A DNA stretch of 64,000 nucleotides from Muribaculaceae bacterium (lineage in GTDB: Bacteria > Bacteroidota > Bacteroidia > Bacteroidales > Muribaculaceae): positions 166,846-230,845 of the forward strand of contig JAFRRT010000033.1 of NCBI GenBank assembly GCA_017427945.1. Reading direction: 5' to 3'. Below the pieces are notes generated by a model. That model was not told the DNA's origin. It saw only the letters and a program-made list of their open reading frames with translations, and did not search any database. Positions within the stretch are counted from its first letter, which is position 1. Each line of letters starts with the position of its first letter. A program made the position numbers and the translations under genes. This document shows, one piece after another, positions 1 to 64,000 of the stretch.

Positions 1-250
1 ACAAGAAGACCTCGATGCGGGCTCCAGTCTTCTCCTTGTTGCCGATCAGCTTAGCGGGAAACACCTGTGTGTCGTTGAAGACGAACAAATCGCCTGCATT
101 GAAGTATTCAAGAATCTCCTTAAACACTCGATGCTCGATTTTGTTGCTCTTCTTGTGCAGCACCATCAAGCGTGACTCGTCACGCACGGGACATGGATGC
201 GAGGCAATCAGTTCCTCGGGCATCCGGGTATCAAATTCCGAAAGTTTCAT
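1..250 (-). CDS. queA: QueA, S-adenosylmethionine:tRNA ribosyltransferase-isomerase (N-terminal part)
   Basis: QueA makes epoxyqueuosine at the wobble base of GUN-anticodon tRNAs by moving ribose from SAM onto preQ1. Reading the minus strand from the ATG at 250 gives about 83 residues before the window ends. They start [16 protein letters not shown] and include the SRLMVL segment and the family signature [16 protein letters not shown]. The family is usually about 350 residues, so most of the gene lies outside. It sits 67 bp downstream of truB, so two tRNA-modification genes end this minus-strand operon. Confidence 0.93.
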
Positions 251-317
251 ATCTTATCAATTGTTATTTATTTGTTCTCTATCAGTTGTTTATAAATAAA
301 AAGCCAATGCCTCAATA

Positions 318-1169
318 TTAATCAATCTGCGACCGTCTCTTGGGCTCTGCAGTGCACTTTTTAACCTGCTTGCGAGCCTGGCGTTCAGCCTTTTGGCGGG
401 CGGCGCGTTCGCGGTTCTCGATGCGCTCACGTTCCAGGCGCTCGGCGGCGGCTTGCTCGGGCGAGACATATTCCTCGTTATCGAGTTTCTCGACCAATTC
501 CTCCAGAGTGAGACACTTATCGATAGTAATGTCTCCTACACGGGTGCGGCGCAGGGCTATCAAATGGGCTCCGCTGTCCAGGGCCACACCGATGTCACGT
601 GCCAAGGCGCGGATATAGGTACCCTTGCTGCACACCACCCTGATCTGCAGTGTCGGTTCTGCGGGTAAGCCACATTGCAATACCTCAATCTCATCAATGA
701 CAAGGGTTTTCGGGCGGATTTCCACATCCTGTCCCTTGCGCGCCAACTTATAAGCGGGCTTGCCGTCGATTTTGCAGGCCGAGAACGAAGGCGGCACCTG
801 CTCGATACTTCCCGTAAACTGCTCTTGCAGCACACGGTCGATGAGGGCGCAGTCGATGTGCTGCCAGTCATAGGTGGCATCCACTTCGGTCTCCAAGTCA
901 AAACTTGGCGTGGTTGCACCTAACCTCAAGTCAGCGATATATTCCTTGACACCTGCCTGCAACTCGTCGATGCGCTTGGTGGCATGACCTGTGCACAGCA
1001 GCAGCACACCGGTAGCCAGCGGATCAAGGGTGCCGGCATGGCCCACCTTGACCTGTCGCGTACCCAAATGGGTCCGCAACACGGCGCGCACTTTTTTAAC
1101 CGCAGCGAACGAGGTCATCCTCAGCGGTTTGTCAATGCAAAATATTTCACCTTCTATCGGATTAAGCAT
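318..1169 (-). CDS. truB: TruB, tRNA pseudouridine(55) synthase
   Basis: Isomerises U55 in the T-loop of tRNAs to pseudouridine; cytoplasmic. The 283-residue product starts MLNPIEGEIFCIDKPLRMTS and has the catalytic block GHAGTLDPLATGVLLL (catalytic Asp in TLDPLA, about residue 49) and the later RVVCSKGTYIRALARDIG motif. The last 50 residues are a basic, Arg/Lys/Glu-rich tail beyond the usual TruB core, probably RNA-contacting. It lies between uppP (43 bp upstream) and queA in one minus-strand operon. Confidence 0.96.
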   Translation of the reverse strand: MLNPIEGEIFCIDKPLRMTSFAAVKKVRAVLRTHLGTRQVKVGHAGTLDPLATGVLLLCTGHATKRIDELQAGVKEYIADLRLGATTPSFDLETEVDATYDWQHIDCALIDRVLQEQFTGSIEQVPPSFSACKIDGKPAYKLARKGQDVEIRPKTLVIDEIEVLQCGLPAEPTLQIRVVCSKGTYIRALARDIGVALDSGAHLIALRRTRVGDITIDKCLTLEELVEKLDNEEYVSPEQAAAERLERERIENRERAARQKAERQARKQVKKCTAEPKRRSQID

Positions 1170-1211
1170 TTGCTTTTAGACTTTAGTCACTAGTTCATTC
1201 CTTACTCCTGA

Positions 1212-2027
1212 CTAAAATGCAGGGGCGGGCATCAGCTGCGACAAGGCAATGGCTACAAGGCCGGCAACAATACAATAAACACCGAACCACACCAGTTTGC
1301 CTTTCTTAACGATACTGATCATCCATTTGCAGGCCAAGCAACCAGCAAGGAATGCGGCAATAAAGCCAACAACCAACGGCAACGTGTCGATGCCGCCGAA
1401 AGCTTCCTCGCCCTTAACCAATTTGACCACATCAAGCAACGCCTCACCCAAAATGGGCGGAATGACCATCAGGAACGAGAACTGCGCCAACGACTCCTTC
1501 TTGTTGCCAAGCAGCAGACCAGTGGCAATGGTACTACCCGAACGCGACAGGCCGGGCATCACGGCACACGCCTGGGCAATGCCAATGACCAAGGCGTCCT
1601 TCCAGGAAATCTTTTCTTTTTGGCGCGGCTTGGCATAGTAGGAGAAGATGAGCAGGGCGGCGGTCACCAGCAGCATAATACCCACGATGAGCAATCCGCT
1701 ACCAAAGACCTCCTCCACCTTGTCCTTGAAAAAGAAGCCCACAATGCCAATGGGAATCATCGACACCAGGATATTGAGGAAATACTTGGTCTCATCGTTC
1801 ATCTTGAACTTGAAAAGACCTTTCAATATCCAGTCTATCTCGCTCCACAAGATTACAAAAGTGCTGAGCACCGTTGCCACATGGACAAGCACAGTGAACG
1901 TCAGGTTGTCGGCACCATCAATGCCGAACAGATAGCTGCCGATAGCAAGATGGCCGCTGCTGCTCACTGGCAGATACTCGGTCAGACCCTGGACAATGCC
2001 CAGAATCAACGCTTCAAGCCAACTCAT
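1212..2027 (-). CDS. uppP: UppP/BacA-type undecaprenyl-diphosphatase
   Basis: Dephosphorylates undecaprenyl pyrophosphate to recycle the lipid carrier of peptidoglycan and surface glycans; inner membrane. The 271-residue product has many hydrophobic segments and both active-site blocks: [14 protein letters not shown] near residue 15 and [17 protein letters not shown] near residue 158. Length is normal for the family. Its start lies 5 bp after the DUF3098 stop, so the two are co-transcribed. Inactivity is unlikely because both motifs are intact. Confidence 0.96.
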
Positions 2028-2032
2028 GACTT

Positions 2033-2326
2033 TTACTCTTTATCTTCTTGTTGGTTGTTGTCTTTCTTGCGGTAGATGATGGCGAATGCCATGAGCACAA
2101 AGCCCAGGAACGCGATGATGGGGCCGGTAGTTACGCGGCTACTCTCAAACACATTCTTGTTGAAAGTATCGCCCACATTGGCATCTCCCGTCATCAGCCA
2201 AAAGCCGATGATGATGAGCAGCAGGCAAATCGCCATAAGAATAAAATTGATTTTTGTCAACGGATAGGTCACCCTGGCCTTATCCTTTTTCTCCACTTGA
2301 TTTTTCTTTTCTTGTTGTTTAGCCAT
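2033..2326 (-). CDS. DUF3098 family small membrane protein
   Basis: 97 residues with a highly charged N-terminus (Lys/Glu/Gln-rich, about residues 1-22) and two transmembrane segments (about 28-48 and 68-86), ending in another charged tail. The pattern and the position directly before uppP match DUF3098 proteins of Bacteroidota, which commonly sit between ftsX and uppP. Here the ftsX position is taken by an intergenic gap and an unrelated operon. No biochemical role is known to me. It is the first gene of the operon leading to uppP, truB and queA. Confidence 0.85.
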
Positions 2327-2397
2327 ATTCAGTTTTTACAATTAACAGTTTCCAGACTTTAACCCATATAGCAAAAGCCTATAAACCCAATTTGCTG

Positions 2398-2428
2398 CAA
2401 AAATACAACATCAAAGAGCCTTTGTCAA
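2398..2428 (-). promoter_or_regulatory. Bacteroidales-type promoter of the DUF3098-uppP-truB-queA operon
   Basis: On the minus strand a TTG (-33 box, 2426-2428) and TATTTTTG (-7 box, 2398-2405, matching TAnnTTTG) are separated by 20 bp. The start site would fall near 2391, leaving a leader of about 65 nt before the ATG at 2326. Assigned by pattern only. Confidence 0.6.
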
Positions 2429-2562
2429 TACTTTTAACCCATTTTTGCAATCCCAGCTCTTTTTTTCAATATATTATCAAGGCCCAAAAGAGCACAAATT
2501 CCAGTCATACTGTAATCCGTGAAATCCACAGACAAAGAAAAGAGAGTACTATTTTTAAATCA

Positions 2563-3675
2563 CTATTCTTCGAAGGCTTGGACGATGAGTTTCAGGTTGT
2601 CAATAATGTTGATGTGCTGGGGGCATTGCGCCTCGCACTGACCGCACTCAAGGCACTCGTTGGCCTTGCCGTGGTTCTTGGAAACCAGGTCATAATAAAG
2701 TTTAGAGTTGCTCCTTTGATCAGGGAACTGCTGCAGGATATTGTAAATGTTGAAGTACTCGGGGATGGCAATACCCTGCGGGCAACCCTCGCTGCAGTAA
2801 TGACATGCGGTACAATGGATGGCAATGGAGTCGCGGATGACTTGAGTAGCCTGAGCGATGATAGCCTGTTCGTTATCGTTGAGGGGCTGAAAATCATGCA
2901 TGTAAGACGTGTTGTCCTCCATCTGCTCGATGTTGCTCATGCCGCTCAGCACCATCATCACATTGGGCAACGATGCACAGTAACGGATGGCCCATGAGGC
3001 GACACTGGCATTGGGGTTGTAGTCCTTGAACAGACGTTCCACTTCCCCAGGCACACGAGCCAAAGAACCGCCCTTGACAGGCTCCATAACTATGACAGGC
3101 TTGCCGTATTTCTCGCACAATTCATAACATACCCGTGATTCAATGGCAGGGCTGTCCCAATCGAGATAGTTGATTTGCAATTGGACAAACTCGGCTTCGG
3201 GATGGCGCTCAAGGATTTCGGCCAGCAGCGTCGAGTCGTCATGGAACGAGAAACCGATATGACGGATTTTGCCCTCGGCCTTTTTACGAGCGATAAATCC
3301 CCAACCGTCCATGCGATCCATTACCTCAACTCGCTCACGGTTAAGGGCATGCAGCCAGTAATAGTCGAAGTATTCCACGCCGCAGCGCTCCAACTGTTCG
3401 TTAAAGATACGCTCCAGATCACCTTCTTCGTTAATGGCCCAAACGGGCAATTTGCTGGTCACGGTGAAAGCCTCGCGCGGATAACGCTTGACAACGGCCT
3501 CACGCAACGCCTCCTCACTCTTGCCGCCATGATAGGGATAGGCGGTATCAAAATAGGTAAAGCCACGCTCAATGAACATGTCGGCCATCTCCTTAAACTT
3601 CTCAATGTCGATGCTCGTCTGGTCATCAGGGTTGATGAGTGGCAGACGCATGAGTCCAAATCCAAGTTTTTTCAT
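2563..3675 (-). CDS. Aldo/keto reductase with C-terminal 4Fe-4S ferredoxin domain
   Basis: 370 residues. The N-terminal 270 form an aldo/keto reductase barrel with the tetrad Asp and Tyr in TYFDTAYPYHGG, Lys in TSKLP and His in YYWLHAL. The C-terminus adds two Cys clusters, CTACHYCSEGCPQG and CLECGQCEAQCPQ, typical of ferredoxin-fused AKRs of anaerobes. There is no signal peptide, so it is cytoplasmic. The substrate is unknown. It is the last gene of the rnr operon, 19 bp after the glycosyltransferase. A longer Tat-exported relative lies at 17141-18592. Confidence 0.9.
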   Translation of the reverse strand: MKKLGFGLMRLPLINPDDQTSIDIEKFKEMADMFIERGFTYFDTAYPYHGGKSEEALREAVVKRYPREAFTVTSKLPVWAINEEGDLERIFNEQLERCGVEYFDYYWLHALNRERVEVMDRMDGWGFIARKKAEGKIRHIGFSFHDDSTLLAEILERHPEAEFVQLQINYLDWDSPAIESRVCYELCEKYGKPVIVMEPVKGGSLARVPGEVERLFKDYNPNASVASWAIRYCASLPNVMMVLSGMSNIEQMEDNTSYMHDFQPLNDNEQAIIAQATQVIRDSIAIHCTACHYCSEGCPQGIAIPEYFNIYNILQQFPDQRSNSKLYYDLVSKNHGKANECLECGQCEAQCPQHINIIDNLKLIVQAFEE

Positions 3676-3694
3676 ATATACTGTACAACTTAGG

Positions 3695-4714
3695 TTACTT
3701 GATTTTCAATTGGGTAAAGCGTTTCACGCCGTGCAGATAATGGGCAGTGATGATGTTGACACGTTCCTCGTGCAACTGTTTCAGGAGGTTGACCGTAGGT
3801 TGCGACGTGTAATTCTTCCTCATCTTCCGGAAGTCACGATGCGCTCGGACGATAGCCCAAGCATCGCGGAAATGGAATTTGCCGAGCGCCATGCCAAATG
3901 CCAGCGTATCCATCAGACGTCGGATGAAAAGCAGCCGTTTGCCATCGCTTTGAGGCACATTCTTGTGAAGCAGCAGCAGGTTGTTACGAAAATTGAGGTA
4001 GGTCTTCTTGGGATTACCCTGGGGCAGACTACCGCCACCATAATGATAGACATGGCTCGACGGCACCATCATTAAGTCGTTGCCTGCCAATCGGATGCGC
4101 CAGCACAAGTCAATTTCCTCCATGTGGGCAAAGAAGTCACTGTCCAACCCTCCAACGTCCTGATAAAGGCGGCTGCGCACCATCAGACAGGCTCCCGTTG
4201 CCCAAAAGACGCTCTTGGGACCATCGTCATACTGGCCATGGTCGTTCTCGACATACTCAAAGATGCGTCCACGACAATAGGGATAGCCGTGACAATCTAT
4301 GTAACCGCCGGCAGCCCCGGCATACTCAAACATCTCTTTGCCATCATCACGGTCTTGCAACAGTTTGGGCATCTCAGCACCCACCTCGGGATGGGTCTCC
4401 ATGTAGTCAAGCAGCGGGTTAAGCCAACCATGGGGCGTGCGCACGTCGCTGTTGAGCAGCACGGTATAAGGATACATGGTATCCTCGATGGCGCGGTTAT
4501 ACCCTCCAGCAAACCCGTAATTCTTGTCAAACTGCAGCACCTTGACATCGGGGAACTCCTCGTGCAACACCTGCAAGCTGTCATCGGTACTGCCGTTATC
4601 GGCAACGATGACATCGGCGATGGCGGCATCGGTGCCCGCAATCACTGTGGGCAGATAGCGTTGCAGCAACTTGGCGCCATTCCAGTTCAATATGATGACA
4701 GCAACTTGTTTCAT
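3695..4714 (-). CDS. Family 2 glycosyltransferase
   Basis: 339 residues with a GT-A fold signature at the N-terminus: VAVIILNWNGAKLL, then VIVADNGSTDDSLQVL (nucleotide-sugar binding), LLNSDVRTPHGWL (metal-site region) and later FWATGACLMVRSRLY and HMEEIDLCWRIRLAG. These resemble rhamnosyl- or other surface-glycan transferases. No transmembrane segment is obvious, so it probably acts at the inner face of the membrane. It lies 17 bp after mtaB and 19 bp before the aldo/keto reductase. Acceptor and donor cannot be inferred. Confidence 0.9.
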   Translation of the reverse strand: MKQVAVIILNWNGAKLLQRYLPTVIAGTDAAIADVIVADNGSTDDSLQVLHEEFPDVKVLQFDKNYGFAGGYNRAIEDTMYPYTVLLNSDVRTPHGWLNPLLDYMETHPEVGAEMPKLLQDRDDGKEMFEYAGAAGGYIDCHGYPYCRGRIFEYVENDHGQYDDGPKSVFWATGACLMVRSRLYQDVGGLDSDFFAHMEEIDLCWRIRLAGNDLMMVPSSHVYHYGGGSLPQGNPKKTYLNFRNNLLLLHKNVPQSDGKRLLFIRRLMDTLAFGMALGKFHFRDAWAIVRAHRDFRKMRKNYTSQPTVNLLKQLHEERVNIITAHYLHGVKRFTQLKIK

Positions 4715-4731
4715 TTTCAGTTTTTTAGTTT

Positions 4732-6039
4732 CTATTCGACAACTTCGGCATCAACGCTCAAATCATCATTGAGGGTAAGAAGTTTCACATTCACGATATG
4801 GTTGGCGAGTGACATGTCGGGATCCACGTTCACACGAATGTAGTTATCGGTGAATCCGTGCATCAAACCCTTGCCGCGACCGTGCTCAAGCAACACCGGA
4901 CGAACCGTACCCAGGAAGCGGCGGGTAAAGTCGGCTTGCTTGCTGTCGCTTAGGACAATCATGCGTGCAGCGCGCTCCTGCTTGTCCTGCTGGGTAACGA
5001 TATAGGGGATGTTCAGGGCCTTGGTCCCGGGACGCTCACTGTAAGGAAAGACATGCAAGTGCTGTACGTCAAGCCCAGCGATGAAATTGTAACTGTCCTC
5101 AAACAACTCGGGCGTCTCACCACGAGTACCTACCATCACGTCCACCCCAATGAAGCAGTCGGGCATCAGTTCACGGCACCGCCCTACCCTGTCGGCAAAC
5201 AACTGGCGGTCATAGTGGCGATGCATCAGTTTAAGAACTGGGTCACTACCGCTCTGCAAAGGGATATGGAAATGAGGCATGAAAGCCCTGGACTGAGCGC
5301 AACAGTCGATGATATCGTCAGTGAGCAGGTCGGGTTCAATGGATGAGATACGGTAGCGTTCAATGCCCTTGATATCGTCAAGCGATTTGAGCAAGTCGAG
5401 AAAATGCTCGCCTGTGTTCTTACCGAAGTCACCGATGTTCACCCCCGTGATGACTATTTCCTTTCCTCCTTCGGCAGCCACTTCACGTGCCTGGGCAGTG
5501 AGTTGGGCGATGGTGCCGCTGCGGCTGCGGCCACGTGCAGCGGGGATGGTGCAATAGGTGCACCAGTAGTCACAGCCATCTTGTACCTTGAGCCAATAGC
5601 GGGTGCGGTCACCACGGTCGCAAGAGGGCGAAAAACGGCGGATGTCCTTTGCGGGTGTCACCTGCAACTGTCGCTGGCGGTCCTCAAACCATTGGAGCAC
5701 ATAGCTGGCTATGTCGGGCTTCTGCTCGCTGCCCAAGACAATGTCCACGCCATCAATTTGAGCAATCTCCTCGCCTTTGAGCTGGGCATAACACCCAGTC
5801 ACAACCATCAGGGCATCAGGGTATTGACGGATGAGGTGGCGAATGTGCTGACGGCACTTGCTGTCGGCAAGAGCAGTCACACTGCAAGTGTTCACCACGC
5901 ACACATCGGGCACGCCGCCTCGCTCGACAGGCAAGATGCCATGTTCGGCGAGCAGCGACTGCATCGTTGCCGTTTCTGAGAAGTTGAGTTTGCAACCCAG
6001 CGTCTCAAGCTTTACCCGATGTTCTGCATGAGCGGTCAT
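4732..6039 (-). CDS. mtaB: MtaB, tRNA t6A37 methylthiotransferase
   Basis: Radical-SAM enzyme converting t6A to ms2t6A at position 37 of tRNAs. The 435-residue product shows the N-terminal methylthiotransferase Cys residues in LGCKLN, VVNTCSVT and VTGCYAQ, the radical-SAM triad in DGCDYWCTYCTIPAARG (CxxxCxxC), the GVNIGDFG and IPLQSGSDPVL motifs, and a C-terminal TRAM-like stretch. KLETLGCKLN marks MtaB rather than MiaB or RimO. Its ATG overlaps the rnr stop by 4 nt (ATGA), implying translational coupling. Confidence 0.94.
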   Translation of the reverse strand: MTAHAEHRVKLETLGCKLNFSETATMQSLLAEHGILPVERGGVPDVCVVNTCSVTALADSKCRQHIRHLIRQYPDALMVVTGCYAQLKGEEIAQIDGVDIVLGSEQKPDIASYVLQWFEDRQRQLQVTPAKDIRRFSPSCDRGDRTRYWLKVQDGCDYWCTYCTIPAARGRSRSGTIAQLTAQAREVAAEGGKEIVITGVNIGDFGKNTGEHFLDLLKSLDDIKGIERYRISSIEPDLLTDDIIDCCAQSRAFMPHFHIPLQSGSDPVLKLMHRHYDRQLFADRVGRCRELMPDCFIGVDVMVGTRGETPELFEDSYNFIAGLDVQHLHVFPYSERPGTKALNIPYIVTQQDKQERAARMIVLSDSKQADFTRRFLGTVRPVLLEHGRGKGLMHGFTDNYIRVNVDPDMSLANHIVNVKLLTLNDDLSVDAEVVE

Positions 6040-8429
6040 CGACGACGAGGCTTGCCAGAGCGTTTGGGTTTACCAGATTTGCCGGGCCTGCCCACATGGC
6101 CTTCCCTGTACTGGCGGCGAGTGCTATTGCCACGATTGCCACGCTGCTGGCGGCGCGAAGCGCTGGCGCCCTCATATTGCATGCGCTGACGCTCGTCACG
6201 CGAAATCTTTCCACCCATGCTGCGGCTGTTCTGCTCGGTGATAGGCTCCTTGTCGATGCGATGAGTGCCGGCAGGATTCTCCTTGTCAACGATGACAAAG
6301 TCGAGTTGCTTCTTGATGAGGTCGGCACGCGCCACCTGGATGGTGATAGGATCACCCAAGCGATATATACGGTTGCTGCGACGACCACGGATACAGTAGT
6401 TCTTCTCATCAAACTCATAGAAATCGTCGTCAAGGCCACGGATACCCACCAGACCCTCGCAATGGGTCTCGTCGAGTTCCACATACAAACCCCACTCGGT
6501 CACGCCCGAAATATGGCCCGTGAACACACCTCCCAGTCGCTGTCCCATGTACTCGACTTCCTTGTACTTGATAGAGGCGCGCTCGGCATTGGCAGCAAGC
6601 TGCTCCTGTGCGCTCATGTGCTTACACTGGTCCTCCAGTTTGGTGGGATCAACGCTCTTGCCACCTGCGGCATACTGGTCCAGCAGGCGGTGAACCGTCA
6701 AGTCGGGGTAACGGCGGATGGGTGAAGTGAAGTGGGTATAGTAGTCAAATGCCAGGCCATAGTGCCCGATGTTGGTCGCGCTATAGATAGCCTTTGCCAT
6801 CGAACGGATGGCAAGGATGGAAAGCATCTCCTCCTCGGGTTTACCTTTGGCCTTCTCCAGCATTTTATTGATGGACTTGTTGATGTCACGGCCTGAGCCC
6901 TTGGTGCGCACCTTGTAGCCGAAGTGGGCAGCGATGTCGGCAAAGTTCTGCAACTTGTCAAGGTCGGGCTGGTCATGAACACGATAAACAAAAGCCTTGG
7001 CTGTCTTGTTCTTAGGCACCTTGCCAATATGCTCGGCTACCTTGCAGTTGGCCAGCAGCATGAACTCCTCGATGAGTTTGTTGGCATCCTGTGCCACATG
7101 TACATGCACACCTGTCGGCTTGCCCTCTTCATCGATGTCGAACTTGATTTCCTCGCGGTTGAATGACACCGAGCCACCCTCCTCAAAACGACGGCGACGC
7201 AACTGCTTGGCCATCTCGTTAAGCACGGCGAGTTCTTCGGCAAGGTCACCCTTGCCCGTTTCCAGAATATGCTGTGCCTCCTCATAAGAGAAGCGCCTGT
7301 CGCTGCGGGTCACCGTATGGCAGATTTTGTATTTCTTCACCTTAGCCTCGGCATCCATCTCCAGGATCACCGAGTGGGTGAGTTTGTCCTCATCGGGGCG
7401 AAGTGAGCAGATGAAGTTGCACAATTTCTCGGGCAACATGGGCACCGTGCGGTCCACCAGATAGACCGACGTGGCGCGCTCATAAGCCTCCTTGTCGATG
7501 ATGGAGCCGGGCGTTACATAATGGCTCACATCGGCGATGTGAACGCCAACCTCCCAGTTGCCGTTCTTCAACTTCTGGATTGATAAGGCATCGTCATAGT
7601 CTTTGGCATCGGCAGGGTCGATGGTGAATGTAGTAACACCGCGCATGTCAACACGCTTGGCGACCTCTTCGGGTGTGATGCCCGGTTCCAGCAGTTCGGC
7701 GGCCTCGGTGACGTTCTCGGGGTATTTGTATGGCAAGCCGAATTCAGCGAGAATGGCATGAATCTCGGCATTGTTCTCGCCCGCCATACCCAGCACGTCA
7801 ACCACCTCGCCGATGGGACTGTTGGCATCCTCGGGCCACTCTACAATCTTCACGACCGCCTTGTCGCCGGTTCTGCCACCAGCCAGTTTATCCAGCGGAA
7901 TGAAGATGTCGGTTGCCAGGAACTTGCTGTCGGTCGATAGCTGGGCAAAATACTTCATCACTTGCAGGGTGCCGACAAACACCTGTTCTTTGCGTTCCAG
8001 GATTTTCACCACTTCGGCCTCGGGCTCCATGCCGTGGCGCGCCGCGCTGATGTGTACCAGCACACGGTCACCGTTCAGGGCATGCATAGAGTTACGCTCG
8101 GCTACCATGATGGGCATGCCGTCATCACTGGCGGTATCCACACTGTTCTTGCCGTTGCTGCGGCGAATGAAGATACCCTCGGCCACCGACGAGCGGTTAG
8201 CAGCCTTGTAGCTTCCCGCAGCCACCTGAACCAGAAAGCCATCAACAGCCAATTGCTCCAGAATCTCTACGATGAGGGTACGGCGTTTGGGCGTATTGGC
8301 GCCTACAGCGGCCGACACCTGCTTGTAATTAAAGGGTGCCTCACCCTGCTCATTGAAGAAATTGATGACCCTATCATGATATTCACGACGTTCCTGCTTC
8401 AACGATTGTAATCCGCTTTTTCTTGCCAT
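6036..8429 (-). CDS. rnr: Ribonuclease R
   Basis: 3'-5' processive exoribonuclease that degrades structured RNA. The 797 residues hold an N-terminal winged-helix part (QVSAAVGANTPKRR), cold-shock-like domains, the RNB catalytic domain with FTIDPADAKDYDDALS (metal-binding aspartates, about residue 270) and HYGLAFDYYTHFTSPIRRYPD (quoted regions HYGLAFDYY and FTSPIRRYPD), and a C-terminal S1 domain. The last 60 residues are Arg/Gly/Lys-rich and disordered, a common RNA-binding tail. First gene of the minus-strand operon rnr-mtaB-glycosyltransferase-aldo/keto reductase. Confidence 0.96.
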   Translation of the reverse strand: MARKSGLQSLKQERREYHDRVINFFNEQGEAPFNYKQVSAAVGANTPKRRTLIVEILEQLAVDGFLVQVAAGSYKAANRSSVAEGIFIRRSNGKNSVDTASDDGMPIMVAERNSMHALNGDRVLVHISAARHGMEPEAEVVKILERKEQVFVGTLQVMKYFAQLSTDSKFLATDIFIPLDKLAGGRTGDKAVVKIVEWPEDANSPIGEVVDVLGMAGENNAEIHAILAEFGLPYKYPENVTEAAELLEPGITPEEVAKRVDMRGVTTFTIDPADAKDYDDALSIQKLKNGNWEVGVHIADVSHYVTPGSIIDKEAYERATSVYLVDRTVPMLPEKLCNFICSLRPDEDKLTHSVILEMDAEAKVKKYKICHTVTRSDRRFSYEEAQHILETGKGDLAEELAVLNEMAKQLRRRRFEEGGSVSFNREEIKFDIDEEGKPTGVHVHVAQDANKLIEEFMLLANCKVAEHIGKVPKNKTAKAFVYRVHDQPDLDKLQNFADIAAHFGYKVRTKGSGRDINKSINKMLEKAKGKPEEEMLSILAIRSMAKAIYSATNIGHYGLAFDYYTHFTSPIRRYPDLTVHRLLDQYAAGGKSVDPTKLEDQCKHMSAQEQLAANAERASIKYKEVEYMGQRLGGVFTGHISGVTEWGLYVELDETHCEGLVGIRGLDDDFYEFDEKNYCIRGRRSNRIYRLGDPITIQVARADLIKKQLDFVIVDKENPAGTHRIDKEPITEQNSRSMGGKISRDERQRMQYEGASASRRQQRGNRGNSTRRQYREGHVGRPGKSGKPKRSGKPRRR

Positions 8430-8471
8430 ATTGTTTCGATGTTTTGTCTTTTTGAATTGTTGATAATCCTA

Positions 8472-8499
8472 CAAAGATAATGACTTTTGCTGACATCAA
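8472..8499 (-). promoter_or_regulatory. Promoter of the rnr operon
   Basis: Minus strand: TTG at 8497-8499 and TATCTTTG at 8472-8479, spacing 17 bp. The start site would fall near 8466, about 37 nt before the rnr ATG. The 8430-8924 gap holds this promoter, the 6S-like RNA and its promoter; no coding region was seen in it. Confidence 0.6.
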
Positions 8500-8673
8500 T
8501 AACCACAAGACGGCACTTTTCGCATTTTTTATGGAAAATGCACTTTCTTGGCACCAATAACTACAACAAAGCCTTTCAGGTATCCAATTGCCACAAGGCC
8601 CGACATTTACAAATATTCACACAAAATTTACAAGTTTTTGCGTTTTTCCCGTGCGGGTAACCAAAGTTTTACT

Positions 8674-8681
8674 TAACTTTG
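8674..8681 (+). promoter_or_regulatory. -7 box for the 6S-like RNA
   Basis: TAACTTTG matches the Bacteroidales -7 consensus TAnnTTTG. No good -33 TTTG was found at the usual distance. The predicted start at about 8688-8692 coincides with the first paired bases of the structured RNA, which supports both calls and the plus strand. Confidence 0.5.
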
Positions 8682-8689
8682 CGGCCAAT

Positions 8690-8886
8690 TTTTAAGGTAC
8701 TGTTTTGTAGTGGTTGAAGTTTTAAGTCGCATTATTATCGAGGGCTTGGATACACGCCTTTCGGGTCGCGGTACACAAACCGTGACACGAAAGTCGTAAT
8801 TGCCAGGCACTGTAAAATGCACTGAACGCCTTCTGGAAGAAGTAATCCCATATCCTTTTCAACCACATCAAAACTGTCCCTTATCC
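8690..8886 (+). ncRNA. ssrS: 6S RNA (SsrS-like) candidate
   Basis: About 195 nt that fold into one long rod. Closing stem: TAAGG (8693-8697) with CCTTA (8879-8883), GTTTTG (8702-8707) with CAAAAC (8869-8874), GTGGTTGAA (8710-8718) with TTCAACCAC (8858-8866). A large open middle follows, with a small hairpin on its 3' side (CTTC/GAAG near 8830-8842). Terminal stem: GCTTGG (8744-8749) with CCAGGC (8803-8808), CTTTCG (8758-8763) with CGAAAG (8788-8793), GTCGCGGT (8765-8772) with ACCGTGAC (8779-8786). Closing stem, central bubble and terminal hairpin is the 6S layout, an RNA that traps housekeeping RNA polymerase. Sequence homology was not tested. Confidence 0.6.
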
Positions 8887-8924
8887 TCTCCATATAATAA
8901 CATGAATACCAAAAGATTACAACT

Positions 8925-10421
8925 ATGTACAAGAATATCATCAACTTTACGATAGCAGCCGTCATCATGCTACTTCCGCTAACGGGTATGGCAGCGCCGC
9001 AAACCACTGATATCAAAAAACCCACACGCGAGAGAGTCAAAGAAAAAGACGACAAGAAAAACGCCAACGACAAAAAGTCGACCAACGATAAGAAGGAGTC
9101 CAACGACAAAAAGGCCAACAACGACAAGAAGGAAGGCACCAAGGACAACAAAACGCCAACCACCGTCAAGAAAGAGGCTACTCCCGCCGAGAAGCCAGGC
9201 GACACCAAGCCCGCTGACGCAAATCAGAATGTCCAGAAAACCGTTGTTGATACCGCCAACAAAAATGCCGCTCCTCCAAAGCCTAAGAAGGTCCCGATGT
9301 ACCCTGACAAGGTGCAATTTGACGGCATCGACATTTCAAAACACCAGGGCGAAATTGACTGGGCTGAACTCAAGAAACAGTCTAAGATACAATACGTTTA
9401 CATCCGTGCTACCGTTGGTAGCAACGTGATCGACAACAAGTACAAAGAGAACTTCCGCAACGCACGCAAGCATGGCTTCAAGGCGGGTAGCTACCACTAT
9501 TTCACCAACCTGTCGAGCGCAACTGCACAGTTCGAGAATTTCATCAAGACAGTTGACCGCAACAGCCAAGACCTCCTGCCCATCATCGATGTGGAGGAAA
9601 TCAACCGCTGGAGCAAGCAGCAATTGCGTGACAGCGTAATGGTATTCGCCCGACTCGTGGAAGATTACTTCGGCTGCAAACCGCTTATCTATACCAACGA
9701 AAAGTTCTTTACGACCAATTTGGGTCGAGCCTTTGCAGAGTATCCCCTCTTTATTGCCAAATACAGCACGACTGCGCCCAACATCGGTTATAATTGGGTA
9801 CTGTGGCAATTCTCGGATTGCGGACAATTCAAAAGCAGTGTCAAGGGAAATCATGGCGAAGTGGACCTGAGCCGTTTCAATAAGGGCCGCTCTATCAACG
9901 ACATCCTGTATGTTCCCAGCAAACACAAACCCAAGAAGGTCAGCGCAATGGATGCCGTGGAGCAAAAAGAAAAACCCGCGACCGTGAAAATGACGGAGCA
10001 GAAACCAAAAGAGGCTCCCAAGACCACGAAACGTCAACAGGATGACAAAAAGCAAGCCGAGAAAGAAAAAAAACTCAAAGAACGCAACCAAAAGGCGGCC
10101 GATGAATTAGCCAAGAAGAAAGCCGAAGAGCAAAGGAAGGCTAAGGAAAAAGAAGAGCAGAGGAAAAAAGCCGAACAGCAGAAAAAGGCTCGTGAAGATG
10201 CCGCAAAAAAAGCTGAAGCCGAAAAACAAAGAAAGAAAGCCGAGGCCAAGCAGGCCCGACAAGATAAAGCCAAGCGTGATGCAGCCAGCAAGAGCAACAA
10301 GCCGGCAAGCCTGATGCAGTCATCAGCATCAAAACTTTCACAGTCACAACGCAACGACAGCATCCGCAACGCTAAACTCAAGGGCCAGAAAATCAACAAG
10401 AGCACGCCCGATAATGACTAA
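8925..10421 (+). CDS. Secreted GH25 muramidase with Lys-rich flanks
   Basis: 498 residues. Signal peptide about 1-23 (hydrophobic core, cut after GMAA). Residues 24-130 are a Lys/Asp/Asn-rich linker with five tandem DKKxxN hexapeptides. Residues about 130-325 are a glycoside hydrolase 25 domain: FDGIDISKHQGEIDW (catalytic Asp), GSYHYF, LLPIIDVEE (catalytic Asp/Glu) and LWQFSDCG. Residues 330-498 are a Lys/Glu/Ala-rich helix, probably coiled coil. GH25 enzymes cleave the MurNAc-GlcNAc bond of peptidoglycan. The extreme basic flanks are unusual and may bind wall or surface polymers. It overlaps the next GH25 gene by 8 bp. Confidence 0.88.
   Translation: MYKNIINFTIAAVIMLLPLTGMAAPQTTDIKKPTRERVKEKDDKKNANDKKSTNDKKESNDKKANNDKKEGTKDNKTPTTVKKEATPAEKPGDTKPADANQNVQKTVVDTANKNAAPPKPKKVPMYPDKVQFDGIDISKHQGEIDWAELKKQSKIQYVYIRATVGSNVIDNKYKENFRNARKHGFKAGSYHYFTNLSSATAQFENFIKTVDRNSQDLLPIIDVEEINRWSKQQLRDSVMVFARLVEDYFGCKPLIYTNEKFFTTNLGRAFAEYPLFIAKYSTTAPNIGYNWVLWQFSDCGQFKSSVKGNHGEVDLSRFNKGRSINDILYVPSKHKPKKVSAMDAVEQKEKPATVKMTEQKPKEAPKTTKRQQDDKKQAEKEKKLKERNQKAADELAKKKAEEQRKAKEKEEQRKKAEQQKKAREDAAKKAEAEKQRKKAEAKQARQDKAKRDAASKSNKPASLMQSSASKLSQSQRNDSIRNAKLKGQKINKSTPDND
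9051..9140 (+). repeat. 18-bp coding tandem repeat (five DKKxxN hexapeptides)
   Basis: Five consecutive 18-bp units encode DKKNAN, DKKSTN, DKKESN, DKKANN and DKKEGT (residues 43-72 of the GH25 protein). Units differ by several bases, so the array is old. Copy number may vary between strains. Confidence 0.85.
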
Positions 10422-11157
10422 TTCGGCACATAACCGACATACAGGGCCATTGCTTGCTACTTTAATGCTGGTAATGGCCTTGTTGTGTGCCTGCAACAAT
10501 ACCGACAAGAAAAAAGTCGCCAATCATGAGGTACCCCCTCGCAACGAACAGGCGAAATATGACGGTATCGACATCTCAAGCCACCAGGGTTTCATCGATT
10601 GGGCCAAGGTGAGCAGCGACAAGGACATTCGTTTTGTATACGTCAAGGCCTCGGAAGGGGCTACCTACCGTTCCCCGCATTACGCCCATAACATCACCCA
10701 AGCACGCCGTTACGGTCTGCTGGTGGGAAGCTACCACTACATCACATCTACCTCGACTATCGACGAGCAGTTCGAGAACTTCTCCAAGTTCGCCTTGCCT
10801 GCCATTCAAGACCTCATACCCATGCTTGACGTGGAAGTGCGCGGCAACTGGTCGCGCAGCCAGCTCATCGACAGCGTGGACAAGTTCTGCCAACTTATCA
10901 AGGGCTACTATGGCGTACAGCCCATGATTTACAGCACCATGGGCTTCTACAACAAAAATCTCGCGCCCCATTTCAACAACTATCACCTCTACATCGGGCG
11001 CTATTCATCCACCGAGCCCGAGATTAACTGGGAGGGAAAGCACACCATTTGGCAATACAGCGAGACGGGCATCATTCCCGGCATTGACGCCTATGTTGAC
11101 CTGTGCCGCTACAGCCCTGACGGCTGGCTGGATGAAATCCTGTTGCCCCACAACTGA
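10414..11157 (+). CDS. GH25 muramidase lipoprotein
   Basis: 247 residues. The N-terminus has a hydrophobic stretch ending in a lipobox (VMALLCAC, Cys near 28), so it should be a lipoprotein. The rest is a single GH25 domain with YDGIDISSHQGFIDW, KASEGATY, GSYHYI, LIPMLDVEVRGNW and HTIWQYSETG. It is a compact paralogue of the upstream gene without the Lys-rich flanks. The ATG lies 8 bp inside the previous gene (ATGACTAA), so the two are translationally coupled and likely act together on peptidoglycan at different positions in the envelope. Confidence 0.88.
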   Translation: MTNSAHNRHTGPLLATLMLVMALLCACNNTDKKKVANHEVPPRNEQAKYDGIDISSHQGFIDWAKVSSDKDIRFVYVKASEGATYRSPHYAHNITQARRYGLLVGSYHYITSTSTIDEQFENFSKFALPAIQDLIPMLDVEVRGNWSRSQLIDSVDKFCQLIKGYYGVQPMIYSTMGFYNKNLAPHFNNYHLYIGRYSSTEPEINWEGKHTIWQYSETGIIPGIDAYVDLCRYSPDGWLDEILLPHN

Positions 11158-11190
11158 TACCCCTACCCTTTCACGCTTTTTAACAATCTT

Positions 11191-11225
11191 TTTGGTGAGC
11201 GGTTTGAAATATCGTTGTAACTTTG
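11191..11225 (+). promoter_or_regulatory. Promoter of the nucleoside phosphorylase gene
   Basis: TTTG at 11191-11194 and TAACTTTG at 11218-11225, spacing 23 bp (slightly long). The predicted start near 11232 gives a leader of about 42 nt to the ATG at 11274 and rules out the in-frame TTG at 11223 as translation start. Confidence 0.55.
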
Positions 11226-11273
11226 AATTTTCATTCAACAACAAATTATGGATCATATAAAAATCTCGACAAT

Positions 11274-12155
11274 ATGAATACAAATCAGATTCCCGCTTCA
11301 GAATTTATTATCAATGATGATGGTTCAGCGTTTCACATCCATGTGAAGCCTGAGCACTTGACCGATAACATCATTGTGTGTGGTGACCCTGGCCGCGTGA
11401 CGATGATAGCGGCACGTTTTGACACTCAGGAATGGGAAACTTCGAGCCGTGAGTTCCATGCCATAGGCGGCACTTACCACGGTAAACCCATCATGGCGCT
11501 TTCTCACGGTATCGGCCCCGATAACATCGACATCGTGATGACCGAGCTGGACGGACTGGCAAACATTGACTTCGAGACCCGTACCCCCAAGGCCGAACAC
11601 CGCACCCTTAACATCGTGCGCATCGGCACCTCGGGTGGTTTGCAGCCCTATGTTCCCGTAGGCACCCCCGTCATCGCCTCTAAAGCCATCGGCTTTGACG
11701 GTGTCATCAATTATTATGCCGACCGTAACAAGGTGGTTGACCTTGACTTTGAGAATAAATTTTGCGACTTCGTGAAGTGGAATAAACTGTTCGCCAGACC
11801 TTACGTCGTGGATGCCGATCCATGGCTGGTCGAGAAAATCGGACGTGACGACATGGTTCGCGGATACACCATCTCGGCAGTGGGATTCTATGGTCCCCAG
11901 GGCAGGCGCGTACGTTTGGACCTGATGGAACCCGAATTGAACGCCCGCATCGAGAAGTTTGAGTACAACGGCGGCCACATCACCAATTATGAGATGGAAA
12001 GCAGTGCTCTGCAAGGTATGGCAGCCCTGTTGGGCCATCGCGCCATGACCGTATGCTCCATCATCGCCAACCGCGTGGCAACCGATGTGAACCCCAACTA
12101 CAAGACAGCTGTCGAAGACCTCGTGTCAACAGTCCTCGACCGCTTAACGGAATAA
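11274..12155 (+). CDS. Nucleoside (uridine-type) phosphorylase
   Basis: 293 residues from the ATG at 11274 (MNTNQIPASEF); an upstream in-frame TTG overlaps the -7 box and is not used. NP-1 family motifs: NIIVCGDPGRVTMIAARF (phosphate-binding GDPGR), LSHGIGPDNIDIVMTEL, VRIGTSGGLQPYVPVGT and the substrate-site segment NYEMESSALQGMAALLGHRA. These enzymes phosphorolyse nucleosides to base and ribose-1-phosphate for salvage. Motifs favour uridine phosphorylase, but purine activity cannot be ruled out. Single-gene unit followed by a strong terminator. Confidence 0.9.
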   Translation: MNTNQIPASEFIINDDGSAFHIHVKPEHLTDNIIVCGDPGRVTMIAARFDTQEWETSSREFHAIGGTYHGKPIMALSHGIGPDNIDIVMTELDGLANIDFETRTPKAEHRTLNIVRIGTSGGLQPYVPVGTPVIASKAIGFDGVINYYADRNKVVDLDFENKFCDFVKWNKLFARPYVVDADPWLVEKIGRDDMVRGYTISAVGFYGPQGRRVRLDLMEPELNARIEKFEYNGGHITNYEMESSALQGMAALLGHRAMTVCSIIANRVATDVNPNYKTAVEDLVSTVLDRLTE

Positions 12156-12188
12156 TATCAGAACAGATAGATTTTTCAGAAGTCGTTT

Positions 12189-12227
12189 GAGCCTTGCGCT
12201 GTCATCAGTTGCAAGGCTCTTTTTTTA
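12189..12227 (+). terminator. Rho-independent terminator after the nucleoside phosphorylase
   Basis: Perfect 9-bp stem GAGCCTTGC (12189-12197) / GCAAGGCTC (12211-12219) with a 13-nt loop, followed by seven T. Confidence 0.9.
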
Positions 12228-12349
12228 TATGCTTGATGATATTCAGTTGATAACAAAAAGAAAAAAAAACTTAAAATAGAATCATGATATAATATTATGC
12301 GATAAGGTTGCGTTATGAATGTGTAAGAATTTTAAACGACGGTTTGCCT

Positions 12350-12508
12350 ATGCATAAAACTACTACTTCTATTAAAATCGAGGAAGACGTTATTACCACA
12401 GTGAAAGGACCCAAGCAGTCCACCATTGAACTGATCAAGCAGTTCGCAAGAGCCTATCAGTATAACGTCGAGTTGCCGAGAGGACTGGAATCGATGATTT
12501 TGAATTAA
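12350..12508 (+). CDS. Small hypothetical protein, 52 aa
   Basis: From the ATG at 12350 the frame encodes a 52-residue basic/polar protein with central segments VKGPKQSTIELIKQFARAY and LPRGLESMILN. It has no signal peptide or transmembrane segment. The frame continues upstream to 12308, but the MHKTTTSIK start gives a more natural N-terminus. I recall short Bacteroidales proteins with a similar QST-I-x-FIxQFAR core, but I cannot name a family or function. It lies alone between two terminator hairpins, which supports a real monocistronic unit. Confidence 0.5.
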   Translation: MHKTTTSIKIEEDVITTVKGPKQSTIELIKQFARAYQYNVELPRGLESMILN

Positions 12509-12535
12509 AGACATCATCCCCTCTCCAAGGTATCA

Positions 12536-12569
12536 GAAAGCCTCACCGCGCATCGCGGGAGGCTTTCTT
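12536..12569 (+). terminator. Terminator hairpin after the small ORF
   Basis: Perfect 9-bp stem GAAAGCCTC (12536-12544) / GAGGCTTTC (12559-12567), extended inside by CCGCG/CGCGG. The T tail is short (TTG), so termination strength is uncertain. Confidence 0.65.
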
Positions 12570-12610
12570 GCGTTTGACAGGAGTTTTTTGATGCTTCAAC
12601 GGCATGGGTG

Positions 12611-12641
12611 TTGCTCATGTCACGATAAAATTGTATATTTG
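12611..12641 (+). promoter_or_regulatory. Promoter of cdsA
   Basis: TTG at 12611-12613 and TATATTTG at 12634-12641 with 20-bp spacing fit the Bacteroidales consensus. The start would be near 12648, giving a very short leader before the ATG at 12662. Confidence 0.65.
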
Positions 12642-12661
12642 CACCCGATAAACTGACATTC

Positions 12662-13510
12662 ATGAAGAATTTGATCAAACGCATCCTGTCGGGTGCCATC
12701 TACATAGCGCTGATTGTGGCGGCCATCCTGTTGCTGGATAACTCTCCGGTGATGTATCTGCTGGTGTTCTCACTGCTCATTGTGGTAGCCATTGGTGAAA
12801 TGATTACGATGGCCAAAGAAGATGAGCACCAGTCGTGGCTTGTCAACATCATCGACATGATAGGAGGCGTTGGTGTGTTTGTGGCATTCTACCTGCACTA
12901 TGAGGGAGAGACCATGCAGTCAAGAGCCCTGTGGCTGCTGCCCATCGCCGTCTATCTGCTGTTGCGCACCATTATTCAGCTCTACCGTCCCAGCATGAAT
13001 GCGGTGCACAGCCTTGAACGCTCATTTTTCTCACTGGGATATATCGCTTTGCCCATTGCACTGCTCAACTGCATTATGAGCATCACTGCCCCCCGATTGC
13101 TGCTGGGCATGTTCATGTTTATCTGGCTCTATGATACCGGAGCTTTTTGCGTGGGGATGTTGCTGGGTCGTCACCGACTGTTCGAGCGCATCTCGCCCAA
13201 GAAATCATGGGAAGGCGGCATAGGTGGTGTGGCGGCATGCATTGCCGGAGCCTACATCACCCACAACTGGTTTGACGAGTTTTTCCAGGTTCCTGAATTG
13301 ACTATCTGGGTAATTCTGAGCGTTGTGGTAGCAGTGTTTGCTACCTTCGGTGACCTGGTTGAGTCACTTATCAAGCGTTCGGTAGGCGTCAAGGATTCAG
13401 GCCACATATTACCTGGTCACGGCGGCATTCTGGACCGCATCGACAGCCTCCTGCTGGTGGCTCCTGCCGTCCTCATCTATCTGCTGCTTATCGTTCCCAA
13501 CATTCAGTAA
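12662..13510 (+). CDS. cdsA: CdsA, phosphatidate cytidylyltransferase
   Basis: Makes CDP-diacylglycerol from phosphatidate and CTP, the branch point of phospholipid synthesis; inner membrane. The 282 residues are mostly hydrophobic with about eight membrane segments and contain ISPKKSWEGGIGG plus the full family signature at residues about 236-262 (SLIKRSVGVKDSG then HGGILDRIDSLL). Length is normal. It is followed after 10 bp by the MltF-like transglycosylase gene, so the two probably share a transcript. Confidence 0.95.
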   Translation: MKNLIKRILSGAIYIALIVAAILLLDNSPVMYLLVFSLLIVVAIGEMITMAKEDEHQSWLVNIIDMIGGVGVFVAFYLHYEGETMQSRALWLLPIAVYLLLRTIIQLYRPSMNAVHSLERSFFSLGYIALPIALLNCIMSITAPRLLLGMFMFIWLYDTGAFCVGMLLGRHRLFERISPKKSWEGGIGGVAACIAGAYITHNWFDEFFQVPELTIWVILSVVVAVFATFGDLVESLIKRSVGVKDSGHILPGHGGILDRIDSLLLVAPAVLIYLLLIVPNIQ

Positions 13511-13520
13511 TCCATCCATC

Positions 13521-14900
13521 ATGCGAGGTATTACCCCTTCATTGCTATTCCTGTGGCTGATGCTGTCGATGCTGTCTTGTGGAGGAAACCGTGACAAGAC
13601 CGCGCCACAGCACCATCTGCCCGATACGCTCACTGTGGGGACCCTCTACAGCCCCACCGGATTCTTTATTCTCAAGGGCGATACCATGGGTTACGATTAT
13701 GACCGCATCTGTGACTTTGCCAAATCACATGACATCGCTTTGCGTTTCAAGGTGGCACGCAGCATGGACGACCTGATAAAGATGCTCAAAAAACACAGTG
13801 TCGATGTCCTGGCCTGCGAAATCCCTGTGACGGCTGAATACAAGTCCCGTGTACTGCACTGCGGTGCAGTCAACGAGACATATCAGGTGCTCGTGCAACA
13901 CAGCGGCACCAGCATGATATATGACGTCACACAACTCATCGGGTGCGACGTGTATGTCGAAAAAGGCTCCAAGTATGAGTCCCGTCTGCGCAACCTCGAC
14001 AACGAAGTGGGCGGCGGCATCCTCATCCACACCGTCGAGGGAGAGAAAGCTTTACCCACCGAACTGATTCAGAGTGTATCGAAGCGTAAAATCCCGTTTA
14101 CCATCGTGGACAGTGACATCGCCCGGATGAACCTGCTCTACTATGACAGCATCAACATCCAGCTCAGGGTAGGATTTGCACAGCACTCCTCATGGGCGGT
14201 GTCAAAACGCGATAAGTGGCTGGCCGACAGCATTAACGCGTGGGCTGCAAGCAGCAATGCCAAGGAGTACTCCAAGCAGATGCTCAAACACTACTTCGAG
14301 ATGAACCGCGGCCCCAAACCCGATTCGGTCAAGGTAGATACCCCTGCGGTAACGCCTCCCGGCGGCATCTCGCCCTACGACCACGTGTTGAAGCAGTATG
14401 CCAACGAGATTGGATGGGACTGGAGACTGTTGGCGGCCATCGCCTTCTCGGAGTCGGGCTTTGACCCGAACGCGACCTCGTGGATGGGTGCACGCGGACT
14501 CATGCAGGTAATGCCCAAGACAGCACGCTCTTTTGGCGTGAACGAAAACGACTTGAGCAATCCCGAAGTGAGCATCCGTGTGGCCTCCAAGATTCTCAAG
14601 GAATTGGACGGCATCATGAGGGGACGCACCGGTCCCCAAGATCGCATCAAGTTTGTCCTCGCTGCCTATAATGCCGGCTCAGGCCATGTGACCGACGCCA
14701 TCGCCCTGGCACGCAAGTATGAACTCGATCCACGGGTGTGGGACGAAAACGTGGAGCAAGCGATGTTATGGAAAATGGACCCTGAATACTATAACGACTC
14801 GGTATGCTCCAATGGTTACTGTCGCGGCACTGAGCCGGTTGACTATGTTGTCAAGGTGCTCAACTGCTACGAGAACTACAAGAAGAACCACAAACGATAA
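13521..14900 (+). CDS. MltF-like lytic transglycosylase lipoprotein
   Basis: 459 residues. Signal peptide with lipobox LSMLSCG (Cys about 20). Residues about 35-255 resemble a periplasmic solute-binding domain (SBP_bac_3 type: TLTVGTLYSPTGFF, YDYDRICDFAKSHDI, DVLACEIPVT). Residues about 285-430 are an SLT domain with the catalytic Glu in LLAAIAFSESGFDPNA, then GARGLMQVMPKTARSFGV and LAAYNAGSGHVTDA. This two-domain order matches MltF, which cleaves peptidoglycan with 1,6-anhydro-MurNAc formation. It probably acts from the inner face of the outer membrane. Confidence 0.9.
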   Translation: MRGITPSLLFLWLMLSMLSCGGNRDKTAPQHHLPDTLTVGTLYSPTGFFILKGDTMGYDYDRICDFAKSHDIALRFKVARSMDDLIKMLKKHSVDVLACEIPVTAEYKSRVLHCGAVNETYQVLVQHSGTSMIYDVTQLIGCDVYVEKGSKYESRLRNLDNEVGGGILIHTVEGEKALPTELIQSVSKRKIPFTIVDSDIARMNLLYYDSINIQLRVGFAQHSSWAVSKRDKWLADSINAWAASSNAKEYSKQMLKHYFEMNRGPKPDSVKVDTPAVTPPGGISPYDHVLKQYANEIGWDWRLLAAIAFSESGFDPNATSWMGARGLMQVMPKTARSFGVNENDLSNPEVSIRVASKILKELDGIMRGRTGPQDRIKFVLAAYNAGSGHVTDAIALARKYELDPRVWDENVEQAMLWKMDPEYYNDSVCSNGYCRGTEPVDYVVKVLNCYENYKKNHKR

Positions 14901-14982
14901 AAAACAACTGTCTTTTATACTAAAGACACATCATTTTAAGTTTAATATTCAAGTATTTATAAAAACGGCAAAAGTAATTGTT

Positions 14983-15534
14983 ATGAAAAAGAAAAGCTTA
15001 ATCATTGTCACTCTGGTGGCATTATCGGCATCAATGATGATGCAGTCATGTATCGGTAGTTTCGCACTGTTCAATAAAGTGAAAGCATGGAACGACCATG
15101 TGGGAGACAAGTTCGTGAACGAGTTGGTCTTCGTTGCCATGTGGATTCTGCCCGTTTATGAATTGAGTTTTGCAGCCGACCTGTTCATCCTCAACACCAT
15201 TGAGTTCTGGTCGGGCACCAACCCCGCATTGGCCGAGACCAAGGTCATTGACGGTAAGGACGCTCAATACCTGGTTGCAAAGAACGAGGCTGGTTACACC
15301 ATCACCAATATGACCACCAAGCAGGTCACCCGCTTCAACTTCAATGCCCAGGATAACTCCTGGTCGCTCGTGAACAACGGAAAAGAGGTGAAACTGTTCT
15401 CGTTTGTTGACGACACCCATATCAATATCATCACCCGTGACGGCAGCTACACCCAAGTGGAACTGTCACAACCCGGTGTAGTAGCCTATCAGGAATTGGT
15501 CGGCATCGGAGAAGAGGTCTTTGCCATGCGGTGA
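14983..15534 (+). CDS. DUF3332 family lipoprotein
   Basis: 183 residues from the ATG at 14983 (MKKKSLIIVTLVALSASM); the frame is open further upstream but without a signal peptide. Lipobox MMQSCIG (Cys about 23), followed by a segment typical of DUF3332: SFALFNKVKAWNDHVGDKF, then a hydrophobic stretch (LVFVAMWILPVYELSFAADL) that may enter the membrane. The second half is soluble and beta-rich. Function unknown. It stands 82 bp after the transglycosylase and 55 bp before the PhzF gene on the same strand. Confidence 0.8.
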   Translation: MKKKSLIIVTLVALSASMMMQSCIGSFALFNKVKAWNDHVGDKFVNELVFVAMWILPVYELSFAADLFILNTIEFWSGTNPALAETKVIDGKDAQYLVAKNEAGYTITNMTTKQVTRFNFNAQDNSWSLVNNGKEVKLFSFVDDTHINIITRDGSYTQVELSQPGVVAYQELVGIGEEVFAMR

Positions 15535-15589
15535 CAGGCTGCTTGTGGCAACGACCGCCCTACCCTATTGACAGATTAAAACTGGATCC

Positions 15590-16441
15590 ATGAAATACTT
15601 TATCGCAGACGCTTTCACCGATCACCTTTTCGGTGGAAACCCCGCTGGCGTCGTGCTGTTAGGACAGGATGCCCCATTCCCCAGCGATCAGCTGATGCAG
15701 CACATCGCCGCCGAGTTGAGATACTCTGAAACGGTTTTTGTTCAACAGAACGGACCTGCCGAATTCACCGTACGCTACTTCACGCCTTGCAGCGAAGTGG
15801 ACCTGTGCGGTCACGGCACTATCGCAACTTTCGGGATATTGAGGAAAGAAGGTATCGTCGCCGACGGCACCGTGTGCTGCAACCACACGCGAGCCGGAGA
15901 CCTTGAAGTTGTCATTGGTGAGCAGGTGATGATGCAGATGGCTGAGCCAAAGGTAATTGTGCCGATGCTCGATATCGAATACCTGCACAATATCATGGCA
16001 GGCATGAACATGATAGAATGGTCTGACCTACCCGTTGAGGTCATATCGACCGGTCTGCCCGACATCATCATGCCGGTGGCTAACGTTCAATCACTCAACG
16101 CGCTCAAGCCCGACATGGATGCGCTTGCCGAGTTGAGCAGGGAACTGAATGTGCTGGGGGTTCATGCTTTTGCTCTCGGCGACGACGGCTATACGGCCCA
16201 CGTACGCAATTTCGCACCGTTGTACGGTGTTCCTGAAGAATCGGCGACTGGCACCGCTAACGCCGCCCTGACCTATTACCTGTATCGCCGCAACATCATT
16301 AAGCATGACGAAAAATGCCTTTATATGCAAGGAGAAGCTATGCAACGGCCATCGGTTGTCGCTGTTGTCCTGAAGAAGAACGGTATTGCCTTCGTTGGCG
16401 GACAATGTGCCGTTGTCGCCACAGGAGAATTCCTTGTGTGA
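15590..16441 (+). CDS. PhzF family isomerase
   Basis: 283 residues with the diaminopimelate-epimerase-like fold of PhzF proteins: AFTDHLFGGNPAGVVLL at the N-terminus, RYSETVFVQ (catalytic Glu region, about residue 46), EVDLCGHGTIATFGIL, and the second-domain motif ESATGTANAALTYYL. No phenazine genes are nearby, so this is a housekeeping PhzF homologue of unknown substrate, as in many bacteria. Cytoplasmic. Confidence 0.9.
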   Translation: MKYFIADAFTDHLFGGNPAGVVLLGQDAPFPSDQLMQHIAAELRYSETVFVQQNGPAEFTVRYFTPCSEVDLCGHGTIATFGILRKEGIVADGTVCCNHTRAGDLEVVIGEQVMMQMAEPKVIVPMLDIEYLHNIMAGMNMIEWSDLPVEVISTGLPDIIMPVANVQSLNALKPDMDALAELSRELNVLGVHAFALGDDGYTAHVRNFAPLYGVPEESATGTANAALTYYLYRRNIIKHDEKCLYMQGEAMQRPSVVAVVLKKNGIAFVGGQCAVVATGEFLV

Positions 16442-16486
16442 CAACCCGTTTTTTTGCTGAACAAGAACAGTTTAGACAAAAACAAT

Positions 16487-16518
16487 ATGCTTGGGGAGAG
16501 TTACTTCTCCTCAAGCAT
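16487..16518. terminator. Bidirectional terminator between PhzF and cvpA
   Basis: Stem ATGCTTG-GGAGA / TCTCC-CAAGCAT (16487-16518) between convergent genes. On the minus strand it is followed by TATTGTTTTTG, on the plus strand by AATTTTATG. Confidence 0.75.
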
Positions 16519-16539
16519 AATTTTATGATTGACAATATT

Positions 16540-17124
16540 TTACATTGACGATTCCGGCAGAGAGATGTTGTCGACGGGAACCGGTTCTATCATGTCTCGA
16601 TACAACTTTAGTGAGTCGCTGGGCATGGCTTCGCACCCCAATACAACGGGCATCAGGTCAAGGGTGAACTCATAAGGCTTATTGTCCATCATGTGCTGCG
16701 TGCCAAAAGTGTCCAGGTCGGGATTGATGGCATACAACAGATTCAATGCAAGACTCAACACAAAGGCATACTTGAACATGAACAGCAGCGAGCCACCCAA
16801 CTTATCGATAAAACCCAGATGCACAGCCTTTAACGTCCCCTTGAACAAACGCATCACCAGCCTGATGACCACCATGATAATGAGGAACATGAAAGCCAAA
16901 GAGACCGTCTTGACAGTAATTGCCGACAACGGCCATTCTGCCGCACTGGGAACAACCGACAGGAACAAATCCTTAGCCAGGTCACCGCACTTATAACAAA
17001 GCACAATGGCGATGATCCACGAAATAACAGATGAGAGTTGCCCAATGAGACCTTTGCGGTAACCCAGCACAATGCCTCCCAGTACTATCAGAATGATGAT
17101 TGCATCAACCAGTGTCATAACCAT
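16540..17124 (-). CDS. cvpA: CvpA family membrane protein
   Basis: 194 residues from the ATG at 17124 (MVMTLVDAIIILIVLGG); an alternative ATG lies 6 bp downstream. Four hydrophobic segments in the first 120 residues and the CvpA pattern VDAIIILIVLGGIVLGYRKG. The C-terminal 75 residues are soluble. CvpA proteins are linked to envelope homeostasis and colicin V export, but the exact activity is unknown. It follows the Tat aldo/keto reductase stop by 16 bp and ends at a terminator shared with PhzF. Confidence 0.88.
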   Translation of the reverse strand: MVMTLVDAIIILIVLGGIVLGYRKGLIGQLSSVISWIIAIVLCYKCGDLAKDLFLSVVPSAAEWPLSAITVKTVSLAFMFLIIMVVIRLVMRLFKGTLKAVHLGFIDKLGGSLLFMFKYAFVLSLALNLLYAINPDLDTFGTQHMMDNKPYEFTLDLMPVVLGCEAMPSDSLKLYRDMIEPVPVDNISLPESSM

Positions 17125-17140
17125 CTGTTTTTCAATATAC

Positions 17141-18592
17141 TTATGCCTCCAAACCGCGGTCAATGTTTCGTTTCAGGGCCTCGACATAGTTGTTGATGCG
17201 CTGCATCTCACGAGGAATCTGGATACGCTGTGGACAATGGCTCACACACTGGCCACACCCGATGCAATGGTCGGCCTGACGCAGTTTGGGAACACTGCGG
17301 TCATAGCCGATGAGGAACGCCTTGCGAGCGCGTGCATAGTCGGGATCGTTGCGGTCACGCGTGAGGTTGCCCTCGGCAATGCACTTATTATAGTGAGTGA
17401 GCACACCGGGAATATCGATGCCATAGGGGCACGGCATGCAATACTTGCAGTCGTTGCAGGGAATTGTGTTATAGCCCACAATCTCCTCGGCAACGCCATA
17501 GAGGAACTCTTTCTCCTCGTCATTCAGTTCCTCCAGCGGGCAATAGGTGCACAGGTTCTCCTTGAGGTGCTCCATATAGGTCATGCCGCTCAGCACGGTG
17601 AGCACGCGGGGGAATGAACCGACATAGCGGAAAGCCCATGAAGCAATGGTGCGCTGGGGGTCACGGGCCATGATTTTGCGTGCCAGCGGCTTTGGCAGCG
17701 AGGCAAGACGCCCACCCAGCAGCGGCTCCATGATGACTGCGGGGATGTTGCGTTTGTCGAGTTCGGCATACAGGTATTCGGCATTGGTATTCTCGGGCTC
17801 AAATTCCTTGGCATGCTTCCAGTCCAGATAGTTCATCTCAATCTGCACAAAGTCCCATTTGTACTTGTCATGGTTGGCCAGCAGATGGTCAAACACGGCG
17901 ATGTCGCCATGATAAGAGAAACCCAAGTTGCGGATGACGCCTTTCTCGCGCTGCTCCAACAGATAATCCAGGATACCATTGTCGATGTAACGGCTCTCAA
18001 AAACCTCCATCGCTGTCATCTCATTGAAACTACCACCGACAGAATGCAGCAGCAGATAGTCGATATAGTCCACCTGCAGTTCCTTGAGGGAGTTCTGGAA
18101 CATCTCGATGCTTGCAGCCCGTGACCATGTGTCAGGAGTGAAGTTGGACAGCTTGGTAGCAATAAAAAACTCATCACGTTTGTGACGGCTCAGGGCGATG
18201 CCGGTGGCGCGCTCACTAAGCCCCATGCAGTAAGCGGGCGACGTGTCAAAGTAGTTCACGCCATGCTCGATGGCATAATCAACCTGCTTGTTAATCATGT
18301 CCTGGTCCATCTTGTCATCGTTGCTACGACCGAAAGGCGTGCCGTTGGTAGCGGGTAATCGCATCATGCCGTAACCCAAAATGGAGACCTTCTCCTTGGT
18401 CTTGGGATTCTCACGATAGGTCATCTTTCCCACAGGAGGTTCCTGCTGGGGACCTTTCTTGTCATCACCAGTAGCACAGCTCACGATGGCAGGGACGGCG
18501 GCAGTTGCTGTTCCCAGTCCCAAAGCCTTGAGGAAAGTGCGACGGCTCAAGGTCTTGCCAACCTTATTCTCATTATGCTTATCGTTATTCAT
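17141..18592 (-). CDS. Tat-signal aldo/keto reductase with C-terminal ferredoxin domain
   Basis: 483 residues. N-terminal twin-arginine signal LSRRTFLKALGLGTATAA followed by a Cys (AIVSCATG), so probably a Tat-exported lipoprotein. AKR barrel about residues 55-380 with the tetrad Asp/Tyr in YFDTSPAYCMG, Lys in ATKLSN and His in YLLLHSVG. The C-terminus has CNDCKYCMPCPYGID and CIGCGQCVSHCPQ clusters for 4Fe-4S centres. NADPH is not expected in the periplasm, so electrons could come through the Fe-S domain from the polyferredoxin encoded 24 bp upstream (inference). Substrate unknown. Confidence 0.88.
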   Translation of the reverse strand: MNNDKHNENKVGKTLSRRTFLKALGLGTATAAVPAIVSCATGDDKKGPQQEPPVGKMTYRENPKTKEKVSILGYGMMRLPATNGTPFGRSNDDKMDQDMINKQVDYAIEHGVNYFDTSPAYCMGLSERATGIALSRHKRDEFFIATKLSNFTPDTWSRAASIEMFQNSLKELQVDYIDYLLLHSVGGSFNEMTAMEVFESRYIDNGILDYLLEQREKGVIRNLGFSYHGDIAVFDHLLANHDKYKWDFVQIEMNYLDWKHAKEFEPENTNAEYLYAELDKRNIPAVIMEPLLGGRLASLPKPLARKIMARDPQRTIASWAFRYVGSFPRVLTVLSGMTYMEHLKENLCTYCPLEELNDEEKEFLYGVAEEIVGYNTIPCNDCKYCMPCPYGIDIPGVLTHYNKCIAEGNLTRDRNDPDYARARKAFLIGYDRSVPKLRQADHCIGCGQCVSHCPQRIQIPREMQRINNYVEALKRNIDRGLEA

Positions 18593-18616
18593 AATCGTCT
18601 GATTTTCTTAAGGTTG

Positions 18617-20098
18617 TTATATCTCTTTATGCATCTCATGGCCCTCGACAAAGATGGCACTGTATGGCCTTGAGGGACAAACATACTCACATGTGCCGCA
18701 TCCGATGCACATGGCGATATTCACGGCGGGAACCATCGGCGAGGTATCATCTTCAGAGTTGCTGGGAACCATCATGATGGCACCAACTGGGCAATGGCGA
18801 GCACAGTTTCCGCACGACACGCCATCGGTGGTTATCAAGCAGTTTTCTTTAACCCAAACGGCATGTCCTATCATCGTCGAGGACTTCTGTGCCACGGTGA
18901 TGGGTTTAATCGCGCCTGTGGGGCACACGGTGGAGCACTCCACACACTCGGGGCGGCAAGCACCGCGCTCAAAGCTCATTTCGGGCTGCATCAGGCGCTG
19001 CGGGTCGCTCGAGGGACGCAACACGCCATTGGGACACTTGGCGACACACAGCTGGCAAGCAGTGCAATGCTGTGCAAAGTGCTTGGCACTTACCGAGCCT
19101 GGAGGCGTGATGGGCGTCGTGCGCTTGGCGGGCACCTTATCCTCAATGACAGCGAGGCCTCCATCCACCTTCTTGGCGGCCTGAGCCAGTGCGACATCGG
19201 CACCTACAATTGCAGTTCCTACAAGGAAGGCGCGACGGGCATCATCTGGTTTTTCGGCAGGTTGTATAGGCTGCACTGCAGCCTTGGGATGGCCATAGTG
19301 CAATGCATCAAACTTACACTTTTCCAAGCAGTTACCACAGGCCACACAACGTGTATAGTCCACCTTGTGCGTGGTAAAGTCGATGCAGGACGCCTTGCAG
19401 TTCTTGGTACACATGCTGCAGGACTTACACTTGTCGGCATCAAAATACACCTTAAGCCATGAGAAACGCGCCAACTGCGCCAAGATAGTACCCACGGGGC
19501 AGATGGTATTGCAGTAGGTTCGTCCGCCTCGCCATGCCAACACAACGATGATAATAAACGTTGCCAAAGCAATCAGGAAGGTGGGCAGACTCTTAATCCA
19601 CACATCGACACCATAGAAAGCGTAGCTGTCAACTCGTTCGGCAATGGCAGCAAGCAGGTTATTACCCCACTGATACACAGGCAGTAACAAGTTTGCTACC
19701 ATGCGGCCGTAGCTGCTGTAGGGCGCCAATAATGCTACCAGCGAGTGGATGCCGGCTATGAAGGCTATGATGAACAACGCCAACACACCGTAGCGCAACC
19801 ATCGCTTCTCGGGGCTTGCCGTGAAGCGGTTTTTCTTGCGCTTGCCATGAATCCATGAGACGATGTCCTGGAAGATGCCCAACGGACAGATGACCGAGCA
19901 ATATATGCGCCCAAAGATAAGAGTCAGCAGCACCAGAGCCACGATGACCACTACATTGAGCGCCAACAATGCCGGCAGGAACTGGATGCGGGCCGTCCAC
20001 CCCAGGAAGTGGTGCAATGTGCCGCTCACATCAAGAAACAGCAGCGTCACCATGACCATCATGAGTGCCGCCAGCGTTATGCGGATTTTCCTTAACAT
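18617..20098 (-). CDS. NapH/NapG-like membrane polyferredoxin
   Basis: 493 residues from the ATG at 20098 (MLRKIRITLAAL); a longer frame to 20164 is excluded because it runs through the promoter. The N-terminal 220 residues have about five membrane segments with two NapH-type CxxxCP motifs (YCSVICPLG, YCNTICPVG). Two ferredoxin clusters follow (CKSCSMCTKNC, CVACGNCLEKC), then a second hydrophobic, twin-Arg-preceded segment (ARRAFLVGTAIVGADVALA, about 288-305) and four more cysteine clusters ending with CIGCGTCEYVCPS. The layout resembles NapH fused to NapG. It would move electrons from quinol to a periplasmic partner, here likely the Tat reductase next to it. Confidence 0.85.
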   Translation of the reverse strand: MLRKIRITLAALMMVMVTLLFLDVSGTLHHFLGWTARIQFLPALLALNVVVIVALVLLTLIFGRIYCSVICPLGIFQDIVSWIHGKRKKNRFTASPEKRWLRYGVLALFIIAFIAGIHSLVALLAPYSSYGRMVANLLLPVYQWGNNLLAAIAERVDSYAFYGVDVWIKSLPTFLIALATFIIIVVLAWRGGRTYCNTICPVGTILAQLARFSWLKVYFDADKCKSCSMCTKNCKASCIDFTTHKVDYTRCVACGNCLEKCKFDALHYGHPKAAVQPIQPAEKPDDARRAFLVGTAIVGADVALAQAAKKVDGGLAVIEDKVPAKRTTPITPPGSVSAKHFAQHCTACQLCVAKCPNGVLRPSSDPQRLMQPEMSFERGACRPECVECSTVCPTGAIKPITVAQKSSTMIGHAVWVKENCLITTDGVSCGNCARHCPVGAIMMVPSNSEDDTSPMVPAVNIAMCIGCGTCEYVCPSRPYSAIFVEGHEMHKEI

Positions 20099-20145
20099 AA
20101 TGAAATGATTTTGGCCGAAAAGTGAATGAAAAATAGTTGACTGTG

Positions 20146-20175
20146 CAAAATTAATAAAAAACAAGCATTTTACAA
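20146..20175 (-). promoter_or_regulatory. Promoter of the polyferredoxin-AKR-cvpA operon
   Basis: Minus strand: TTG at 20173-20175 and TAATTTTG at 20146-20153, spacing 19 bp. Start near 20139, leader about 40 nt to the ATG at 20098. It decides the start choice for the polyferredoxin. Confidence 0.6.
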
Positions 20176-20311
20176 CAATGCGCTCTTTTTAAATCATTCT
20201 TTTTAGGCCTGTTAAGTCAGAAAACCACCGATAATCATAAAAGGTAAATGAAAGAGCTATACCGCTCTCCCCCACCCTTTTATCTGCCTTTTTGAATGTA
20301 TCAACATTCCC

Positions 20312-20350
20312 ATAAAAACCAAGGAGTGCAGGCATGGCCCACACTCCTTA
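20312..20350 (-). terminator. Terminator after the SPFH gene
   Basis: Minus strand: AAGGAGTG (20349-20342) pairs with CACTCCTT (20328-20321), followed by GG and TTTTT. Placed 32 bp after the SPFH stop codon. Confidence 0.85.
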
Positions 20351-20377
20351 GATTTATTGAAAAAACTATTATATCTC

Positions 20378-20387
20378 TACCCTACTC
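20378..20387 (-). repeat. GAGTA/GGGTA pentamer pair at the SPFH stop codon
   Basis: On the minus strand GAGTAGGGTA spans the TAG stop of the SPFH gene. The same 13-mer AAGAGTAGGGTAG or a close form recurs just after uvrC (27146) and after the Xaa-Pro aminopeptidase (28942). Confidence 0.4.
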
Positions 20388-21353
20388 TTTTGGAGCATCG
20401 TTGTTACCGAAGAGTTCCTTGATTCCGCCGATGGAGCCTAAAAGATTAGTGGCCTCATAAGGCAGGTAAACGGTCTTGGTCTTATCGCCGCTTGCCACGG
20501 TATCGAGCATCTGAATATACTTCTGGGCAAGCAGGTAGTTGGCCGGGTTGGTGCTCTGCCCTACTGCCTGGGTGATCTTGTCGATAGCGATAGCCTCGGC
20601 CTCGGCCTTACGAATGCGAGCCTGAGCTTCACCTTCGGCCCTGAGGATTTCGGTCTGCTTGTCGGCCTCAGCCTGGTTGATCTTTGCGGTCTTCTGACCT
20701 TCGGACTGCAAGATAGCGGCCTGCTTTTGACCTTCACTGGTAAGAATAGTAGCACGTTTGTTACGCTCGGCCTGCATCTGCTTCTCCATAGCCTGGAGAA
20801 CGGTTTGAGGCGGCTGAATGTCCTGTAACTCAACGCGATTTACCTTGATACCCCACTTGTTGGTTGCATCATCAAGGACAGCACGCAACTTGGAGTTGAT
20901 GGTGTCACGCGAGGTAAGAGTCTGGTCCAGCTCAAGTTCACCAATGATGTTACGTAACGTCGTCTGCGAGAGCTTCTCGATAGCGTTAGGCAGATTATTG
21001 ATCTCATACACAGCCTTGAACGGGTCCATAATCTGGAAATAAAGCAAGGCATTGATTTGAGTCATAACGTTATCCTTGGTGATCACATTCTGCTTGTCGA
21101 AGTCATATACCTGTTCACGCAGGTCGATGACATTGGTCGTGCGGTAGCGTCCGTGCTCATAGGCGACGATATTCTTGGCGCGGTCGATAAACGGTATAAT
21201 GACGTTGATACCGGGCTTCAGCGTTGCGTAATATTTACCCAGGCGCTCGATGATTTTGGTTTCACTCTGCGGAATGATGACAAGGCTGTTCTTGACCAGA
21301 ATCAGAGCCAACAGGATAACAACAACAAGAAAAATCATTAATTCGGTTCCCAT
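20382..21353 (-). CDS. SPFH/band 7 (stomatin-like, QmcA-type) membrane protein
   Basis: 323 residues: one N-terminal membrane segment (about 4-25), a PHB/SPFH domain (NSLVIIPQSETKIIERLG, GINVIIPFIDRAKN, about 25-190), then a long alternating charged coiled coil (about 190-260, EGQKQAAILQSEGQKTAKIN) and a short tail. Stomatin-like proteins form membrane microdomain scaffolds and often pair with NfeD, whose gene lies 53 bp upstream on the same strand. The operon pairing supports the QmcA/YbbK type. Confidence 0.93.
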   Translation of the reverse strand: MGTELMIFLVVVILLALILVKNSLVIIPQSETKIIERLGKYYATLKPGINVIIPFIDRAKNIVAYEHGRYRTTNVIDLREQVYDFDKQNVITKDNVMTQINALLYFQIMDPFKAVYEINNLPNAIEKLSQTTLRNIIGELELDQTLTSRDTINSKLRAVLDDATNKWGIKVNRVELQDIQPPQTVLQAMEKQMQAERNKRATILTSEGQKQAAILQSEGQKTAKINQAEADKQTEILRAEGEAQARIRKAEAEAIAIDKITQAVGQSTNPANYLLAQKYIQMLDTVASGDKTKTVYLPYEATNLLGSIGGIKELFGNNDAPKE

Positions 21354-21406
21354 AATGTGATATTTTAGAAATTAAAAGTTTTTGAAAATTTGCTGACACG
21401 CTTTTT

Positions 21407-21856
21407 TTATACGGGTTCGACGGTCAGGATGATACTATCCATATTTACCACGCGCACACGCACGTCCTTATCAATGGCACTGCCGTCAGTGCTGCGGGCT
21501 TTCCAATCATCGCCATCGATGGCGACACGGCCATATCCACCGGCGTCGATGGACTCGCTCACGCGTCCCTCCTGCCCTATCATGGCCTCGGCATTGCTCA
21601 GGCGTTCGCGTTGGGGCTTATGCAGTTTCTTGAGAAGTGCCGGCCGAACCAGCAACAGGCTCAATGCCGAAACAACGGCAAAAACAATGATTTGCCATGT
21701 GAGGTTTGCACCGCATCCGGCAACGATGGCACTGACAGCAGCACCGATGGCAAAGCACAAGATGAAGAAATCTCCAGAAGACAGTTCCAGAATCAGGCAC
21801 AAGATGGAAATGATCACCCAAATGAGCCATAAATTAGTAGTGAAAAAGTCAATCAT
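21407..21856 (-). CDS. NfeD family protein (short form)
   Basis: 149 residues: membrane segments at about 8-30, 33-52 and 55-75, followed by a C-terminal OB-fold-like beta domain (AMIGQEGRVSESIDAGGYGRVAIDG, given here as AMIGQEGRVSES and GRVAIDGDDWKARS). This is the short NfeD form without the ClpP-type protease domain. NfeD and SPFH proteins form complexes; the two genes form an operon here. First gene of the unit, with a leader of about 155 nt. Confidence 0.88.
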   Translation of the reverse strand: MIDFFTTNLWLIWVIISILCLILELSSGDFFILCFAIGAAVSAIVAGCGANLTWQIIVFAVVSALSLLLVRPALLKKLHKPQRERLSNAEAMIGQEGRVSESIDAGGYGRVAIDGDDWKARSTDGSAIDKDVRVRVVNMDSIILTVEPV

Positions 21857-22016
21857 AGTTGTATCGTTTTAAAAGTTATAATAATCTCATTTTTGTCTTC
21901 TATCCGTTAGACGCATCTCACTCTGGAAAAACTACAATCGTTCGTGAATTTAATTCACATGGTCACTCTCATCCGCTAAAAACTCATATTGGGCGAACTC
22001 GTCGGGAAACCACCCC
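21857..22016 (-). other. Long nfeD leader with a 15-bp palindrome
   Basis: From the predicted start near 22010 to the nfeD ATG there are about 155 nt without a gene. The segment holds the perfect palindrome GTGAATT-T-AATTCAC at 21944-21958, a possible operator or a small hairpin. No known riboswitch was recognised. The rest of the gap to 22330 holds the two divergent promoters and A/T-rich sequence. Confidence 0.4.
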
Positions 22017-22050
22017 CAAAGGTACGTAATTACTGTTAATACTGCAAAAA
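22017..22050 (-). promoter_or_regulatory. Promoter of nfeD-SPFH
   Basis: Minus strand: TTTTTG at 22045-22050 and TACCTTTG at 22017-22024 with 20-bp spacing; an almost ideal Bacteroidales promoter. Confidence 0.7.
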
Positions 22051-22276
22051 TTATACCAAATTTATTCAGATATACACCATTAGGTATTCAAAAACTTCAG
22101 AATTTTTAATTCTCAGACGGTTAAATGGGCGTTTTTGCCTGTTTTACAGCGAATTTTGCATTTTGCGCATTTTTTCAGAAAAATCGGATAGGGGGCAAAA
22201 ATGGAAATTTTGGCTACAACGGCACAACAATCACAGTTTCGACACCGCATTGGCATCAATTCTTGCCAATTTATGC

Positions 22277-22305
22277 TTGTTTGTCAAAATAATGTGTTAT
22301 CTTTG
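22277..22305 (+). promoter_or_regulatory. Promoter of ybeY-mnmG
   Basis: TTG at 22277-22279 and TATCTTTG at 22298-22305, spacing 18 bp. Start near 22312, only about 19 nt before the ybeY ATG at 22331. This rules out the longer frame from 22163. Confidence 0.7.
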
Positions 22306-22330
22306 TGTCCCGTTTTCAGATAACAAAGAA

Positions 22331-22771
22331 ATGACCGAAATCAACTACATGACCCAAGGCAAAGCCGCCATGCCCATGCTTGACAAGCCAGCCATCCAGG
22401 ATTGGATTGTCAAGGTGGCTCAGCAACATGAGCAAAAGGTGGGATGCCTGACTTATGTCTTCTGCGACGATGAGTTTATCCTGAAGACCAATGTGGAGTT
22501 TTTGGGTCATGACTACTACACCGACATCATCACGTTTGACTACACCAATTCAAGGCACATCGCCGGCGATATGGTCATCTCGCTTGATACCGTGCGCAGC
22601 AATGCCGAAGGAATGGGCGTGCCTTATGAGACCGAACTGATGCGCGTGATGATTCATGGCGTGCTGCACCTGTGCGGCATCAACGACAAGGGTCCCGGTG
22701 AACGGGAGATCATGGAACAGCACGAGAATAATGCCCTTGCCATTCTGCCCGACAACGTTTTCCTGAAATGA
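22331..22771 (+). CDS. ybeY: YbeY, rRNA maturation endoribonuclease
   Basis: 146 residues from the ATG at 22331 (MTEINYMTQGKAAMPML). Zinc-endoribonuclease of the UPF0054 family, acting in 16S rRNA 3' maturation and ribosome quality control. The active-site helix reads RVMIHGVLHLCGINDKG: two zinc His are present, and the usual third His of GYDH is Asp here, a change I believe is common in Bacteroidota. Upstream the motif DIITFDYTNSRHIAGDMVIS is typical. The stop overlaps the mnmG start by 4 nt. Confidence 0.93.
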   Translation: MTEINYMTQGKAAMPMLDKPAIQDWIVKVAQQHEQKVGCLTYVFCDDEFILKTNVEFLGHDYYTDIITFDYTNSRHIAGDMVISLDTVRSNAEGMGVPYETELMRVMIHGVLHLCGINDKGPGEREIMEQHENNALAILPDNVFLK

Positions 22772-24645
22772 GACAAGACTATGATGTCATAGTGGTGGGA
22801 GCCGGACATGCCGGCTGCGAGGCCGCCTGTGCGGCAGCCCGCTTGGGATCGCAGACACTACTCATCACCATCGACATGAACAAAATCGCTCAGATGAGCT
22901 GCAATCCTGCCGTCGGCGGCATTGCCAAGGGGCAGATTGTGCGTGAAATCGATGCGATGGGAGGGCAGATGGGCATTGTAACCGACCGTAGCAGTATCCA
23001 GTTCCGCATGCTCAACCGCAGCAAGGGCCCTGCTATGTGGAGCCCGCGCTCACAGAGCGACCGCCAACAGTTCATTCTGGAATGGCGTAAAGTGCTCGAG
23101 AACACGCCAAATCTGTACCTGTGGCAGGATTCCGTCAATGAATTCATCATCGAGAGTGGGGTAGTGCTGGGTGTCAAAACCGTCCTCGGCATGACATTCA
23201 ATGCCCATGCAGTGATTCTTACCGCCGGCACTTTTCTCAACGGATTGATGCATGTTGGAAGGGTACAGACGCCCGGCGGACGTGTTTCGGAACCGCCTGC
23301 AACTGGCATTACCGAGCAACTGGCATCCCTGGGCTTTATCGTGGGACGCATGAAAACGGGCACTCCGCCACGCCTTGACGAGCGCACCATCGACTTCACG
23401 CAGTGCATCCGACAGGACGGTGAAAACGATTTCCATCACTTCTCCTACATGCCCAGCATCACCTCAGAGCTACCGCAGCGTCCCTGCTGGATTGTCCACA
23501 CCAACGAACAAGTGCATGAGGTGTTACGTGAGGGACTGCCGCAATCGCCACTTTATAATGGCCAAATCACCAGCATCGGTCCCCGTTACTGTCCCAGCAT
23601 AGAGACCAAAATCGTGACTTTTGCCGAAAAGACATCGCACCAGCTCTTCATCGAGCCCGAGGGTTCTTATACCCACGAGATGTACTTGAACGGTTTCTCG
23701 TCATCGCTGCCCTGGGAAGTACAGTTCAATGCGTTGCGCCATATCCCGGCACTGCGCGATGTCCATGCTTTCCGTCCCGGTTATGCCATCGAGTATGACT
23801 TCTTTGATCCCACACAGCTCAATCACACGCTGGAATCCAAAATCATAAAGAACCTGTTCCTCGCCGGACAAGTTAACGGAACAACAGGCTATGAGGAAGC
23901 GGCAGGGCAGGGGCTTATTGCCGGAATCAACGCTCATCAGAACGCCACTGGCGGCGAACCGTTCACATTGGGGCGCAACGAGGCCTACATCGGTGTGCTC
24001 ATCGATGACCTGGTGACCTGTGGTGTGGACGAGCCTTACCGCATGTTCACCTCGCGTGCCGAGCACCGCATTCTGCTACGCCAGGACGATGCCGACATGC
24101 GCCTGACCGAGAAAAGCTACCGCCTGGGCCTCGCCACGCGCGAGCGCTATGACCTGATGGTGGCAAAAAAGGAGCAGATGGAACGCCTTACCGCCTTCTG
24201 CCGCGAATTTACCGTTAAGGCGGCCGCCATCAACCCCTTCCTGGAAGCCAACGGCATGCAACCCTTAACACAAGGACAACGTCTGCACGACCTGCTGCTG
24301 CGTCCGCAACTCAACATGGCGACACTTGCACAGGCTCTGCCTGAACTCCAGGAGCAGATTGACAACCTTGAAAACGATAGGCGAGAGGAGATTGTCGAAG
24401 CCGCCGAAATCGCCATCAAGTACAAAGGCTACATCGAGCGCGAATCACTCATTGCCGAGCGCGTATCAAGGCTCGACAACGTTACCCTCAAGGGTAAGTT
24501 TGACTACAGCCAGATACACCAGATTTCCACCGAGGCGCGACAAAAGCTCCAAGCCATCGACCCTGTGACGGTAGGGCAGGCATCACGCATCCCCGGCGTC
24601 TCTCCAAGCGACATCAACGTCCTGCTCGCTCTGTTGGGCAGATAA
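22768..24645 (+). CDS. mnmG: MnmG (GidA), tRNA U34 carboxymethylaminomethyl synthase subunit
   Basis: 625 residues, full length. FAD-binding N-terminus DVIVVGAGHAGCEAA, then SCNPAVGGIAKGQIVREIDA, TAGTFLNGLMHVG, LKTGTPPR-type segment (MKTGTPPRLDERTID) and EGSYTHEMYLNG, and the C-terminal helical domain with IKYKGYIERE. With MnmE it installs the cmnm5 group on U34 of several tRNAs. Often found near replication origins as gidA; here it is followed after 3 bp by a parS site. Translationally coupled to ybeY by an ATGA overlap. Confidence 0.97.
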   Translation: MRQDYDVIVVGAGHAGCEAACAAARLGSQTLLITIDMNKIAQMSCNPAVGGIAKGQIVREIDAMGGQMGIVTDRSSIQFRMLNRSKGPAMWSPRSQSDRQQFILEWRKVLENTPNLYLWQDSVNEFIIESGVVLGVKTVLGMTFNAHAVILTAGTFLNGLMHVGRVQTPGGRVSEPPATGITEQLASLGFIVGRMKTGTPPRLDERTIDFTQCIRQDGENDFHHFSYMPSITSELPQRPCWIVHTNEQVHEVLREGLPQSPLYNGQITSIGPRYCPSIETKIVTFAEKTSHQLFIEPEGSYTHEMYLNGFSSSLPWEVQFNALRHIPALRDVHAFRPGYAIEYDFFDPTQLNHTLESKIIKNLFLAGQVNGTTGYEEAAGQGLIAGINAHQNATGGEPFTLGRNEAYIGVLIDDLVTCGVDEPYRMFTSRAEHRILLRQDDADMRLTEKSYRLGLATRERYDLMVAKKEQMERLTAFCREFTVKAAAINPFLEANGMQPLTQGQRLHDLLLRPQLNMATLAQALPELQEQIDNLENDRREEIVEAAEIAIKYKGYIERESLIAERVSRLDNVTLKGKFDYSQIHQISTEARQKLQAIDPVTVGQASRIPGVSPSDINVLLALLGR

Positions 24646-24648
24646 CGA

Positions 24649-24664
24649 TGTTCCACGTGAAACA
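24649..24664. other. parS: parS site 1 (ParB binding)
   Basis: TGTTCCACGTGAAACA, a full match to the chromosomal parS consensus TGTTnCACGTGAAACA. It lies in the 46-bp gap between mnmG and apt. ParB loads here and spreads by CTP-dependent sliding; ParA then separates origins. parS sites cluster near oriC in most bacteria. Confidence 0.88.
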
Positions 24665-24691
24665 ATTAACACTTAAAATACTGATTTTCAG

Positions 24692-25225
24692 ATGAATGAC
24701 CAAGAATTAGCAAAAGTAAAAAGCGTTGTGCGCAACATCCCTGACTTCCCTGTTCCAGGCATCCAGTTCAAGGACCTGACCACCGCCTTCAAAGATCCCG
24801 AGGCGCTGGAAATCATGGCAAAAGCCCTGATTGACATCTACGGTGACAAGGGTGTGACCAAGGTGGTGGGTGTTGAGGCACGCGGATTCATCGGCGGTGC
24901 CATTCTCGCCAACAGGTTAGGGGCAGGATTTGTTCCCCTGCGTAAGCCCGGCAAACTGCCCGCCGAAGTCATCCAGAAGTCTTATGCCAAGGAGTACGGG
25001 ACCGACACACTCGAAATCCACAAGGACGCCATCACTCCTGACGATGTGGTAGTCATCCACGATGACCTACTCGCCACCGGAGGGACCATGCTCGCCGCTT
25101 ATGAGCTGGTGAAGTCCATGAACCCCAAGAAGGTTTATGTCAACTTCATCTGCGACCTCGCTGACCTGCACGGTAGGGAAGTGTTCCCGCCCGAGGTGGA
25201 AGTGACCTCATTGTTCACCTTCTAA
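24692..25225 (+). CDS. apt: Adenine phosphoribosyltransferase
   Basis: 177 residues. Salvages adenine to AMP with PRPP. Contains the N-terminal PDFPVPGIQFKDLT segment of Apt, VVGVEARGFIGGAILANRLG, KPGKLP and the PRPP-binding loop VVIHDDLLATGGTM (about residues 110-124). Length is standard. It starts 27 bp after parS site 1 and is followed by a 9-bp tandem array and uvrC. Confidence 0.95.
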   Translation: MNDQELAKVKSVVRNIPDFPVPGIQFKDLTTAFKDPEALEIMAKALIDIYGDKGVTKVVGVEARGFIGGAILANRLGAGFVPLRKPGKLPAEVIQKSYAKEYGTDTLEIHKDAITPDDVVVIHDDLLATGGTMLAAYELVKSMNPKKVYVNFICDLADLHGREVFPPEVEVTSLFTF

Positions 25226-25251
25226 GAGCCTGTCGCTTCACCCTCCAGCAC

Positions 25252-25287
25252 ATCCAGAACTTCTAGATAATCTAATATATCTAGAGC
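25252..25287 (+). repeat. 9-bp tandem array (4 units, ATCTAGAnn type)
   Basis: Units ATCCAGAAC, TTCTAGATA, ATCTAATAT and ATCTAGAGC run head to tail between apt and uvrC, ending 8 bp before the uvrC ATG. The same unit family, including exact ATCTAGATA and ATCTAGAGC, forms the array at 51865. Confidence 0.8.
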
Positions 25288-25295
25288 AATAAACG

Positions 25296-27110
25296 ATGAC
25301 CGACGACCTCAAACTCAAGCTGTCACTACTGCCCGACGAGCCTGGCGTTTACCGCTACCGCAACAAGGAGGGCGTCATCATCTATGTGGGCAAGGCCAAA
25401 AATCTGAAACGGCGCGTCCATTCCTATTTTAACCGCGAACACCCGTCGGTGCGCACTACCATGCTCGTGCGTAACATTGCCGACCTGGAGTACACCGTCG
25501 TCAACACCGAGGAAGAGGCCCTGGACCTCGAGAACGCGCTCATCAAGGAGTTTCAGCCACGCTACAACGTGCTGCTCAAGGATGACAAGAGCTATCCCTG
25601 GATATGTATCTCGGGCGGGCTATATCCGCGCGTTTACATCACCCGCGAAGCGCGTACCAAGGGCGACCGGTTCTACGGTCCTTATCCACGCGCCGAAGTC
25701 GCCAAAGTTCTCATCGATACTATCCGCCAAATCTATCCCTTGCGAACGTGCCGCCTCAATGTTTCACGTGAAACAATCGATGCCGACAAGCACCGGCTGT
25801 GCCTGCAATATCACATCCATCGCTGCGAAGGCTGCTGCAAAGGCCTGGTATCGCCCGAGCAATACGGGGAATACATCAGCGAGATACGCCAAATTCTCAA
25901 CGGCGACACCCACCAGCTTATGGACCTGCTCATGCAACAAATGCAGCAACTGGCAAGCGAATTGCGCTTTGAAGAGGCCGAAATTATCAAGCGACGCTAC
26001 AAGCTGCTGGAGCACGTACGGCGCCGCTCGGTCATCGTCAGTCCTGCCATACACAATATCGACGTATTCGGGCTCCTGCGCGACGAGGAGGCCGCCTGGG
26101 TGAACTATATGCACGTGCGGGGTGGGGCAGTGGTGCAGTCCTACACACTGGAGTACAGGCTATCCACACACGACGAGACCGACGCCGAAATCATGTCGAT
26201 GGCGATTGCCGAGGTTAGACAACGCTTTGCCGAGACTTACCGCAAGGACCATGTGACCGACGTGACCGTCAACGTGGTCCCCGACGTGGAATTTGCGGGA
26301 TTAACCTTCTCCATTCCCCAACGCGGCGACAAAAAGAAACTGCTTGACATCGCCATCAAAAACGCCACACAGCGGCAGAGCGAGAGGCTGCGCATGATGG
26401 AGAAACTCAACCCCGAACAACGCACTACACGCACGCTGACAACCATACAACGCGACCTCAGGCTCACAGGCCTGCCTCGCCACATCGAATGCTTTGACAA
26501 CAGCAACATAAGCGGAGCAAGTCCCGTGGCGTCATGCGTGGTATTCCGCAATGCCAAACCCGCCAAGAAGGAGTACCGCCATTTCAATATCAAGACCGTA
26601 GAGGGAGCCGACGACTTCGCTACGATGCGCGAAGTCGTCACACGCCGTTACAGCCGCCTGGAACAAGAAGGGGAGGAACTGCCGCAATTGCTCATCGTTG
26701 ACGGCGGCAAGGGGCAGGTAACTGCAGCGCTCGAGGCGCTTGAGGCCATCGGGATGCACGGCAAAATCGCTGTTGTAGGTATTGCCAAACGACTCAACGA
26801 AATCTATTTCCCAGGCGACAGCGTGCCGCTGTTCATCGACAAAAACAGCGAAACACTGCACGTCATCCAGCGCCTGCGCGACGAGGCGCACCGCTTTGCC
26901 ATCACCTTCCATCGCAAACAGCGCAGCAAGGGGCAACTGCACAGCGCCCTCGACGACGTGCCCGGCATCGGACCCAAGACCCGCACGGCGCTCATCAAGC
27001 ATTTCAAGTCGCTCAAACGCATCAAGGAAGCCAGCGAGGAAGAACTTGCCGCAGTCATCGGCACCTCCAAGGCCCACAACCTCGTCACAGCCCTGCAAAA
27101 CACCCCATAA
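25296..27110 (+). CDS. uvrC: UvrC, excinuclease ABC subunit C
   Basis: 604 residues. Makes the dual incision in nucleotide excision repair with UvrAB. N-terminal GIY-YIG nuclease (GVYRYRNKEGVIIYVGKAK), a Cys-containing segment (HRLCLQYHIHRCEGCC) that may hold an Fe-S cluster, a UVR helix pair (ASELRFEEAEIIKRRYKLL, about 212-240), an RNase H-like endonuclease domain (HIECFDNSNISGASPVAS; DGGKGQ) and C-terminal helix-hairpin-helix (DVPGIGPKTRTALIKHF). A perfect parS palindrome sits inside the gene at 25760-25775, encoding NVSRET. Confidence 0.97.
   Translation: MTDDLKLKLSLLPDEPGVYRYRNKEGVIIYVGKAKNLKRRVHSYFNREHPSVRTTMLVRNIADLEYTVVNTEEEALDLENALIKEFQPRYNVLLKDDKSYPWICISGGLYPRVYITREARTKGDRFYGPYPRAEVAKVLIDTIRQIYPLRTCRLNVSRETIDADKHRLCLQYHIHRCEGCCKGLVSPEQYGEYISEIRQILNGDTHQLMDLLMQQMQQLASELRFEEAEIIKRRYKLLEHVRRRSVIVSPAIHNIDVFGLLRDEEAAWVNYMHVRGGAVVQSYTLEYRLSTHDETDAEIMSMAIAEVRQRFAETYRKDHVTDVTVNVVPDVEFAGLTFSIPQRGDKKKLLDIAIKNATQRQSERLRMMEKLNPEQRTTRTLTTIQRDLRLTGLPRHIECFDNSNISGASPVASCVVFRNAKPAKKEYRHFNIKTVEGADDFATMREVVTRRYSRLEQEGEELPQLLIVDGGKGQVTAALEALEAIGMHGKIAVVGIAKRLNEIYFPGDSVPLFIDKNSETLHVIQRLRDEAHRFAITFHRKQRSKGQLHSALDDVPGIGPKTRTALIKHFKSLKRIKEASEEELAAVIGTSKAHNLVTALQNTP
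25760..25775. other. parS: parS site 2, inside uvrC
   Basis: TGTTTCACGTGAAACA, a perfect 16-bp palindrome and exact parS consensus, 1.1 kb from site 1. It lies in frame in uvrC and codes for the segment N-V-S-R-E-T near residue 156, so coding and ParB-binding needs overlap. Confidence 0.9.
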
Positions 27111-27145
27111 CCCCTCACAATCCCTCACAACCATCACATTATAAA

Positions 27146-27160
27146 GAGTAGAGTAGGGTA
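27146..27160 (+). repeat. GAGTA pentamer repeat after uvrC
   Basis: GAGTA-GAGTA-GGGTA, 36 bp after the uvrC stop. Related strings occur at 20378-20387 (minus) and 28942-28951. Confidence 0.4.
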
Positions 27161-27195
27161 GTGGTTTATTACTACTCCTAGGTCTTTGTTATATA

Positions 27196-27234
27196 CAAAA
27201 AACAGCCCCGGCAATCAATGATTGTCGGGGCTGT
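27196..27234 (-). terminator. Terminator of tRNA-Leu
   Basis: Minus strand hairpin ACAGCCCCGACAATC / GATTGCCGGGGCTGT (27234 to 27202) with a 4-nt loop, then TTTTTTG. Starts 5 bp after the CCA end of the tRNA. Confidence 0.92.
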
Positions 27235-27238
27235 CGGG

Positions 27239-27323
27239 TGGTGCCCAGGGCGGGACTCGAACCCGCACACCTCGCGGCACACGCACCTGAAACGTGCGCG
27301 TCTACCAATTCCGCCACCTGGGC
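27239..27323 (-). tRNA. tRNA-Leu (anticodon CAG)
   Basis: 85 nt including encoded CCA. Acceptor GCCCAGG / CCTGGGC, D arm GCGGAATTGGTAGACGC, anticodon stem CACGT / GCGTG with loop TTCAGGT (anticodon CAG), a long variable arm of class II tRNA (TGCCGCGAGGTGT), T arm GCGGG-TTCGAGT-CCCGC, discriminator A. All features agree with leucine. Confidence 0.97.
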
Positions 27324-27342
27324 ATTTTTGGTTTTGCGACTG

Positions 27343-27371
27343 CAAAGGTAATACTTTTTTTTAATACGCAA
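27343..27371 (-). promoter_or_regulatory. Promoter of tRNA-Leu
   Basis: Minus strand: TTG at 27369-27371, TACCTTTG at 27343-27350, spacing 18 bp. Start near 27336, about 13 nt before the tRNA. Confidence 0.65.
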
Positions 27372-27437
27372 GCCTTTTGCCGAAAAAAAAGCGGCAAAAA
27401 CACTTTTTCTTAAAATGCTCCCGCCCGCAATACCCGA

Positions 27438-27463
27438 TTGTTTAACGAAATACACTATCTTTG
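27438..27463 (+). promoter_or_regulatory. Promoter of the Xaa-Pro aminopeptidase gene
   Basis: TATCTTTG at 27456-27463 with a TTG at 27438-27440 (spacing 15 bp, short). Start near 27470 gives a leader of about 55 nt to the ATG at 27526 and rules out the in-frame start at 27415. Confidence 0.55.
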
Positions 27464-27525
27464 CAATATCATTCTATCGAAATTATAACACTATAAACAT
27501 CAATAAATCCTTAAACAAAAGCATT

Positions 27526-28923
27526 ATGTTCAGTAAACAGACTTACATCGGGCGCCGCGACGAGTTGAAAAAGCGCGTCGGTGACGGCGTGATCTTGCTC
27601 TTTGGCAACAACGAGTCTCCGTGTAACTATCCCAACAACGCCTATGGCCCCTTCCGTCAGGACTCGACGTTCCTGTACTACTTCGGCCAGCAGCGCGATG
27701 GCCTGGTGGGCGTCATCGACGTTGACAACAACAAGGAGATACTTATTGGCGACGATATAGACATTGAAGACATCGTTTGGTACGGCTCGGTGGACAGCGT
27801 TGCCGACATGGCAGCCCAGGTGGGTGTCGCCAACTCGGCTCCGATGAAGCAGCTGCAGGTCATCTGTGATGAGGCCCGTGCCAAGGGCCGCCGCATCCAT
27901 TTCCTGCCGCCCTACCGTCACGACACCAAGATCCAGATTATGGACCTATTGGGCATTCACCCCGACAAACAGGCCGACGAGGTGTCGCACGACCTGCGCA
28001 TGGCGGTCATCAACATGCGTTCGGTCAAGACTGCCGAGGAGATTGAGGAGATGGAGCGTGCAGCCGAGGTGGGCTACATGATGCACACCACAGCCATGCG
28101 TCTCATCAAGCCCGGCGTGACCGAGAAGTACATCGGTGGTCAGGTTGACGGCATCGCCTTGAGTTATGGTGCCAAGAACAGTTTCGCCACCATCTTCTCG
28201 CAGCACGGCGAGATTATGCACGGCGCGCCGTCGATGGCCCCGCTGGAGGCCGGACGCCTTGCCCTGTGTGACTGCGGCGCCGAGACCATGGAGTTCTACT
28301 GCAGCGACAACACGCGCACGATGCCCGTCAGCGGCAAATATGACCAGCGCCAACTCGATATCTACCGCATCGTTGAGGAGTGCCACGACCATGCGCTGGA
28401 AATCTCCAAGCCCGGCATGAAGTATATGGACGTGCATTTCTCGGTATGCCGCCTCATGACGCAGCGACTCAAGGAACTGGGCCTGATGAAGGGCGACGTT
28501 GACGAGGCCGTAGCTGCAGGCGCACACGCCATGTTCCTGCCTCACGGACTGGGACACATGATGGGCATGGATGTACACGACATGGAAGGACTGGGACAGA
28601 TCTATGTAGGCTTTGACGACGAGACACGCCCCAACCTTGAACAGTTCGGCACCAACTGCCTGCGCATGGGAAGACGCCTGCAAGAGGGCTTTGTAGTGAC
28701 CGACGAGCCAGGCATCTACTTCATCCCCGCGCTCATCGACGACTGGCGCGCCAGCGGACACTGCGCCGAGTTCCTCAACTTCGACAAGCTTGAGACCTAC
28801 AAGGACTTTGGCGGCATTCGCATCGAGGACGACATCCTCATTACTGCCAACGGTTGCCGCTTCCTGGGCGAGAAGCGTATCCCCTACCATCCCCAGGATG
28901 TAGAGGACTTCATGGCTATTTAG
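27526..28923 (+). CDS. pepP: M24 family Xaa-Pro aminopeptidase
   Basis: 465 residues from the ATG at 27526 (MFSKQTYIGRRDELKK). N-terminal aminopeptidase P domain (GVILLFGNNESP, PFRQDSTFLYYFG) and C-terminal pita-bread metallopeptidase fold with metal ligands in FYCSDNTRTMPVSG, LPHGLGHMMGMDVHDME, VTDEPGIYFIP and GGIRIEDDILIT. Removes N-terminal residues before proline from peptides; cytoplasmic. Gene symbol by family resemblance to PepP. Followed by a strong hairpin terminator. Confidence 0.9.
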   Translation: MFSKQTYIGRRDELKKRVGDGVILLFGNNESPCNYPNNAYGPFRQDSTFLYYFGQQRDGLVGVIDVDNNKEILIGDDIDIEDIVWYGSVDSVADMAAQVGVANSAPMKQLQVICDEARAKGRRIHFLPPYRHDTKIQIMDLLGIHPDKQADEVSHDLRMAVINMRSVKTAEEIEEMERAAEVGYMMHTTAMRLIKPGVTEKYIGGQVDGIALSYGAKNSFATIFSQHGEIMHGAPSMAPLEAGRLALCDCGAETMEFYCSDNTRTMPVSGKYDQRQLDIYRIVEECHDHALEISKPGMKYMDVHFSVCRLMTQRLKELGLMKGDVDEAVAAGAHAMFLPHGLGHMMGMDVHDMEGLGQIYVGFDDETRPNLEQFGTNCLRMGRRLQEGFVVTDEPGIYFIPALIDDWRASGHCAEFLNFDKLETYKDFGGIRIEDDILITANGCRFLGEKRIPYHPQDVEDFMAI

Positions 28924-28941
28924 GCTTTAGGTATCAGGGAA

Positions 28942-28951
28942 GAGTAGGGTA
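28942..28951 (+). repeat. GAGTA/GGGTA pentamer pair after pepP
   Basis: GAGTA-GGGTA within AAGAGTAGGGTAG, 18 bp after the pepP stop; third occurrence of this string 3' of a gene in the window. Confidence 0.4.
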
Positions 28952-28981
28952 GTAACAACCTACCTACCAAACTACAAAACA

Positions 28982-29022
28982 ATCAGCCGCATTGGACCAA
29001 TATACTGGCCAATGCGGCTGAT
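28982..29022. terminator. Bidirectional terminator between pepP and the SusCD operon
   Basis: 14-bp stem ATCAGCCGCATTGG (28982-28995) / CCAATGCGGCTGAT (29009-29022) between convergent genes. The minus-strand copy is followed by TGTTTTGTAG. Confidence 0.85.
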
Positions 29023-29065
29023 GTTAGGTTAGTGCCAAGCCGTGAAGACCGGCACTGTAGTTTTC

Positions 29066-29902
29066 TTACTCAACGGTAAACTGCTTGAGCTGGATAGCGG
29101 GGCTGCCACCGATATTACCGCCAGCAATCTGACGATAGGCACGTCCGATGTACCAGGTCCAGTAGTCAAGGAACAGTCTTTCCTTGATTTCGTGAGTGAC
29201 AGGATCCACGCGATAGAGGCAGACATCACGACGCTGGTAACCACTGCTGTTGAACACAGTCTTGTGGATAATAGGCATGAACCATTCGGTTACCTCACCA
29301 AAGGCGACAGCATTGCCAACAGGCGAATACTCCTTAGTCTCGGTATCCTGGAGTCCATACTGCACCAGGTCGGTGATGGGAGCTCCGTTCTCATAGAGCA
29401 GGTTGACGAACTGAACACGGCACACCGAGTCGGTATCAAGTCCCTTGCCGAATTCAGGAGCTGCAGACATCTCAATGGGGATGGGCGGCTGGTTGAAGTC
29501 GTGCACATACAAGCAATAGCGCTTGCCGGGCTGGATGGTTGTACTCTGGTCATAGACCACAGGATAATTGAAACCACCATTGCCATCGCTCTCACGCTTG
29601 TGCAGCTTGATGTTGATGCTTCCGGCAGGAACAGCATAGTAGCGGTTAGTGCCACCACCGGGAACCGTGTTGTAGGTTGTCAAGAAGGCAGCACCGTCGT
29701 TGCCGTATTCTACACCATTGATGTCAACGAAGTAGATGTTATTGGTTGTAGCAGTGGAAATGGGTGCATAATAGCCCACTTGAACGTATGCCATCTGGCC
29801 CTCGTCAACAGGCTCTGCCATGTAGGACACATCCTTCTTGTCACATGAGCCCATCGTGACTGCCACCAGCAGCAATAATGCTATATATTTGAAATATTTC
29901 AT
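29066..29902 (-). CDS. SusCD-associated surface lipoprotein
   Basis: 278 residues from the ATG at 29902 (MKYFKYIALLL; an ATG 6 bp upstream is the alternative). Signal peptide with lipobox VTMGSCDKK. The rest is beta-rich with many Tyr and Asn, including AYVQVGYYAPISTATTNNIY and VPAGSINIKL, loosely like DUF4397 proteins; I cannot assign a family with certainty. As third gene after susC and susD it holds the SusE/SusF position, so a surface glycan- or ligand-binding role is likely (inference). Confidence 0.75.
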   Translation of the reverse strand: MKYFKYIALLLLVAVTMGSCDKKDVSYMAEPVDEGQMAYVQVGYYAPISTATTNNIYFVDINGVEYGNDGAAFLTTYNTVPGGGTNRYYAVPAGSINIKLHKRESDGNGGFNYPVVYDQSTTIQPGKRYCLYVHDFNQPPIPIEMSAAPEFGKGLDTDSVCRVQFVNLLYENGAPITDLVQYGLQDTETKEYSPVGNAVAFGEVTEWFMPIIHKTVFNSSGYQRRDVCLYRVDPVTHEIKERLFLDYWTWYIGRAYRQIAGGNIGGSPAIQLKQFTVE

Positions 29903-29934
29903 AGTCATTGAATTTTTAACTCATTAATAACATA

Positions 29935-31827
29935 TTATCTCTCAGTGGGCATATCACCAGGATAGCAGAACCACATGATGGAGCACTGGTAATCCAGTTC
30001 TTGACCACCGATGGGCAGGAGTGCATCCAAGTTGGTCTTGTTCCACATGTACTCAGAGTTATAGCGCGGACGAATGCGGAAGCAGGGCGAGCCGTTGTTG
30101 TCGGCGTTATAGGTGCCCCTGCGGCCTTCGAACTGAGCAGGCAACAGATAGAATCCCTTGTAAACCTTGGTGGGATCCTCGTCGCGTTTCTGGTCAAGGG
30201 TGGTCTTGTCCCAGCCGTTGCCGTACTTGGGATATTCACCCGTGTACTGGATGTCATAGAAGTACTTACGCATATCTACCCATGCCTCGATGGCACCCCA
30301 GGGATAGAGGGCGAGGTACTTCTGCATCATGATGTGCGAGAGCGAGAAGTCGCCAATGGGCAGGCCTCCAACATAGGGACCAGTAAGATATTCCGCAGCC
30401 AATGAATTGAAAGTAGCCTTGGATACCTTGTCGCCCTGATGATAGGTGCCGTCGGTAGTACCGGGAACGATATAGCTGGCGGTGAACTCCATATCGGCAC
30501 GCATTGCCTTCTTCCAAGTCTCAAAGGCATCGCTCTTGCTGCCATACTTGTACTGTACCTCGGCGAGGTCAAACAGCAGCTCGGCATAGGTGGTCATGAT
30601 GTAAGGCGCATCGTCACGATACAACCAGCGACCAGCACCGTCATAGGTGGTGTTGGATGTGGCATTGCGACCCCAGAACGAGGGAGCAGTAGCGATGGGA
30701 CCGCCAGCACCAGTGAAACCAGAACCAGCATAGTAGAGTTTGCGGAGCACCTCACGGTCGGTAATGGTGGCATAATTGTTACTGTCGGTGGTAGCCAGTT
30801 TCACGAGGCGACGCGGATCAAAGTGACCTGCATCGGGCAGGGTGTCGCTGGTGATCTGCTTGTCGAGCAGCGCGTAAGGATAGTGCTGAGTCTTGAGCAG
30901 ATCGGCGGAGTCAACCTCAACACGAATGAAGTTACCCTCTTCGTCATACTTGCGGATGGTACCCGTGAACAGCTGCACTGGATAATCATGCTGGAAATAG
31001 CTGTAAACCAAGTTGCCGCGGTAGGTACCCCAGAAGTTATTGTAACCACTCTCGGCGGCGTCGGCACTACCACCCCAAATCTTGAGCGTGGCATTGTCGT
31101 CGTTGCTGGCAAAGGCATTGTTAACCGCCGTCAGGAACTCATTGTAGTATTTCTCTTTGAAGTCCTTCTTGTTGGTCAACGAAACCAGATTGCGGGCAAT
31201 CACTGCATAGGCGAACTTAATCCACTTGTCCTTGTCACCGCCATAGATGAAGTCATTGTTCGTGATGCGGTTACCATAAGACGAGTTATCCTCCTTCTGC
31301 AGGTATTCGATAGCCTGATAAGCCCACTCGCGCACCTGGGGATAGATGTCGTACTGATAGTCATACTCGTGTGACAGACGACCAGCCTCATAAGCCTGCT
31401 TCATGGGAGCCTCACCGTTGACCTTGGTCAACAGGTCCCAAGAGAAGGCTTTCATGGCCAAGCCGATACCGGCCAATGTCCAGTTCTCGGCCTCAACACT
31501 CTGGTTGATCATGTTCTCCAGGTTCATACCCTGGTTCCAGTATACCATGCGCCAAGCCTCACCACCGGCATCACTGCCCTTGGTATAGTAGTGGTTGGCG
31601 AAGTTCGAGTAGCTTGATGTACCCATCATCTGGGTGAGCGGTGCAACGGCACGCAAGTCCCAGTAGATGCCCTGATAAGCCTGCTGGATACCGGCCAGGT
31701 AGAGGTAACCCTCCACATAGTCGGGCGCGTCGGTGTTCCTATTCACATCCAGATAGTCATCGCAGGATGTCAGACCCAAAGCCAAGCAAGCCAGCGCACA
31801 CAGTATAATTGATTTGAAATGTTTCAT
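29935..31827 (-). CDS. SusD/RagB-like outer-membrane lipoprotein (pair A)
   Basis: 630 residues from the ATG at 31827 (MKHFKSIILCALACLAL); the frame continues upstream to 31854 without a signal. Lipobox LGLTSCDDYLDVN, typical of SusD. Helical TPR-like body; segments such as PYIMTTYAELLFDLAEVQYKYG and KYLALYPWGAIEAWVDMRKY match the SusD-like_2 subgroup, often linked to peptide or non-starch ligands. Caps the SusC barrel and captures substrate. Starts 33 nt after susC A; the last 13 nt of that gap and the first codons are nearly identical in pairs A, B and C. Confidence 0.93.
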   Translation of the reverse strand: MKHFKSIILCALACLALGLTSCDDYLDVNRNTDAPDYVEGYLYLAGIQQAYQGIYWDLRAVAPLTQMMGTSSYSNFANHYYTKGSDAGGEAWRMVYWNQGMNLENMINQSVEAENWTLAGIGLAMKAFSWDLLTKVNGEAPMKQAYEAGRLSHEYDYQYDIYPQVREWAYQAIEYLQKEDNSSYGNRITNNDFIYGGDKDKWIKFAYAVIARNLVSLTNKKDFKEKYYNEFLTAVNNAFASNDDNATLKIWGGSADAAESGYNNFWGTYRGNLVYSYFQHDYPVQLFTGTIRKYDEEGNFIRVEVDSADLLKTQHYPYALLDKQITSDTLPDAGHFDPRRLVKLATTDSNNYATITDREVLRKLYYAGSGFTGAGGPIATAPSFWGRNATSNTTYDGAGRWLYRDDAPYIMTTYAELLFDLAEVQYKYGSKSDAFETWKKAMRADMEFTASYIVPGTTDGTYHQGDKVSKATFNSLAAEYLTGPYVGGLPIGDFSLSHIMMQKYLALYPWGAIEAWVDMRKYFYDIQYTGEYPKYGNGWDKTTLDQKRDEDPTKVYKGFYLLPAQFEGRRGTYNADNNGSPCFRIRPRYNSEYMWNKTNLDALLPIGGQELDYQCSIMWFCYPGDMPTER

Positions 31828-31860
31828 AATTATATCTGTTATTATTGAGTTCATTAATGA

Positions 31861-34800
31861 TTACTTCACGATGATTTCGCAAATCGAAACACGGTTCCAA
31901 CTCAGTTCGTCAAACATGTTGCTGATACCCTGACCGGCAGCCTGGATGCGGTTGGCGGCGATACCATACTTGCTGACGAGCATATCCTTCACGCTGGCGG
32001 CACGGCCGTTAGCGAGCTTGACGTTGTTTTCCTCATTGCCCTCGGGCGAAGCGTAACCCTTGATGGTGCAGGTAGCCTCGGGATGGCTCTTCAGGTAAGC
32101 GGCAACGCGCTCCACATTGGGACGCTGGTCGGCGCTCACAGCGGTCTTGTTCACGGGGAAGTGAACCAGGACGTTCATGTACTGCTTGCTGTTGTCAACA
32201 ACGGCTGCGGGCTTGTTCTTTGCAGCATTCAGATCGTTCTTGCAGTTGGCAAGGGCACGGTTTGCGGCATCCAGGTCGCCCTGCATTTGAGCCAGACGGC
32301 TGTTGAAGCCGTTCTCGGCATTGGCGAGCTGAGCACGCAGGTCGTTGATCTGGTCATTGAGTACGTTGGTGTTGGTATAAGCGGGCTTGGGAGCCTCCTC
32401 ATTGGAGCCGAAGGTCACGCTCAGACCTACAGAGTAGCTGCGGGGAGTGGGCAGCGACCAGCAGTCGTAACCCTCACCACCGGTACCACCGGCAGCAGCC
32501 GACATGGTGTTACCAGCAACGTCGGTACCCGTGTAGTTGGTGATGGTGAACAAGTCGTTGGCCGAAGCATAGATGCTGGCGTTCTGGATGGTACCCTTGG
32601 TCACATTGTTCAGCCAGTTGTGCGGGAATACGTATGCCAAACGCAGCTCCTGGCAGCGGATGTAGTTGATCTTGTGCTGTACCCAGTCCTCATCACCACC
32701 GGTGTAGATGGAGGAACCATACTCACCGAGGTTAACAGCGATGGTGTTCTTGGTGGGATTGTCGGTATTCTGCTTGCCGTCGTAGAGCACGCCGTCGAAT
32801 ACTACGAAGCCTTGTTCGCGCATGTCAACAGACAACTGGTTCAGACCATTGGTTAACATTTCACGCATGGTAGCGTTGACAACGTCGGCATGGTAGCGGC
32901 CCTGGAACATGGCACTGAAGCGCCAGTTCTTCACGCTCAGAGCGGTGGTGAGACCGAAGCGCAGCTTGGGCTCACGGTTACCGATGATACTCCAATCGGC
33001 CGAAACACGAGGCAGACCCGTGGTCGGGTCAATCAGAATCTGACCAGCCTCGTTGCGCTCGTAGGCACGACCGGTAACGGTGCTGATGGGATGTCCTCTC
33101 ATCACACCATTACGGATGTTACCTGAGTTCCAAGTGTAGGCGTTATAGAACTCAACCAGGTTCTCGGGCAAGTAAACAACCTCACTGTTGGTGTGTGACA
33201 TGTTCAAGCCAACGTTCCAGCGAACGTCCGGGGTGCGAACCAGGTCAACATCGGCGTGGCCTTCCCAGCCCCACGTGTTAAACGTACCCACGTTCATGTT
33301 GTTCAATACGAAACCGGTAGCGTAACTCATGCGGAAGCCGGTCACGATCTGGTCGGCGCAGTGGGTGCGGAACCAGGTGAAGTCGGCATTGATGCGGTCG
33401 TTCCAGAAGCGAGCCTCAACACCAGCCTCGTATGAGGTGGTCATCTCGGGCTTGAGGCTACGGTTGGGACCGGTATAGCCGTACTTGTAACCACCACCCG
33501 TCAGATAGGTGGGCTCGAGCTCGGGATCGATTGAGAGCACGGGAGCATCCTTACCGACCTGTGCGACAGCGCCGCGCAGTTTCAGGTAGTTGATGAAGCC
33601 GATATGCTTCATGAAGCCCATCTCGCTGAGCACGATTGCAAGCTCACCAGCGGGATAGAAGTAGTGGTTATTGTCCTTGGGCAAGGTTGAGGACCAGTCG
33701 TTACGGAAGCGGCCGGTCAAGAAGATCATATTGTTGTAACCCAGCTCTAACTGACCCGAGATAGCCTGCACGCGACGCTTGGTCGAGCGCTTCTTACTGG
33801 AGACGGTGCTCTCGGTACAGTTGTTGATGCTGTAGAAGTCAATCACCTTGAAGTTGGAACCATAGGATGACAAGCTCGTCACACCGTTCTCCAACTGGTG
33901 GTAACCCACCTGCAGGCCCAACGAGTACTTGTTGTCCTGCCAGCTGTTGTTGTAGCCGGCCAGCACGTTGAGCGTCGGGTCGTTGGTGTTGTACTTGGTG
34001 ATGCTGTACTTACCGGCATTGTTGCTATCATCAACAGCCATGTTAGTAGTCACAAAATACGGATGCTTACCATACTGGTAGGTCGAGGTGCTCACGTCCC
34101 AACCCATTTGCAAGCGAAGGTAGGTGTGGACGATCGGGGTGAAATTCAGTGAGAAAGCGCTGATGATACGATCGGTCTCATCATGATTCAGGTTCTTCAT
34201 CAAACCGAACAGCGGGTTCAGCAAATCGGTATCGGTGTAGTATGCGGGATACTTCTGGTGAGCACCGTCCTCGGCAAGATAGATGCTCATATCATCTACA
34301 CTCGGCCATTTGTAGCTTTGGCGAATAGGACCGTCCAAACCACGCATGGCCTTGTCGTTCTTGGCGTTCACATACTGCATGGTACCTTCCATCGCTAACC
34401 ACTTGGTCAACTGGGCGCGACCTGACAGTGACAGGTTGGTACGCGTCAGGTTCGTGGTCTTGACAACACCGTCCTGGTCAAAGAAAGAAGCACTGGCACG
34501 AACAGACATCTTTTCGTTACCAGCCTCCATCGACAGGTTGTGGCGGTGCATGAAACCGGTCTGCAGCACGGCAGCAGCGTTGTCATAGTAAGGCAGTGAG
34601 CCATCATACAGTGAACCATAGCGGCTGGTGTAGTAGAAGTTGGCAGCACCATAAGCACCGTTGATGTACTTGTCCTGAACCTTGGGCCAACCATAAGCTT
34701 TTGACCAAGTAATCTGGTTGCTGTAGGTTACGCGTGCGCGGCCTGCACGACCTTTCTTGGTGGTGATGATGATAGCACCGTTCGAGGCATCACTACCGTA

Positions 34801-35556
34801 CAGAGCGGCAGCAGCAGCGCCTTTCAAGACGGTCATCGACTCGATGTCCTCGGGGTTGAAGTCGTTACCACGAGACGAGTAGTCGGTCGAACGGACATTC
34901 AGACCAGTAACATCATCGGAAACTGCCAGACCCGTTGTGGGGTTGAACGAGGTGTTGTTCATGGGCACACCGTCGATGACATACAGCGGCTGGTTGTTAC
35001 CACTCAGTGACGTGGCACTGCGCAATACAACAGTCGTTGAGGCACCGGGGGCACCACCTGAACTAACGACGCTCATACCCGACACACGACCTTGCAGGGC
35101 CGAGATAAAGTCGGTACGGCCCGACTCAATAATGTCTTGGGCCTTCACGTTCTGCACCGAGGAACCCACGGTGCGTGCAACACGCTTCATACCGAACTCG
35201 GCCGTCACCACTACATCCTGCAGGGTATTGGCACCTTCGGTCAACTGTACGTTAGCGGCTTGTGACGCGGGAACTTCAATTGCGTCAAAGCCCACATAGG
35301 AGAAGACAAGCGTCTGGTTCGGGTCGGCCTTAATCGAGTAACGACCATCCAAGTCGGTGGTCGTTCCCGTATTTGTGCCTTTAACCCTTACATTAACGCC
35401 AATCATCGGCTCTCCGTTGGCGTCCTTCACAACGCCCGAAACTCGGTTGCTCTGGGCAACAGCCGTGAAGCCCGTGCTATACTGACTTGGTGTCAGTCCA
35501 GCAGGGATACCCATGGCTATCGCCAATGCGCAGAGCAGTGCTAATTGTTTTTTCAT
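31861..35556 (-). CDS. SusC-like TonB-dependent transporter fused to coiled coil and OmpA domain (pair A)
   Basis: 1231 residues from the ATG at 35556 (MKKQLALLCALAIA). Order: signal peptide 1-33; CarboxypepD_reg-like domain about 37-115 (GVVKDANGEPMIGVNVRVKG); plug about 125-260 (VLKGAAAAALYGSDASNG); barrel to about 1045, whose last strand reads RSYSVGLSVTFGS; then coiled coil about 1064-1113 (LNDQINDLRAQLANAENG) and an OmpA-type domain to the C-terminus (VHFPVNKTAVSADQRP, KGYASPEG, NVKLANGRAASVKDML). Normal SusC proteins stop at the last strand. The tail should reach the periplasm and touch peptidoglycan. Substrate unknown; no GH genes nearby. Confidence 0.93.
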   Translation of the reverse strand: MKKQLALLCALAIAMGIPAGLTPSQYSTGFTAVAQSNRVSGVVKDANGEPMIGVNVRVKGTNTGTTTDLDGRYSIKADPNQTLVFSYVGFDAIEVPASQAANVQLTEGANTLQDVVVTAEFGMKRVARTVGSSVQNVKAQDIIESGRTDFISALQGRVSGMSVVSSGGAPGASTTVVLRSATSLSGNNQPLYVIDGVPMNNTSFNPTTGLAVSDDVTGLNVRSTDYSSRGNDFNPEDIESMTVLKGAAAAALYGSDASNGAIIITTKKGRAGRARVTYSNQITWSKAYGWPKVQDKYINGAYGAANFYYTSRYGSLYDGSLPYYDNAAAVLQTGFMHRHNLSMEAGNEKMSVRASASFFDQDGVVKTTNLTRTNLSLSGRAQLTKWLAMEGTMQYVNAKNDKAMRGLDGPIRQSYKWPSVDDMSIYLAEDGAHQKYPAYYTDTDLLNPLFGLMKNLNHDETDRIISAFSLNFTPIVHTYLRLQMGWDVSTSTYQYGKHPYFVTTNMAVDDSNNAGKYSITKYNTNDPTLNVLAGYNNSWQDNKYSLGLQVGYHQLENGVTSLSSYGSNFKVIDFYSINNCTESTVSSKKRSTKRRVQAISGQLELGYNNMIFLTGRFRNDWSSTLPKDNNHYFYPAGELAIVLSEMGFMKHIGFINYLKLRGAVAQVGKDAPVLSIDPELEPTYLTGGGYKYGYTGPNRSLKPEMTTSYEAGVEARFWNDRINADFTWFRTHCADQIVTGFRMSYATGFVLNNMNVGTFNTWGWEGHADVDLVRTPDVRWNVGLNMSHTNSEVVYLPENLVEFYNAYTWNSGNIRNGVMRGHPISTVTGRAYERNEAGQILIDPTTGLPRVSADWSIIGNREPKLRFGLTTALSVKNWRFSAMFQGRYHADVVNATMREMLTNGLNQLSVDMREQGFVVFDGVLYDGKQNTDNPTKNTIAVNLGEYGSSIYTGGDEDWVQHKINYIRCQELRLAYVFPHNWLNNVTKGTIQNASIYASANDLFTITNYTGTDVAGNTMSAAAGGTGGEGYDCWSLPTPRSYSVGLSVTFGSNEEAPKPAYTNTNVLNDQINDLRAQLANAENGFNSRLAQMQGDLDAANRALANCKNDLNAAKNKPAAVVDNSKQYMNVLVHFPVNKTAVSADQRPNVERVAAYLKSHPEATCTIKGYASPEGNEENNVKLANGRAASVKDMLVSKYGIAANRIQAAGQGISNMFDELSWNRVSICEIIVK

Positions 35557-35679
35557 ACGCACTTTGCTTTTAATTGATTAGTTAATGAATTGGTTAAACA
35601 TCGATATATTGTTACATTCTCAATCACTCTTGTGGCAGTATTCTCCCTTCCCGGGGAACACGAAAAACAAGTTTCAAAA

Positions 35680-35693
35680 GGCAAAAGTGCAAA
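35680..35693 (-). promoter_or_regulatory. Putative -7 region of susC A
   Basis: Minus strand TTTGCACTTTTGCC; the same pattern TTTGCAnnTTTGCCTTTT precedes susC B (41975-41992), and TTTTGCACTTTG precedes susC C (42158). It is a variant of TAnnTTTG. The leader would be about 115 nt. Confidence 0.35.
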
Positions 35694-35889
35694 AAAATAT
35701 TAACTCCTACAAACTTTTTGTTGAAAAAGTGGCTGTTTTCCAAATAAATCGGCATAAAACCACGATTTTTACGCAATCGATTTAGACATTAACCTCATTT
35801 TTTTGACAAAATTAACGTTTGGATTTTAGGCGTTAGGAGGCAATGATTTAGGGGGCATCCGCGTTCCTTTTTTTCAAACAGCATAATAA

Positions 35890-36080
35890 CGTGAATTCGA
35901 TGAAATGAACGTGCTGTTAATCAACTCCTCCCCTAAGATAGGGGAGGTGCCCGTAAGGGCGGAGGAGTATGATACCCACTGATGATAAACTATATTGTAG
36001 CATCAACGCCCCCTTACCCCCTCTAATCTTAGAGGGGGAGTTGCTAATGCACTGAAAATCAACAATTCGTCGAACTCATG
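35890..36080. repeat. 191-bp inverted-repeat element (REP/MITE-like)
   Basis: Left end CGTGAATTCGATGAA (35890) is matched, inverted, by the right end (rc CATGAGTTCGACGAA, 12/15). Inside, each arm holds a G/C-rich palindrome: CTCCTCCCCTAAGATAGGGG near 35925 and CCCCTCTAATCTTAGAGGGG near 36018, in opposite order, next to related CCGTAAGGGC and CCCCCTTACC blocks. No open reading frame. This fits a paired REP-type element or a small non-autonomous transposable element. The 35557-36240 gap otherwise holds the susC A leader, another inverted pair CAACAATTC/GAATTGTTG (36060-36104) overlapping its right end, and the susD B terminator. Confidence 0.6.
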
Positions 36081-36176
36081 TAAAAACAACTCAATGAATT
36101 GTTGTTTGATTTAGGTATGCGGATGCCTACTTAAAGATCTTAGCGGATTAGATTGAGGTTTTGTGTCAGCGAGCAT

Positions 36177-36221
36177 AAAAACAACGCCGCCGGGGCGTGT
36201 AGCCTCGGCGGACGTCGTTAA
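36177..36221 (-). terminator. Terminator of pair B (susC-susD)
   Basis: Minus strand hairpin of about 15 bp, arms ACGACGTCCGCCGAGG and CCCCGGCGGCGTTGT with one bulge, followed by TTTTTATG. Starts 20 bp after the susD B stop. Confidence 0.8.
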
Positions 36222-36240
36222 AAATGAATGGAGTGGGGGA

Positions 36241-38115
36241 TTACTCTTGGTTGCTGTCCCACCATACGGGGATGGTCCAAGCGTCATCCTGGAGGTTCCA
36301 CATCACTTCCTTGCCCTCACCGTCGGTCATGCGGGCACCGGGAACCTGGCTGCCGATGGCCTGCAGGTTCTTGCTGTTGTAGTTGTACTCGTGCGAGCAC
36401 TGACGCCAGCGGCGATACTGCTTACCCTCGGGGATTGCCAGCATAGCGGCAGCCACCTTGTAGTGGTAAGCGGGAACTGACCAACCGAAGAAGATGTTGG
36501 GATCGAAGTCATAGCGGCGCATATCGTTCCAGATCTCATAGGAGAACATCAGGGCAATACGCTTCTGCATGAGGATGTGGCCAATGGTCAACTCAGCCTG
36601 AGTGCCGATACCATTGTTCACGAAGTTGTCGATAGCCTCATCGGTCATCGGGGTGAACGACGGGCAGTCGGCGAGGCTTGCATCCTCGGCAATCCATGCC
36701 CTCAGCTTCTCGTTCATCAGCTCGCAGCTGGCCTTGACACCCTTCTTGTAGGCATCGTATGCACCAGCCTTGTCACCCTTCTTCAAGAGGGTCTCGGCCT
36801 TGATGAAGCAGCACTCGGCATAGGTGCCAATGTAGGTGGGCGAGCTCACGCGGGTGTAGAACGTACCCGACTCGGCCGACTCAAACTTACCACTACCGGC
36901 GCGGCAGTACAGGATGCTGGGATTAGCAAAGTAACCCTTGCAGTCACTGGTGCATTCGATATAGACGGTATCACCCTTGCGAGCATCATTCTTTGTGTCA
37001 ATGTACCAGCTGTTGGTAGACGTATTGAACATGGCGCGAAGAGGACCACCTTGGCTGTTGATATCGCTGGCCATGTCAACGCCGAGCGAACGGCGCCAGT
37101 TGCCCACCCACTTCACGTCGGTACGGCTGTTGGCATCCTTGCTGGGGCTGTAAGCCCAGGGGATGATGTGGTCGGCACGGGGGTCTTCAACACCCTTACC
37201 GGCAAAGTTGGTCAGGTTGTCATAGAGCATCTTGGTCACCATGTAACCGGCATTCATACCGCAAACCGAGAACAGGGGTGAGTAGTCAACAGGCTCATCC
37301 CAACCCAGTACGTCGTGCGTGGGACCGTTGTCGTCGGTATGGTTAACGATGGTGTTGTCGGCATTGCTCTGCATAGCCTTGTCAAGGCAGCGCAGGATCT
37401 CGTCGGCATCATACTTACCATCCTTGTAGCTACCAGCACCTTTCTTATTCAACTTGTTGATCCAGCGGGCCTTGAGCATATAGGCGAGTTTGATCCACTT
37501 GTTCAGGTCACCCTTGTTCCACCAGTCACCGGCTGCCAGCGTGGGCAGGCTGGGATCCTGGCTCTGACCCTTCTCAAGGAGTTCGATGGCCTTGTCGATG
37601 CACTCAAAGCAGCCCAGATAGATGGTCTTACCCGTATCATACTCGGGGGTAGCGGGCTCAGCAGCAGCCTGGGTGTAAGGCATCTCACCATAAAGGTCGG
37701 TCATGGCCATGAAGCCATAGGCCTTAATCAGATAGCCGGCACCAGCAAATTGCCAGTTTTCGGCAGCCTCGGCCTTGGCAATCATGTCGGGCACATTGGC
37801 ATAGGCGCCGACGAACCACCACTGATAGGTCGTGGTTACCTGACCAATAACAGGATACCAATAGGAAACGTGCCAGTAGTTACCGCCACCGTTGTAGCGG
37901 GTCCAGTCACCCATGGACATGGTAGTGCGCCAAGCGCTGAACTGCAAGCCACTGTTGGTATAGAACTCAATGTGTGCGAGACGCTGGTCGTAGGTCGTGG
38001 ACTCGGCCGAAGGAGTATTCGGGTCAACGTTCACGTCAAGCCAGTCGTTGCAAGAGGTCAGCGACAGCATCGCAGCACCCAGACCGCACAGTATAATTGA
38101 TTTGAAAAGTTTCAT
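36241..38115 (-). CDS. SusD/RagB-like outer-membrane lipoprotein (pair B)
   Basis: 624 residues. Signal peptide MKLFKSIILCGLGAAMLSL with lipobox SLTSCNDWLDVN. Helical SusD body with YLIKAYGFMAMTDLYGEMPYT and HILMQKRIALMFSYEIWNDM typical of the SusD-like_2 group, and resemblance to susD A. Outer-membrane, surface-exposed lid of the SusC barrel. Starts 33 nt after susC B with the conserved AACAGATATAATT leader. The operon has only two genes; no SusE-like lipoprotein follows. Confidence 0.93.
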   Translation of the reverse strand: MKLFKSIILCGLGAAMLSLTSCNDWLDVNVDPNTPSAESTTYDQRLAHIEFYTNSGLQFSAWRTTMSMGDWTRYNGGGNYWHVSYWYPVIGQVTTTYQWWFVGAYANVPDMIAKAEAAENWQFAGAGYLIKAYGFMAMTDLYGEMPYTQAAAEPATPEYDTGKTIYLGCFECIDKAIELLEKGQSQDPSLPTLAAGDWWNKGDLNKWIKLAYMLKARWINKLNKKGAGSYKDGKYDADEILRCLDKAMQSNADNTIVNHTDDNGPTHDVLGWDEPVDYSPLFSVCGMNAGYMVTKMLYDNLTNFAGKGVEDPRADHIIPWAYSPSKDANSRTDVKWVGNWRRSLGVDMASDINSQGGPLRAMFNTSTNSWYIDTKNDARKGDTVYIECTSDCKGYFANPSILYCRAGSGKFESAESGTFYTRVSSPTYIGTYAECCFIKAETLLKKGDKAGAYDAYKKGVKASCELMNEKLRAWIAEDASLADCPSFTPMTDEAIDNFVNNGIGTQAELTIGHILMQKRIALMFSYEIWNDMRRYDFDPNIFFGWSVPAYHYKVAAAMLAIPEGKQYRRWRQCSHEYNYNSKNLQAIGSQVPGARMTDGEGKEVMWNLQDDAWTIPVWWDSNQE

Positions 38116-38148
38116 AATTATATCTGTTTTTTAATAGTCAGTTAATGA

Positions 38149-41100
38149 TTACTTCACGATGATTTCGCAAATCGAAACACGGTTCCAGCTCAATTCGTCA
38201 AACATGTTGCTGATACCCTGGCCAGCGGCTTTGATGCGGTTGGGAGCGATACCATACTTCTTGACGAGCATGTCCTTCACGCTGGCGGCACGGCCTTCAG
38301 CGAGCTTGAGGTTGTTGGCCTGATTGCCCTCGGGAGAAGCATAACCCTTGATTTCGCAGGTTGCCTCGGGATGGCTCTTCAGGTAAGCGGCAACACGCTC
38401 AACGTTGGGACGCTGATCGGCACCGATGGCGGTCTTGTTCACAGGATAGTGAACGAGCACGTTCATGTACTGCTTGCTGTTGTCAACAACGGCTGCAGGC
38501 TTGTTCTTGGCAGCGTTCAGGTCGTTGCGGCAGTTAGCCAGAGCACGGTTAGCGGCAGCAAGGTCGTTCTCGAGCTGAGCAATGCGGCCATTGCTAGCGT
38601 TCTGAGCGTTGGCCAGCTGGTTGCGCAGGTCGTTGATCTGACCGTTGAGGTTCTCGAGCTCAACGTTGTTCACGCGGGCGGGAGCGGCATCGTCGGTGCC
38701 GAAGGTCAGGTTTACGCCGATAGCATAGGAACGGGTAGCGGGAACGCCACAGTAGTCGAAGCCTACCGATGACGAACCACCGATACCAGCACCAGCGGCG
38801 GCCACCTCAGGATCACCGTCATAGTTGGTGAACAGCAGCAGGTTGTTAGCCGAAGCTGTGATGGCTGCACGCTTGATGTACTTGGTACGGGCCAAGAAGC
38901 TGCGAGGAACATCATAGGTCAGCGAGATGGTGCGCAGACGCAGGCTCTTCACGTAGGTAATCCAGTTACGAACCTCGTAGTTGTAAGCACCGGTGTAGTA
39001 GTTCTTGATGATGTTGTAACCACTGGTCTCGTTGCCGTTAAAGATGTAGTTCTGATCGGCCTTCCAGGTGTTGCTGACAGGCTCATAGATAGGATCGCCG
39101 TTGGCATCCTTGTTACCCGTGTCAAACACACCCTCGATGGTAAGAGCCTCGTTGCGCCAGTCGGCGCTGAGCTCGCTCACGCCGCTCATCGACATGGCAT
39201 ACTTGGTACCGTTGAAGACGTCGCCGCCATAACGGAACTCCCACAACATGTTGAAGGTCCAGTTCTTGAAGAAGGTGAAGGTGTTGTTCCAACCACCCTG
39301 CCACTTGGCCTCACGGTCGCCGACCTCATAGGCCTTGCCGTCGGTGGTGGGGAAGCCATTCTTGTCAAGGATGAGTTCACCCTTGCTGGTGCGGTTCCAC
39401 TTGGTACCGTCGATACCCATGAAGTTACCATGGTTGTAGCTGGCAGCCTTAGCACCACCATACTGCACGTCGGTCAGGTACATAACGTCGATACCGTTCA
39501 CCAGGTCACCCACGGTGCCACGGTTACCGAAGATGTTGATACCGGTTTCCCAAATGAAGTTCTCATGCTGGATGGGAGTGCCACTCAAGCTGAACTCAAG
39601 ACCCTTGTTATAGATGTTACCAGAGTTCAATGAGCAGAAGATGTAACCGGTGGACTGAGGTCCGCGCGGCGACAAGATCATGTCATAAGAATTGTTGGTG
39701 TAGTAAGCTGCATCAAATTTCAAGCGGTTCTGGAGGAAGCGCAGCTCAAGACCAACCTCGGTCGAACGGGTGCGCTCGGGCTTCATATAGGTGTTACCAC
39801 GGGTCCAGCTATTGCCGATACCGATGATACCATCAAGATAAGTACCTACAGGCCACGAATAAGTGTTGGTCTCGTAAGGGGAGGTGTCCTTACCTACCTC
39901 GGCCCAGCTGGCACGGATCTTACCAAAGGAGAACCAGTCAGGCAGGCTCTCACGGAAGAGCTCGGTGAAGGCGATAGCGCCGCTCACGCTGGGATAGAAG
40001 TAGCTGCGGTTATCCTTGGGCAGAGTCGAAGACCAGTCGTTACGGCCGGTAACGGTCAGGAAGATAGCGTTGCGCCAGTCAACACGGAACTCACCGAAAG
40101 CCGAAACCATACGCTTCTGGCTCATACGATGCTTAAAGCTCTGTGAAGCCTTCTCGGCGTACTCAGCACTATAGAATTCCGAGGGGAAGTTATAGGCCAT
40201 CTCATAGTCGCTACGGGTCTTGGTGTACTCGGTAGCACCACCCAACATCAAGTTGAAGTTGAAGTCACCGAACTGCTTGTTCCAGTTCGACATCAGGTTG
40301 TTGCTCAAGTAACGATACTTGTACATGTTGTTACTCCACATACCGTTCTGCCAAACCTTCTTGATGGCACCATTCGGGGCTATGCGGTTGTCGCTCTGAG
40401 TCGTGTAGCTGTCCACACCCATGCGGTAGCTCAGCCACCACCAGTCAAACAGATCCCACTTCACGTTGAAGTTGCCGGTGAAACGCTCGGTGTCATCGGT
40501 CATCTTGTTCTTGTTGACAATCCAGTAGGGGTTGTCACGCTCGTCCCAAGGATCAAGCAGATCACCGAACATGCGATAGCGTGTGCCGTCATCATTGAGG
40601 TAGTGGCGCATGTCATCGCTGGGAGCCCAGTTGTAGGCAGCATAGAGGGCACCAGTACCACTGGAACCGTACAGAGCGGCACCAGTCAGGGTCTTCACGG
40701 TGCGGGCATCGCTGTAGGCAGCGTTGGCGCCAAAGGTGAAGCGGCCCACCTTCTGCTCACCATTGAAGCGGAAGGTCGTCTTGGTGTAACCCGTGGTGGG
40801 AACGATACCGTCCTGATCGTAGAATGAACCGCTCAGGAAGAAGTTGTTGTTCTTGGTACCACCGCTAACGCTCAAGTTGGTGTCCCAGATGATACCTGTC
40901 TCGAAGAAGTTCTTCAGGTTATCATAGAAGGGAACATTCTGCTTGGGACCCCATGAGTTGTAGCTGTCGTCCTTGATGTCAAGACCGGTCCACTGGCCAG
41001 CGTCGTTGTACATGTCGGTCATGTAACCGCGGATGTACTCGTTTTGAGTCTTGGGCAGATCCTTCACCATCGAGGCAATCATCTTACCCGAGAAGCTGAC

Positions 41101-41913
41101 CTCGGTGTGGCCTTCCTTACCTTTCTTGGTAGTGATGATGACAACACCGTTGGCAGCACGGCTACCGTAAAGTGCCGATGCGGCCGGACCCTTCAGGATC
41201 GACATGCTCTCGATGTCCTCGGGGTTGATATCCATCACACGGTTGGAAGAAGTGGTGGCACTGTTCATCATACCGTCGAATGCGGAGTTACCAACAACAC
41301 CTGCCGAGTTGTCGTAGATGACACCATCCACAACGAACAGCGGCTGAGAGTCATGGGTCTCGGAAACCGTAGTACCACCACGCAGGATGATCTGGGCGCC
41401 CGAACCAGCGGCACCAGACGACTGGGTGATGTTAACACCAGCAATCTTACCCGACAGGGAGTTGATGGCGTTGGCGCTCTTGTTGCGCATCAGCTCATCG
41501 GCCTTCAGGTCGTCAACGGCATAACCCAGTGACTTCTTGTCCTTGCGGATACCGAGTGCGGTTACAACCACCTCGTCCAGGACCTGGTCATTGGCCTGCA
41601 TGCTGATGTCCATGTCACCGCTACCAACGGTAACCTCCATGGGCTTACTGCCGATGTAGGATACGACGAGCACGTCGCCACGGTTAGCGTTGATTGAATA
41701 CTTGCCGTCCACATCGGTGGCGGTACCGCGGTTGGTACCCTTGACCTTGACGGTCGCACCGATGAGAGGCTCACCTTGGGCGTCACGTATGACGCCAGAG
41801 ACTTTGTTGGCTTGGGCCTCGGCTGTGAAACCCGTGCTGGGGAGTGATGTCATCCCAGCCGGTGCTCCGCAGGCGATTGCCAGAGCGGCCAACAGTGCTA
41901 ATTGTTTTTTCAT
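38149..41913 (-). CDS. SusC-like TonB-dependent transporter fused to coiled coil and OmpA domain (pair B)
   Basis: 1254 residues from the ATG at 41913. The signal peptide (MKKQLALLAALAIACGAPAG) nearly equals that of susC A. CarboxypepD_reg-like domain (GVIRDAQGEPLIGATVKVKG), TonB-box region DEVVVTALGIRKDKK, plug (SILKGPAASALYGSRAANG), barrel ending RSYAIGVNLTFGTDD, coiled coil (LNGQINDLRNQLANAQNA) and OmpA-type domain (VHYPVNKTAIGADQRP, KGYASPEG, NLKLAEGRAASVKDML). The first 75 coding bases of the tail (from 38156) differ from susC D by about one base, though the barrels are distant. Substrate unknown. Confidence 0.93.
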   Translation of the reverse strand: MKKQLALLAALAIACGAPAGMTSLPSTGFTAEAQANKVSGVIRDAQGEPLIGATVKVKGTNRGTATDVDGKYSINANRGDVLVVSYIGSKPMEVTVGSGDMDISMQANDQVLDEVVVTALGIRKDKKSLGYAVDDLKADELMRNKSANAINSLSGKIAGVNITQSSGAAGSGAQIILRGGTTVSETHDSQPLFVVDGVIYDNSAGVVGNSAFDGMMNSATTSSNRVMDINPEDIESMSILKGPAASALYGSRAANGVVIITTKKGKEGHTEVSFSGKMIASMVKDLPKTQNEYIRGYMTDMYNDAGQWTGLDIKDDSYNSWGPKQNVPFYDNLKNFFETGIIWDTNLSVSGGTKNNNFFLSGSFYDQDGIVPTTGYTKTTFRFNGEQKVGRFTFGANAAYSDARTVKTLTGAALYGSSGTGALYAAYNWAPSDDMRHYLNDDGTRYRMFGDLLDPWDERDNPYWIVNKNKMTDDTERFTGNFNVKWDLFDWWWLSYRMGVDSYTTQSDNRIAPNGAIKKVWQNGMWSNNMYKYRYLSNNLMSNWNKQFGDFNFNLMLGGATEYTKTRSDYEMAYNFPSEFYSAEYAEKASQSFKHRMSQKRMVSAFGEFRVDWRNAIFLTVTGRNDWSSTLPKDNRSYFYPSVSGAIAFTELFRESLPDWFSFGKIRASWAEVGKDTSPYETNTYSWPVGTYLDGIIGIGNSWTRGNTYMKPERTRSTEVGLELRFLQNRLKFDAAYYTNNSYDMILSPRGPQSTGYIFCSLNSGNIYNKGLEFSLSGTPIQHENFIWETGINIFGNRGTVGDLVNGIDVMYLTDVQYGGAKAASYNHGNFMGIDGTKWNRTSKGELILDKNGFPTTDGKAYEVGDREAKWQGGWNNTFTFFKNWTFNMLWEFRYGGDVFNGTKYAMSMSGVSELSADWRNEALTIEGVFDTGNKDANGDPIYEPVSNTWKADQNYIFNGNETSGYNIIKNYYTGAYNYEVRNWITYVKSLRLRTISLTYDVPRSFLARTKYIKRAAITASANNLLLFTNYDGDPEVAAAGAGIGGSSSVGFDYCGVPATRSYAIGVNLTFGTDDAAPARVNNVELENLNGQINDLRNQLANAQNASNGRIAQLENDLAAANRALANCRNDLNAAKNKPAAVVDNSKQYMNVLVHYPVNKTAIGADQRPNVERVAAYLKSHPEATCEIKGYASPEGNQANNLKLAEGRAASVKDMLVKKYGIAPNRIKAAGQGISNMFDELSWNRVSICEIIVK

Positions 41914-42292
41914 ACGCACTAACTTTAAATTAATAAATTAAGTTATTTAATCATTCATTTTTTTGGCATTTGAAAAGGCAAATTTGCAAATAAAAATTAT
42001 CGTGACCAAAAAAACAACCAAAAAAATGACGAAAAAGGGTCAATTTTGGCGTTTTTTACCACAATATTTCTATATTATGGACAATTTTTTGCATTTATTA
42101 ACATTGAAAACTGCAAAAATCTGCTGATTTTTTGGCCATTTCAAAAAAATTATCGAATTTTGCACTTTGTTAAAAAACGCAAAACCAAACTGATGTGTGA
42201 ATTGATGTGTGACTGAAGCATATAATATGCGGCAAAATCAGACTCTATAAATTGTATTAACTAACTAAATATTAACTAACTAAAACGTGCTT
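41914..42292. promoter_or_regulatory. Divergent control region of susC B and susC C
   Basis: 379 bp, A/T-rich, no gene. On the minus strand TTTGCAAATTTGCC (41975-41992) is the likely -7 region of susC B. On the plus strand TTTTGCACTTTG (42158-42170) precedes susC C by about 120 nt. Runs of A and T (for example 42000-42035) fill the middle. No regulator gene sits here. Confidence 0.45.
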
Positions 42293-45200
42293 ATGAAAAG
42301 ACATTTAGCTCTTTTGGGTGCATTGATGCTGCTGTGTGGTACTGGCTACCAGGCCCAGGCAACACCCGCGCCCCAGGTGTCGGCAAATTCCGCCACCAGC
42401 ATTGTGACAGGCCGCGTTGTCGATGAACAGGGAGAACCCGTCATCGGCGCCAGCATTGTCGAAGTTGGAACGACCCGTGGCACATCGACCGATGTGGACG
42501 GTAACTTCTCGTTCAAGGCTAGCCCTAACGCTAAGCTGCAGATTTCGTTCATCGGCTACAAGACTCAGGAGCTGCGTGCCAGCAACGGCATGCGCGTCGT
42601 CCTCGCCGAGGATAACGCAAAGCTCGATGAGGTCGTAGTCGTTGGTTACGGTACACAGCGCAAGGCCAACCTGACCGGTGCTGTGAGCACCGTGGATGTT
42701 GACAAGGTGCTCGGTTCCAAGTCCGAGACCGACGTCAGGAAGTCACTGCAGGGTACCGTTCCCGGCTTGACCATCTTGAACGCCAACGGTGACATCAGCG
42801 CCGACCCGTCAATTGTTATTCGTGGTATTGGTACGCTGTCTAACAGTGGTGTATCCAACCCGTTGTACATCGTTGACGGTGTGCCCGTTGAATCGCTGGG
42901 TGACCTGAACCCCGCCGATATCGAGAACATCAGTGTCCTGAAGGATGCTGCTTCGACCTCGATCTACGGTACACGTGCAGCTTTCGGTGTTGTTTTGATC
43001 ACCACCAGGACCGCTCACGTGAAGGACAACGTAAGGGTTAACTACAACAACAACTTCGCATGGAGCCAGGCTACCACCTTGCCCGACTATCCCAACGTTC
43101 CCACCCAGGTTAGCGCCCTGAACGACGTGAACCACCGCATGGGCGTTGCATCGGAGCTCTTTGGTATGTACATGGACAGCGAGGCTTTCCAGAATGGTAT
43201 CAACAACTGGATCAAGAAGCATGGCGACATCAAGGACAAGTATCGTCAGATGGTCTATGGTGACGACTATGATGAGAACGGTTACTATGCCAACTGGGAT
43301 GTTCCCGGCATCATGTTCAACAACCATGCTCCCTCACAGAGCCACACCCTGAGTGTAACCGGTAACTCGGGCCGCATCAACTTCTACACCTCGGTTGGTT
43401 ACAACCAGAAGCAGTCGCTGATGAACTTCAACCCCGACAAGTTCCGCAAGTACAACGCCACCGCCAACATCTCGGTGCGCGCTACCGACTGGTTAGAGGT
43501 CGGCACCCGCATCAGCTATGTTGACAGGACCTATGAGACTCCCTACAAGCGTGGTGCCGGTACCTATCAGTACCTGTGGCGCTGGGGTTCGTTCTTTGGC
43601 CCCTACGGCTACTTTGTAGATCCTAACGACGGCAAGCAGTATGACGCCCGCACCATGATTGGTGGTCGCAACACCGGTGGTGATTGCTACTACAAGATGA
43701 ACAACCTGAGCCTGGGCGCATTCGCCAAGATTGACTTCGGTTATGGCCTGAGCTTCAATGCCGACTACACCTTCATCAAGAGGGACACCCGTTACAAGGG
43801 CGTAGGTCTCCCCTCGGTTGTTTACAACACTTGGGGTCTGAATCCTCAGGGTCCCGTGGACATCACTGGCTCGACCTTCATCGAGACCGACCGCAGCAAC
43901 CGTTACAACCACGTGGCTAACGGTTACTTTGATTGGCACCGTTCAATCAATGACGCACACAACTTCAACTTTAAGGTGGGTGCCAATGTGGATAAGTATG
44001 AGTATGAGTACCTCTACTACGAGCGTCACGGCATTCAGGACCTCAACATGCCTGAGCTGGCACTGTGTAACGAGGACTACAGCTACAGCCACAGCCATAC
44101 CCACTGGGGTTCAGCAGGCTTCTTTGGCCGTATCAACTATGACTACAAGGGCATCTGGTTGCTCGAGCTGAATGGCCGCTACGACGGTTCGAGCAAGTTC
44201 CCCAAGAAAGATCAGTGGGCGTTCTTCCCCTCTGCATCAATTGGTTGGCGCATCAGTGAGATGGGCTTCTGGACTCCCATTAAGAACACCATCAGCAATG
44301 CTAAGATTCGTGCATCTTATGGTGTAATCGGTAACCAGGAAATCGGTTCCAATATGTTCCTCGAGACCATGGGCAAGGTGACCAACGGTGTAAACTGGGT
44401 TGGTACCGGCAACTCCAAGTATGACTACTTTGGTGCTCCCAAACTGGTTTCTGAATCACTGACCTGGGAGAAGATCCACACCACCAACGTGGGTCTTGAC
44501 CTGGCCTTCTTCAACGGCCACCTGAACGTGACCGCCGACTGGTATCAGCGTGACACTAAGGACATGCTCGCTCCCGGTAAGGCCATGCCTTCAGTTCTGG
44601 GTGCAAGCGCCGCTTGGGAGAACGCAGGTTCGATGCGCACCCGTGGTTGGGAAGTCGCTGTTGACTACCGCAACCGCATCGGCGCCGTTGATTTCTATGT
44701 TACTGCTATCGTGAATGACTACAAGACCAAGGTTACCACTTGGGACAGCAACAACATGATCAACACCAACTACTCTGGTAAGGAGTATGGCGAGATCTGG
44801 GGCTTCGAGACCGACCGCTACTTCGACTTCAAGGACTTCAATGCCGACGGTACCTATGCCGCTGGTGTTGCTGACCAGACCAAGCTGCAGTCCAACGGCT
44901 TTGTTTACGGCCCTGGTGACATCAAGTTCAAGGACCTGAACGGTGACGGTGTGATCGACTGGGGTAAGGGTACTCCCGAAGATCACGGTGACCTGAAGCG
45001 CATCGGTAACTTCACCCCGCGCTATCAGTACTCGCTGCGCCTGGGTGCTGCCTGGAAGGGCTTTGACGTTGACTTCTACCTGCAGGGCGTAGGCAAGCGC
45101 GACATGTGGACCCAGTCTGCATTCGTAATGCCGTTCATGCGTGGTGCCGACGCTATCTACACCAACCAGACCAGCTATGTGACCGAGGCTGACTATGCCG

Positions 45201-46129
45201 CCGGTAGGATTGACCAGAACGCCGACTTCCCCCGCATGTGGGCTGGTGGCGCTGGCCGTGGTACCGCTTCGAGCGACATCCTTGACCTGGGTAAGTTCAA
45301 CTTCTATCCCCAGACCAAGTATCTGGTGAACATGAGCTACCTGCGCATGAAGAACATCACCGTTGGTTACACGCTGCCGCAGAACTGGACCCGCAAGGCC
45401 CTCATCGAGAAACTGCGCATCTACGCTTCGACCGACAACCTGTTCGACATCATCAACCACAACAACGGTACCGGTCTCGATCCCGAGATCAACACCGGTG
45501 TGGGTTCCTATGGTAACGCTGTTTGGGGTCGTACCGATCCTATCATGCGTACCTACAGTGTAGGTCTTCAGCTGACCTTCGGCAGCAGCAGCCGCACTGC
45601 CGTTGCCGGTCCCGTTGACAACAGCGCCCTGAACGCTCAGATCAATGACCTGCGCGCACAGCTCGCCGACGCCGAGAACGGCTACAACGCCCGCCTCGCC
45701 GACCTGCAGAACCAGCTCAACGCTGCCAACAACCGCAACGCTCAACTGCAGAAGGATTTGAACGAATGCCAGAAGAGCAAGGGCAACATGATTGACAAGG
45801 CCCAGCAGTACATGACCGTTTTGTGCCACTTCCCCGTGAACAAGACCGCCGTCACTGCCGACCAGCAGCCCAATGTTGAGCGCATCGCCGCTTACATGAA
45901 GAGCCATCCCGGTTCAACCTGCGAAATCAAGGGTTATGCATCGCCCGAGGGTCCTCAGGACCACAACATCAAGCTCGCTGAGGGCCGTGCCGCCAGCGTG
46001 AAGGATATGCTCGTGAAGAAGTATGGCATCGATGCCAAGCGCATCAAGGCCGCTGGCCAGGGCATCAGCAACATGTTTGATGAGCTGAGCTGGAACCGCG
46101 TTTCTATCTGCGAGATCATCGTGAAGTAA
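42293..46129 (+). CDS. SusC-like TonB-dependent transporter fused to coiled coil and OmpA domain (pair C)
   Basis: 1278 residues from the ATG at 42293 (MKRHLALLGALMLLCG); an upstream in-frame GTG at 42287 is less likely. Signal about 1-24, CarboxypepD_reg-like domain (GRVVDEQGEPVIGASIVEVG), DEVVVVGYGTQRKANLTGAV region typical of classical SusC, plug (SVLKDAASTSIYGTRAAFG), barrel ending RTYSVGLQLTFGSS, coiled coil of about 55 residues (LNAQINDLRAQLADAENG) and OmpA-type domain (CHFPVNKTAVTADQQP, KGYASPEG, NIKLAEGRAASVKDML). Classic DEVVVVGYGTQ and the paired SusD suggest a glycan importer, but no enzyme genes point to a substrate. Confidence 0.94.
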   Translation: MKRHLALLGALMLLCGTGYQAQATPAPQVSANSATSIVTGRVVDEQGEPVIGASIVEVGTTRGTSTDVDGNFSFKASPNAKLQISFIGYKTQELRASNGMRVVLAEDNAKLDEVVVVGYGTQRKANLTGAVSTVDVDKVLGSKSETDVRKSLQGTVPGLTILNANGDISADPSIVIRGIGTLSNSGVSNPLYIVDGVPVESLGDLNPADIENISVLKDAASTSIYGTRAAFGVVLITTRTAHVKDNVRVNYNNNFAWSQATTLPDYPNVPTQVSALNDVNHRMGVASELFGMYMDSEAFQNGINNWIKKHGDIKDKYRQMVYGDDYDENGYYANWDVPGIMFNNHAPSQSHTLSVTGNSGRINFYTSVGYNQKQSLMNFNPDKFRKYNATANISVRATDWLEVGTRISYVDRTYETPYKRGAGTYQYLWRWGSFFGPYGYFVDPNDGKQYDARTMIGGRNTGGDCYYKMNNLSLGAFAKIDFGYGLSFNADYTFIKRDTRYKGVGLPSVVYNTWGLNPQGPVDITGSTFIETDRSNRYNHVANGYFDWHRSINDAHNFNFKVGANVDKYEYEYLYYERHGIQDLNMPELALCNEDYSYSHSHTHWGSAGFFGRINYDYKGIWLLELNGRYDGSSKFPKKDQWAFFPSASIGWRISEMGFWTPIKNTISNAKIRASYGVIGNQEIGSNMFLETMGKVTNGVNWVGTGNSKYDYFGAPKLVSESLTWEKIHTTNVGLDLAFFNGHLNVTADWYQRDTKDMLAPGKAMPSVLGASAAWENAGSMRTRGWEVAVDYRNRIGAVDFYVTAIVNDYKTKVTTWDSNNMINTNYSGKEYGEIWGFETDRYFDFKDFNADGTYAAGVADQTKLQSNGFVYGPGDIKFKDLNGDGVIDWGKGTPEDHGDLKRIGNFTPRYQYSLRLGAAWKGFDVDFYLQGVGKRDMWTQSAFVMPFMRGADAIYTNQTSYVTEADYAAGRIDQNADFPRMWAGGAGRGTASSDILDLGKFNFYPQTKYLVNMSYLRMKNITVGYTLPQNWTRKALIEKLRIYASTDNLFDIINHNNGTGLDPEINTGVGSYGNAVWGRTDPIMRTYSVGLQLTFGSSSRTAVAGPVDNSALNAQINDLRAQLADAENGYNARLADLQNQLNAANNRNAQLQKDLNECQKSKGNMIDKAQQYMTVLCHFPVNKTAVTADQQPNVERIAAYMKSHPGSTCEIKGYASPEGPQDHNIKLAEGRAASVKDMLVKKYGIDAKRIKAAGQGISNMFDELSWNRVSICEIIVK

Positions 46130-46161
46130 TTATTATGAACTCAATTTAAACAGATATAATT

Positions 46162-47883
46162 ATGAAACTTTTCAAATCAATTATACTTGTTGGTCTGGGT
46201 GTTTTCATGCTCTCCTTGGCTTCGTGCGATGATATCCTCGACACTGATCCCTATGATCAGTTTACCAAGGACAACTACTTTACCAGTGAGACCAACGTCC
46301 AACTGTTTGCCAACTATTTCTATAACACCTTTACGGGTTATGGTAGCGGCAGCGGTGACTACTACTTCAATACTTTGAATGACGACCAGGCCTCTACCGG
46401 TATCACCAAGTGGTCATACATGAACGTTCCCGGTAGCGCTGCTGCCTGGAATACTCCCTATGTTGAAATCCGCCGCGCCAATACCCTTATTGCCGCTGTG
46501 CCCAACGTAGAGTCGATGAGCGATGCCAAGAAGGCCAACTGGCTGGGTATCGGTCGCCTGTACCGTGCATGGCAGCACTACAAGGTGGTTCGCAACTATG
46601 GTGACTGCTACTGGGTGGACAAGGAACTTGATCCCAGTGACACCGAGATTCTGTACGGTCCCCGTCAGCCCCGCAACGACGTGATGGACAAGGTGCTTGA
46701 GGACCTGAACTACGCTTGCACCAGCATCACCGACAATGCCAACTCGCGCACCGCTTTCAACAAGTGGGTTGCTCTGGCCATGAAGGCTGAGGTTTGCCTC
46801 TATGAGGGTGACTACAGCAAGTATGTGACCAAGAACAACGAGCGCGCCACCCGTTACCTCAACGAGGCCAAGAACGCTTGCGAGCAGATTATGAACTCTG
46901 GTAACTTTGCCCTGAACGACAACTACCAGGCTAACTTCAACTCGCTTGACCTCGCTGGCAACAAGGAGATGATCCTGTACAAGCACTACATCCAGAGTAC
47001 GTTTGCACACGGTACCATCGACTACACTTGCGGTTCTACCCAGGTAAACGGTATGACCAAGGACGCCTTTGACAGCTACCTGTTCAAGGATGGTAAGCCC
47101 CTGGCTACCACCAGCCTGAACAAGACCGACCACGGTACCGTAGTTGTCCTCGACGACAACTCAGGTCTGGGTGAGGCTCCCCACATCGACATCACCAACG
47201 TGCTCGCTAACCGCGACCCGCGCCTGAGCGCTCAGGTGGACAAGATTCTCCAATTCCCCGGTTGTGGTTACGCCCGCTTTGGCGGTGCTCAGTCTACCGC
47301 TTCGACCGGTTATGGTGTATTCCTGTTCGATACCAACCTGATCGACAACACCAACCGTCAGAGCACCTATGGTAACTGGACCGATGCTCCCATCTTCTGG
47401 TATGCCGAGATTCTGTTGAACTATGCTGAGGCTTGCGCCGAGCTGGGTAACATCACCCAGAACGACCTCGACAAGTCCATCAACCTGCTGCGTGACCGCG
47501 TGAGCATGCCCCACATGACCACCAGTGTTGAGGCCGATCCCGCCAACAACATGGGTGTTAGCAACATCCTGTGGGAGGTTCGCCGCGAGCGCCGCGTCGA
47601 GATGATGTACTGCATGAACGACCGTTACTGGTCGCTGCTGCGCTGGAACCAGCTCTCACTGCTCGACACCGATGCTCATCCCAACCTGTGCCGTGGTGCT
47701 TATGTTGCTGGTTATGAGGCTGGCGGCATCAGCTATGGTGAGATTGATGTTGACGCCGACGGTTACATCAACTGCTCGAACAACGGTGCTCCCCGTAAGT
47801 GGGATGCCAAGTACAACCTGTTCCCCATTCCCGACGATCAGCGCAACCTGAATCCCGAGATTGGCCAGAACCCCGGTTGGTAA
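46162..47883 (+). CDS. SusD/RagB outer-membrane lipoprotein (pair C)
   Basis: 573 residues. Signal peptide MKLFKSIILVGLGVFMLSL with lipobox SLASCDDILDTDPYDQ. The body shows the classical SusD/RagB pattern: ARYRAWQHYK-type helix (IGRLYRAWQHYKVVRNYG), PIFWYAEILLNYAEACAELG, and ILWEVRRERRVEMMYCMNDRYWSLLRW near the C-terminus (quoted part VRRERRVEMMYC). Starts 32 nt after susC C, after the shared AACAGATATAATT leader. Surface ligand-binding partner of susC C. Confidence 0.95.
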   Translation: MKLFKSIILVGLGVFMLSLASCDDILDTDPYDQFTKDNYFTSETNVQLFANYFYNTFTGYGSGSGDYYFNTLNDDQASTGITKWSYMNVPGSAAAWNTPYVEIRRANTLIAAVPNVESMSDAKKANWLGIGRLYRAWQHYKVVRNYGDCYWVDKELDPSDTEILYGPRQPRNDVMDKVLEDLNYACTSITDNANSRTAFNKWVALAMKAEVCLYEGDYSKYVTKNNERATRYLNEAKNACEQIMNSGNFALNDNYQANFNSLDLAGNKEMILYKHYIQSTFAHGTIDYTCGSTQVNGMTKDAFDSYLFKDGKPLATTSLNKTDHGTVVVLDDNSGLGEAPHIDITNVLANRDPRLSAQVDKILQFPGCGYARFGGAQSTASTGYGVFLFDTNLIDNTNRQSTYGNWTDAPIFWYAEILLNYAEACAELGNITQNDLDKSINLLRDRVSMPHMTTSVEADPANNMGVSNILWEVRRERRVEMMYCMNDRYWSLLRWNQLSLLDTDAHPNLCRGAYVAGYEAGGISYGEIDVDADGYINCSNNGAPRKWDAKYNLFPIPDDQRNLNPEIGQNPGW

Positions 47884-47891
47884 TCTTAATT

Positions 47892-47925
47892 CAATGGCAT
47901 CAAGCAAGTTGGCTTGATGCCATTG
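47892..47925 (+). terminator. Hairpin after susD C
   Basis: 14-bp stem CAATGGCATCAAGC / GCTTGATGCCATTG with a 6-nt loop (47892-47925), just after the stop. No T run follows, so it may stabilise the mRNA 3' end rather than terminate alone. Confidence 0.6.
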
Positions 47926-47927
47926 AA

Positions 47928-47955
47928 GTTTAGAGGTTAGGGTTTAAAGGTTAGA
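47928..47955 (+). repeat. 7-bp tandem array (4 units)
   Basis: GTTTAGA, GGTTAGG, GTTTAAA, GGTTAGA in strict 7-bp register between the susD C hairpin and the next terminator. Confidence 0.65.
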
Positions 47956-47986
47956 GACCTCTACACACCACCTCATCAATAAAACA

Positions 47987-48020
47987 GCTGCCGCCGTGTC
48001 GTGAGTGACACGGCGGCAGC
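47987..48020. terminator. Bidirectional terminator
   Basis: Perfect 14-bp stem GCTGCCGCCGTGTC / GACACGGCGGCAGC with a 6-nt loop between convergent genes; CTTTTCTTT on the plus side, TGTTTTATT on the minus side. Confidence 0.9.
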
Positions 48021-48041
48021 CTTTTCTTTCCAAAAATCTCT

Positions 48042-48077
48042 AAAGACCTTAAAGGCTTTAAGGACGTTAAAGTCCTT
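48042..48077. repeat. 9-bp tandem array (4 units, AAAGnCCTT type)
   Basis: AAAGACCTT, AAAGGCTTT, AAGGACGTT, AAAGTCCTT in 9-bp register, ending on the stop codon of the MBL-fold gene. Units are near-palindromic. Confidence 0.65.
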
Positions 48078-48834
48078 ATTGATAATCCCTAATCCTCACG
48101 TCGATGCCGCTGCCCTCGAGCAATTTGACTACCTGCTGGATGTCGGTCTCGCCATAGTGGTAGGGGAACAACACGGTGGGATTGAACATGCGTGCGGCGC
48201 GGGCACACTGCTCGGGCGTCATTGTGTAGGGCAAGTTGCATGGCAGGAAAGCCACGTCAATGTCCTTGAGGTCGGCCATCTCAGGGATGTCCTCGGTGTC
48301 GCCGGCGATGTAGATGCGCATGCCCTCGATGGTGAGCACAAAGCCGTTGTCACGACCCTTGGGGTGGAACTGCAACTTCTCGGGCGAATTGTTGTAGGCG
48401 GGCACAGCATCCACGGTCCAGCCCTCGGACAAGGTGCGGCTGTCGCCGTTGGCCATCACATCACCCTTGCCGCCCAGCAACTCATAGCAGCGGGCATTGG
48501 TGATGAGTTGGGTTCCCTCCTTGGTCAACTGGTTGATGGCCACCGAGTCAAGGTGGTCAAAATGCTCATGTGTCACCAGGATATAGTCGGCCTTAGGTAG
48601 GGTAGAGTAGTCGGTCACGGGCTTGACCGCAGTGGTCACGGGGTCCACATAAATCCACTTCTCGCCCACCTGCATCCTGAGGCTTCCGTGCTTGATGCAG
48701 TACATCTTCACTGTCGTGCCGTTTTGTGTCTTGAACACGTCACAACCCTTCTCGGGGCCCTCTACACTCTGCGCCGTGCAACCGCACATCGCGCCAACAA
48801 TCGTCATTGCCATAACTAAAAATTTTATTCTCAT
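48076..48834 (-). CDS. MBL-fold metallo-hydrolase lipoprotein (UlaG-like)
   Basis: 252 residues. Signal peptide with lipobox GAMCGCTAQ (Cys about 19). Metallo-beta-lactamase fold of the UlaG/YtnP-like type: metal motif ILVTHEHFDHLDSVAIN (about 85-100), YIAGDTEDIPEM and FPYHYGETD near the end. UlaG relatives are lactonases or phosphodiesterases; export to the envelope is common in Bacteroidales but the substrate is unknown. Confidence 0.88.
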   Translation of the reverse strand: MRIKFLVMAMTIVGAMCGCTAQSVEGPEKGCDVFKTQNGTTVKMYCIKHGSLRMQVGEKWIYVDPVTTAVKPVTDYSTLPKADYILVTHEHFDHLDSVAINQLTKEGTQLITNARCYELLGGKGDVMANGDSRTLSEGWTVDAVPAYNNSPEKLQFHPKGRDNGFVLTIEGMRIYIAGDTEDIPEMADLKDIDVAFLPCNLPYTMTPEQCARAARMFNPTVLFPYHYGETDIQQVVKLLEGSGIDVRIRDYQ

Positions 48835-48866
48835 TATTTCATCTATTATAGTTACTTGTGTTGCTC

Positions 48867-48874
48867 AAAGGTAA
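48867..48874 (-). promoter_or_regulatory. -7 box of the MBL-fold gene
   Basis: TACCTTTG on the minus strand, 33 bp upstream of the ATG at 48834. No clear -33 box at normal spacing. Confidence 0.5.
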
Positions 48875-48979
48875 ACATTATCATTCAATTATGTGGCATT
48901 TAAACACAAAATCTACCATTTTTTGTGGCAAATCAGTCTCATTTGCTCCCAAAACCGACTGTTTTTCATGATTTATATA

Positions 48980-48987
48980 TATCTTTG
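48980..48987 (+). promoter_or_regulatory. -7 box of the nucleoside kinase gene
   Basis: TATCTTTG on the plus strand; start near 48994, about 26 nt before the ATG at 49020. No clear -33 box. Confidence 0.55.
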
Positions 48988-49019
48988 CAGTTTATAAACT
49001 CAAAAAGTACCGGGAAGTC

Positions 49020-50705
49020 ATGAAAAAGTATGACGAACTCAAGGTATTCTGCAAGAACACCAACGAGTATATCAGTATCGACGGAGGCGAAACGCTCATC
49101 GAGCTGTACGACACCATCAAGGGCCGCCTTGACCTAAAGGGCGACGCTGTGTGCGTGTTGGTCAACAACAAGGTCGAGGATATGCATTATCCCGTCTTTT
49201 CTCCCAAGCACGTTGAGTTTATCGACATCACCAACAACGCCGGCTACCGTGTATTGACACGCTCGTTGTGCATGGTGCTCTACAAGGCACTCAACGACTT
49301 ATATCCCGGCAAGCGCCTGTGCATCCAGCACAGCATCAGCAACGGCCATTATTGCCAAATCAAGCACGAAGAGGAATTCCTCACGCCCGAGATTATTGCT
49401 CAGCTCAAGCAGCGCATGACCGAGATTATCGATGAGGACATGCCGTTTGTACGTCGCGAGCGCCTGACGACAGATGTCATCGAGATGTTCCGCAAACAGG
49501 GCCTTAAGGACAAGGTGCGCCTGCTCGAGAGTATCAACCAGCTCTATACCGTCTATTACAAGCTTGACGATATCATCGATAGCTTCTACGGTCCGCTGGT
49601 ACCCTCGACAGGGATGCTCAAGGTCTTTGACCTCGTGCCCTACGAGCAAGGGATGCTCCTGTTAGGACCTAACCGCAAGCAACTTGACCAGGTCATCAAA
49701 TGGGAACCGCAGCCCAAGATGTTCAAGGCCTTTACCGACCACATCAACTTCAACAAAATCATCCGTCTGGGTGATGTAGGCGAGCTTAACCATGCCATCC
49801 AGGCCGGTTATGCCCCCCTGCTCATTAACGTGGTAGAGGCACTTCACAACAAGCATTTCATCCAGATTGCCGACGAAATCACCCGCCGTTATAACGAGGG
49901 TGGTGCCCGCGTGGTGCTCATTGCAGGACCGTCGTCAAGCGGTAAGACCACCTCGTCAAAGCGACTGGCTATTCAGCTGATTACCAACTGTATCGTACCC
50001 AAGGTCATTGAGTTGGACAACTACTTTGTGAACCGCGATCGCACGCCTCGGGACGAGACTGGCGACTATGACTACGAGTCGCTTTACGCCCTCGACCTGG
50101 AGCAGTTCAACAAAGATGTGACCGACCTGCTCGACGGCAAGGAGGTGGAAATGCCCACCTACAACTTCAAGACCGGACAACGCGAGTACCTGGGCAACAA
50201 GCTCAAGCTCAATGAGGGCGATATCCTGCTCATGGAGGGTATTCACGGCCTGAATCCCGAGCTCACCCGCAACATCCCTGAGGATCAGAAGTTCCGCGTC
50301 TTCGTTTCGGCCCTCACCACGTTGAGCATCGATGACCACAACTGGATTGGCACCTACGACAACCGTCTGCTCAGACGCATCATCCGCGACCACAAGTATC
50401 GCGGTTGTGCTGCCAAGGACACCATCCAGCGATGGGCCAGCGTGCGCCGCGGCGAGGAAAAATGGATTATGCCTTTCCACGAAAATGCCGACGCCATGTT
50501 CAACTCCTCGCTGCTGTTTGAGCTGTCGGTAATGAAGAATTACGCGCTGCCCATCCTGCAACAGGTACCCTCCAACACGCCTGAGTATGCCGAGGCCTCT
50601 CGTCTGATGAAGTTCCTGAGTTACTTCGAGCCTCTCGACGAGAAAGACATCCCCAGCACGAGCTTGCTGCGTGAGTTCCTGGGCGGAAGCAGCTTCCACT
50701 ACTAA
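49020..50705 (+). CDS. Nucleoside kinase with N-terminal ThrRS-like domains
   Basis: 561 residues. The first 65 resemble a TGS domain, and residues about 70-210 resemble the second additional (editing-like) domain of threonyl-tRNA synthetase (CIQHSISNGHYCQIKHEEEF). From about 290 a uridine/phosphoribulokinase-type P-loop kinase follows: VVLIAGPSSSGKTTSSKRLA, IELDNYFVNRDRTP, ILLMEGIHGLNPEL. This architecture is well known in Bacteroidota and Firmicutes as a putative nucleoside kinase; the exact substrate is unsettled. A paralogue without the N-terminal domains follows 98 bp downstream. Confidence 0.9.
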   Translation: MKKYDELKVFCKNTNEYISIDGGETLIELYDTIKGRLDLKGDAVCVLVNNKVEDMHYPVFSPKHVEFIDITNNAGYRVLTRSLCMVLYKALNDLYPGKRLCIQHSISNGHYCQIKHEEEFLTPEIIAQLKQRMTEIIDEDMPFVRRERLTTDVIEMFRKQGLKDKVRLLESINQLYTVYYKLDDIIDSFYGPLVPSTGMLKVFDLVPYEQGMLLLGPNRKQLDQVIKWEPQPKMFKAFTDHINFNKIIRLGDVGELNHAIQAGYAPLLINVVEALHNKHFIQIADEITRRYNEGGARVVLIAGPSSSGKTTSSKRLAIQLITNCIVPKVIELDNYFVNRDRTPRDETGDYDYESLYALDLEQFNKDVTDLLDGKEVEMPTYNFKTGQREYLGNKLKLNEGDILLMEGIHGLNPELTRNIPEDQKFRVFVSALTTLSIDDHNWIGTYDNRLLRRIIRDHKYRGCAAKDTIQRWASVRRGEEKWIMPFHENADAMFNSSLLFELSVMKNYALPILQQVPSNTPEYAEASRLMKFLSYFEPLDEKDIPSTSLLREFLGGSSFHY

Positions 50706-50803
50706 CGTGAAATTGTGGGCTTTATCGCGAAATGCGGTAAAGCCCACAATGATTATATAAAGACAATTAATCAACCACAATATTAACAATAACAAGCAAA
50801 CCA

Positions 50804-51835
50804 ATGATTGAGAATTCAGCAAGTGCAGAACAACAGACACCTCAAATGTCACTTGAAGATTTTTGTGGAACTATCAGGCGCCTTGAGTCACAGGGCTATG
50901 ACGGCATATCCCTCTTCAATGATGTGATTTCACAAGGCTATGCACCTGAACTCATTGCCGAAGATGAATACCAACACAGCAGGCGTCTGGAACGCATCAC
51001 CACCGAGATTACACGGCGTTTCAGGCAAGAAGGGCTGAGGATGGTGCTCGTTGCCGGCCCGTCGTGCTCAGGCAAGACGACCACGTCGAGGTTCCTCAAC
51101 CACATGCTGCGCGACAACGGCATCCAGCCCTGTGTCGTCTCGCTCGACAACTATTTCCTGAACCTGGACCAACGCCCCCTTGACCCCAATGGCAATATCG
51201 ACTATGAGTCCTTCTATGGCTTGGATGTAAAGCAGTTGGGACGCGATGTGGCCAGCCTGCTGGCCGGCGACCAAGTGTCGATGCCCACCTATGACTACGT
51301 CAAGGGCGAGCGCGCCTATCGCGGCAACACCCTCAAACTCGACAGCAACAGCCTGCTCTTTCTGGAAGGCCTGCATGCGCTGAACCCGCTGCTGGTGCCC
51401 GATATCGATGAGAACGTGAAATTCAGGCTGTTTGTCACCGCCCAAGCCACCATCTACTATGGCGAGAAAGCCGGACTTGAAGAGCACGACAACCGCCTGC
51501 TGCGTCGCATCTACCGCGACTATAACAGCCGCGGCGCCAGCGCGTTGCAGACGCTGCAGTGGTGGCCCGGCGTGCTGCGAGGCGAGAACCTGTGGATTCT
51601 GCCGTTTGCCAGCCATGCCGATGCGTGGTTCAACACGTCGATGGTGTTTGAGTTCTCAGCCATCAAGTCGCGCGTGGCGCAGTTGCTGCAGGAAGTGCCT
51701 GAGAGCGAGCCGGTAGAGTACAAGATAGCGCAAAGGCTCACCTGCGTTCTCGACCGCATCGCCCCGCTCACCCAGGAAGACTTTGCCGCTATCGCCCCCA
51801 AACGGCGCTTCTTGCTGAGCAACGATGGAAAATAG
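50804..51835 (+). CDS. Nucleoside kinase paralogue lacking the ThrRS-like domains
   Basis: 343 residues. Kinase core from about residue 75: VLVAGPSCSGKTTTSRFLN, VSLDNYFLNLDQRP, LLFLEGLHALNPLL and RLLRRIYRDYNSRGASA, all aligning with the upstream kinase over its full length. The first 70 residues are acidic and predicted helical, unlike the upstream TGS region. The catalytic P-loop is intact (GPSCSGKT). Probably arose by tandem duplication and loss of the N-terminal module. Substrate unknown. Confidence 0.88.
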   Translation: MIENSASAEQQTPQMSLEDFCGTIRRLESQGYDGISLFNDVISQGYAPELIAEDEYQHSRRLERITTEITRRFRQEGLRMVLVAGPSCSGKTTTSRFLNHMLRDNGIQPCVVSLDNYFLNLDQRPLDPNGNIDYESFYGLDVKQLGRDVASLLAGDQVSMPTYDYVKGERAYRGNTLKLDSNSLLFLEGLHALNPLLVPDIDENVKFRLFVTAQATIYYGEKAGLEEHDNRLLRRIYRDYNSRGASALQTLQWWPGVLRGENLWILPFASHADAWFNTSMVFEFSAIKSRVAQLLQEVPESEPVEYKIAQRLTCVLDRIAPLTQEDFAAIAPKRRFLLSNDGK

Positions 51836-51864
51836 AAGATAAACGGCTGAATGCCAGCCATCTT

Positions 51865-51909
51865 ATCTATAACATCTAGATAATCTAGAGCATCTAGAAT
51901 ATCTAGATA
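51865..51909 (+). repeat. 9-bp tandem array (5 units, ATCTAGAnn type)
   Basis: ATCTATAAC, ATCTAGATA, ATCTAGAGC, ATCTAGAAT, ATCTAGATA in strict 9-bp register after the kinase paralogue. Two units are exact matches to units in the array at 25252. CTAG, rare in most bacterial DNA, occurs four times. Confidence 0.85.
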
Positions 51910-51923
51910 ACCAGATTACGGAT

Positions 51924-51956
51924 AACAAAAAAAGTGGCTCGCGCCACTTTTTTGTT
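51924..51956. terminator. Bidirectional terminator between kinase paralogue and obgE
   Basis: Symmetric hairpin AAAAAAAGTGGC-TCGC-GCCACTTTTTT between convergent genes; U-tract on both strands. Confidence 0.9.
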
Positions 51957-51981
51957 ACTGGATAATAAGCAGTCACCCTTG

Positions 51982-53205
51982 TTATTCCTCGTCGGGGTCG
52001 CTGACTACCTGGAAATCCTTGTTCTCATCCTCGTAGTCGCTCTCCCAGTACTCCTCGCTCCACTGCTTGCTGCCCGAGTCGACCATCTTGCCGCCGGCAT
52101 CGGGGGCCTCGTCGTCAAGGTCGTCGGCGCCAAAGATAAAGGCGTCCTCGGCCTGCTCACGATGGCGTTCGTCGAGGTCGTGGTGGACGGGCGTCTCGGG
52201 AATGCGGTTGCGCTCGTCGTTGATGGTGCGCCACAGCAGGTCCTTGAGTTCAGTCAAGCCCATCTGGGCCACACTGGAGATGAACACGCTGGGGATATCG
52301 TCGGGCACCTCGGGGCGCATCTGCTCGATGAGTTCGTCGTCAAGCATATCACACTTGGTGATGGCCAGCACGCGGGGTTTAGCAACCAGGTCGGGGTTGA
52401 AGGTCTCCAACTCGCGGCACAGGATGCCATACTCCTTGCGGATGTCGTCGCTGTCGGCCGGCACCATGAACAGCAGCACGGCGTTGCGCTCGATGTGGCG
52501 CAGGAAGCGCAGTCCCAGTCCTCGGCCTTCGCTGGCCCCCTCGATGATGCCGGGGATATCGGCCATGACGAAGGACTGCTGGCCGCGATAGGACACGATG
52601 CCCAGGTTGGGCTCCAGCGTCGTGAACGGGTAGTTGGCAATCTTGGGCTTGGCAGCGCTGATGACGCTGAGCAGGGTGGATTTACCGGCATTGGGAAATC
52701 CCACGAGACCCACGTCGGCCAGCAATTTAAGTTCCAGAATGACAGCCTTTTCGACACCTTTCTCGCCTGGTTGGGCAAAGCGCGGGGTCTGCCTGGTGGC
52801 CGTCTTGAAGTGCTGGTTGCCCAAGCCGCCGCGGCCGCCGCGCAGCAGGCGCACGACCTGTCCGTCCTGCGTCACGTCACACAGGAACTGGCCCGTCTCG
52901 GCATCATAGACCGCCGTGCCGCAAGGCACCTCGATGGTGCGGTCCTCACCGTCCTTGCCGGTGCACTGGTTCTCGCCGCCCGACTGTCCGTCGGTGGCAA
53001 ACACGTGGCGCTGGTACTTGAGGTGGATGAGGGTCCACAGGTTGCGGTTACCCTTCAGGAAGATGTGACCGCCCCGTCCGCCGTCACCGCCGTCGGGACC
53101 GCCCTTGGGGACGTACTTGGCACGGTGCAGGTGGGCCGAACCGGCTCCGCCCTTGCCACTGCGGCACAGTATCTTCACATAGTCGATGAAATTGCTCTCT
53201 GCCAT
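51982..53205 (-). CDS. obgE: Obg/CgtA GTPase
   Basis: 407 residues. Ribosome-associated GTPase for 50S assembly and stress control. Glycine-rich Obg fold at 1-158 ([20 protein letters not shown]), then the G domain with G1 [16 protein letters not shown]2/switch [30 protein letters not shown] and the NKxD-type ITKCDML. The last 60 residues are acidic and disordered in place of the usual C-terminal domain. Stands alone on the minus strand, divergent from lgt. Confidence 0.96.
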
Positions 53206-53325
53206 AACTCACTTGATTTTAAATAAAAACTGGCGGCGCCTCGCGCAAATGATGAAAAAACTCCTTTGCGCTCGGCTTACACAATTATTGAGCACAAAAT
53301 TACAGATAATTCTCGGAATTCTGCG

Positions 53326-53333
53326 TAAATTTG
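53326..53333 (+). promoter_or_regulatory. -7 box of lgt
   Basis: TAAATTTG, 28 bp before the ATG at 53361; it overlaps the longer in-frame start at 53331, which is therefore unlikely. Confidence 0.5.
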
Positions 53334-53360
53334 CGCTCACAAAACGATAATAACATTGAT

Positions 53361-54230
53361 ATGTTACTGGATTCTATCACTTGGACCGCGAGTCCCGAAC
53401 TGTTCAGTGCAGGGCCTGTCACCGTGCGGTGGTACGGCCTGATGTTCGCCATCGGTTTCCTGGTGGGCTATGAGATTGTGTACCGCATCTTCCGCCATGA
53501 GGGCGCCCGCGAGAGTTGGGTGGGCAGCCTCTTCGTCTATGTCGTGGTGGCCACCGTCGTGGGAGCACGCCTGGGACACGTCTTCTTCTATGACTGGGAG
53601 TACTACAGCCAGCACCTGGGCGACATCCCCAAAATCTGGGAAGGCGGGCTCGCCAGCCACGGCGGCACGCTGGGCATCATCATCGCCGTCTGGCTTTACA
53701 GCCGTCTGGTCACCCGCAAGCCTATACTGTGGACATTAGACCGCCTGGCAGTGCCCGTGGGACTGGTCGCCGCGCTCATCCGCATCGGCAACCTGATGAA
53801 CCACGAGATCTACGGCGGCGAGACCACGATGCCGTGGGGATTCCGCTTCGTGACCAACGTGGGTCAGTGGATGCAGGGCGCCGAACCCGTGTTCTCGGCT
53901 CCAAGCCATCCCACCCAGATCTATGAGGCCGCCTTCTACCTGCTGACCTTTGCCGTGTGCATGATTCTGTACTGGCGCTATCGGGCGCAAGAGCGGGAAG
54001 GCCTCATCTTGGGCGTGTTCATGCTGGGTATCTTTGTACCCCGCTTCTTCATCGAGTTCATCAAGAACGTGCAGGAACCGTGGGAGGTCGCCATGCGCAC
54101 CAACTGGGGCATCGACCAGGGTCAGTTGCTGAGCATCCCCTTCATCGTGCTGGGCATTTGGCTCATCATCAGGGCTATGCGCCGTCCGCGTGTGCCGCTG
54201 GAATATCCCGACCACTTTGCCGACGAATAA
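53361..54230 (+). CDS. lgt: Lgt, prolipoprotein diacylglyceryl transferase
   Basis: 289 residues from the ATG at 53361 (MLLDSITWTASPELFSAG). First enzyme of lipoprotein maturation; moves diacylglycerol to the lipobox Cys at the inner membrane. About seven membrane segments; conserved RWYGLMFAIGFLVGYEI at the N-terminus, GGLASHGGTLG and the signature region RIGNLMNHEIYGGETT. Essential for the many lipoproteins in this window, including the SusD proteins. Followed after 31 bp by a lipoprotein gene. Confidence 0.95.
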   Translation: MLLDSITWTASPELFSAGPVTVRWYGLMFAIGFLVGYEIVYRIFRHEGARESWVGSLFVYVVVATVVGARLGHVFFYDWEYYSQHLGDIPKIWEGGLASHGGTLGIIIAVWLYSRLVTRKPILWTLDRLAVPVGLVAALIRIGNLMNHEIYGGETTMPWGFRFVTNVGQWMQGAEPVFSAPSHPTQIYEAAFYLLTFAVCMILYWRYRAQEREGLILGVFMLGIFVPRFFIEFIKNVQEPWEVAMRTNWGIDQGQLLSIPFIVLGIWLIIRAMRRPRVPLEYPDHFADE

Positions 54231-54261
54231 CCCAAAGGAAAATAACCAAATCATATAAGTA

Positions 54262-55020
54262 ATGAGAATCACTCTCCGCTATTTCATCCTCGCGCTGGCA
54301 GCACTGCTGCTGTGCTGCTGCGCCAACAAAGACAAGATGGACAACGTAACTGACACCGCCCAGGCGCCTACCGTGATGGTCGACGACACCACGGTAACGG
54401 GCCTCATCGCCTATTATCCGCAATTCAGCCGCATCGACCTCGTGTGCGGGACCATGCCGACACAGCAGGACACCAACGTCATCTTCTGTGCCGAGGCGGC
54501 CTTCACCCACGAAATCCTCGATGAATTCGCCCACAGCAACATCGACGGCGACCATGTGAGCGCCGGCAAGCGCTACAAGGGAGCCAAGTGCGAGGACAAC
54601 AGCGGTGCCTTTGCTTGGTTCGGCGACACCACCTGGGAATTCATCAACGGAGAATACAGCGAACTGCTCGACAGCGTGGCGGCAGCCGGCGGCATGGGAT
54701 TCGGACAGGCCATCATCATCCACGATGGCGAGAGCATCCGCCCGCTGTGGCGTGAAAAATATGACGACAAGACCACCCACTACCGCGCCCTGTGCGAGAA
54801 AGACGGCCGCCTGTGCATCGTCGACAGCCGCGACGAGGTGAGTTATGAGAAATTTGTATCGCTGCTGGAGCAGTTCGCACCGCGCCATGCCCTGTACATG
54901 GACATGGGTGCCGGCTGGAACCACTCGTGGTGGCGCGACACGGCAGGCAAGGTGCACGAAATCCATCCCGTGGCCGAAAAATCGCGCTACTGCACCAACT
55001 GGATCACCTTCTACAAATAA
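54262..55020 (+). CDS. Hypothetical lipoprotein, possible phosphodiester-glycosidase-like
   Basis: 252 residues. Signal peptide with lipobox ALLLCCCANKD. The mature part has FCAEAAFTHEILDEF, GAFAWFGDTTWEFING, IVDSRDEVSYEKFVSLLEQF and ALYMDMGAGWNHSW. The arrangement, with a final MDMGxGWNxSW block, weakly resembles NAGPA-type phosphodiester glycosidases (where LDGGGSS is the usual motif), but I am not certain. Probably in an operon with lgt. Envelope location is the only firm inference. Confidence 0.65.
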   Translation: MRITLRYFILALAALLLCCCANKDKMDNVTDTAQAPTVMVDDTTVTGLIAYYPQFSRIDLVCGTMPTQQDTNVIFCAEAAFTHEILDEFAHSNIDGDHVSAGKRYKGAKCEDNSGAFAWFGDTTWEFINGEYSELLDSVAAAGGMGFGQAIIIHDGESIRPLWREKYDDKTTHYRALCEKDGRLCIVDSRDEVSYEKFVSLLEQFAPRHALYMDMGAGWNHSWWRDTAGKVHEIHPVAEKSRYCTNWITFYK

Positions 55021-55046
55021 AACAACAACCCGTTTAAAAAACAACA

Positions 55047-55091
55047 ACAAGTTATAAAAGGAAAACAAGAAGTACAACAAGTACAATTCTT
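55047..55091 (+). repeat. 9-bp tandem array (5 units, ACAAnnnnn type)
   Basis: ACAAGTTAT, AAAAGGAAA, ACAAGAAGT, ACAACAAGT, ACAATTCTT in 9-bp register. A partial inverted copy lies at 55212-55249, so the region can form a large outer hairpin. Confidence 0.6.
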
Positions 55092-55115
55092 TACGTTGGT
55101 AACGGATTTTTAAAA

Positions 55116-55177
55116 ACAACTATAACAACTTGAACAACAATAAATTAAAAAGTTGTCTGAGTTGTTATAGTTGTCTT
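55116..55177. repeat. Paired 9-bp arrays forming an inverted repeat
   Basis: ACAACTATA, ACAACTTGA, ACAACAATA (55116-55142) face AGTTGTCTG, AGTTGTTAT, AGTTGTCTT (55151-55177). Both arms keep a 9-bp register, and ACAACTATAACAACT (55116) pairs perfectly with AGTTGTTATAGTTGT (55160). Lies between convergent genes and could act as a terminator. Confidence 0.75.
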
Positions 55178-55211
55178 TATTGAATGCTCCGCACCAGACG
55201 GCATTGTTTTT

Positions 55212-55249
55212 ATTGTACTTCTTGTTTTTCCCTTTTCTTGTTTGTTGTC
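55212..55249 (-). repeat. Inverted partner of the 55047 array
   Basis: Reverse complement reads ACAACAAACAAGAAAAGGG then AAAAACAAGAAGTACAA, matching the array at 55047-55085 with small indels. It ends at the stop of the MscS gene. Confidence 0.55.
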
Positions 55250-57709
55250 CTACGGTTTGGGGTTGGCGGTGCGGATGTGGATGTCGCTCTGCGGGAAGGG
55301 TATCTCGATGCCGTGCTCGTTGAGCACGCTGTAGATGTTCTCCTTGATGCGGGCGATGTCGGCCACCTGTGACGCCACGCGCACCCACACGACAACCAGC
55401 AGGTCAACACTGCTCTCGCCGAAGTTCTGGAACAGCACCTGCACCCCCTTCTTGGGATCATAGCAGTCGAGGTGGCTGATGCGCTCGATAATCATCTCGC
55501 GCACGGCGTCGATTTTGCTGCCATAGGCCACACCGACGGTGATTTTGGCCATCTCGTAGCCGTGGTTGCGGGTCATGTTCTTGAAATTCTTGGTAAACAA
55601 CTGGCTGTTTAGGAAGGCGATGACCGAGCCGTCGACGGTCTCGACCAGCGTGCTCTGGTAGTTGATGTTGCTGACCTTGCCGCGCACGCCGTCACACTCG
55701 ATGACGTCGCCAATCTTGACACGGCCGTTCATCAGCGACAGGCCATAGAACAAGTTCTCGAGGGTGTCCTTCATCGCGAAACCGATACCGGTCGAGAGGC
55801 CCGTGAGGATGAACGTGATACCCGTGCGGCTGACTTGCAGCGTCACGAGCACGAAGTAGATGTAGATACCCCAACCGATGTACTTGATGATGTTCATCGA
55901 CAGGGTCACGGCCTTGGATGCGGCCTTGACCTTGGCCTTGGCATTCGGGTCGTCCTGGATAACGGTCTCGATGTCAATCTCTTCATCGTCGGCAACGTCG
56001 TTCTCGCGCTCATAGAGCGAAATGGCCCGTGACTCGGCACGGTTCTGCTTCCACAACTGGTAACCCTGGATAAACAGGTAGATGATGTAATGGAACACAA
56101 ACGCCAATGCCACGCAGAACAAGAGCCTGTCGAGCGAGAGCACGATGAGGCCGGGCTGGTCGACAAACTTGTAGCGGAAGATGCGTTCACACCACTGCGT
56201 GAGGTCAAACACCTGAGCGGCCCAGTAGATCGAGAGGGCAACGCTGAGGGTAGCGGCAATGGGGATAATCATCTTGTAGACCGCGTCATAGAACCACGTG
56301 CGCCTCACGTCGGCATCGGCAGGGATGTACTTGTTCTCATAGGAGTGCAGCAGGTCATAGATGACGGTGATGGTCTGAATCATTGTCAGCAGCATGATCC
56401 ACCAGATGAGCACCTGCACGCTCATGAGCGTGTAGCCCATCCACGACATCACACAGGACACAGCCATCACGATGAACGAGATCCACGAGTAGAACACGTC
56501 GCTGCGAGGAACGTCGCTGCTATGGCGACGGTTGGCAACCAATTGCCAGATCGTGCATCCCAGCAGCAGGATAGGGAAAACCAGATTGACGATGGTGCTG
56601 GGCAGGAACACGATGCGGAAGAAGAACACGACAAAGCCGATGACCAGCACGGGCACATAGAGTTTGGCGCCGCTCTTGACCGTGTTGCCGTCCAGGCGGA
56701 TGATGATCGACAGCATGATGACGGCGATGAGCCAGGCATACTCGCTCAAGAGTTTGGTGGCCATAATCATGAAATTCTGGTCGGTCAACACATTGCTGAT
56801 AATCAACGTGGCTATGCCAAACACCGCTGCTGCAGCACAGACGACGATACACGACCGCTTCTTGCGGAAGGACAGCGTGATGAACCGCTTGGGCACGGCA
56901 AAACGCATGATGAGCCAACTCAACAGCAGGGCACCCAGGATATAGATGGCCATGAAGATGAACAGGAAACCGATGATGCCGCCGCGCCACTCGCTGCGTG
57001 TCTTGCGAGCCGGCAGATACTTCTCGGAAAAGTCATCCTTGCTCGATTTCCAATTATAGCCAAAACGGCTCAGAATCTTGAAATAACTCTGACCGCCGTT
57101 GATAAACACGCTCTGGCGGATGCGCTCATACATGGCCAGGGCATGGTCGTTGAGTTTCTTGGCCTTGTCGGCGACAAACTGCCGCTGCTCGTGGTTGTCC
57201 TTCAACGTCGCGCGTGCCTTGCGGATGTCGCTCTCGATAACCTTGGCCAGGTTGATGCAACTGTCGCGGGTGGCCCGCATCTGGGGCGTGGTGAGTTGGC
57301 GGTCGGGGATGTTGTAGAGCGCGCGCACCAGGTTCTCGTATTGCGCGATCTGTTCGTCCTGCTGCTGCTCGAACTGCTTGAACGAACGTGTGCGCGACAG
57401 GCGGTCGTAGAGCGAAGTGGCCTGTCCGCAGGCATAGGCGAGGTCAAAGACGTTCTGGTCCTTCTGGCTATAGAGCATCAACTCGATGTTGTTGCACAGT
57501 TCCAGGTCCTTGGCAATGCTCTTCTGGAACTGCTTGTTGCGCTGCTCAAAGCGTGCCGCACGTTCCTTCTGCTCCTGGTGGGTTTGGGTGAGTTCTTCAC
57601 ACAGCACGCTCAGCGTCTGCTCCATGCTGCCCTCCTTGAGCACCGCGCCGGCAGGCAGTACCATAGCCAGCACCAGCAGCGTCAATAATATCTTTTTCAT
57701 CGTATTCAT
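55250..57709 (-). CDS. Large MscS-family mechanosensitive channel
   Basis: 819 residues from the ATG at 57709 (MNTMKKILLTLL; ATG at 57700 also possible). Signal peptide, then a long periplasmic helical region (about 25-245; TQTLSVLCEELTQTHQEQKE-like, Gln/Arg/Lys-rich coiled coil), about ten membrane segments, and a C-terminal MscS core: pore helix GLSTGIGFAMKDTLENLFYG, beta domain IGDVIECDGVRGKVSNIN and a C-terminal alpha/beta part ending at FPQSDIHI. Resembles the MscK/YbdG-type large channels that release solutes on osmotic down-shock. Own promoter just upstream. Confidence 0.92.
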   Translation of the reverse strand: MNTMKKILLTLLVLAMVLPAGAVLKEGSMEQTLSVLCEELTQTHQEQKERAARFEQRNKQFQKSIAKDLELCNNIELMLYSQKDQNVFDLAYACGQATSLYDRLSRTRSFKQFEQQQDEQIAQYENLVRALYNIPDRQLTTPQMRATRDSCINLAKVIESDIRKARATLKDNHEQRQFVADKAKKLNDHALAMYERIRQSVFINGGQSYFKILSRFGYNWKSSKDDFSEKYLPARKTRSEWRGGIIGFLFIFMAIYILGALLLSWLIMRFAVPKRFITLSFRKKRSCIVVCAAAAVFGIATLIISNVLTDQNFMIMATKLLSEYAWLIAVIMLSIIIRLDGNTVKSGAKLYVPVLVIGFVVFFFRIVFLPSTIVNLVFPILLLGCTIWQLVANRRHSSDVPRSDVFYSWISFIVMAVSCVMSWMGYTLMSVQVLIWWIMLLTMIQTITVIYDLLHSYENKYIPADADVRRTWFYDAVYKMIIPIAATLSVALSIYWAAQVFDLTQWCERIFRYKFVDQPGLIVLSLDRLLFCVALAFVFHYIIYLFIQGYQLWKQNRAESRAISLYERENDVADDEEIDIETVIQDDPNAKAKVKAASKAVTLSMNIIKYIGWGIYIYFVLVTLQVSRTGITFILTGLSTGIGFAMKDTLENLFYGLSLMNGRVKIGDVIECDGVRGKVSNINYQSTLVETVDGSVIAFLNSQLFTKNFKNMTRNHGYEMAKITVGVAYGSKIDAVREMIIERISHLDCYDPKKGVQVLFQNFGESSVDLLVVVWVRVASQVADIARIKENIYSVLNEHGIEIPFPQSDIHIRTANPKP

Positions 57710-57726
57710 GATTGGAATTGTGGCGG

Positions 57727-57757
57727 CAAAGATACGATTTTCCTTCAAATCTCCAAA
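57727..57757 (-). promoter_or_regulatory. Promoter of the MscS gene
   Basis: Minus strand TTTTG (57754-57757) and TATCTTTG (57727-57734), spacing 19 bp. Start near 57721, so the leader is only about 12-20 nt; this rules out the longer frame to 57799. Confidence 0.65.
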
Positions 57758-57764
57758 ATAGACG

Positions 57765-57803
57765 AAGGGTGGGCGACCCCTTGTTGCGGGAGCGCCCACC
57801 CTT
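57765..57803 (-). terminator. Terminator of pair D operon
   Basis: Perfect 11-bp stem AAGGGTGGGCG / CGCCCACCCTT (57765-57803), 39 bp after the lipoprotein stop on the minus strand, followed by CGTCTATTTTGG. Confidence 0.75.
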
Positions 57804-57842
57804 GCGGTGTGGATGATGTTCTGTTTAAGAACTTTCCGTCGA

Positions 57843-58634
57843 TTACGGCATGGTCAAGGTATCAACGAAGGTACCGAAACCACCAACGTCGGGAACATAA
57901 TGATACAGGATGAAGGTTACCTTCTTGCTAGCAGGATCATAGGTGCCAGCATAGCCATCGGCCGTATCATTTGCATCACCAATCAGCCAAACGGCACCAT
58001 AACTGCTGTGGATCCACGAAGGCTGGCCAGGAACAGTAACAGTGTTGTCGGCATTGATGGTGAAGTCAATGTTATAACCGTCCTGGAACAGACCCATCAT
58101 GCGATAGATGTTAGTTCCTTCGGCGTGCTTAATGGGCACATAGAATTCCTCTTCCCACCATTCAGGTGAACTATAGAAACCATCGCCCATATCAATCCAG
58201 TTATAGTCACACATCACATTGACCTTGGTAGAGAGAACCTGCTCGCCAAATTCAGTGTTAGCGGTAGCAGCATCTGCATCTGAAAGGCTCAAGGTACAAG
58301 TATACATCTTACCCTTCTGCATATTGGCAATCTCAACAATAGCATAGGCCATACCCTCACCATCGTTGAAGGTTACCTGGTTACTCTTGAGGGAAACACC
58401 TTCAGTAGCACCGCTGATAATAACATTAGCAGTGTAAGAGCCTTTGGTAGTAGCGCGGCCAATAGCCACAGGAACAGAAAGGCTCTCGGCCTCGGTCGTA
58501 GCACTCTGCGAAGCAGAAAGGAACGAGACGTTGGCAGCAGTAGGCTCATAGATGGCACCGATATTGTCCTGATCGCAACTGGTCAAACCGGCAGCAAGGA
58601 GTGCCAATCCTAAAATATATTTACCTAATTTCAT
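57843..58634 (-). CDS. SusCD-associated surface lipoprotein (pair D)
   Basis: 263 residues from the ATG at 58634 (MKLGKYILGLALLAAG). Lipobox GLTSCDQDN. Residues about 35-135 look like a Calx-beta/Ig-like beta sandwich (ESLSVPVAIGRATTKGSYTA); the C-terminal half is aromatic-rich (GDGFYSSPEWWEEEFYVPIK, WIHSSYGAVW), as often seen in surface glycan-binding proteins. Third gene after susC D and susD D, with 33 bp to susD. Function inferred from position only. Confidence 0.75.
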   Translation of the reverse strand: MKLGKYILGLALLAAGLTSCDQDNIGAIYEPTAANVSFLSASQSATTEAESLSVPVAIGRATTKGSYTANVIISGATEGVSLKSNQVTFNDGEGMAYAIVEIANMQKGKMYTCTLSLSDADAATANTEFGEQVLSTKVNVMCDYNWIDMGDGFYSSPEWWEEEFYVPIKHAEGTNIYRMMGLFQDGYNIDFTINADNTVTVPGQPSWIHSSYGAVWLIGDANDTADGYAGTYDPASKKVTFILYHYVPDVGGFGTFVDTLTMP

Positions 58635-58667
58635 AATATTCAATTAGTTAATGAGATTAAACAGTAT

Positions 58668-60221
58668 TTACTCAGGATAGTCACCAACGGGGTTCTGGTC
58701 CTTATTGATGTCCATGTTGATGTTGCCGTCAAACTCAGCCTGCGGAATGGTGAGTACCCACAGATAACTGGCAGGATCCTGCATGGCCTGGAGATGGGTG
58801 GGCAGCAGCAGGCCGCTGGGCCAACCGTAAGAATCGGGACGAACAAAGCCCTGGTGCAAGCGACGGATGGTGTAGATACGGCCATCCTCACCCCACAACT
58901 CGAGACGGCGCTGGATGAGGATTTCCTCGAGCAGCGAAGTGCCACCAGTTTCATCGGTAGTGATCGTGTGAATGCTGTTACCGGTCTTGGCGGTGTCGTA
59001 GTTGGAATCACGCTTGCTCATCAGTGCCATCAGGTACTGCTTGGCAGTAGCGTCGTCACCCTTGTGGCAAGCAGCCTCGGCAGCGTTGAGGTACATCTCC
59101 TCAACACGCATCCAGATGTAGTCACCTTCCCAGGTCTGCTCGTTGGAGAACTCAAACTTCTTCTGCAGATAGCTCTCGGCGGGATTCCACCATGCGCGAC
59201 GTGAGTCGGTAGCACTCATCTTGCCATACAGCCATGCAGAAATCTGCTTGGGAGCACGCTGACCGTAAGGAGCAGTACCGCTCATGTGGGTCATCAGCGA
59301 AGCATACATACCAGCCTGGTCGCTCACAATCTGAGCACCCCACATTACATTACCCTGGCCAACAGAGTTGATGAAGTTGGCCTTGTTGGGAGCAAATGCG
59401 CTGGCATCAACAGTCTGAATCTTCTTGCCACTGACGGCAATAGCATTCTTGGCAGCATCGAGGGCAGCATCCCACTTCTCCTCAACGAGGCAGATACGGG
59501 ACTTGATACCCAGAGCCACAGCATAACTCATGTGGCTGGGATGACGCTGAGCGGGCGACTTGGCGAGCAGTTCAAGGGCGTGGTCGATGTCGCTGTCAAT
59601 CTGAGCATAAACCTCACTGACTTTAGCGCGAGGCTGACCGGTCGTGGTGGTCATAGTGGGCTCATTGTAGATGGGCACACAAGGATCGTTGCTGAAGTTG
59701 TAGTTACGGGCAAAGGTCTGTGCCAGCATGAAGTAACTGTAGGCACGGATGGCATAAGCCTGACCGATTACATAGGCTACATCGGCCTCAGAGCCTTCCA
59801 TGGTCTCCTCAGCGGCAATGATGTAGTTGGCATTGGCAATCCAGGTGTAGTAAGCCATCCACAGGTCATAACTGCGCCATGAACTGGAGGTGAAACGTCC
59901 CTTTACATTATAGGCTGCGTCAAACCAGAACCAGCCCGAACCCTGGGCACCCATGATAAAGTCATCACCCATCACCTCGGCCATCAGGTTATAGGCACTG
60001 ATACCAAAGCACTGGTGGGTGTTGCCGGTGGTGGACCAACCGGCAGTGTACATCGAGCGGTAGATACCGTTCAGAGGGATTAACGCCTTGGTAGCATCGC
60101 TCATGAAGGTTGCTCCCGACATGGAGTCGGTGGGCTGGGTCTCCAGCAATTCGCTGTCGCAGGAGGTCAGGCAAGCCACACCAAACAGTCCAATCAACAA
60201 ATATTTAAATATCTTTTTCAT
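58668..60221 (-). CDS. SusD/RagB outer-membrane lipoprotein (pair D)
   Basis: 517 residues. Signal peptide MKKIFKYLLIGLFGVACL with lipobox CLTSCDSELLETQPTD. Classical SusD features: DATKALIPLNGIYRSMYTAG, AYAIRAYSYFMLAQTFARNY, WMRVEEMYLNAAEAACHKGD and LEEILIQRRLELWGEDGRIY. Unlike pairs A-C, its signal peptide and leader are different, and the gap to susC D is 135 nt and filled with 7-bp repeats. Ligand unknown. Confidence 0.95.
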   Translation of the reverse strand: MKKIFKYLLIGLFGVACLTSCDSELLETQPTDSMSGATFMSDATKALIPLNGIYRSMYTAGWSTTGNTHQCFGISAYNLMAEVMGDDFIMGAQGSGWFWFDAAYNVKGRFTSSSWRSYDLWMAYYTWIANANYIIAAEETMEGSEADVAYVIGQAYAIRAYSYFMLAQTFARNYNFSNDPCVPIYNEPTMTTTTGQPRAKVSEVYAQIDSDIDHALELLAKSPAQRHPSHMSYAVALGIKSRICLVEEKWDAALDAAKNAIAVSGKKIQTVDASAFAPNKANFINSVGQGNVMWGAQIVSDQAGMYASLMTHMSGTAPYGQRAPKQISAWLYGKMSATDSRRAWWNPAESYLQKKFEFSNEQTWEGDYIWMRVEEMYLNAAEAACHKGDDATAKQYLMALMSKRDSNYDTAKTGNSIHTITTDETGGTSLLEEILIQRRLELWGEDGRIYTIRRLHQGFVRPDSYGWPSGLLLPTHLQAMQDPASYLWVLTIPQAEFDGNINMDINKDQNPVGDYPE

Positions 60222-60238
60222 GTTTATATCGTTGTTTT

Positions 60239-60273
60239 TAAGTTGTAAGTTTTAAGTTGTAAGTTTTAAGTAT
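60239..60273 (+). repeat. 7-bp tandem array (5 units, TAAGTTk)
   Basis: TAAGTTG, TAAGTTT, TAAGTTG, TAAGTTT, TAAGTAT in strict register. Its inverted partner is at 60317-60351. Confidence 0.8.
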
Positions 60274-60316
60274 GAATAGTATCGCCTGAAATGAATTGTC
60301 AATTGAGGTAATATTT

Positions 60317-60351
60317 CTTAAAACTAAAAACTTGAAACTTAAAACTTGAAT
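60317..60351 (+). repeat. 7-bp tandem array (5 units, CTTrAAA)
   Basis: CTTAAAA, CTAAAAA, CTTGAAA, CTTAAAA, CTTGAAT, 5 bp before the susC D stop. Inverted relative to the array at 60239, so the susC-susD spacer of this operon can fold into a long A-U hairpin. Confidence 0.8.
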
Positions 60352-60356
60352 TAATC

Positions 60357-63300
60357 TTACTTAACGATGATTTCGCAAATCGAAACACGGTTCCAGCTCA
60401 ATTCGTCAAACATGTTGCTGATACCCTGGCCAGCGGCGTTGATGCGGTTGGCTGCGATACCATACTTCTTGACGAGCATATCCTTCACGCTGGCGGCACG
60501 GCCGTTAGCGAGCTTGATGTTCACATCTTCCTTACCCTCGGGAGAAGCATAACCCTTGATCACGCAGGTAGCCTCGGGATGGCTCTTCAGGTAAGCAGCA
60601 ACGCGCTCTACATTGGCACGCTGGTCAGCGGTGATAGCGGTACCACTCTTGGGGAAGTGAACCAGGATGTTCATGTACTGCTTGCTGTTGTCTACCACCT
60701 TGGGAGCAACATTCTTGGCAGCGTTCAGGTCGTTGCGACAGTTGGCCAGTGCGCGGTTAGCGGCATCCAGGTCACCCTGCAGCTGAGCAAGACGGCTGTT
60801 AGCGTCGGCAGCGGCACCCTGAGCGTCGGCCAGCTGAGCGCGCAGGTCATTGATCTGGCTGTTCAGCAGATTGACATTGGCAGCGGGAGCGGCAGCTGCG
60901 TAGCTCTTACCGAAGTTCAGCTCGATACCTACGGTGTAGGTCTTGTTGGGGCTGTAGTCATAGTCGGTACCACCAGAGAAGTTGTACTGGGGATCCATAC
61001 CGTCGAGGTGTGTCCACAGGGCCAGGTTATCAACCGAACCGAAGATGCGGGCACCGGTCATACCCAACTTGCTTACCCAGTTAGCGGGCAGAGCGTAAGC
61101 CAGGGTGATGTTCTTGATAGCGAAGTAACTAGCATCGATCAGGAAACGGTCGGTGTTAGCAATCGACTCGGCGATGGTCGAGCGGGGAACGTCGGTCACG
61201 TCACCGGGCTTCTGCCAACGGCGCATCATGTTCTTGTTCCAGGTCGAGCTCAGGTACCACAGGTTCATATCGCTCTGGTACAGGCCGTCAAATACCTTAC
61301 CACCCAGTGAATAGGTAGTCAGCACGCTCAGGGTCAGACCCTTCCAAGAGAAGTCAGTTCCAAGAGAACCAAAGATGTCCGGCTGACGGCTACCCTGGTA
61401 GTACTTGCAGGTGTTAGCAAGGGAGTAGCTGTCGGTGATGTACTCACTGCCAGGAACCATGTTACCGTCATCGTCCTTCTCATAAGCCCAGTACAGTGAG
61501 TGACCGTTCGACGGGTCAACACCAGCGCTCTTAGCCATATAATAGGTGTAGATGGGCATACCTTCCTTGATCACGCGTACGCCGCTGATCAACTCGGGAG
61601 CCTCGTCGGTCAACTTGATGACTTTGTTCTTGTTGTGGGTAGCCATTGCGGTGATGTTCCACTCAAAGTCGGCAGTGCGGACGGGGGTGATGCGAATCGA
61701 ACCCTCGACACCACGGTTGCGCATGTCGCCCACATTGTCCATGAAGCCGGTGAAACCGGTCGACAATGCCATGGGACGGTTGAGCAGCATGTTCTTGGTC
61801 AGACGGTTGTAGAAGTCAACGTTCAACTGCAAGCGGTGGTTGAACAGGATAGCGTCAAAGCCTGCATTGAAGTTCTGGCTCTTCTCCCAAGATACCTTCT
61901 GGTTCTCGAGCGAAGAAATCAAAGCACCAATGTTGGTAGCATTGCTGTAAGACAGGTCATAGAGTGACTGCCAAGCGTAGTAGGTCTGGAGCATATCGTT
62001 ACCCTGCTCACCGTAACTGGCCTTTACAGACAGGTTGTTTACCCAACCCACGTTCTGCATGAACTTCTCACCTGATACACGCCAGTTGGCACCGACACTC
62101 CAGAAGGTACCCTTGTTGTGGTCGGGGTGGAAGCGCGACGACTTGTCCTGACGCAGCGAACCGCTCAGGAAGTAGCGACCGGCGAAGTTATAGTTGATAC
62201 GACCCAGGTAGGAGTCGATGCGGTACTTGTCGCTGTAGGAGTCAGCCTCCAGCAGGGTGGTGGCGGGACGCAACTCGTAGATACCGTCAACGAGGTTGGT
62301 CTTGCCGGCTACCAGATAACTGTATTCATAGGCATACCACTCGTGACCCAGCAACAGGCCGATGGTGTGGTCACCGAAACTGCGGTCCCAAGTCAACAAC
62401 TGGTTGAAGGTGTAACTCTGGGTGCGGCGATTGTACTTCTCAAGCAGACCACCGGCGCTAGCCTGGTTACCGTGCTGAGAGTTCATATAGTTGGTGTTGT
62501 TGCGGTTCACATAGTCCATGCTGAAGTTCACAGCCAACTTGATGCCCTGACGCCAGCCATACTTGGCCAGGTCGCTACCCAGTACAAGACCGGTGCGCAG
62601 ACCAGCAACATCACGCTTAGCCCATGCCTTATCGAGCATCAGCATACCGAGTGACGAGAAGTCGGTCATCGAACCGGGACGGGTGCCGTAAGGAGTGGCC
62701 TCACCCCAGTCATACTGCACATTGCCTTCGGCATCATTAACAGTGTTACCGTTGATGTCCTTCAGGTAAACGGGCAGCAGCGGGTTGATGAACTGTGCGG
62801 TGTACCAGGGGTTACTGGTGCTGGTACCGTCATAGTCACTGAAGTTCTGCATGGCGTGAGCCAACGAAACATTGATGTTGGCACCCAACCAGTCAGTGAT
62901 TTGGCTGGTGATATTGGCACGGCCAGTGTAACGCTCATAGTTGGTGGTCTTCAGGATACCATCCTCATTCAGGTAACCCAGCGACATCATGTACTGTGCA
63001 TGCTCGCTACCACCGGTCACCTGCAACTGGTGCTCGTGACGGAAGGCGTTGTTGCGGATTACGCTGTCATACCAGTCCTCGTTCCATGCGCTGTTGGCAT
63101 CGGCACGAACTTGACCGGTAGCGGGGTCAATAAGGGTTTCCCAAGTGTAGTTCTTGAAGGGATTGTACTGCTCGCCACCGAGTTGACCGCTCAGGCTGGC
63201 ACGGGCGATAGCCTCAGCATCGCTCCAACTATTACCGTTGTCGAGAGCCTCGTTGCGCAGGGCCTCGTAAACCAACTGTACAAACTCCTTCTGATCAACG

Positions 63301-64000
63301 TGCTGGTAACGCTTGGTAGCGCGTGATGACCAACCGAAGGTCGAACGCCACATCACATTGCTGCGGCCTTCAACACCCTTCTTGGTGGTAATCATTACGA
63401 CACCGTTAGCACCACGGGCACCGTACAGAGCGGCTGCACTTGCATCCTTCAGGACGGTCATCGACTCGATATCAGACGGGTTGATCGAACTCAGGTTGCC
63501 ATCGAAGGGCGCACCATCAACTACATACAACGGGGTGCTGTAAGCGTTGATCGAGCCGTAACCACGGATCTGAATGTTGGGCGATGAACCAGGCTGACCG
63601 GAAGCGCTGGTTACCTGCAGACCGGCTACGTTACCCTCGAGGGCCTTGGTAGCGTCGGTAACAGGACGCAACTCCAGTTTCTTGTTCGTCACAGCCTCGG
63701 CCGAACCGGTGTACGATGTCTTCTTGGCAGTACCATAGGCAACTACCATCACATCGTCCAGCACAGTACCATTATCGGTCAGGGTAATGGCCATGTTGGG
63801 CTGAACAGGCAATTCTTGGGTCTTGTAACCCACATACGAAACCTTGAGGGTCTTCACATTGTAGGGAAGACTCAGCGAGAATTCACCGTTGATGTCGGTG
63901 GCCGCGCCGTTTCCTCCGCCAATGGGCTGTACCGTGGCACCAATCAGCGGTTCACCGTTGGCGTCGGTAACTTGTCCCCTCACTACTTGTTGGGCACTCA
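60357..64000 (-). CDS. SusC-like TonB-dependent transporter fused to coiled coil and OmpA domain (pair D, 5' end missing)
   Basis: About 1213 residues visible; the frame is open to the window edge (SAQQVVRGQVTDANGEPL is the end of the signal and start of the CarboxypepD_reg-like domain), so only the signal peptide is missing. TonB-box region VLDDVMVVAYGTAKKTS, plug (TVLKDASAAALYGARGANG), barrel ending KTYTVGIELNFGKS, coiled coil with an extra Ala/Asp stretch (LNSQINDLRAQLADAQGA), OmpA-type domain (VHFPKSGTAITADQRA, KGYASPEG, NIKLANGRAASVKDML). The tail DNA is nearly the same as in susC B. Substrate unknown. Confidence 0.93.
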   Translation of the reverse strand, partial: SAQQVVRGQVTDANGEPLIGATVQPIGGGNGAATDINGEFSLSLPYNVKTLKVSYVGYKTQELPVQPNMAITLTDNGTVLDDVMVVAYGTAKKTSYTGSAEAVTNKKLELRPVTDATKALEGNVAGLQVTSASGQPGSSPNIQIRGYGSINAYSTPLYVVDGAPFDGNLSSINPSDIESMTVLKDASAAALYGARGANGVVMITTKKGVEGRSNVMWRSTFGWSSRATKRYQHVDQKEFVQLVYEALRNEALDNGNSWSDAEAIARASLSGQLGGEQYNPFKNYTWETLIDPATGQVRADANSAWNEDWYDSVIRNNAFRHEHQLQVTGGSEHAQYMMSLGYLNEDGILKTTNYERYTGRANITSQITDWLGANINVSLAHAMQNFSDYDGTSTSNPWYTAQFINPLLPVYLKDINGNTVNDAEGNVQYDWGEATPYGTRPGSMTDFSSLGMLMLDKAWAKRDVAGLRTGLVLGSDLAKYGWRQGIKLAVNFSMDYVNRNNTNYMNSQHGNQASAGGLLEKYNRRTQSYTFNQLLTWDRSFGDHTIGLLLGHEWYAYEYSYLVAGKTNLVDGIYELRPATTLLEADSYSDKYRIDSYLGRINYNFAGRYFLSGSLRQDKSSRFHPDHNKGTFWSVGANWRVSGEKFMQNVGWVNNLSVKASYGEQGNDMLQTYYAWQSLYDLSYSNATNIGALISSLENQKVSWEKSQNFNAGFDAILFNHRLQLNVDFYNRLTKNMLLNRPMALSTGFTGFMDNVGDMRNRGVEGSIRITPVRTADFEWNITAMATHNKNKVIKLTDEAPELISGVRVIKEGMPIYTYYMAKSAGVDPSNGHSLYWAYEKDDDGNMVPGSEYITDSYSLANTCKYYQGSRQPDIFGSLGTDFSWKGLTLSVLTTYSLGGKVFDGLYQSDMNLWYLSSTWNKNMMRRWQKPGDVTDVPRSTIAESIANTDRFLIDASYFAIKNITLAYALPANWVSKLGMTGARIFGSVDNLALWTHLDGMDPQYNFSGGTDYDYSPNKTYTVGIELNFGKSYAAAAPAANVNLLNSQINDLRAQLADAQGAAADANSRLAQLQGDLDAANRALANCRNDLNAAKNVAPKVVDNSKQYMNILVHFPKSGTAITADQRANVERVAAYLKSHPEATCVIKGYASPEGKEDVNIKLANGRAASVKDMLVKKYGIAANRINAAGQGISNMFDELSWNRVSICEIIVK

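Follow-up and report, generated by a model that had tools for sequence, protein, structure and literature searches.

A 64,000-nucleotide stretch of a Muribaculaceae genome (contig JAFRRT010000033.1, hereafter the window) carries four SusC proteins that continue behind their outer membrane barrel through a coiled coil into an OmpA-type domain. This SusC-coil-OmpA architecture is real, lineage-specific and unusual, and it has spread in an unusual way. The reading that we favour, and hold to be likely, is that the periplasmic half of OmpA was fused to a SusC protein, copied onto others and kept by selection, most likely as a tether to the cell wall. The origin of the tail in the cell's own OmpA, its copying onto barrels of different families and the absence of a canonical binding residue all go beyond what the initial annotation of the window could see.

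Tailed SusC genes and their SusD partners

The initial annotation had described SusC, coiled coil and OmpA-type domain joined in four proteins, and an open reading frame of this composition lies at each of the four sites. These are SusC 1 (31861..35562, minus strand; 1233 aa from a GTG, likely start at the Met at 35556), SusC 2 (38149..41919, minus strand; 1256 aa, likely start at the Met at 41913), SusC 3 (42287..46129, plus strand; 1280 aa, likely start at the Met at 42293) and SusC 4 (60357..63998, minus strand; 1213 aa). The last is open at the window edge with its 5' end missing, and its signal peptide is absent, apparently since the contig stops there. All four score 635-813 bits against TIGR04056 (cut-off 368.25) and reach the last position of the model, and their tails match PF00691 at 45-48 bits (gathering cut-off 27.2). 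The tails, 181-183 aa long, start immediately past the last barrel strand (..LSVTFG, ..VNLTFG, ..LQLTFG, ..IELNFG), where SusC chains usually end, a trait outside the definition of the profile that the four tailed proteins lack. Alignments of the structure model to the solved SusC/RagA proteins (BT2264, BT1763, RagA) end at model residue 927-928, and the window SusC has 182 residues more.

The tail of SusC 1 (31864..32406, minus strand, 181 aa) comprises a helix at 32215-32370, as placed by the structure model, and the PF00691 OmpA domain at 31918-32160. This domain lies at 38206-38442 in the tail of SusC 2 (38152..38697, minus strand), at 45830-46072 in that of SusC 3 (45584..46126, plus strand) and at 60414-60656 in that of SusC 4 (60360..60908, minus strand), and it has an OmpA-like fold. 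A full-chain structure model of low confidence (mean pLDDT 59.5), which served solely for domain order and strand count, contains 22 long strands as counted by eye, in agreement with SusC structures and not with the 8-strand barrel of an OmpA porin.

Among the four tails, protein identity is 66-81% and DNA identity 79-84%, against 28-37% protein identity among their barrels. Because the tails are so much more alike than the barrels, their likeness is not due to chance. Every SusC named in the window carries the tail, as initially annotated, but genome-wide only four of the 12 SusCs above the TIGR04056 cut-off do so, and the proposed rule for the lineage gives way to a trait of a single locus within one species clade. 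Seven of the eight untailed SusCs end in Phe, and four of the nine PF00691 matches in the genome are the SusC tails. An internal barrel-end signal, as had been suggested, is not exotic, because the genome's own OmpA (L011) itself consists of a barrel and the same periplasmic half.

A profile scan found a SusD-family match adjoining each tailed SusC. The partners of SusC 1 (29935..31854, minus strand; SusD-like_2; likely start 31827), SusC 2 (36241..38115, minus strand; SusD-like_2 / SusD-like) and SusC 3 (46162..47883, plus strand; SusD_RagB) have the leaders MKHFKSIILCALAC, MKLFKSIILCGLG and MKLFKSIILVGLG, respectively, and the partner of SusC 4 (58668..60221, minus strand; SusD-like_3 / SusD_RagB) has a leader of another type. 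In pairs 1, 2 and 3, the likeness in DNA spans the tail, the stop codon, the gap and about 60 bases of susD and then ceases; in pair 4, the likeness to the other pairs stops near the stop codon. The shared tract of tail, gap and SusD leader, whose borders are approximate, covers 31763..32406 (minus strand) in pair 1, 45584..46226 (plus strand) in pair 3 and 38051..38697 (minus strand) in pair 2, the presumed source of the other copies.

A long in-frame tailed SusC is present in 72 of 79 loci of other records (the tail being cut by a contig end or an early stop in L100, L103 and L117), and these records rule out an assembly or frame error that joined susC to an OmpA gene. In L103 and L117 (both 1210 aa) the tailed frame stops early in the tail, and in L059, L068 and L095 it is interrupted within the gene; assembly errors are possible in these individual cases. 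The named records, nearly all of them metagenome assemblies, are labelled Muribaculaceae, Prevotellaceae, Porphyromonadaceae or Bacteroidales. Where titles state the source of the sample, it is goat, sheep, buffalo or roe deer gut, and RUG in record names presumably stands for rumen genomes. By their best window barrel, 72 long fused SusCs fall into family 1 (16), family 2 (18), family 3 (18) and family 4 (20); five of those assigned to family 3 are merely 50-51% identical and constitute an alternative, 3b.

The tail profile matches 57 of 61 genomes of the genus, 26 with tailed SusCs and 31 with OmpA alone, a division read from the match rows by eye, and four genomes have no match. Among the matches listed for 297 genomes of the family (30 genera), no fused frame was found outside the genus. 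A profile that combined the barrel end with the tail was run against 393 order-level and 395 phylum-level genomes, and among the best six candidates per genome it yielded fused frames in the own genome only; these surveys sampled each genus thinly and could miss a SusC fused to an OmpA domain of dissimilar sequence. Within these limits the fusion is not a universal, already described trait of SusC proteins, and a literature search that reached few subscription journals and included several unspecific queries returned no description of the architecture. In another family of the order, one SusC barrel-end match (G391:C1:180899-181267) has two TAA stops in frame.

Selection and probable function of the tail

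The tail domain retains the N-x2-L-A-x2-RA-x2-V peptidoglycan motif of the initial annotation, its Arg included, but in the tailed SusCs and the donor OmpA alike a Ser takes the place of the Asp found in the wall-binding half of canonical OmpA/OprF. Asp271 of Acinetobacter baumannii OmpA is reported to bind diaminopimelate together with Arg286 (PMC12108004). The Asp271 equivalent is Ser in 73/73 tails (69 of the 72 long fused frames, namely those ending in VK, and the four window tails) and in 28/28 OmpAs of the genus, and the Arg286 equivalent is invariant in a tail alignment of 35 rows. The Ser always stands in the context A-S-x-[ED]-G, with the Arg conserved and an acid two residues further on in every tail and OmpA examined, and this acid may substitute for the missing Asp. 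By eye, four other OmpA-domain proteins of the genome keep the binding Asp.

For pairs with dS between 0.15 and 1.5, the within-family medians of dN/dS range from 0.08 to 0.17 in the OmpA domain, from 0.15 to 0.25 in the coil and from 0.07 to 0.19 in the barrel, values that indicate purifying selection on the tail. Among the whole-barrel-profile matches in the 26 tailed genomes, the sole untailed frame belongs to G002 (L263:3576-6827), is about 50% like family 2 and occupies the pair-2 position. Its signal peptide resembles that of SusC 2; its SusD leader does not.

The most likely function of the tail would be that of the donor OmpA, wall anchoring: the long helix would reach from the outer membrane towards the cell wall and the OmpA-like domain would bind the wall, and the tail would act on the SusCD importer by tethering it. 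Flavobacterium johnsoniae OmpA is described as an anchor of the outer membrane to the wall, and OmpA and a SusCDE complex as the two most abundant outer membrane components (PMC12611786). A tail is not needed for retention in the outer membrane, because an ordinary untailed SusC of B. thetaiotaomicron, with another TonB-dependent receptor, stays there and not in vesicles (PMC6222051). In the same study BT_0418, an 8-strand porin that has a wall-binding domain, is absent from vesicles, and for the most part so is ordinary SusC.

It is conceivable, though unlikely, that the tail is instead a pairing device, whose coil would join the halves of SusC2D2 or a SusC to OmpA and whose core Cys may cross-link. 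In the tail model a single helix of 52 residues has hydrophobic 3-4 spacing along most of its length (by eye), as pairing would have it, but the evidence for the helix comes from single-chain models. A coil Cys is present in 73/73 SusC tails, at residue 55 (55 tails) or 62 (18 tails), positions one heptad apart and by eye equivalent in the heptad. Cys113 occurs in 73/73 SusC tails against 3/28 OmpAs, and neither it nor the coil Cys of the SusC tails is found in the 20 OmpAs of the clade and its sisters. These cysteines favour pairing, as does the missing Asp; a Cys in the 62 column, however, is also found in 7/28 OmpAs. Moreover, a coil alone would suffice for pairing, yet the OmpA domain is under purifying selection as well.

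We regard it as improbable that the tail is a functionless, neutral by-product of recombination between adjacent susCD pairs. The pairs are indeed adjacent, and the copied tract takes in the gap and the susD leader together with the tail, but tail and barrel have similarly low dN/dS, and a barrel without a tail was encountered only once, in G002, among the profile matches of the tailed genomes.

Codon adaptation reaches 0.764-0.771 in three of the four tailed barrels and 0.706 in the fourth, and ranges from 0.593 to 0.740 in the eight untailed SusCs; the case for high expression as the reason for the tail is weak. A polysaccharide locus was rejected, as a scan of 19 window proteins encoded in the 15.6 to 60.2 kb interval found no CAZyme family. 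Tandem uridine-kinase-like proteins are encoded at 49020-50705 and 50804-51835, the first weakly like threonine-tRNA ligase over a stretch, and their relatives sit near the SusC cluster in other tailed genomes.

Origin of the tail and its probable spread by copying

The coil and domain of the SusC tails recur in the genome's own OmpA (L011, 417 aa). A tree of 101 tails unites the 73 from SusCs in one clade (SH-aLRT 95.7) that adjoins 20 OmpAs of tailed genomes, G009 and G055, the 8 other OmpAs of the genus falling outside; a careful tree of 60 of these rows gave supports of 99/95.7 and 100/98.5, with a bootstrap that had not settled. The trees identify the tail as the periplasmic half of the cell's own OmpA, with a single origin. 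In an rpoB tree of 54 of 65 genomes (10 had no match and one a fragment), which includes 22 of the 26 tailed ones, these 22 occupy one side of a branch with a support of only 81, and together with the untailed G009 they form a branch with a support of 100. G009 has no close relative of the window barrels, its best identities being 33, 35 and 39% for barrels 1, 2 and 4, with none at threshold for barrel 3.

It is very improbable that the ancestor of the genus already had the fused form and that other species lost the tail. The barrel tree alone fits gain and loss equally, and two untailed SusCs of genomes outside the clade (G015 and G047), which nest among tailed family-2 barrels, may be losses. 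Such a history, however, requires five SusC families to have lost the tail throughout the remainder of the genus; moreover, the tails cluster with OmpAs from the tailed clade while the other OmpAs of the genus branch outside, which makes the tail younger than the split.

Among 22 untailed genomes, close relatives of barrel 1 occur in 6, of barrel 2 in 10 (including one broken relative and one from another genus), of barrel 3 in 4 and of barrel 4 in 8. Untailed relatives of 3b show 66-68% identity. The complete relatives in these genomes lack a tail; their last residue is Phe or, in three relatives of barrel 3 that likewise stop where the barrel does, Ile or Leu. Such tail-free relatives of the same barrels mark the tail as a derived addition to SusC. 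The barrel tree (119 rows, excluding L100, L103, L117 and any tailed frame not exceeding 1150 aa) implies at least six changes between tailed and untailed, and points to several different barrels having received the tail. That one fused SusC was duplicated into four with fast-diverging barrels is scarcely credible, however alike the tails of this one locus are, since every barrel family is matched by untailed relatives of its own outside the clade and a single tailed barrel clade is rejected (36 of the barrel-tree rows, p 0.00044).

Under the fusion and copying that we favour, the periplasmic half of OmpA would have been joined behind the last SusC barrel strand in the ancestor of one species clade of a gut and rumen Muribaculaceae genus, the SusC of pair 2 being most likely the first recipient. 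Recombination, presumably homologous, would then have copied the tail to four or more further SusC genes in that locus, the copied tract in pairs 1, 3 and probably 3b running through the stop codon and the gap into the susD signal peptide. The same neighbouring susCD pairs occur without tails in untailed genomes. In the 101-tail tree the 3b tails fall among the family-3 tails, and the family-3 barrel of L063 bears a 1/2/4-type tail.

Within the tailed clade, the SusDs of pairs 1, 2, 3 and 3b have one kind of leader, mostly MK[LSH][FL]KSIIL, from which three pair-2 leaders deviate slightly; leaders were unreadable for three tailed rows (L044, L086, L105) and several untailed rows. Pairs 1 and 3 of untailed species have SusDs with different leaders, whereas an untailed pair-2 SusD (L153) carries the kind found in the tailed clade, and for this reason pair 2 is the likely source of the copied tract. 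The 3b leaders are less clear, few untailed ones being readable and one of these (L148) sharing the letters KSIIL. In G024, the gaps of pairs 2 and 3b are identical at 131 of 132 bases and the OmpA domains at 86%; only this comparison of gaps was used, several others having many unaligned bases.

In several pairs (window 60270-60288; gaps of L016, L044, L085, L086, L096, L122 and L266), the gap from the tail stop codon to susD contains a near-palindromic repeat of about 110 bases, with AAGTTTTAAG-like arms around CAGGCGATAC.A.TCATAC. Its core has nine exact matches in eight sources, one of them in the window.

Relation to known systems and biological meaning

To our knowledge, SusC importers have been seen as barrels with a lipoprotein lid and without a link to the wall. 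Tailed SusCs resemble OmpA/OprF porins in their succession of barrel, helix and OmpA-like domain, the tail having come from the clade's OmpA, and differ from them in that the small barrel is replaced by a TonB-dependent SusC barrel. In Bacteroides fragilis, susC/susD-like genes are shuffled by DNA inversion. Recombination between susCD-type genes is common to both cases, but here a tail from another gene spread onto barrels of different families. Copying between neighbouring genes is a route to building the same fusion several times.

As a tentative and rather doubtful extension, the tail and the SusD leader may form a portable wall-tether cassette, a constant end for exchangeable or new SusC barrels in which the Cys-bearing coils pair the tails of SusC2D2. 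If this is true, recruited importers would become wall-anchored, and the locus would offer a fixed docking site for interchangeable nutrient importers. The effect of a tether on TonB-driven uptake, mobility, envelope stability and vesicle sorting becomes testable, and natural pairs of tailed and untailed SusCs at 61-78% identity are available for such comparisons.
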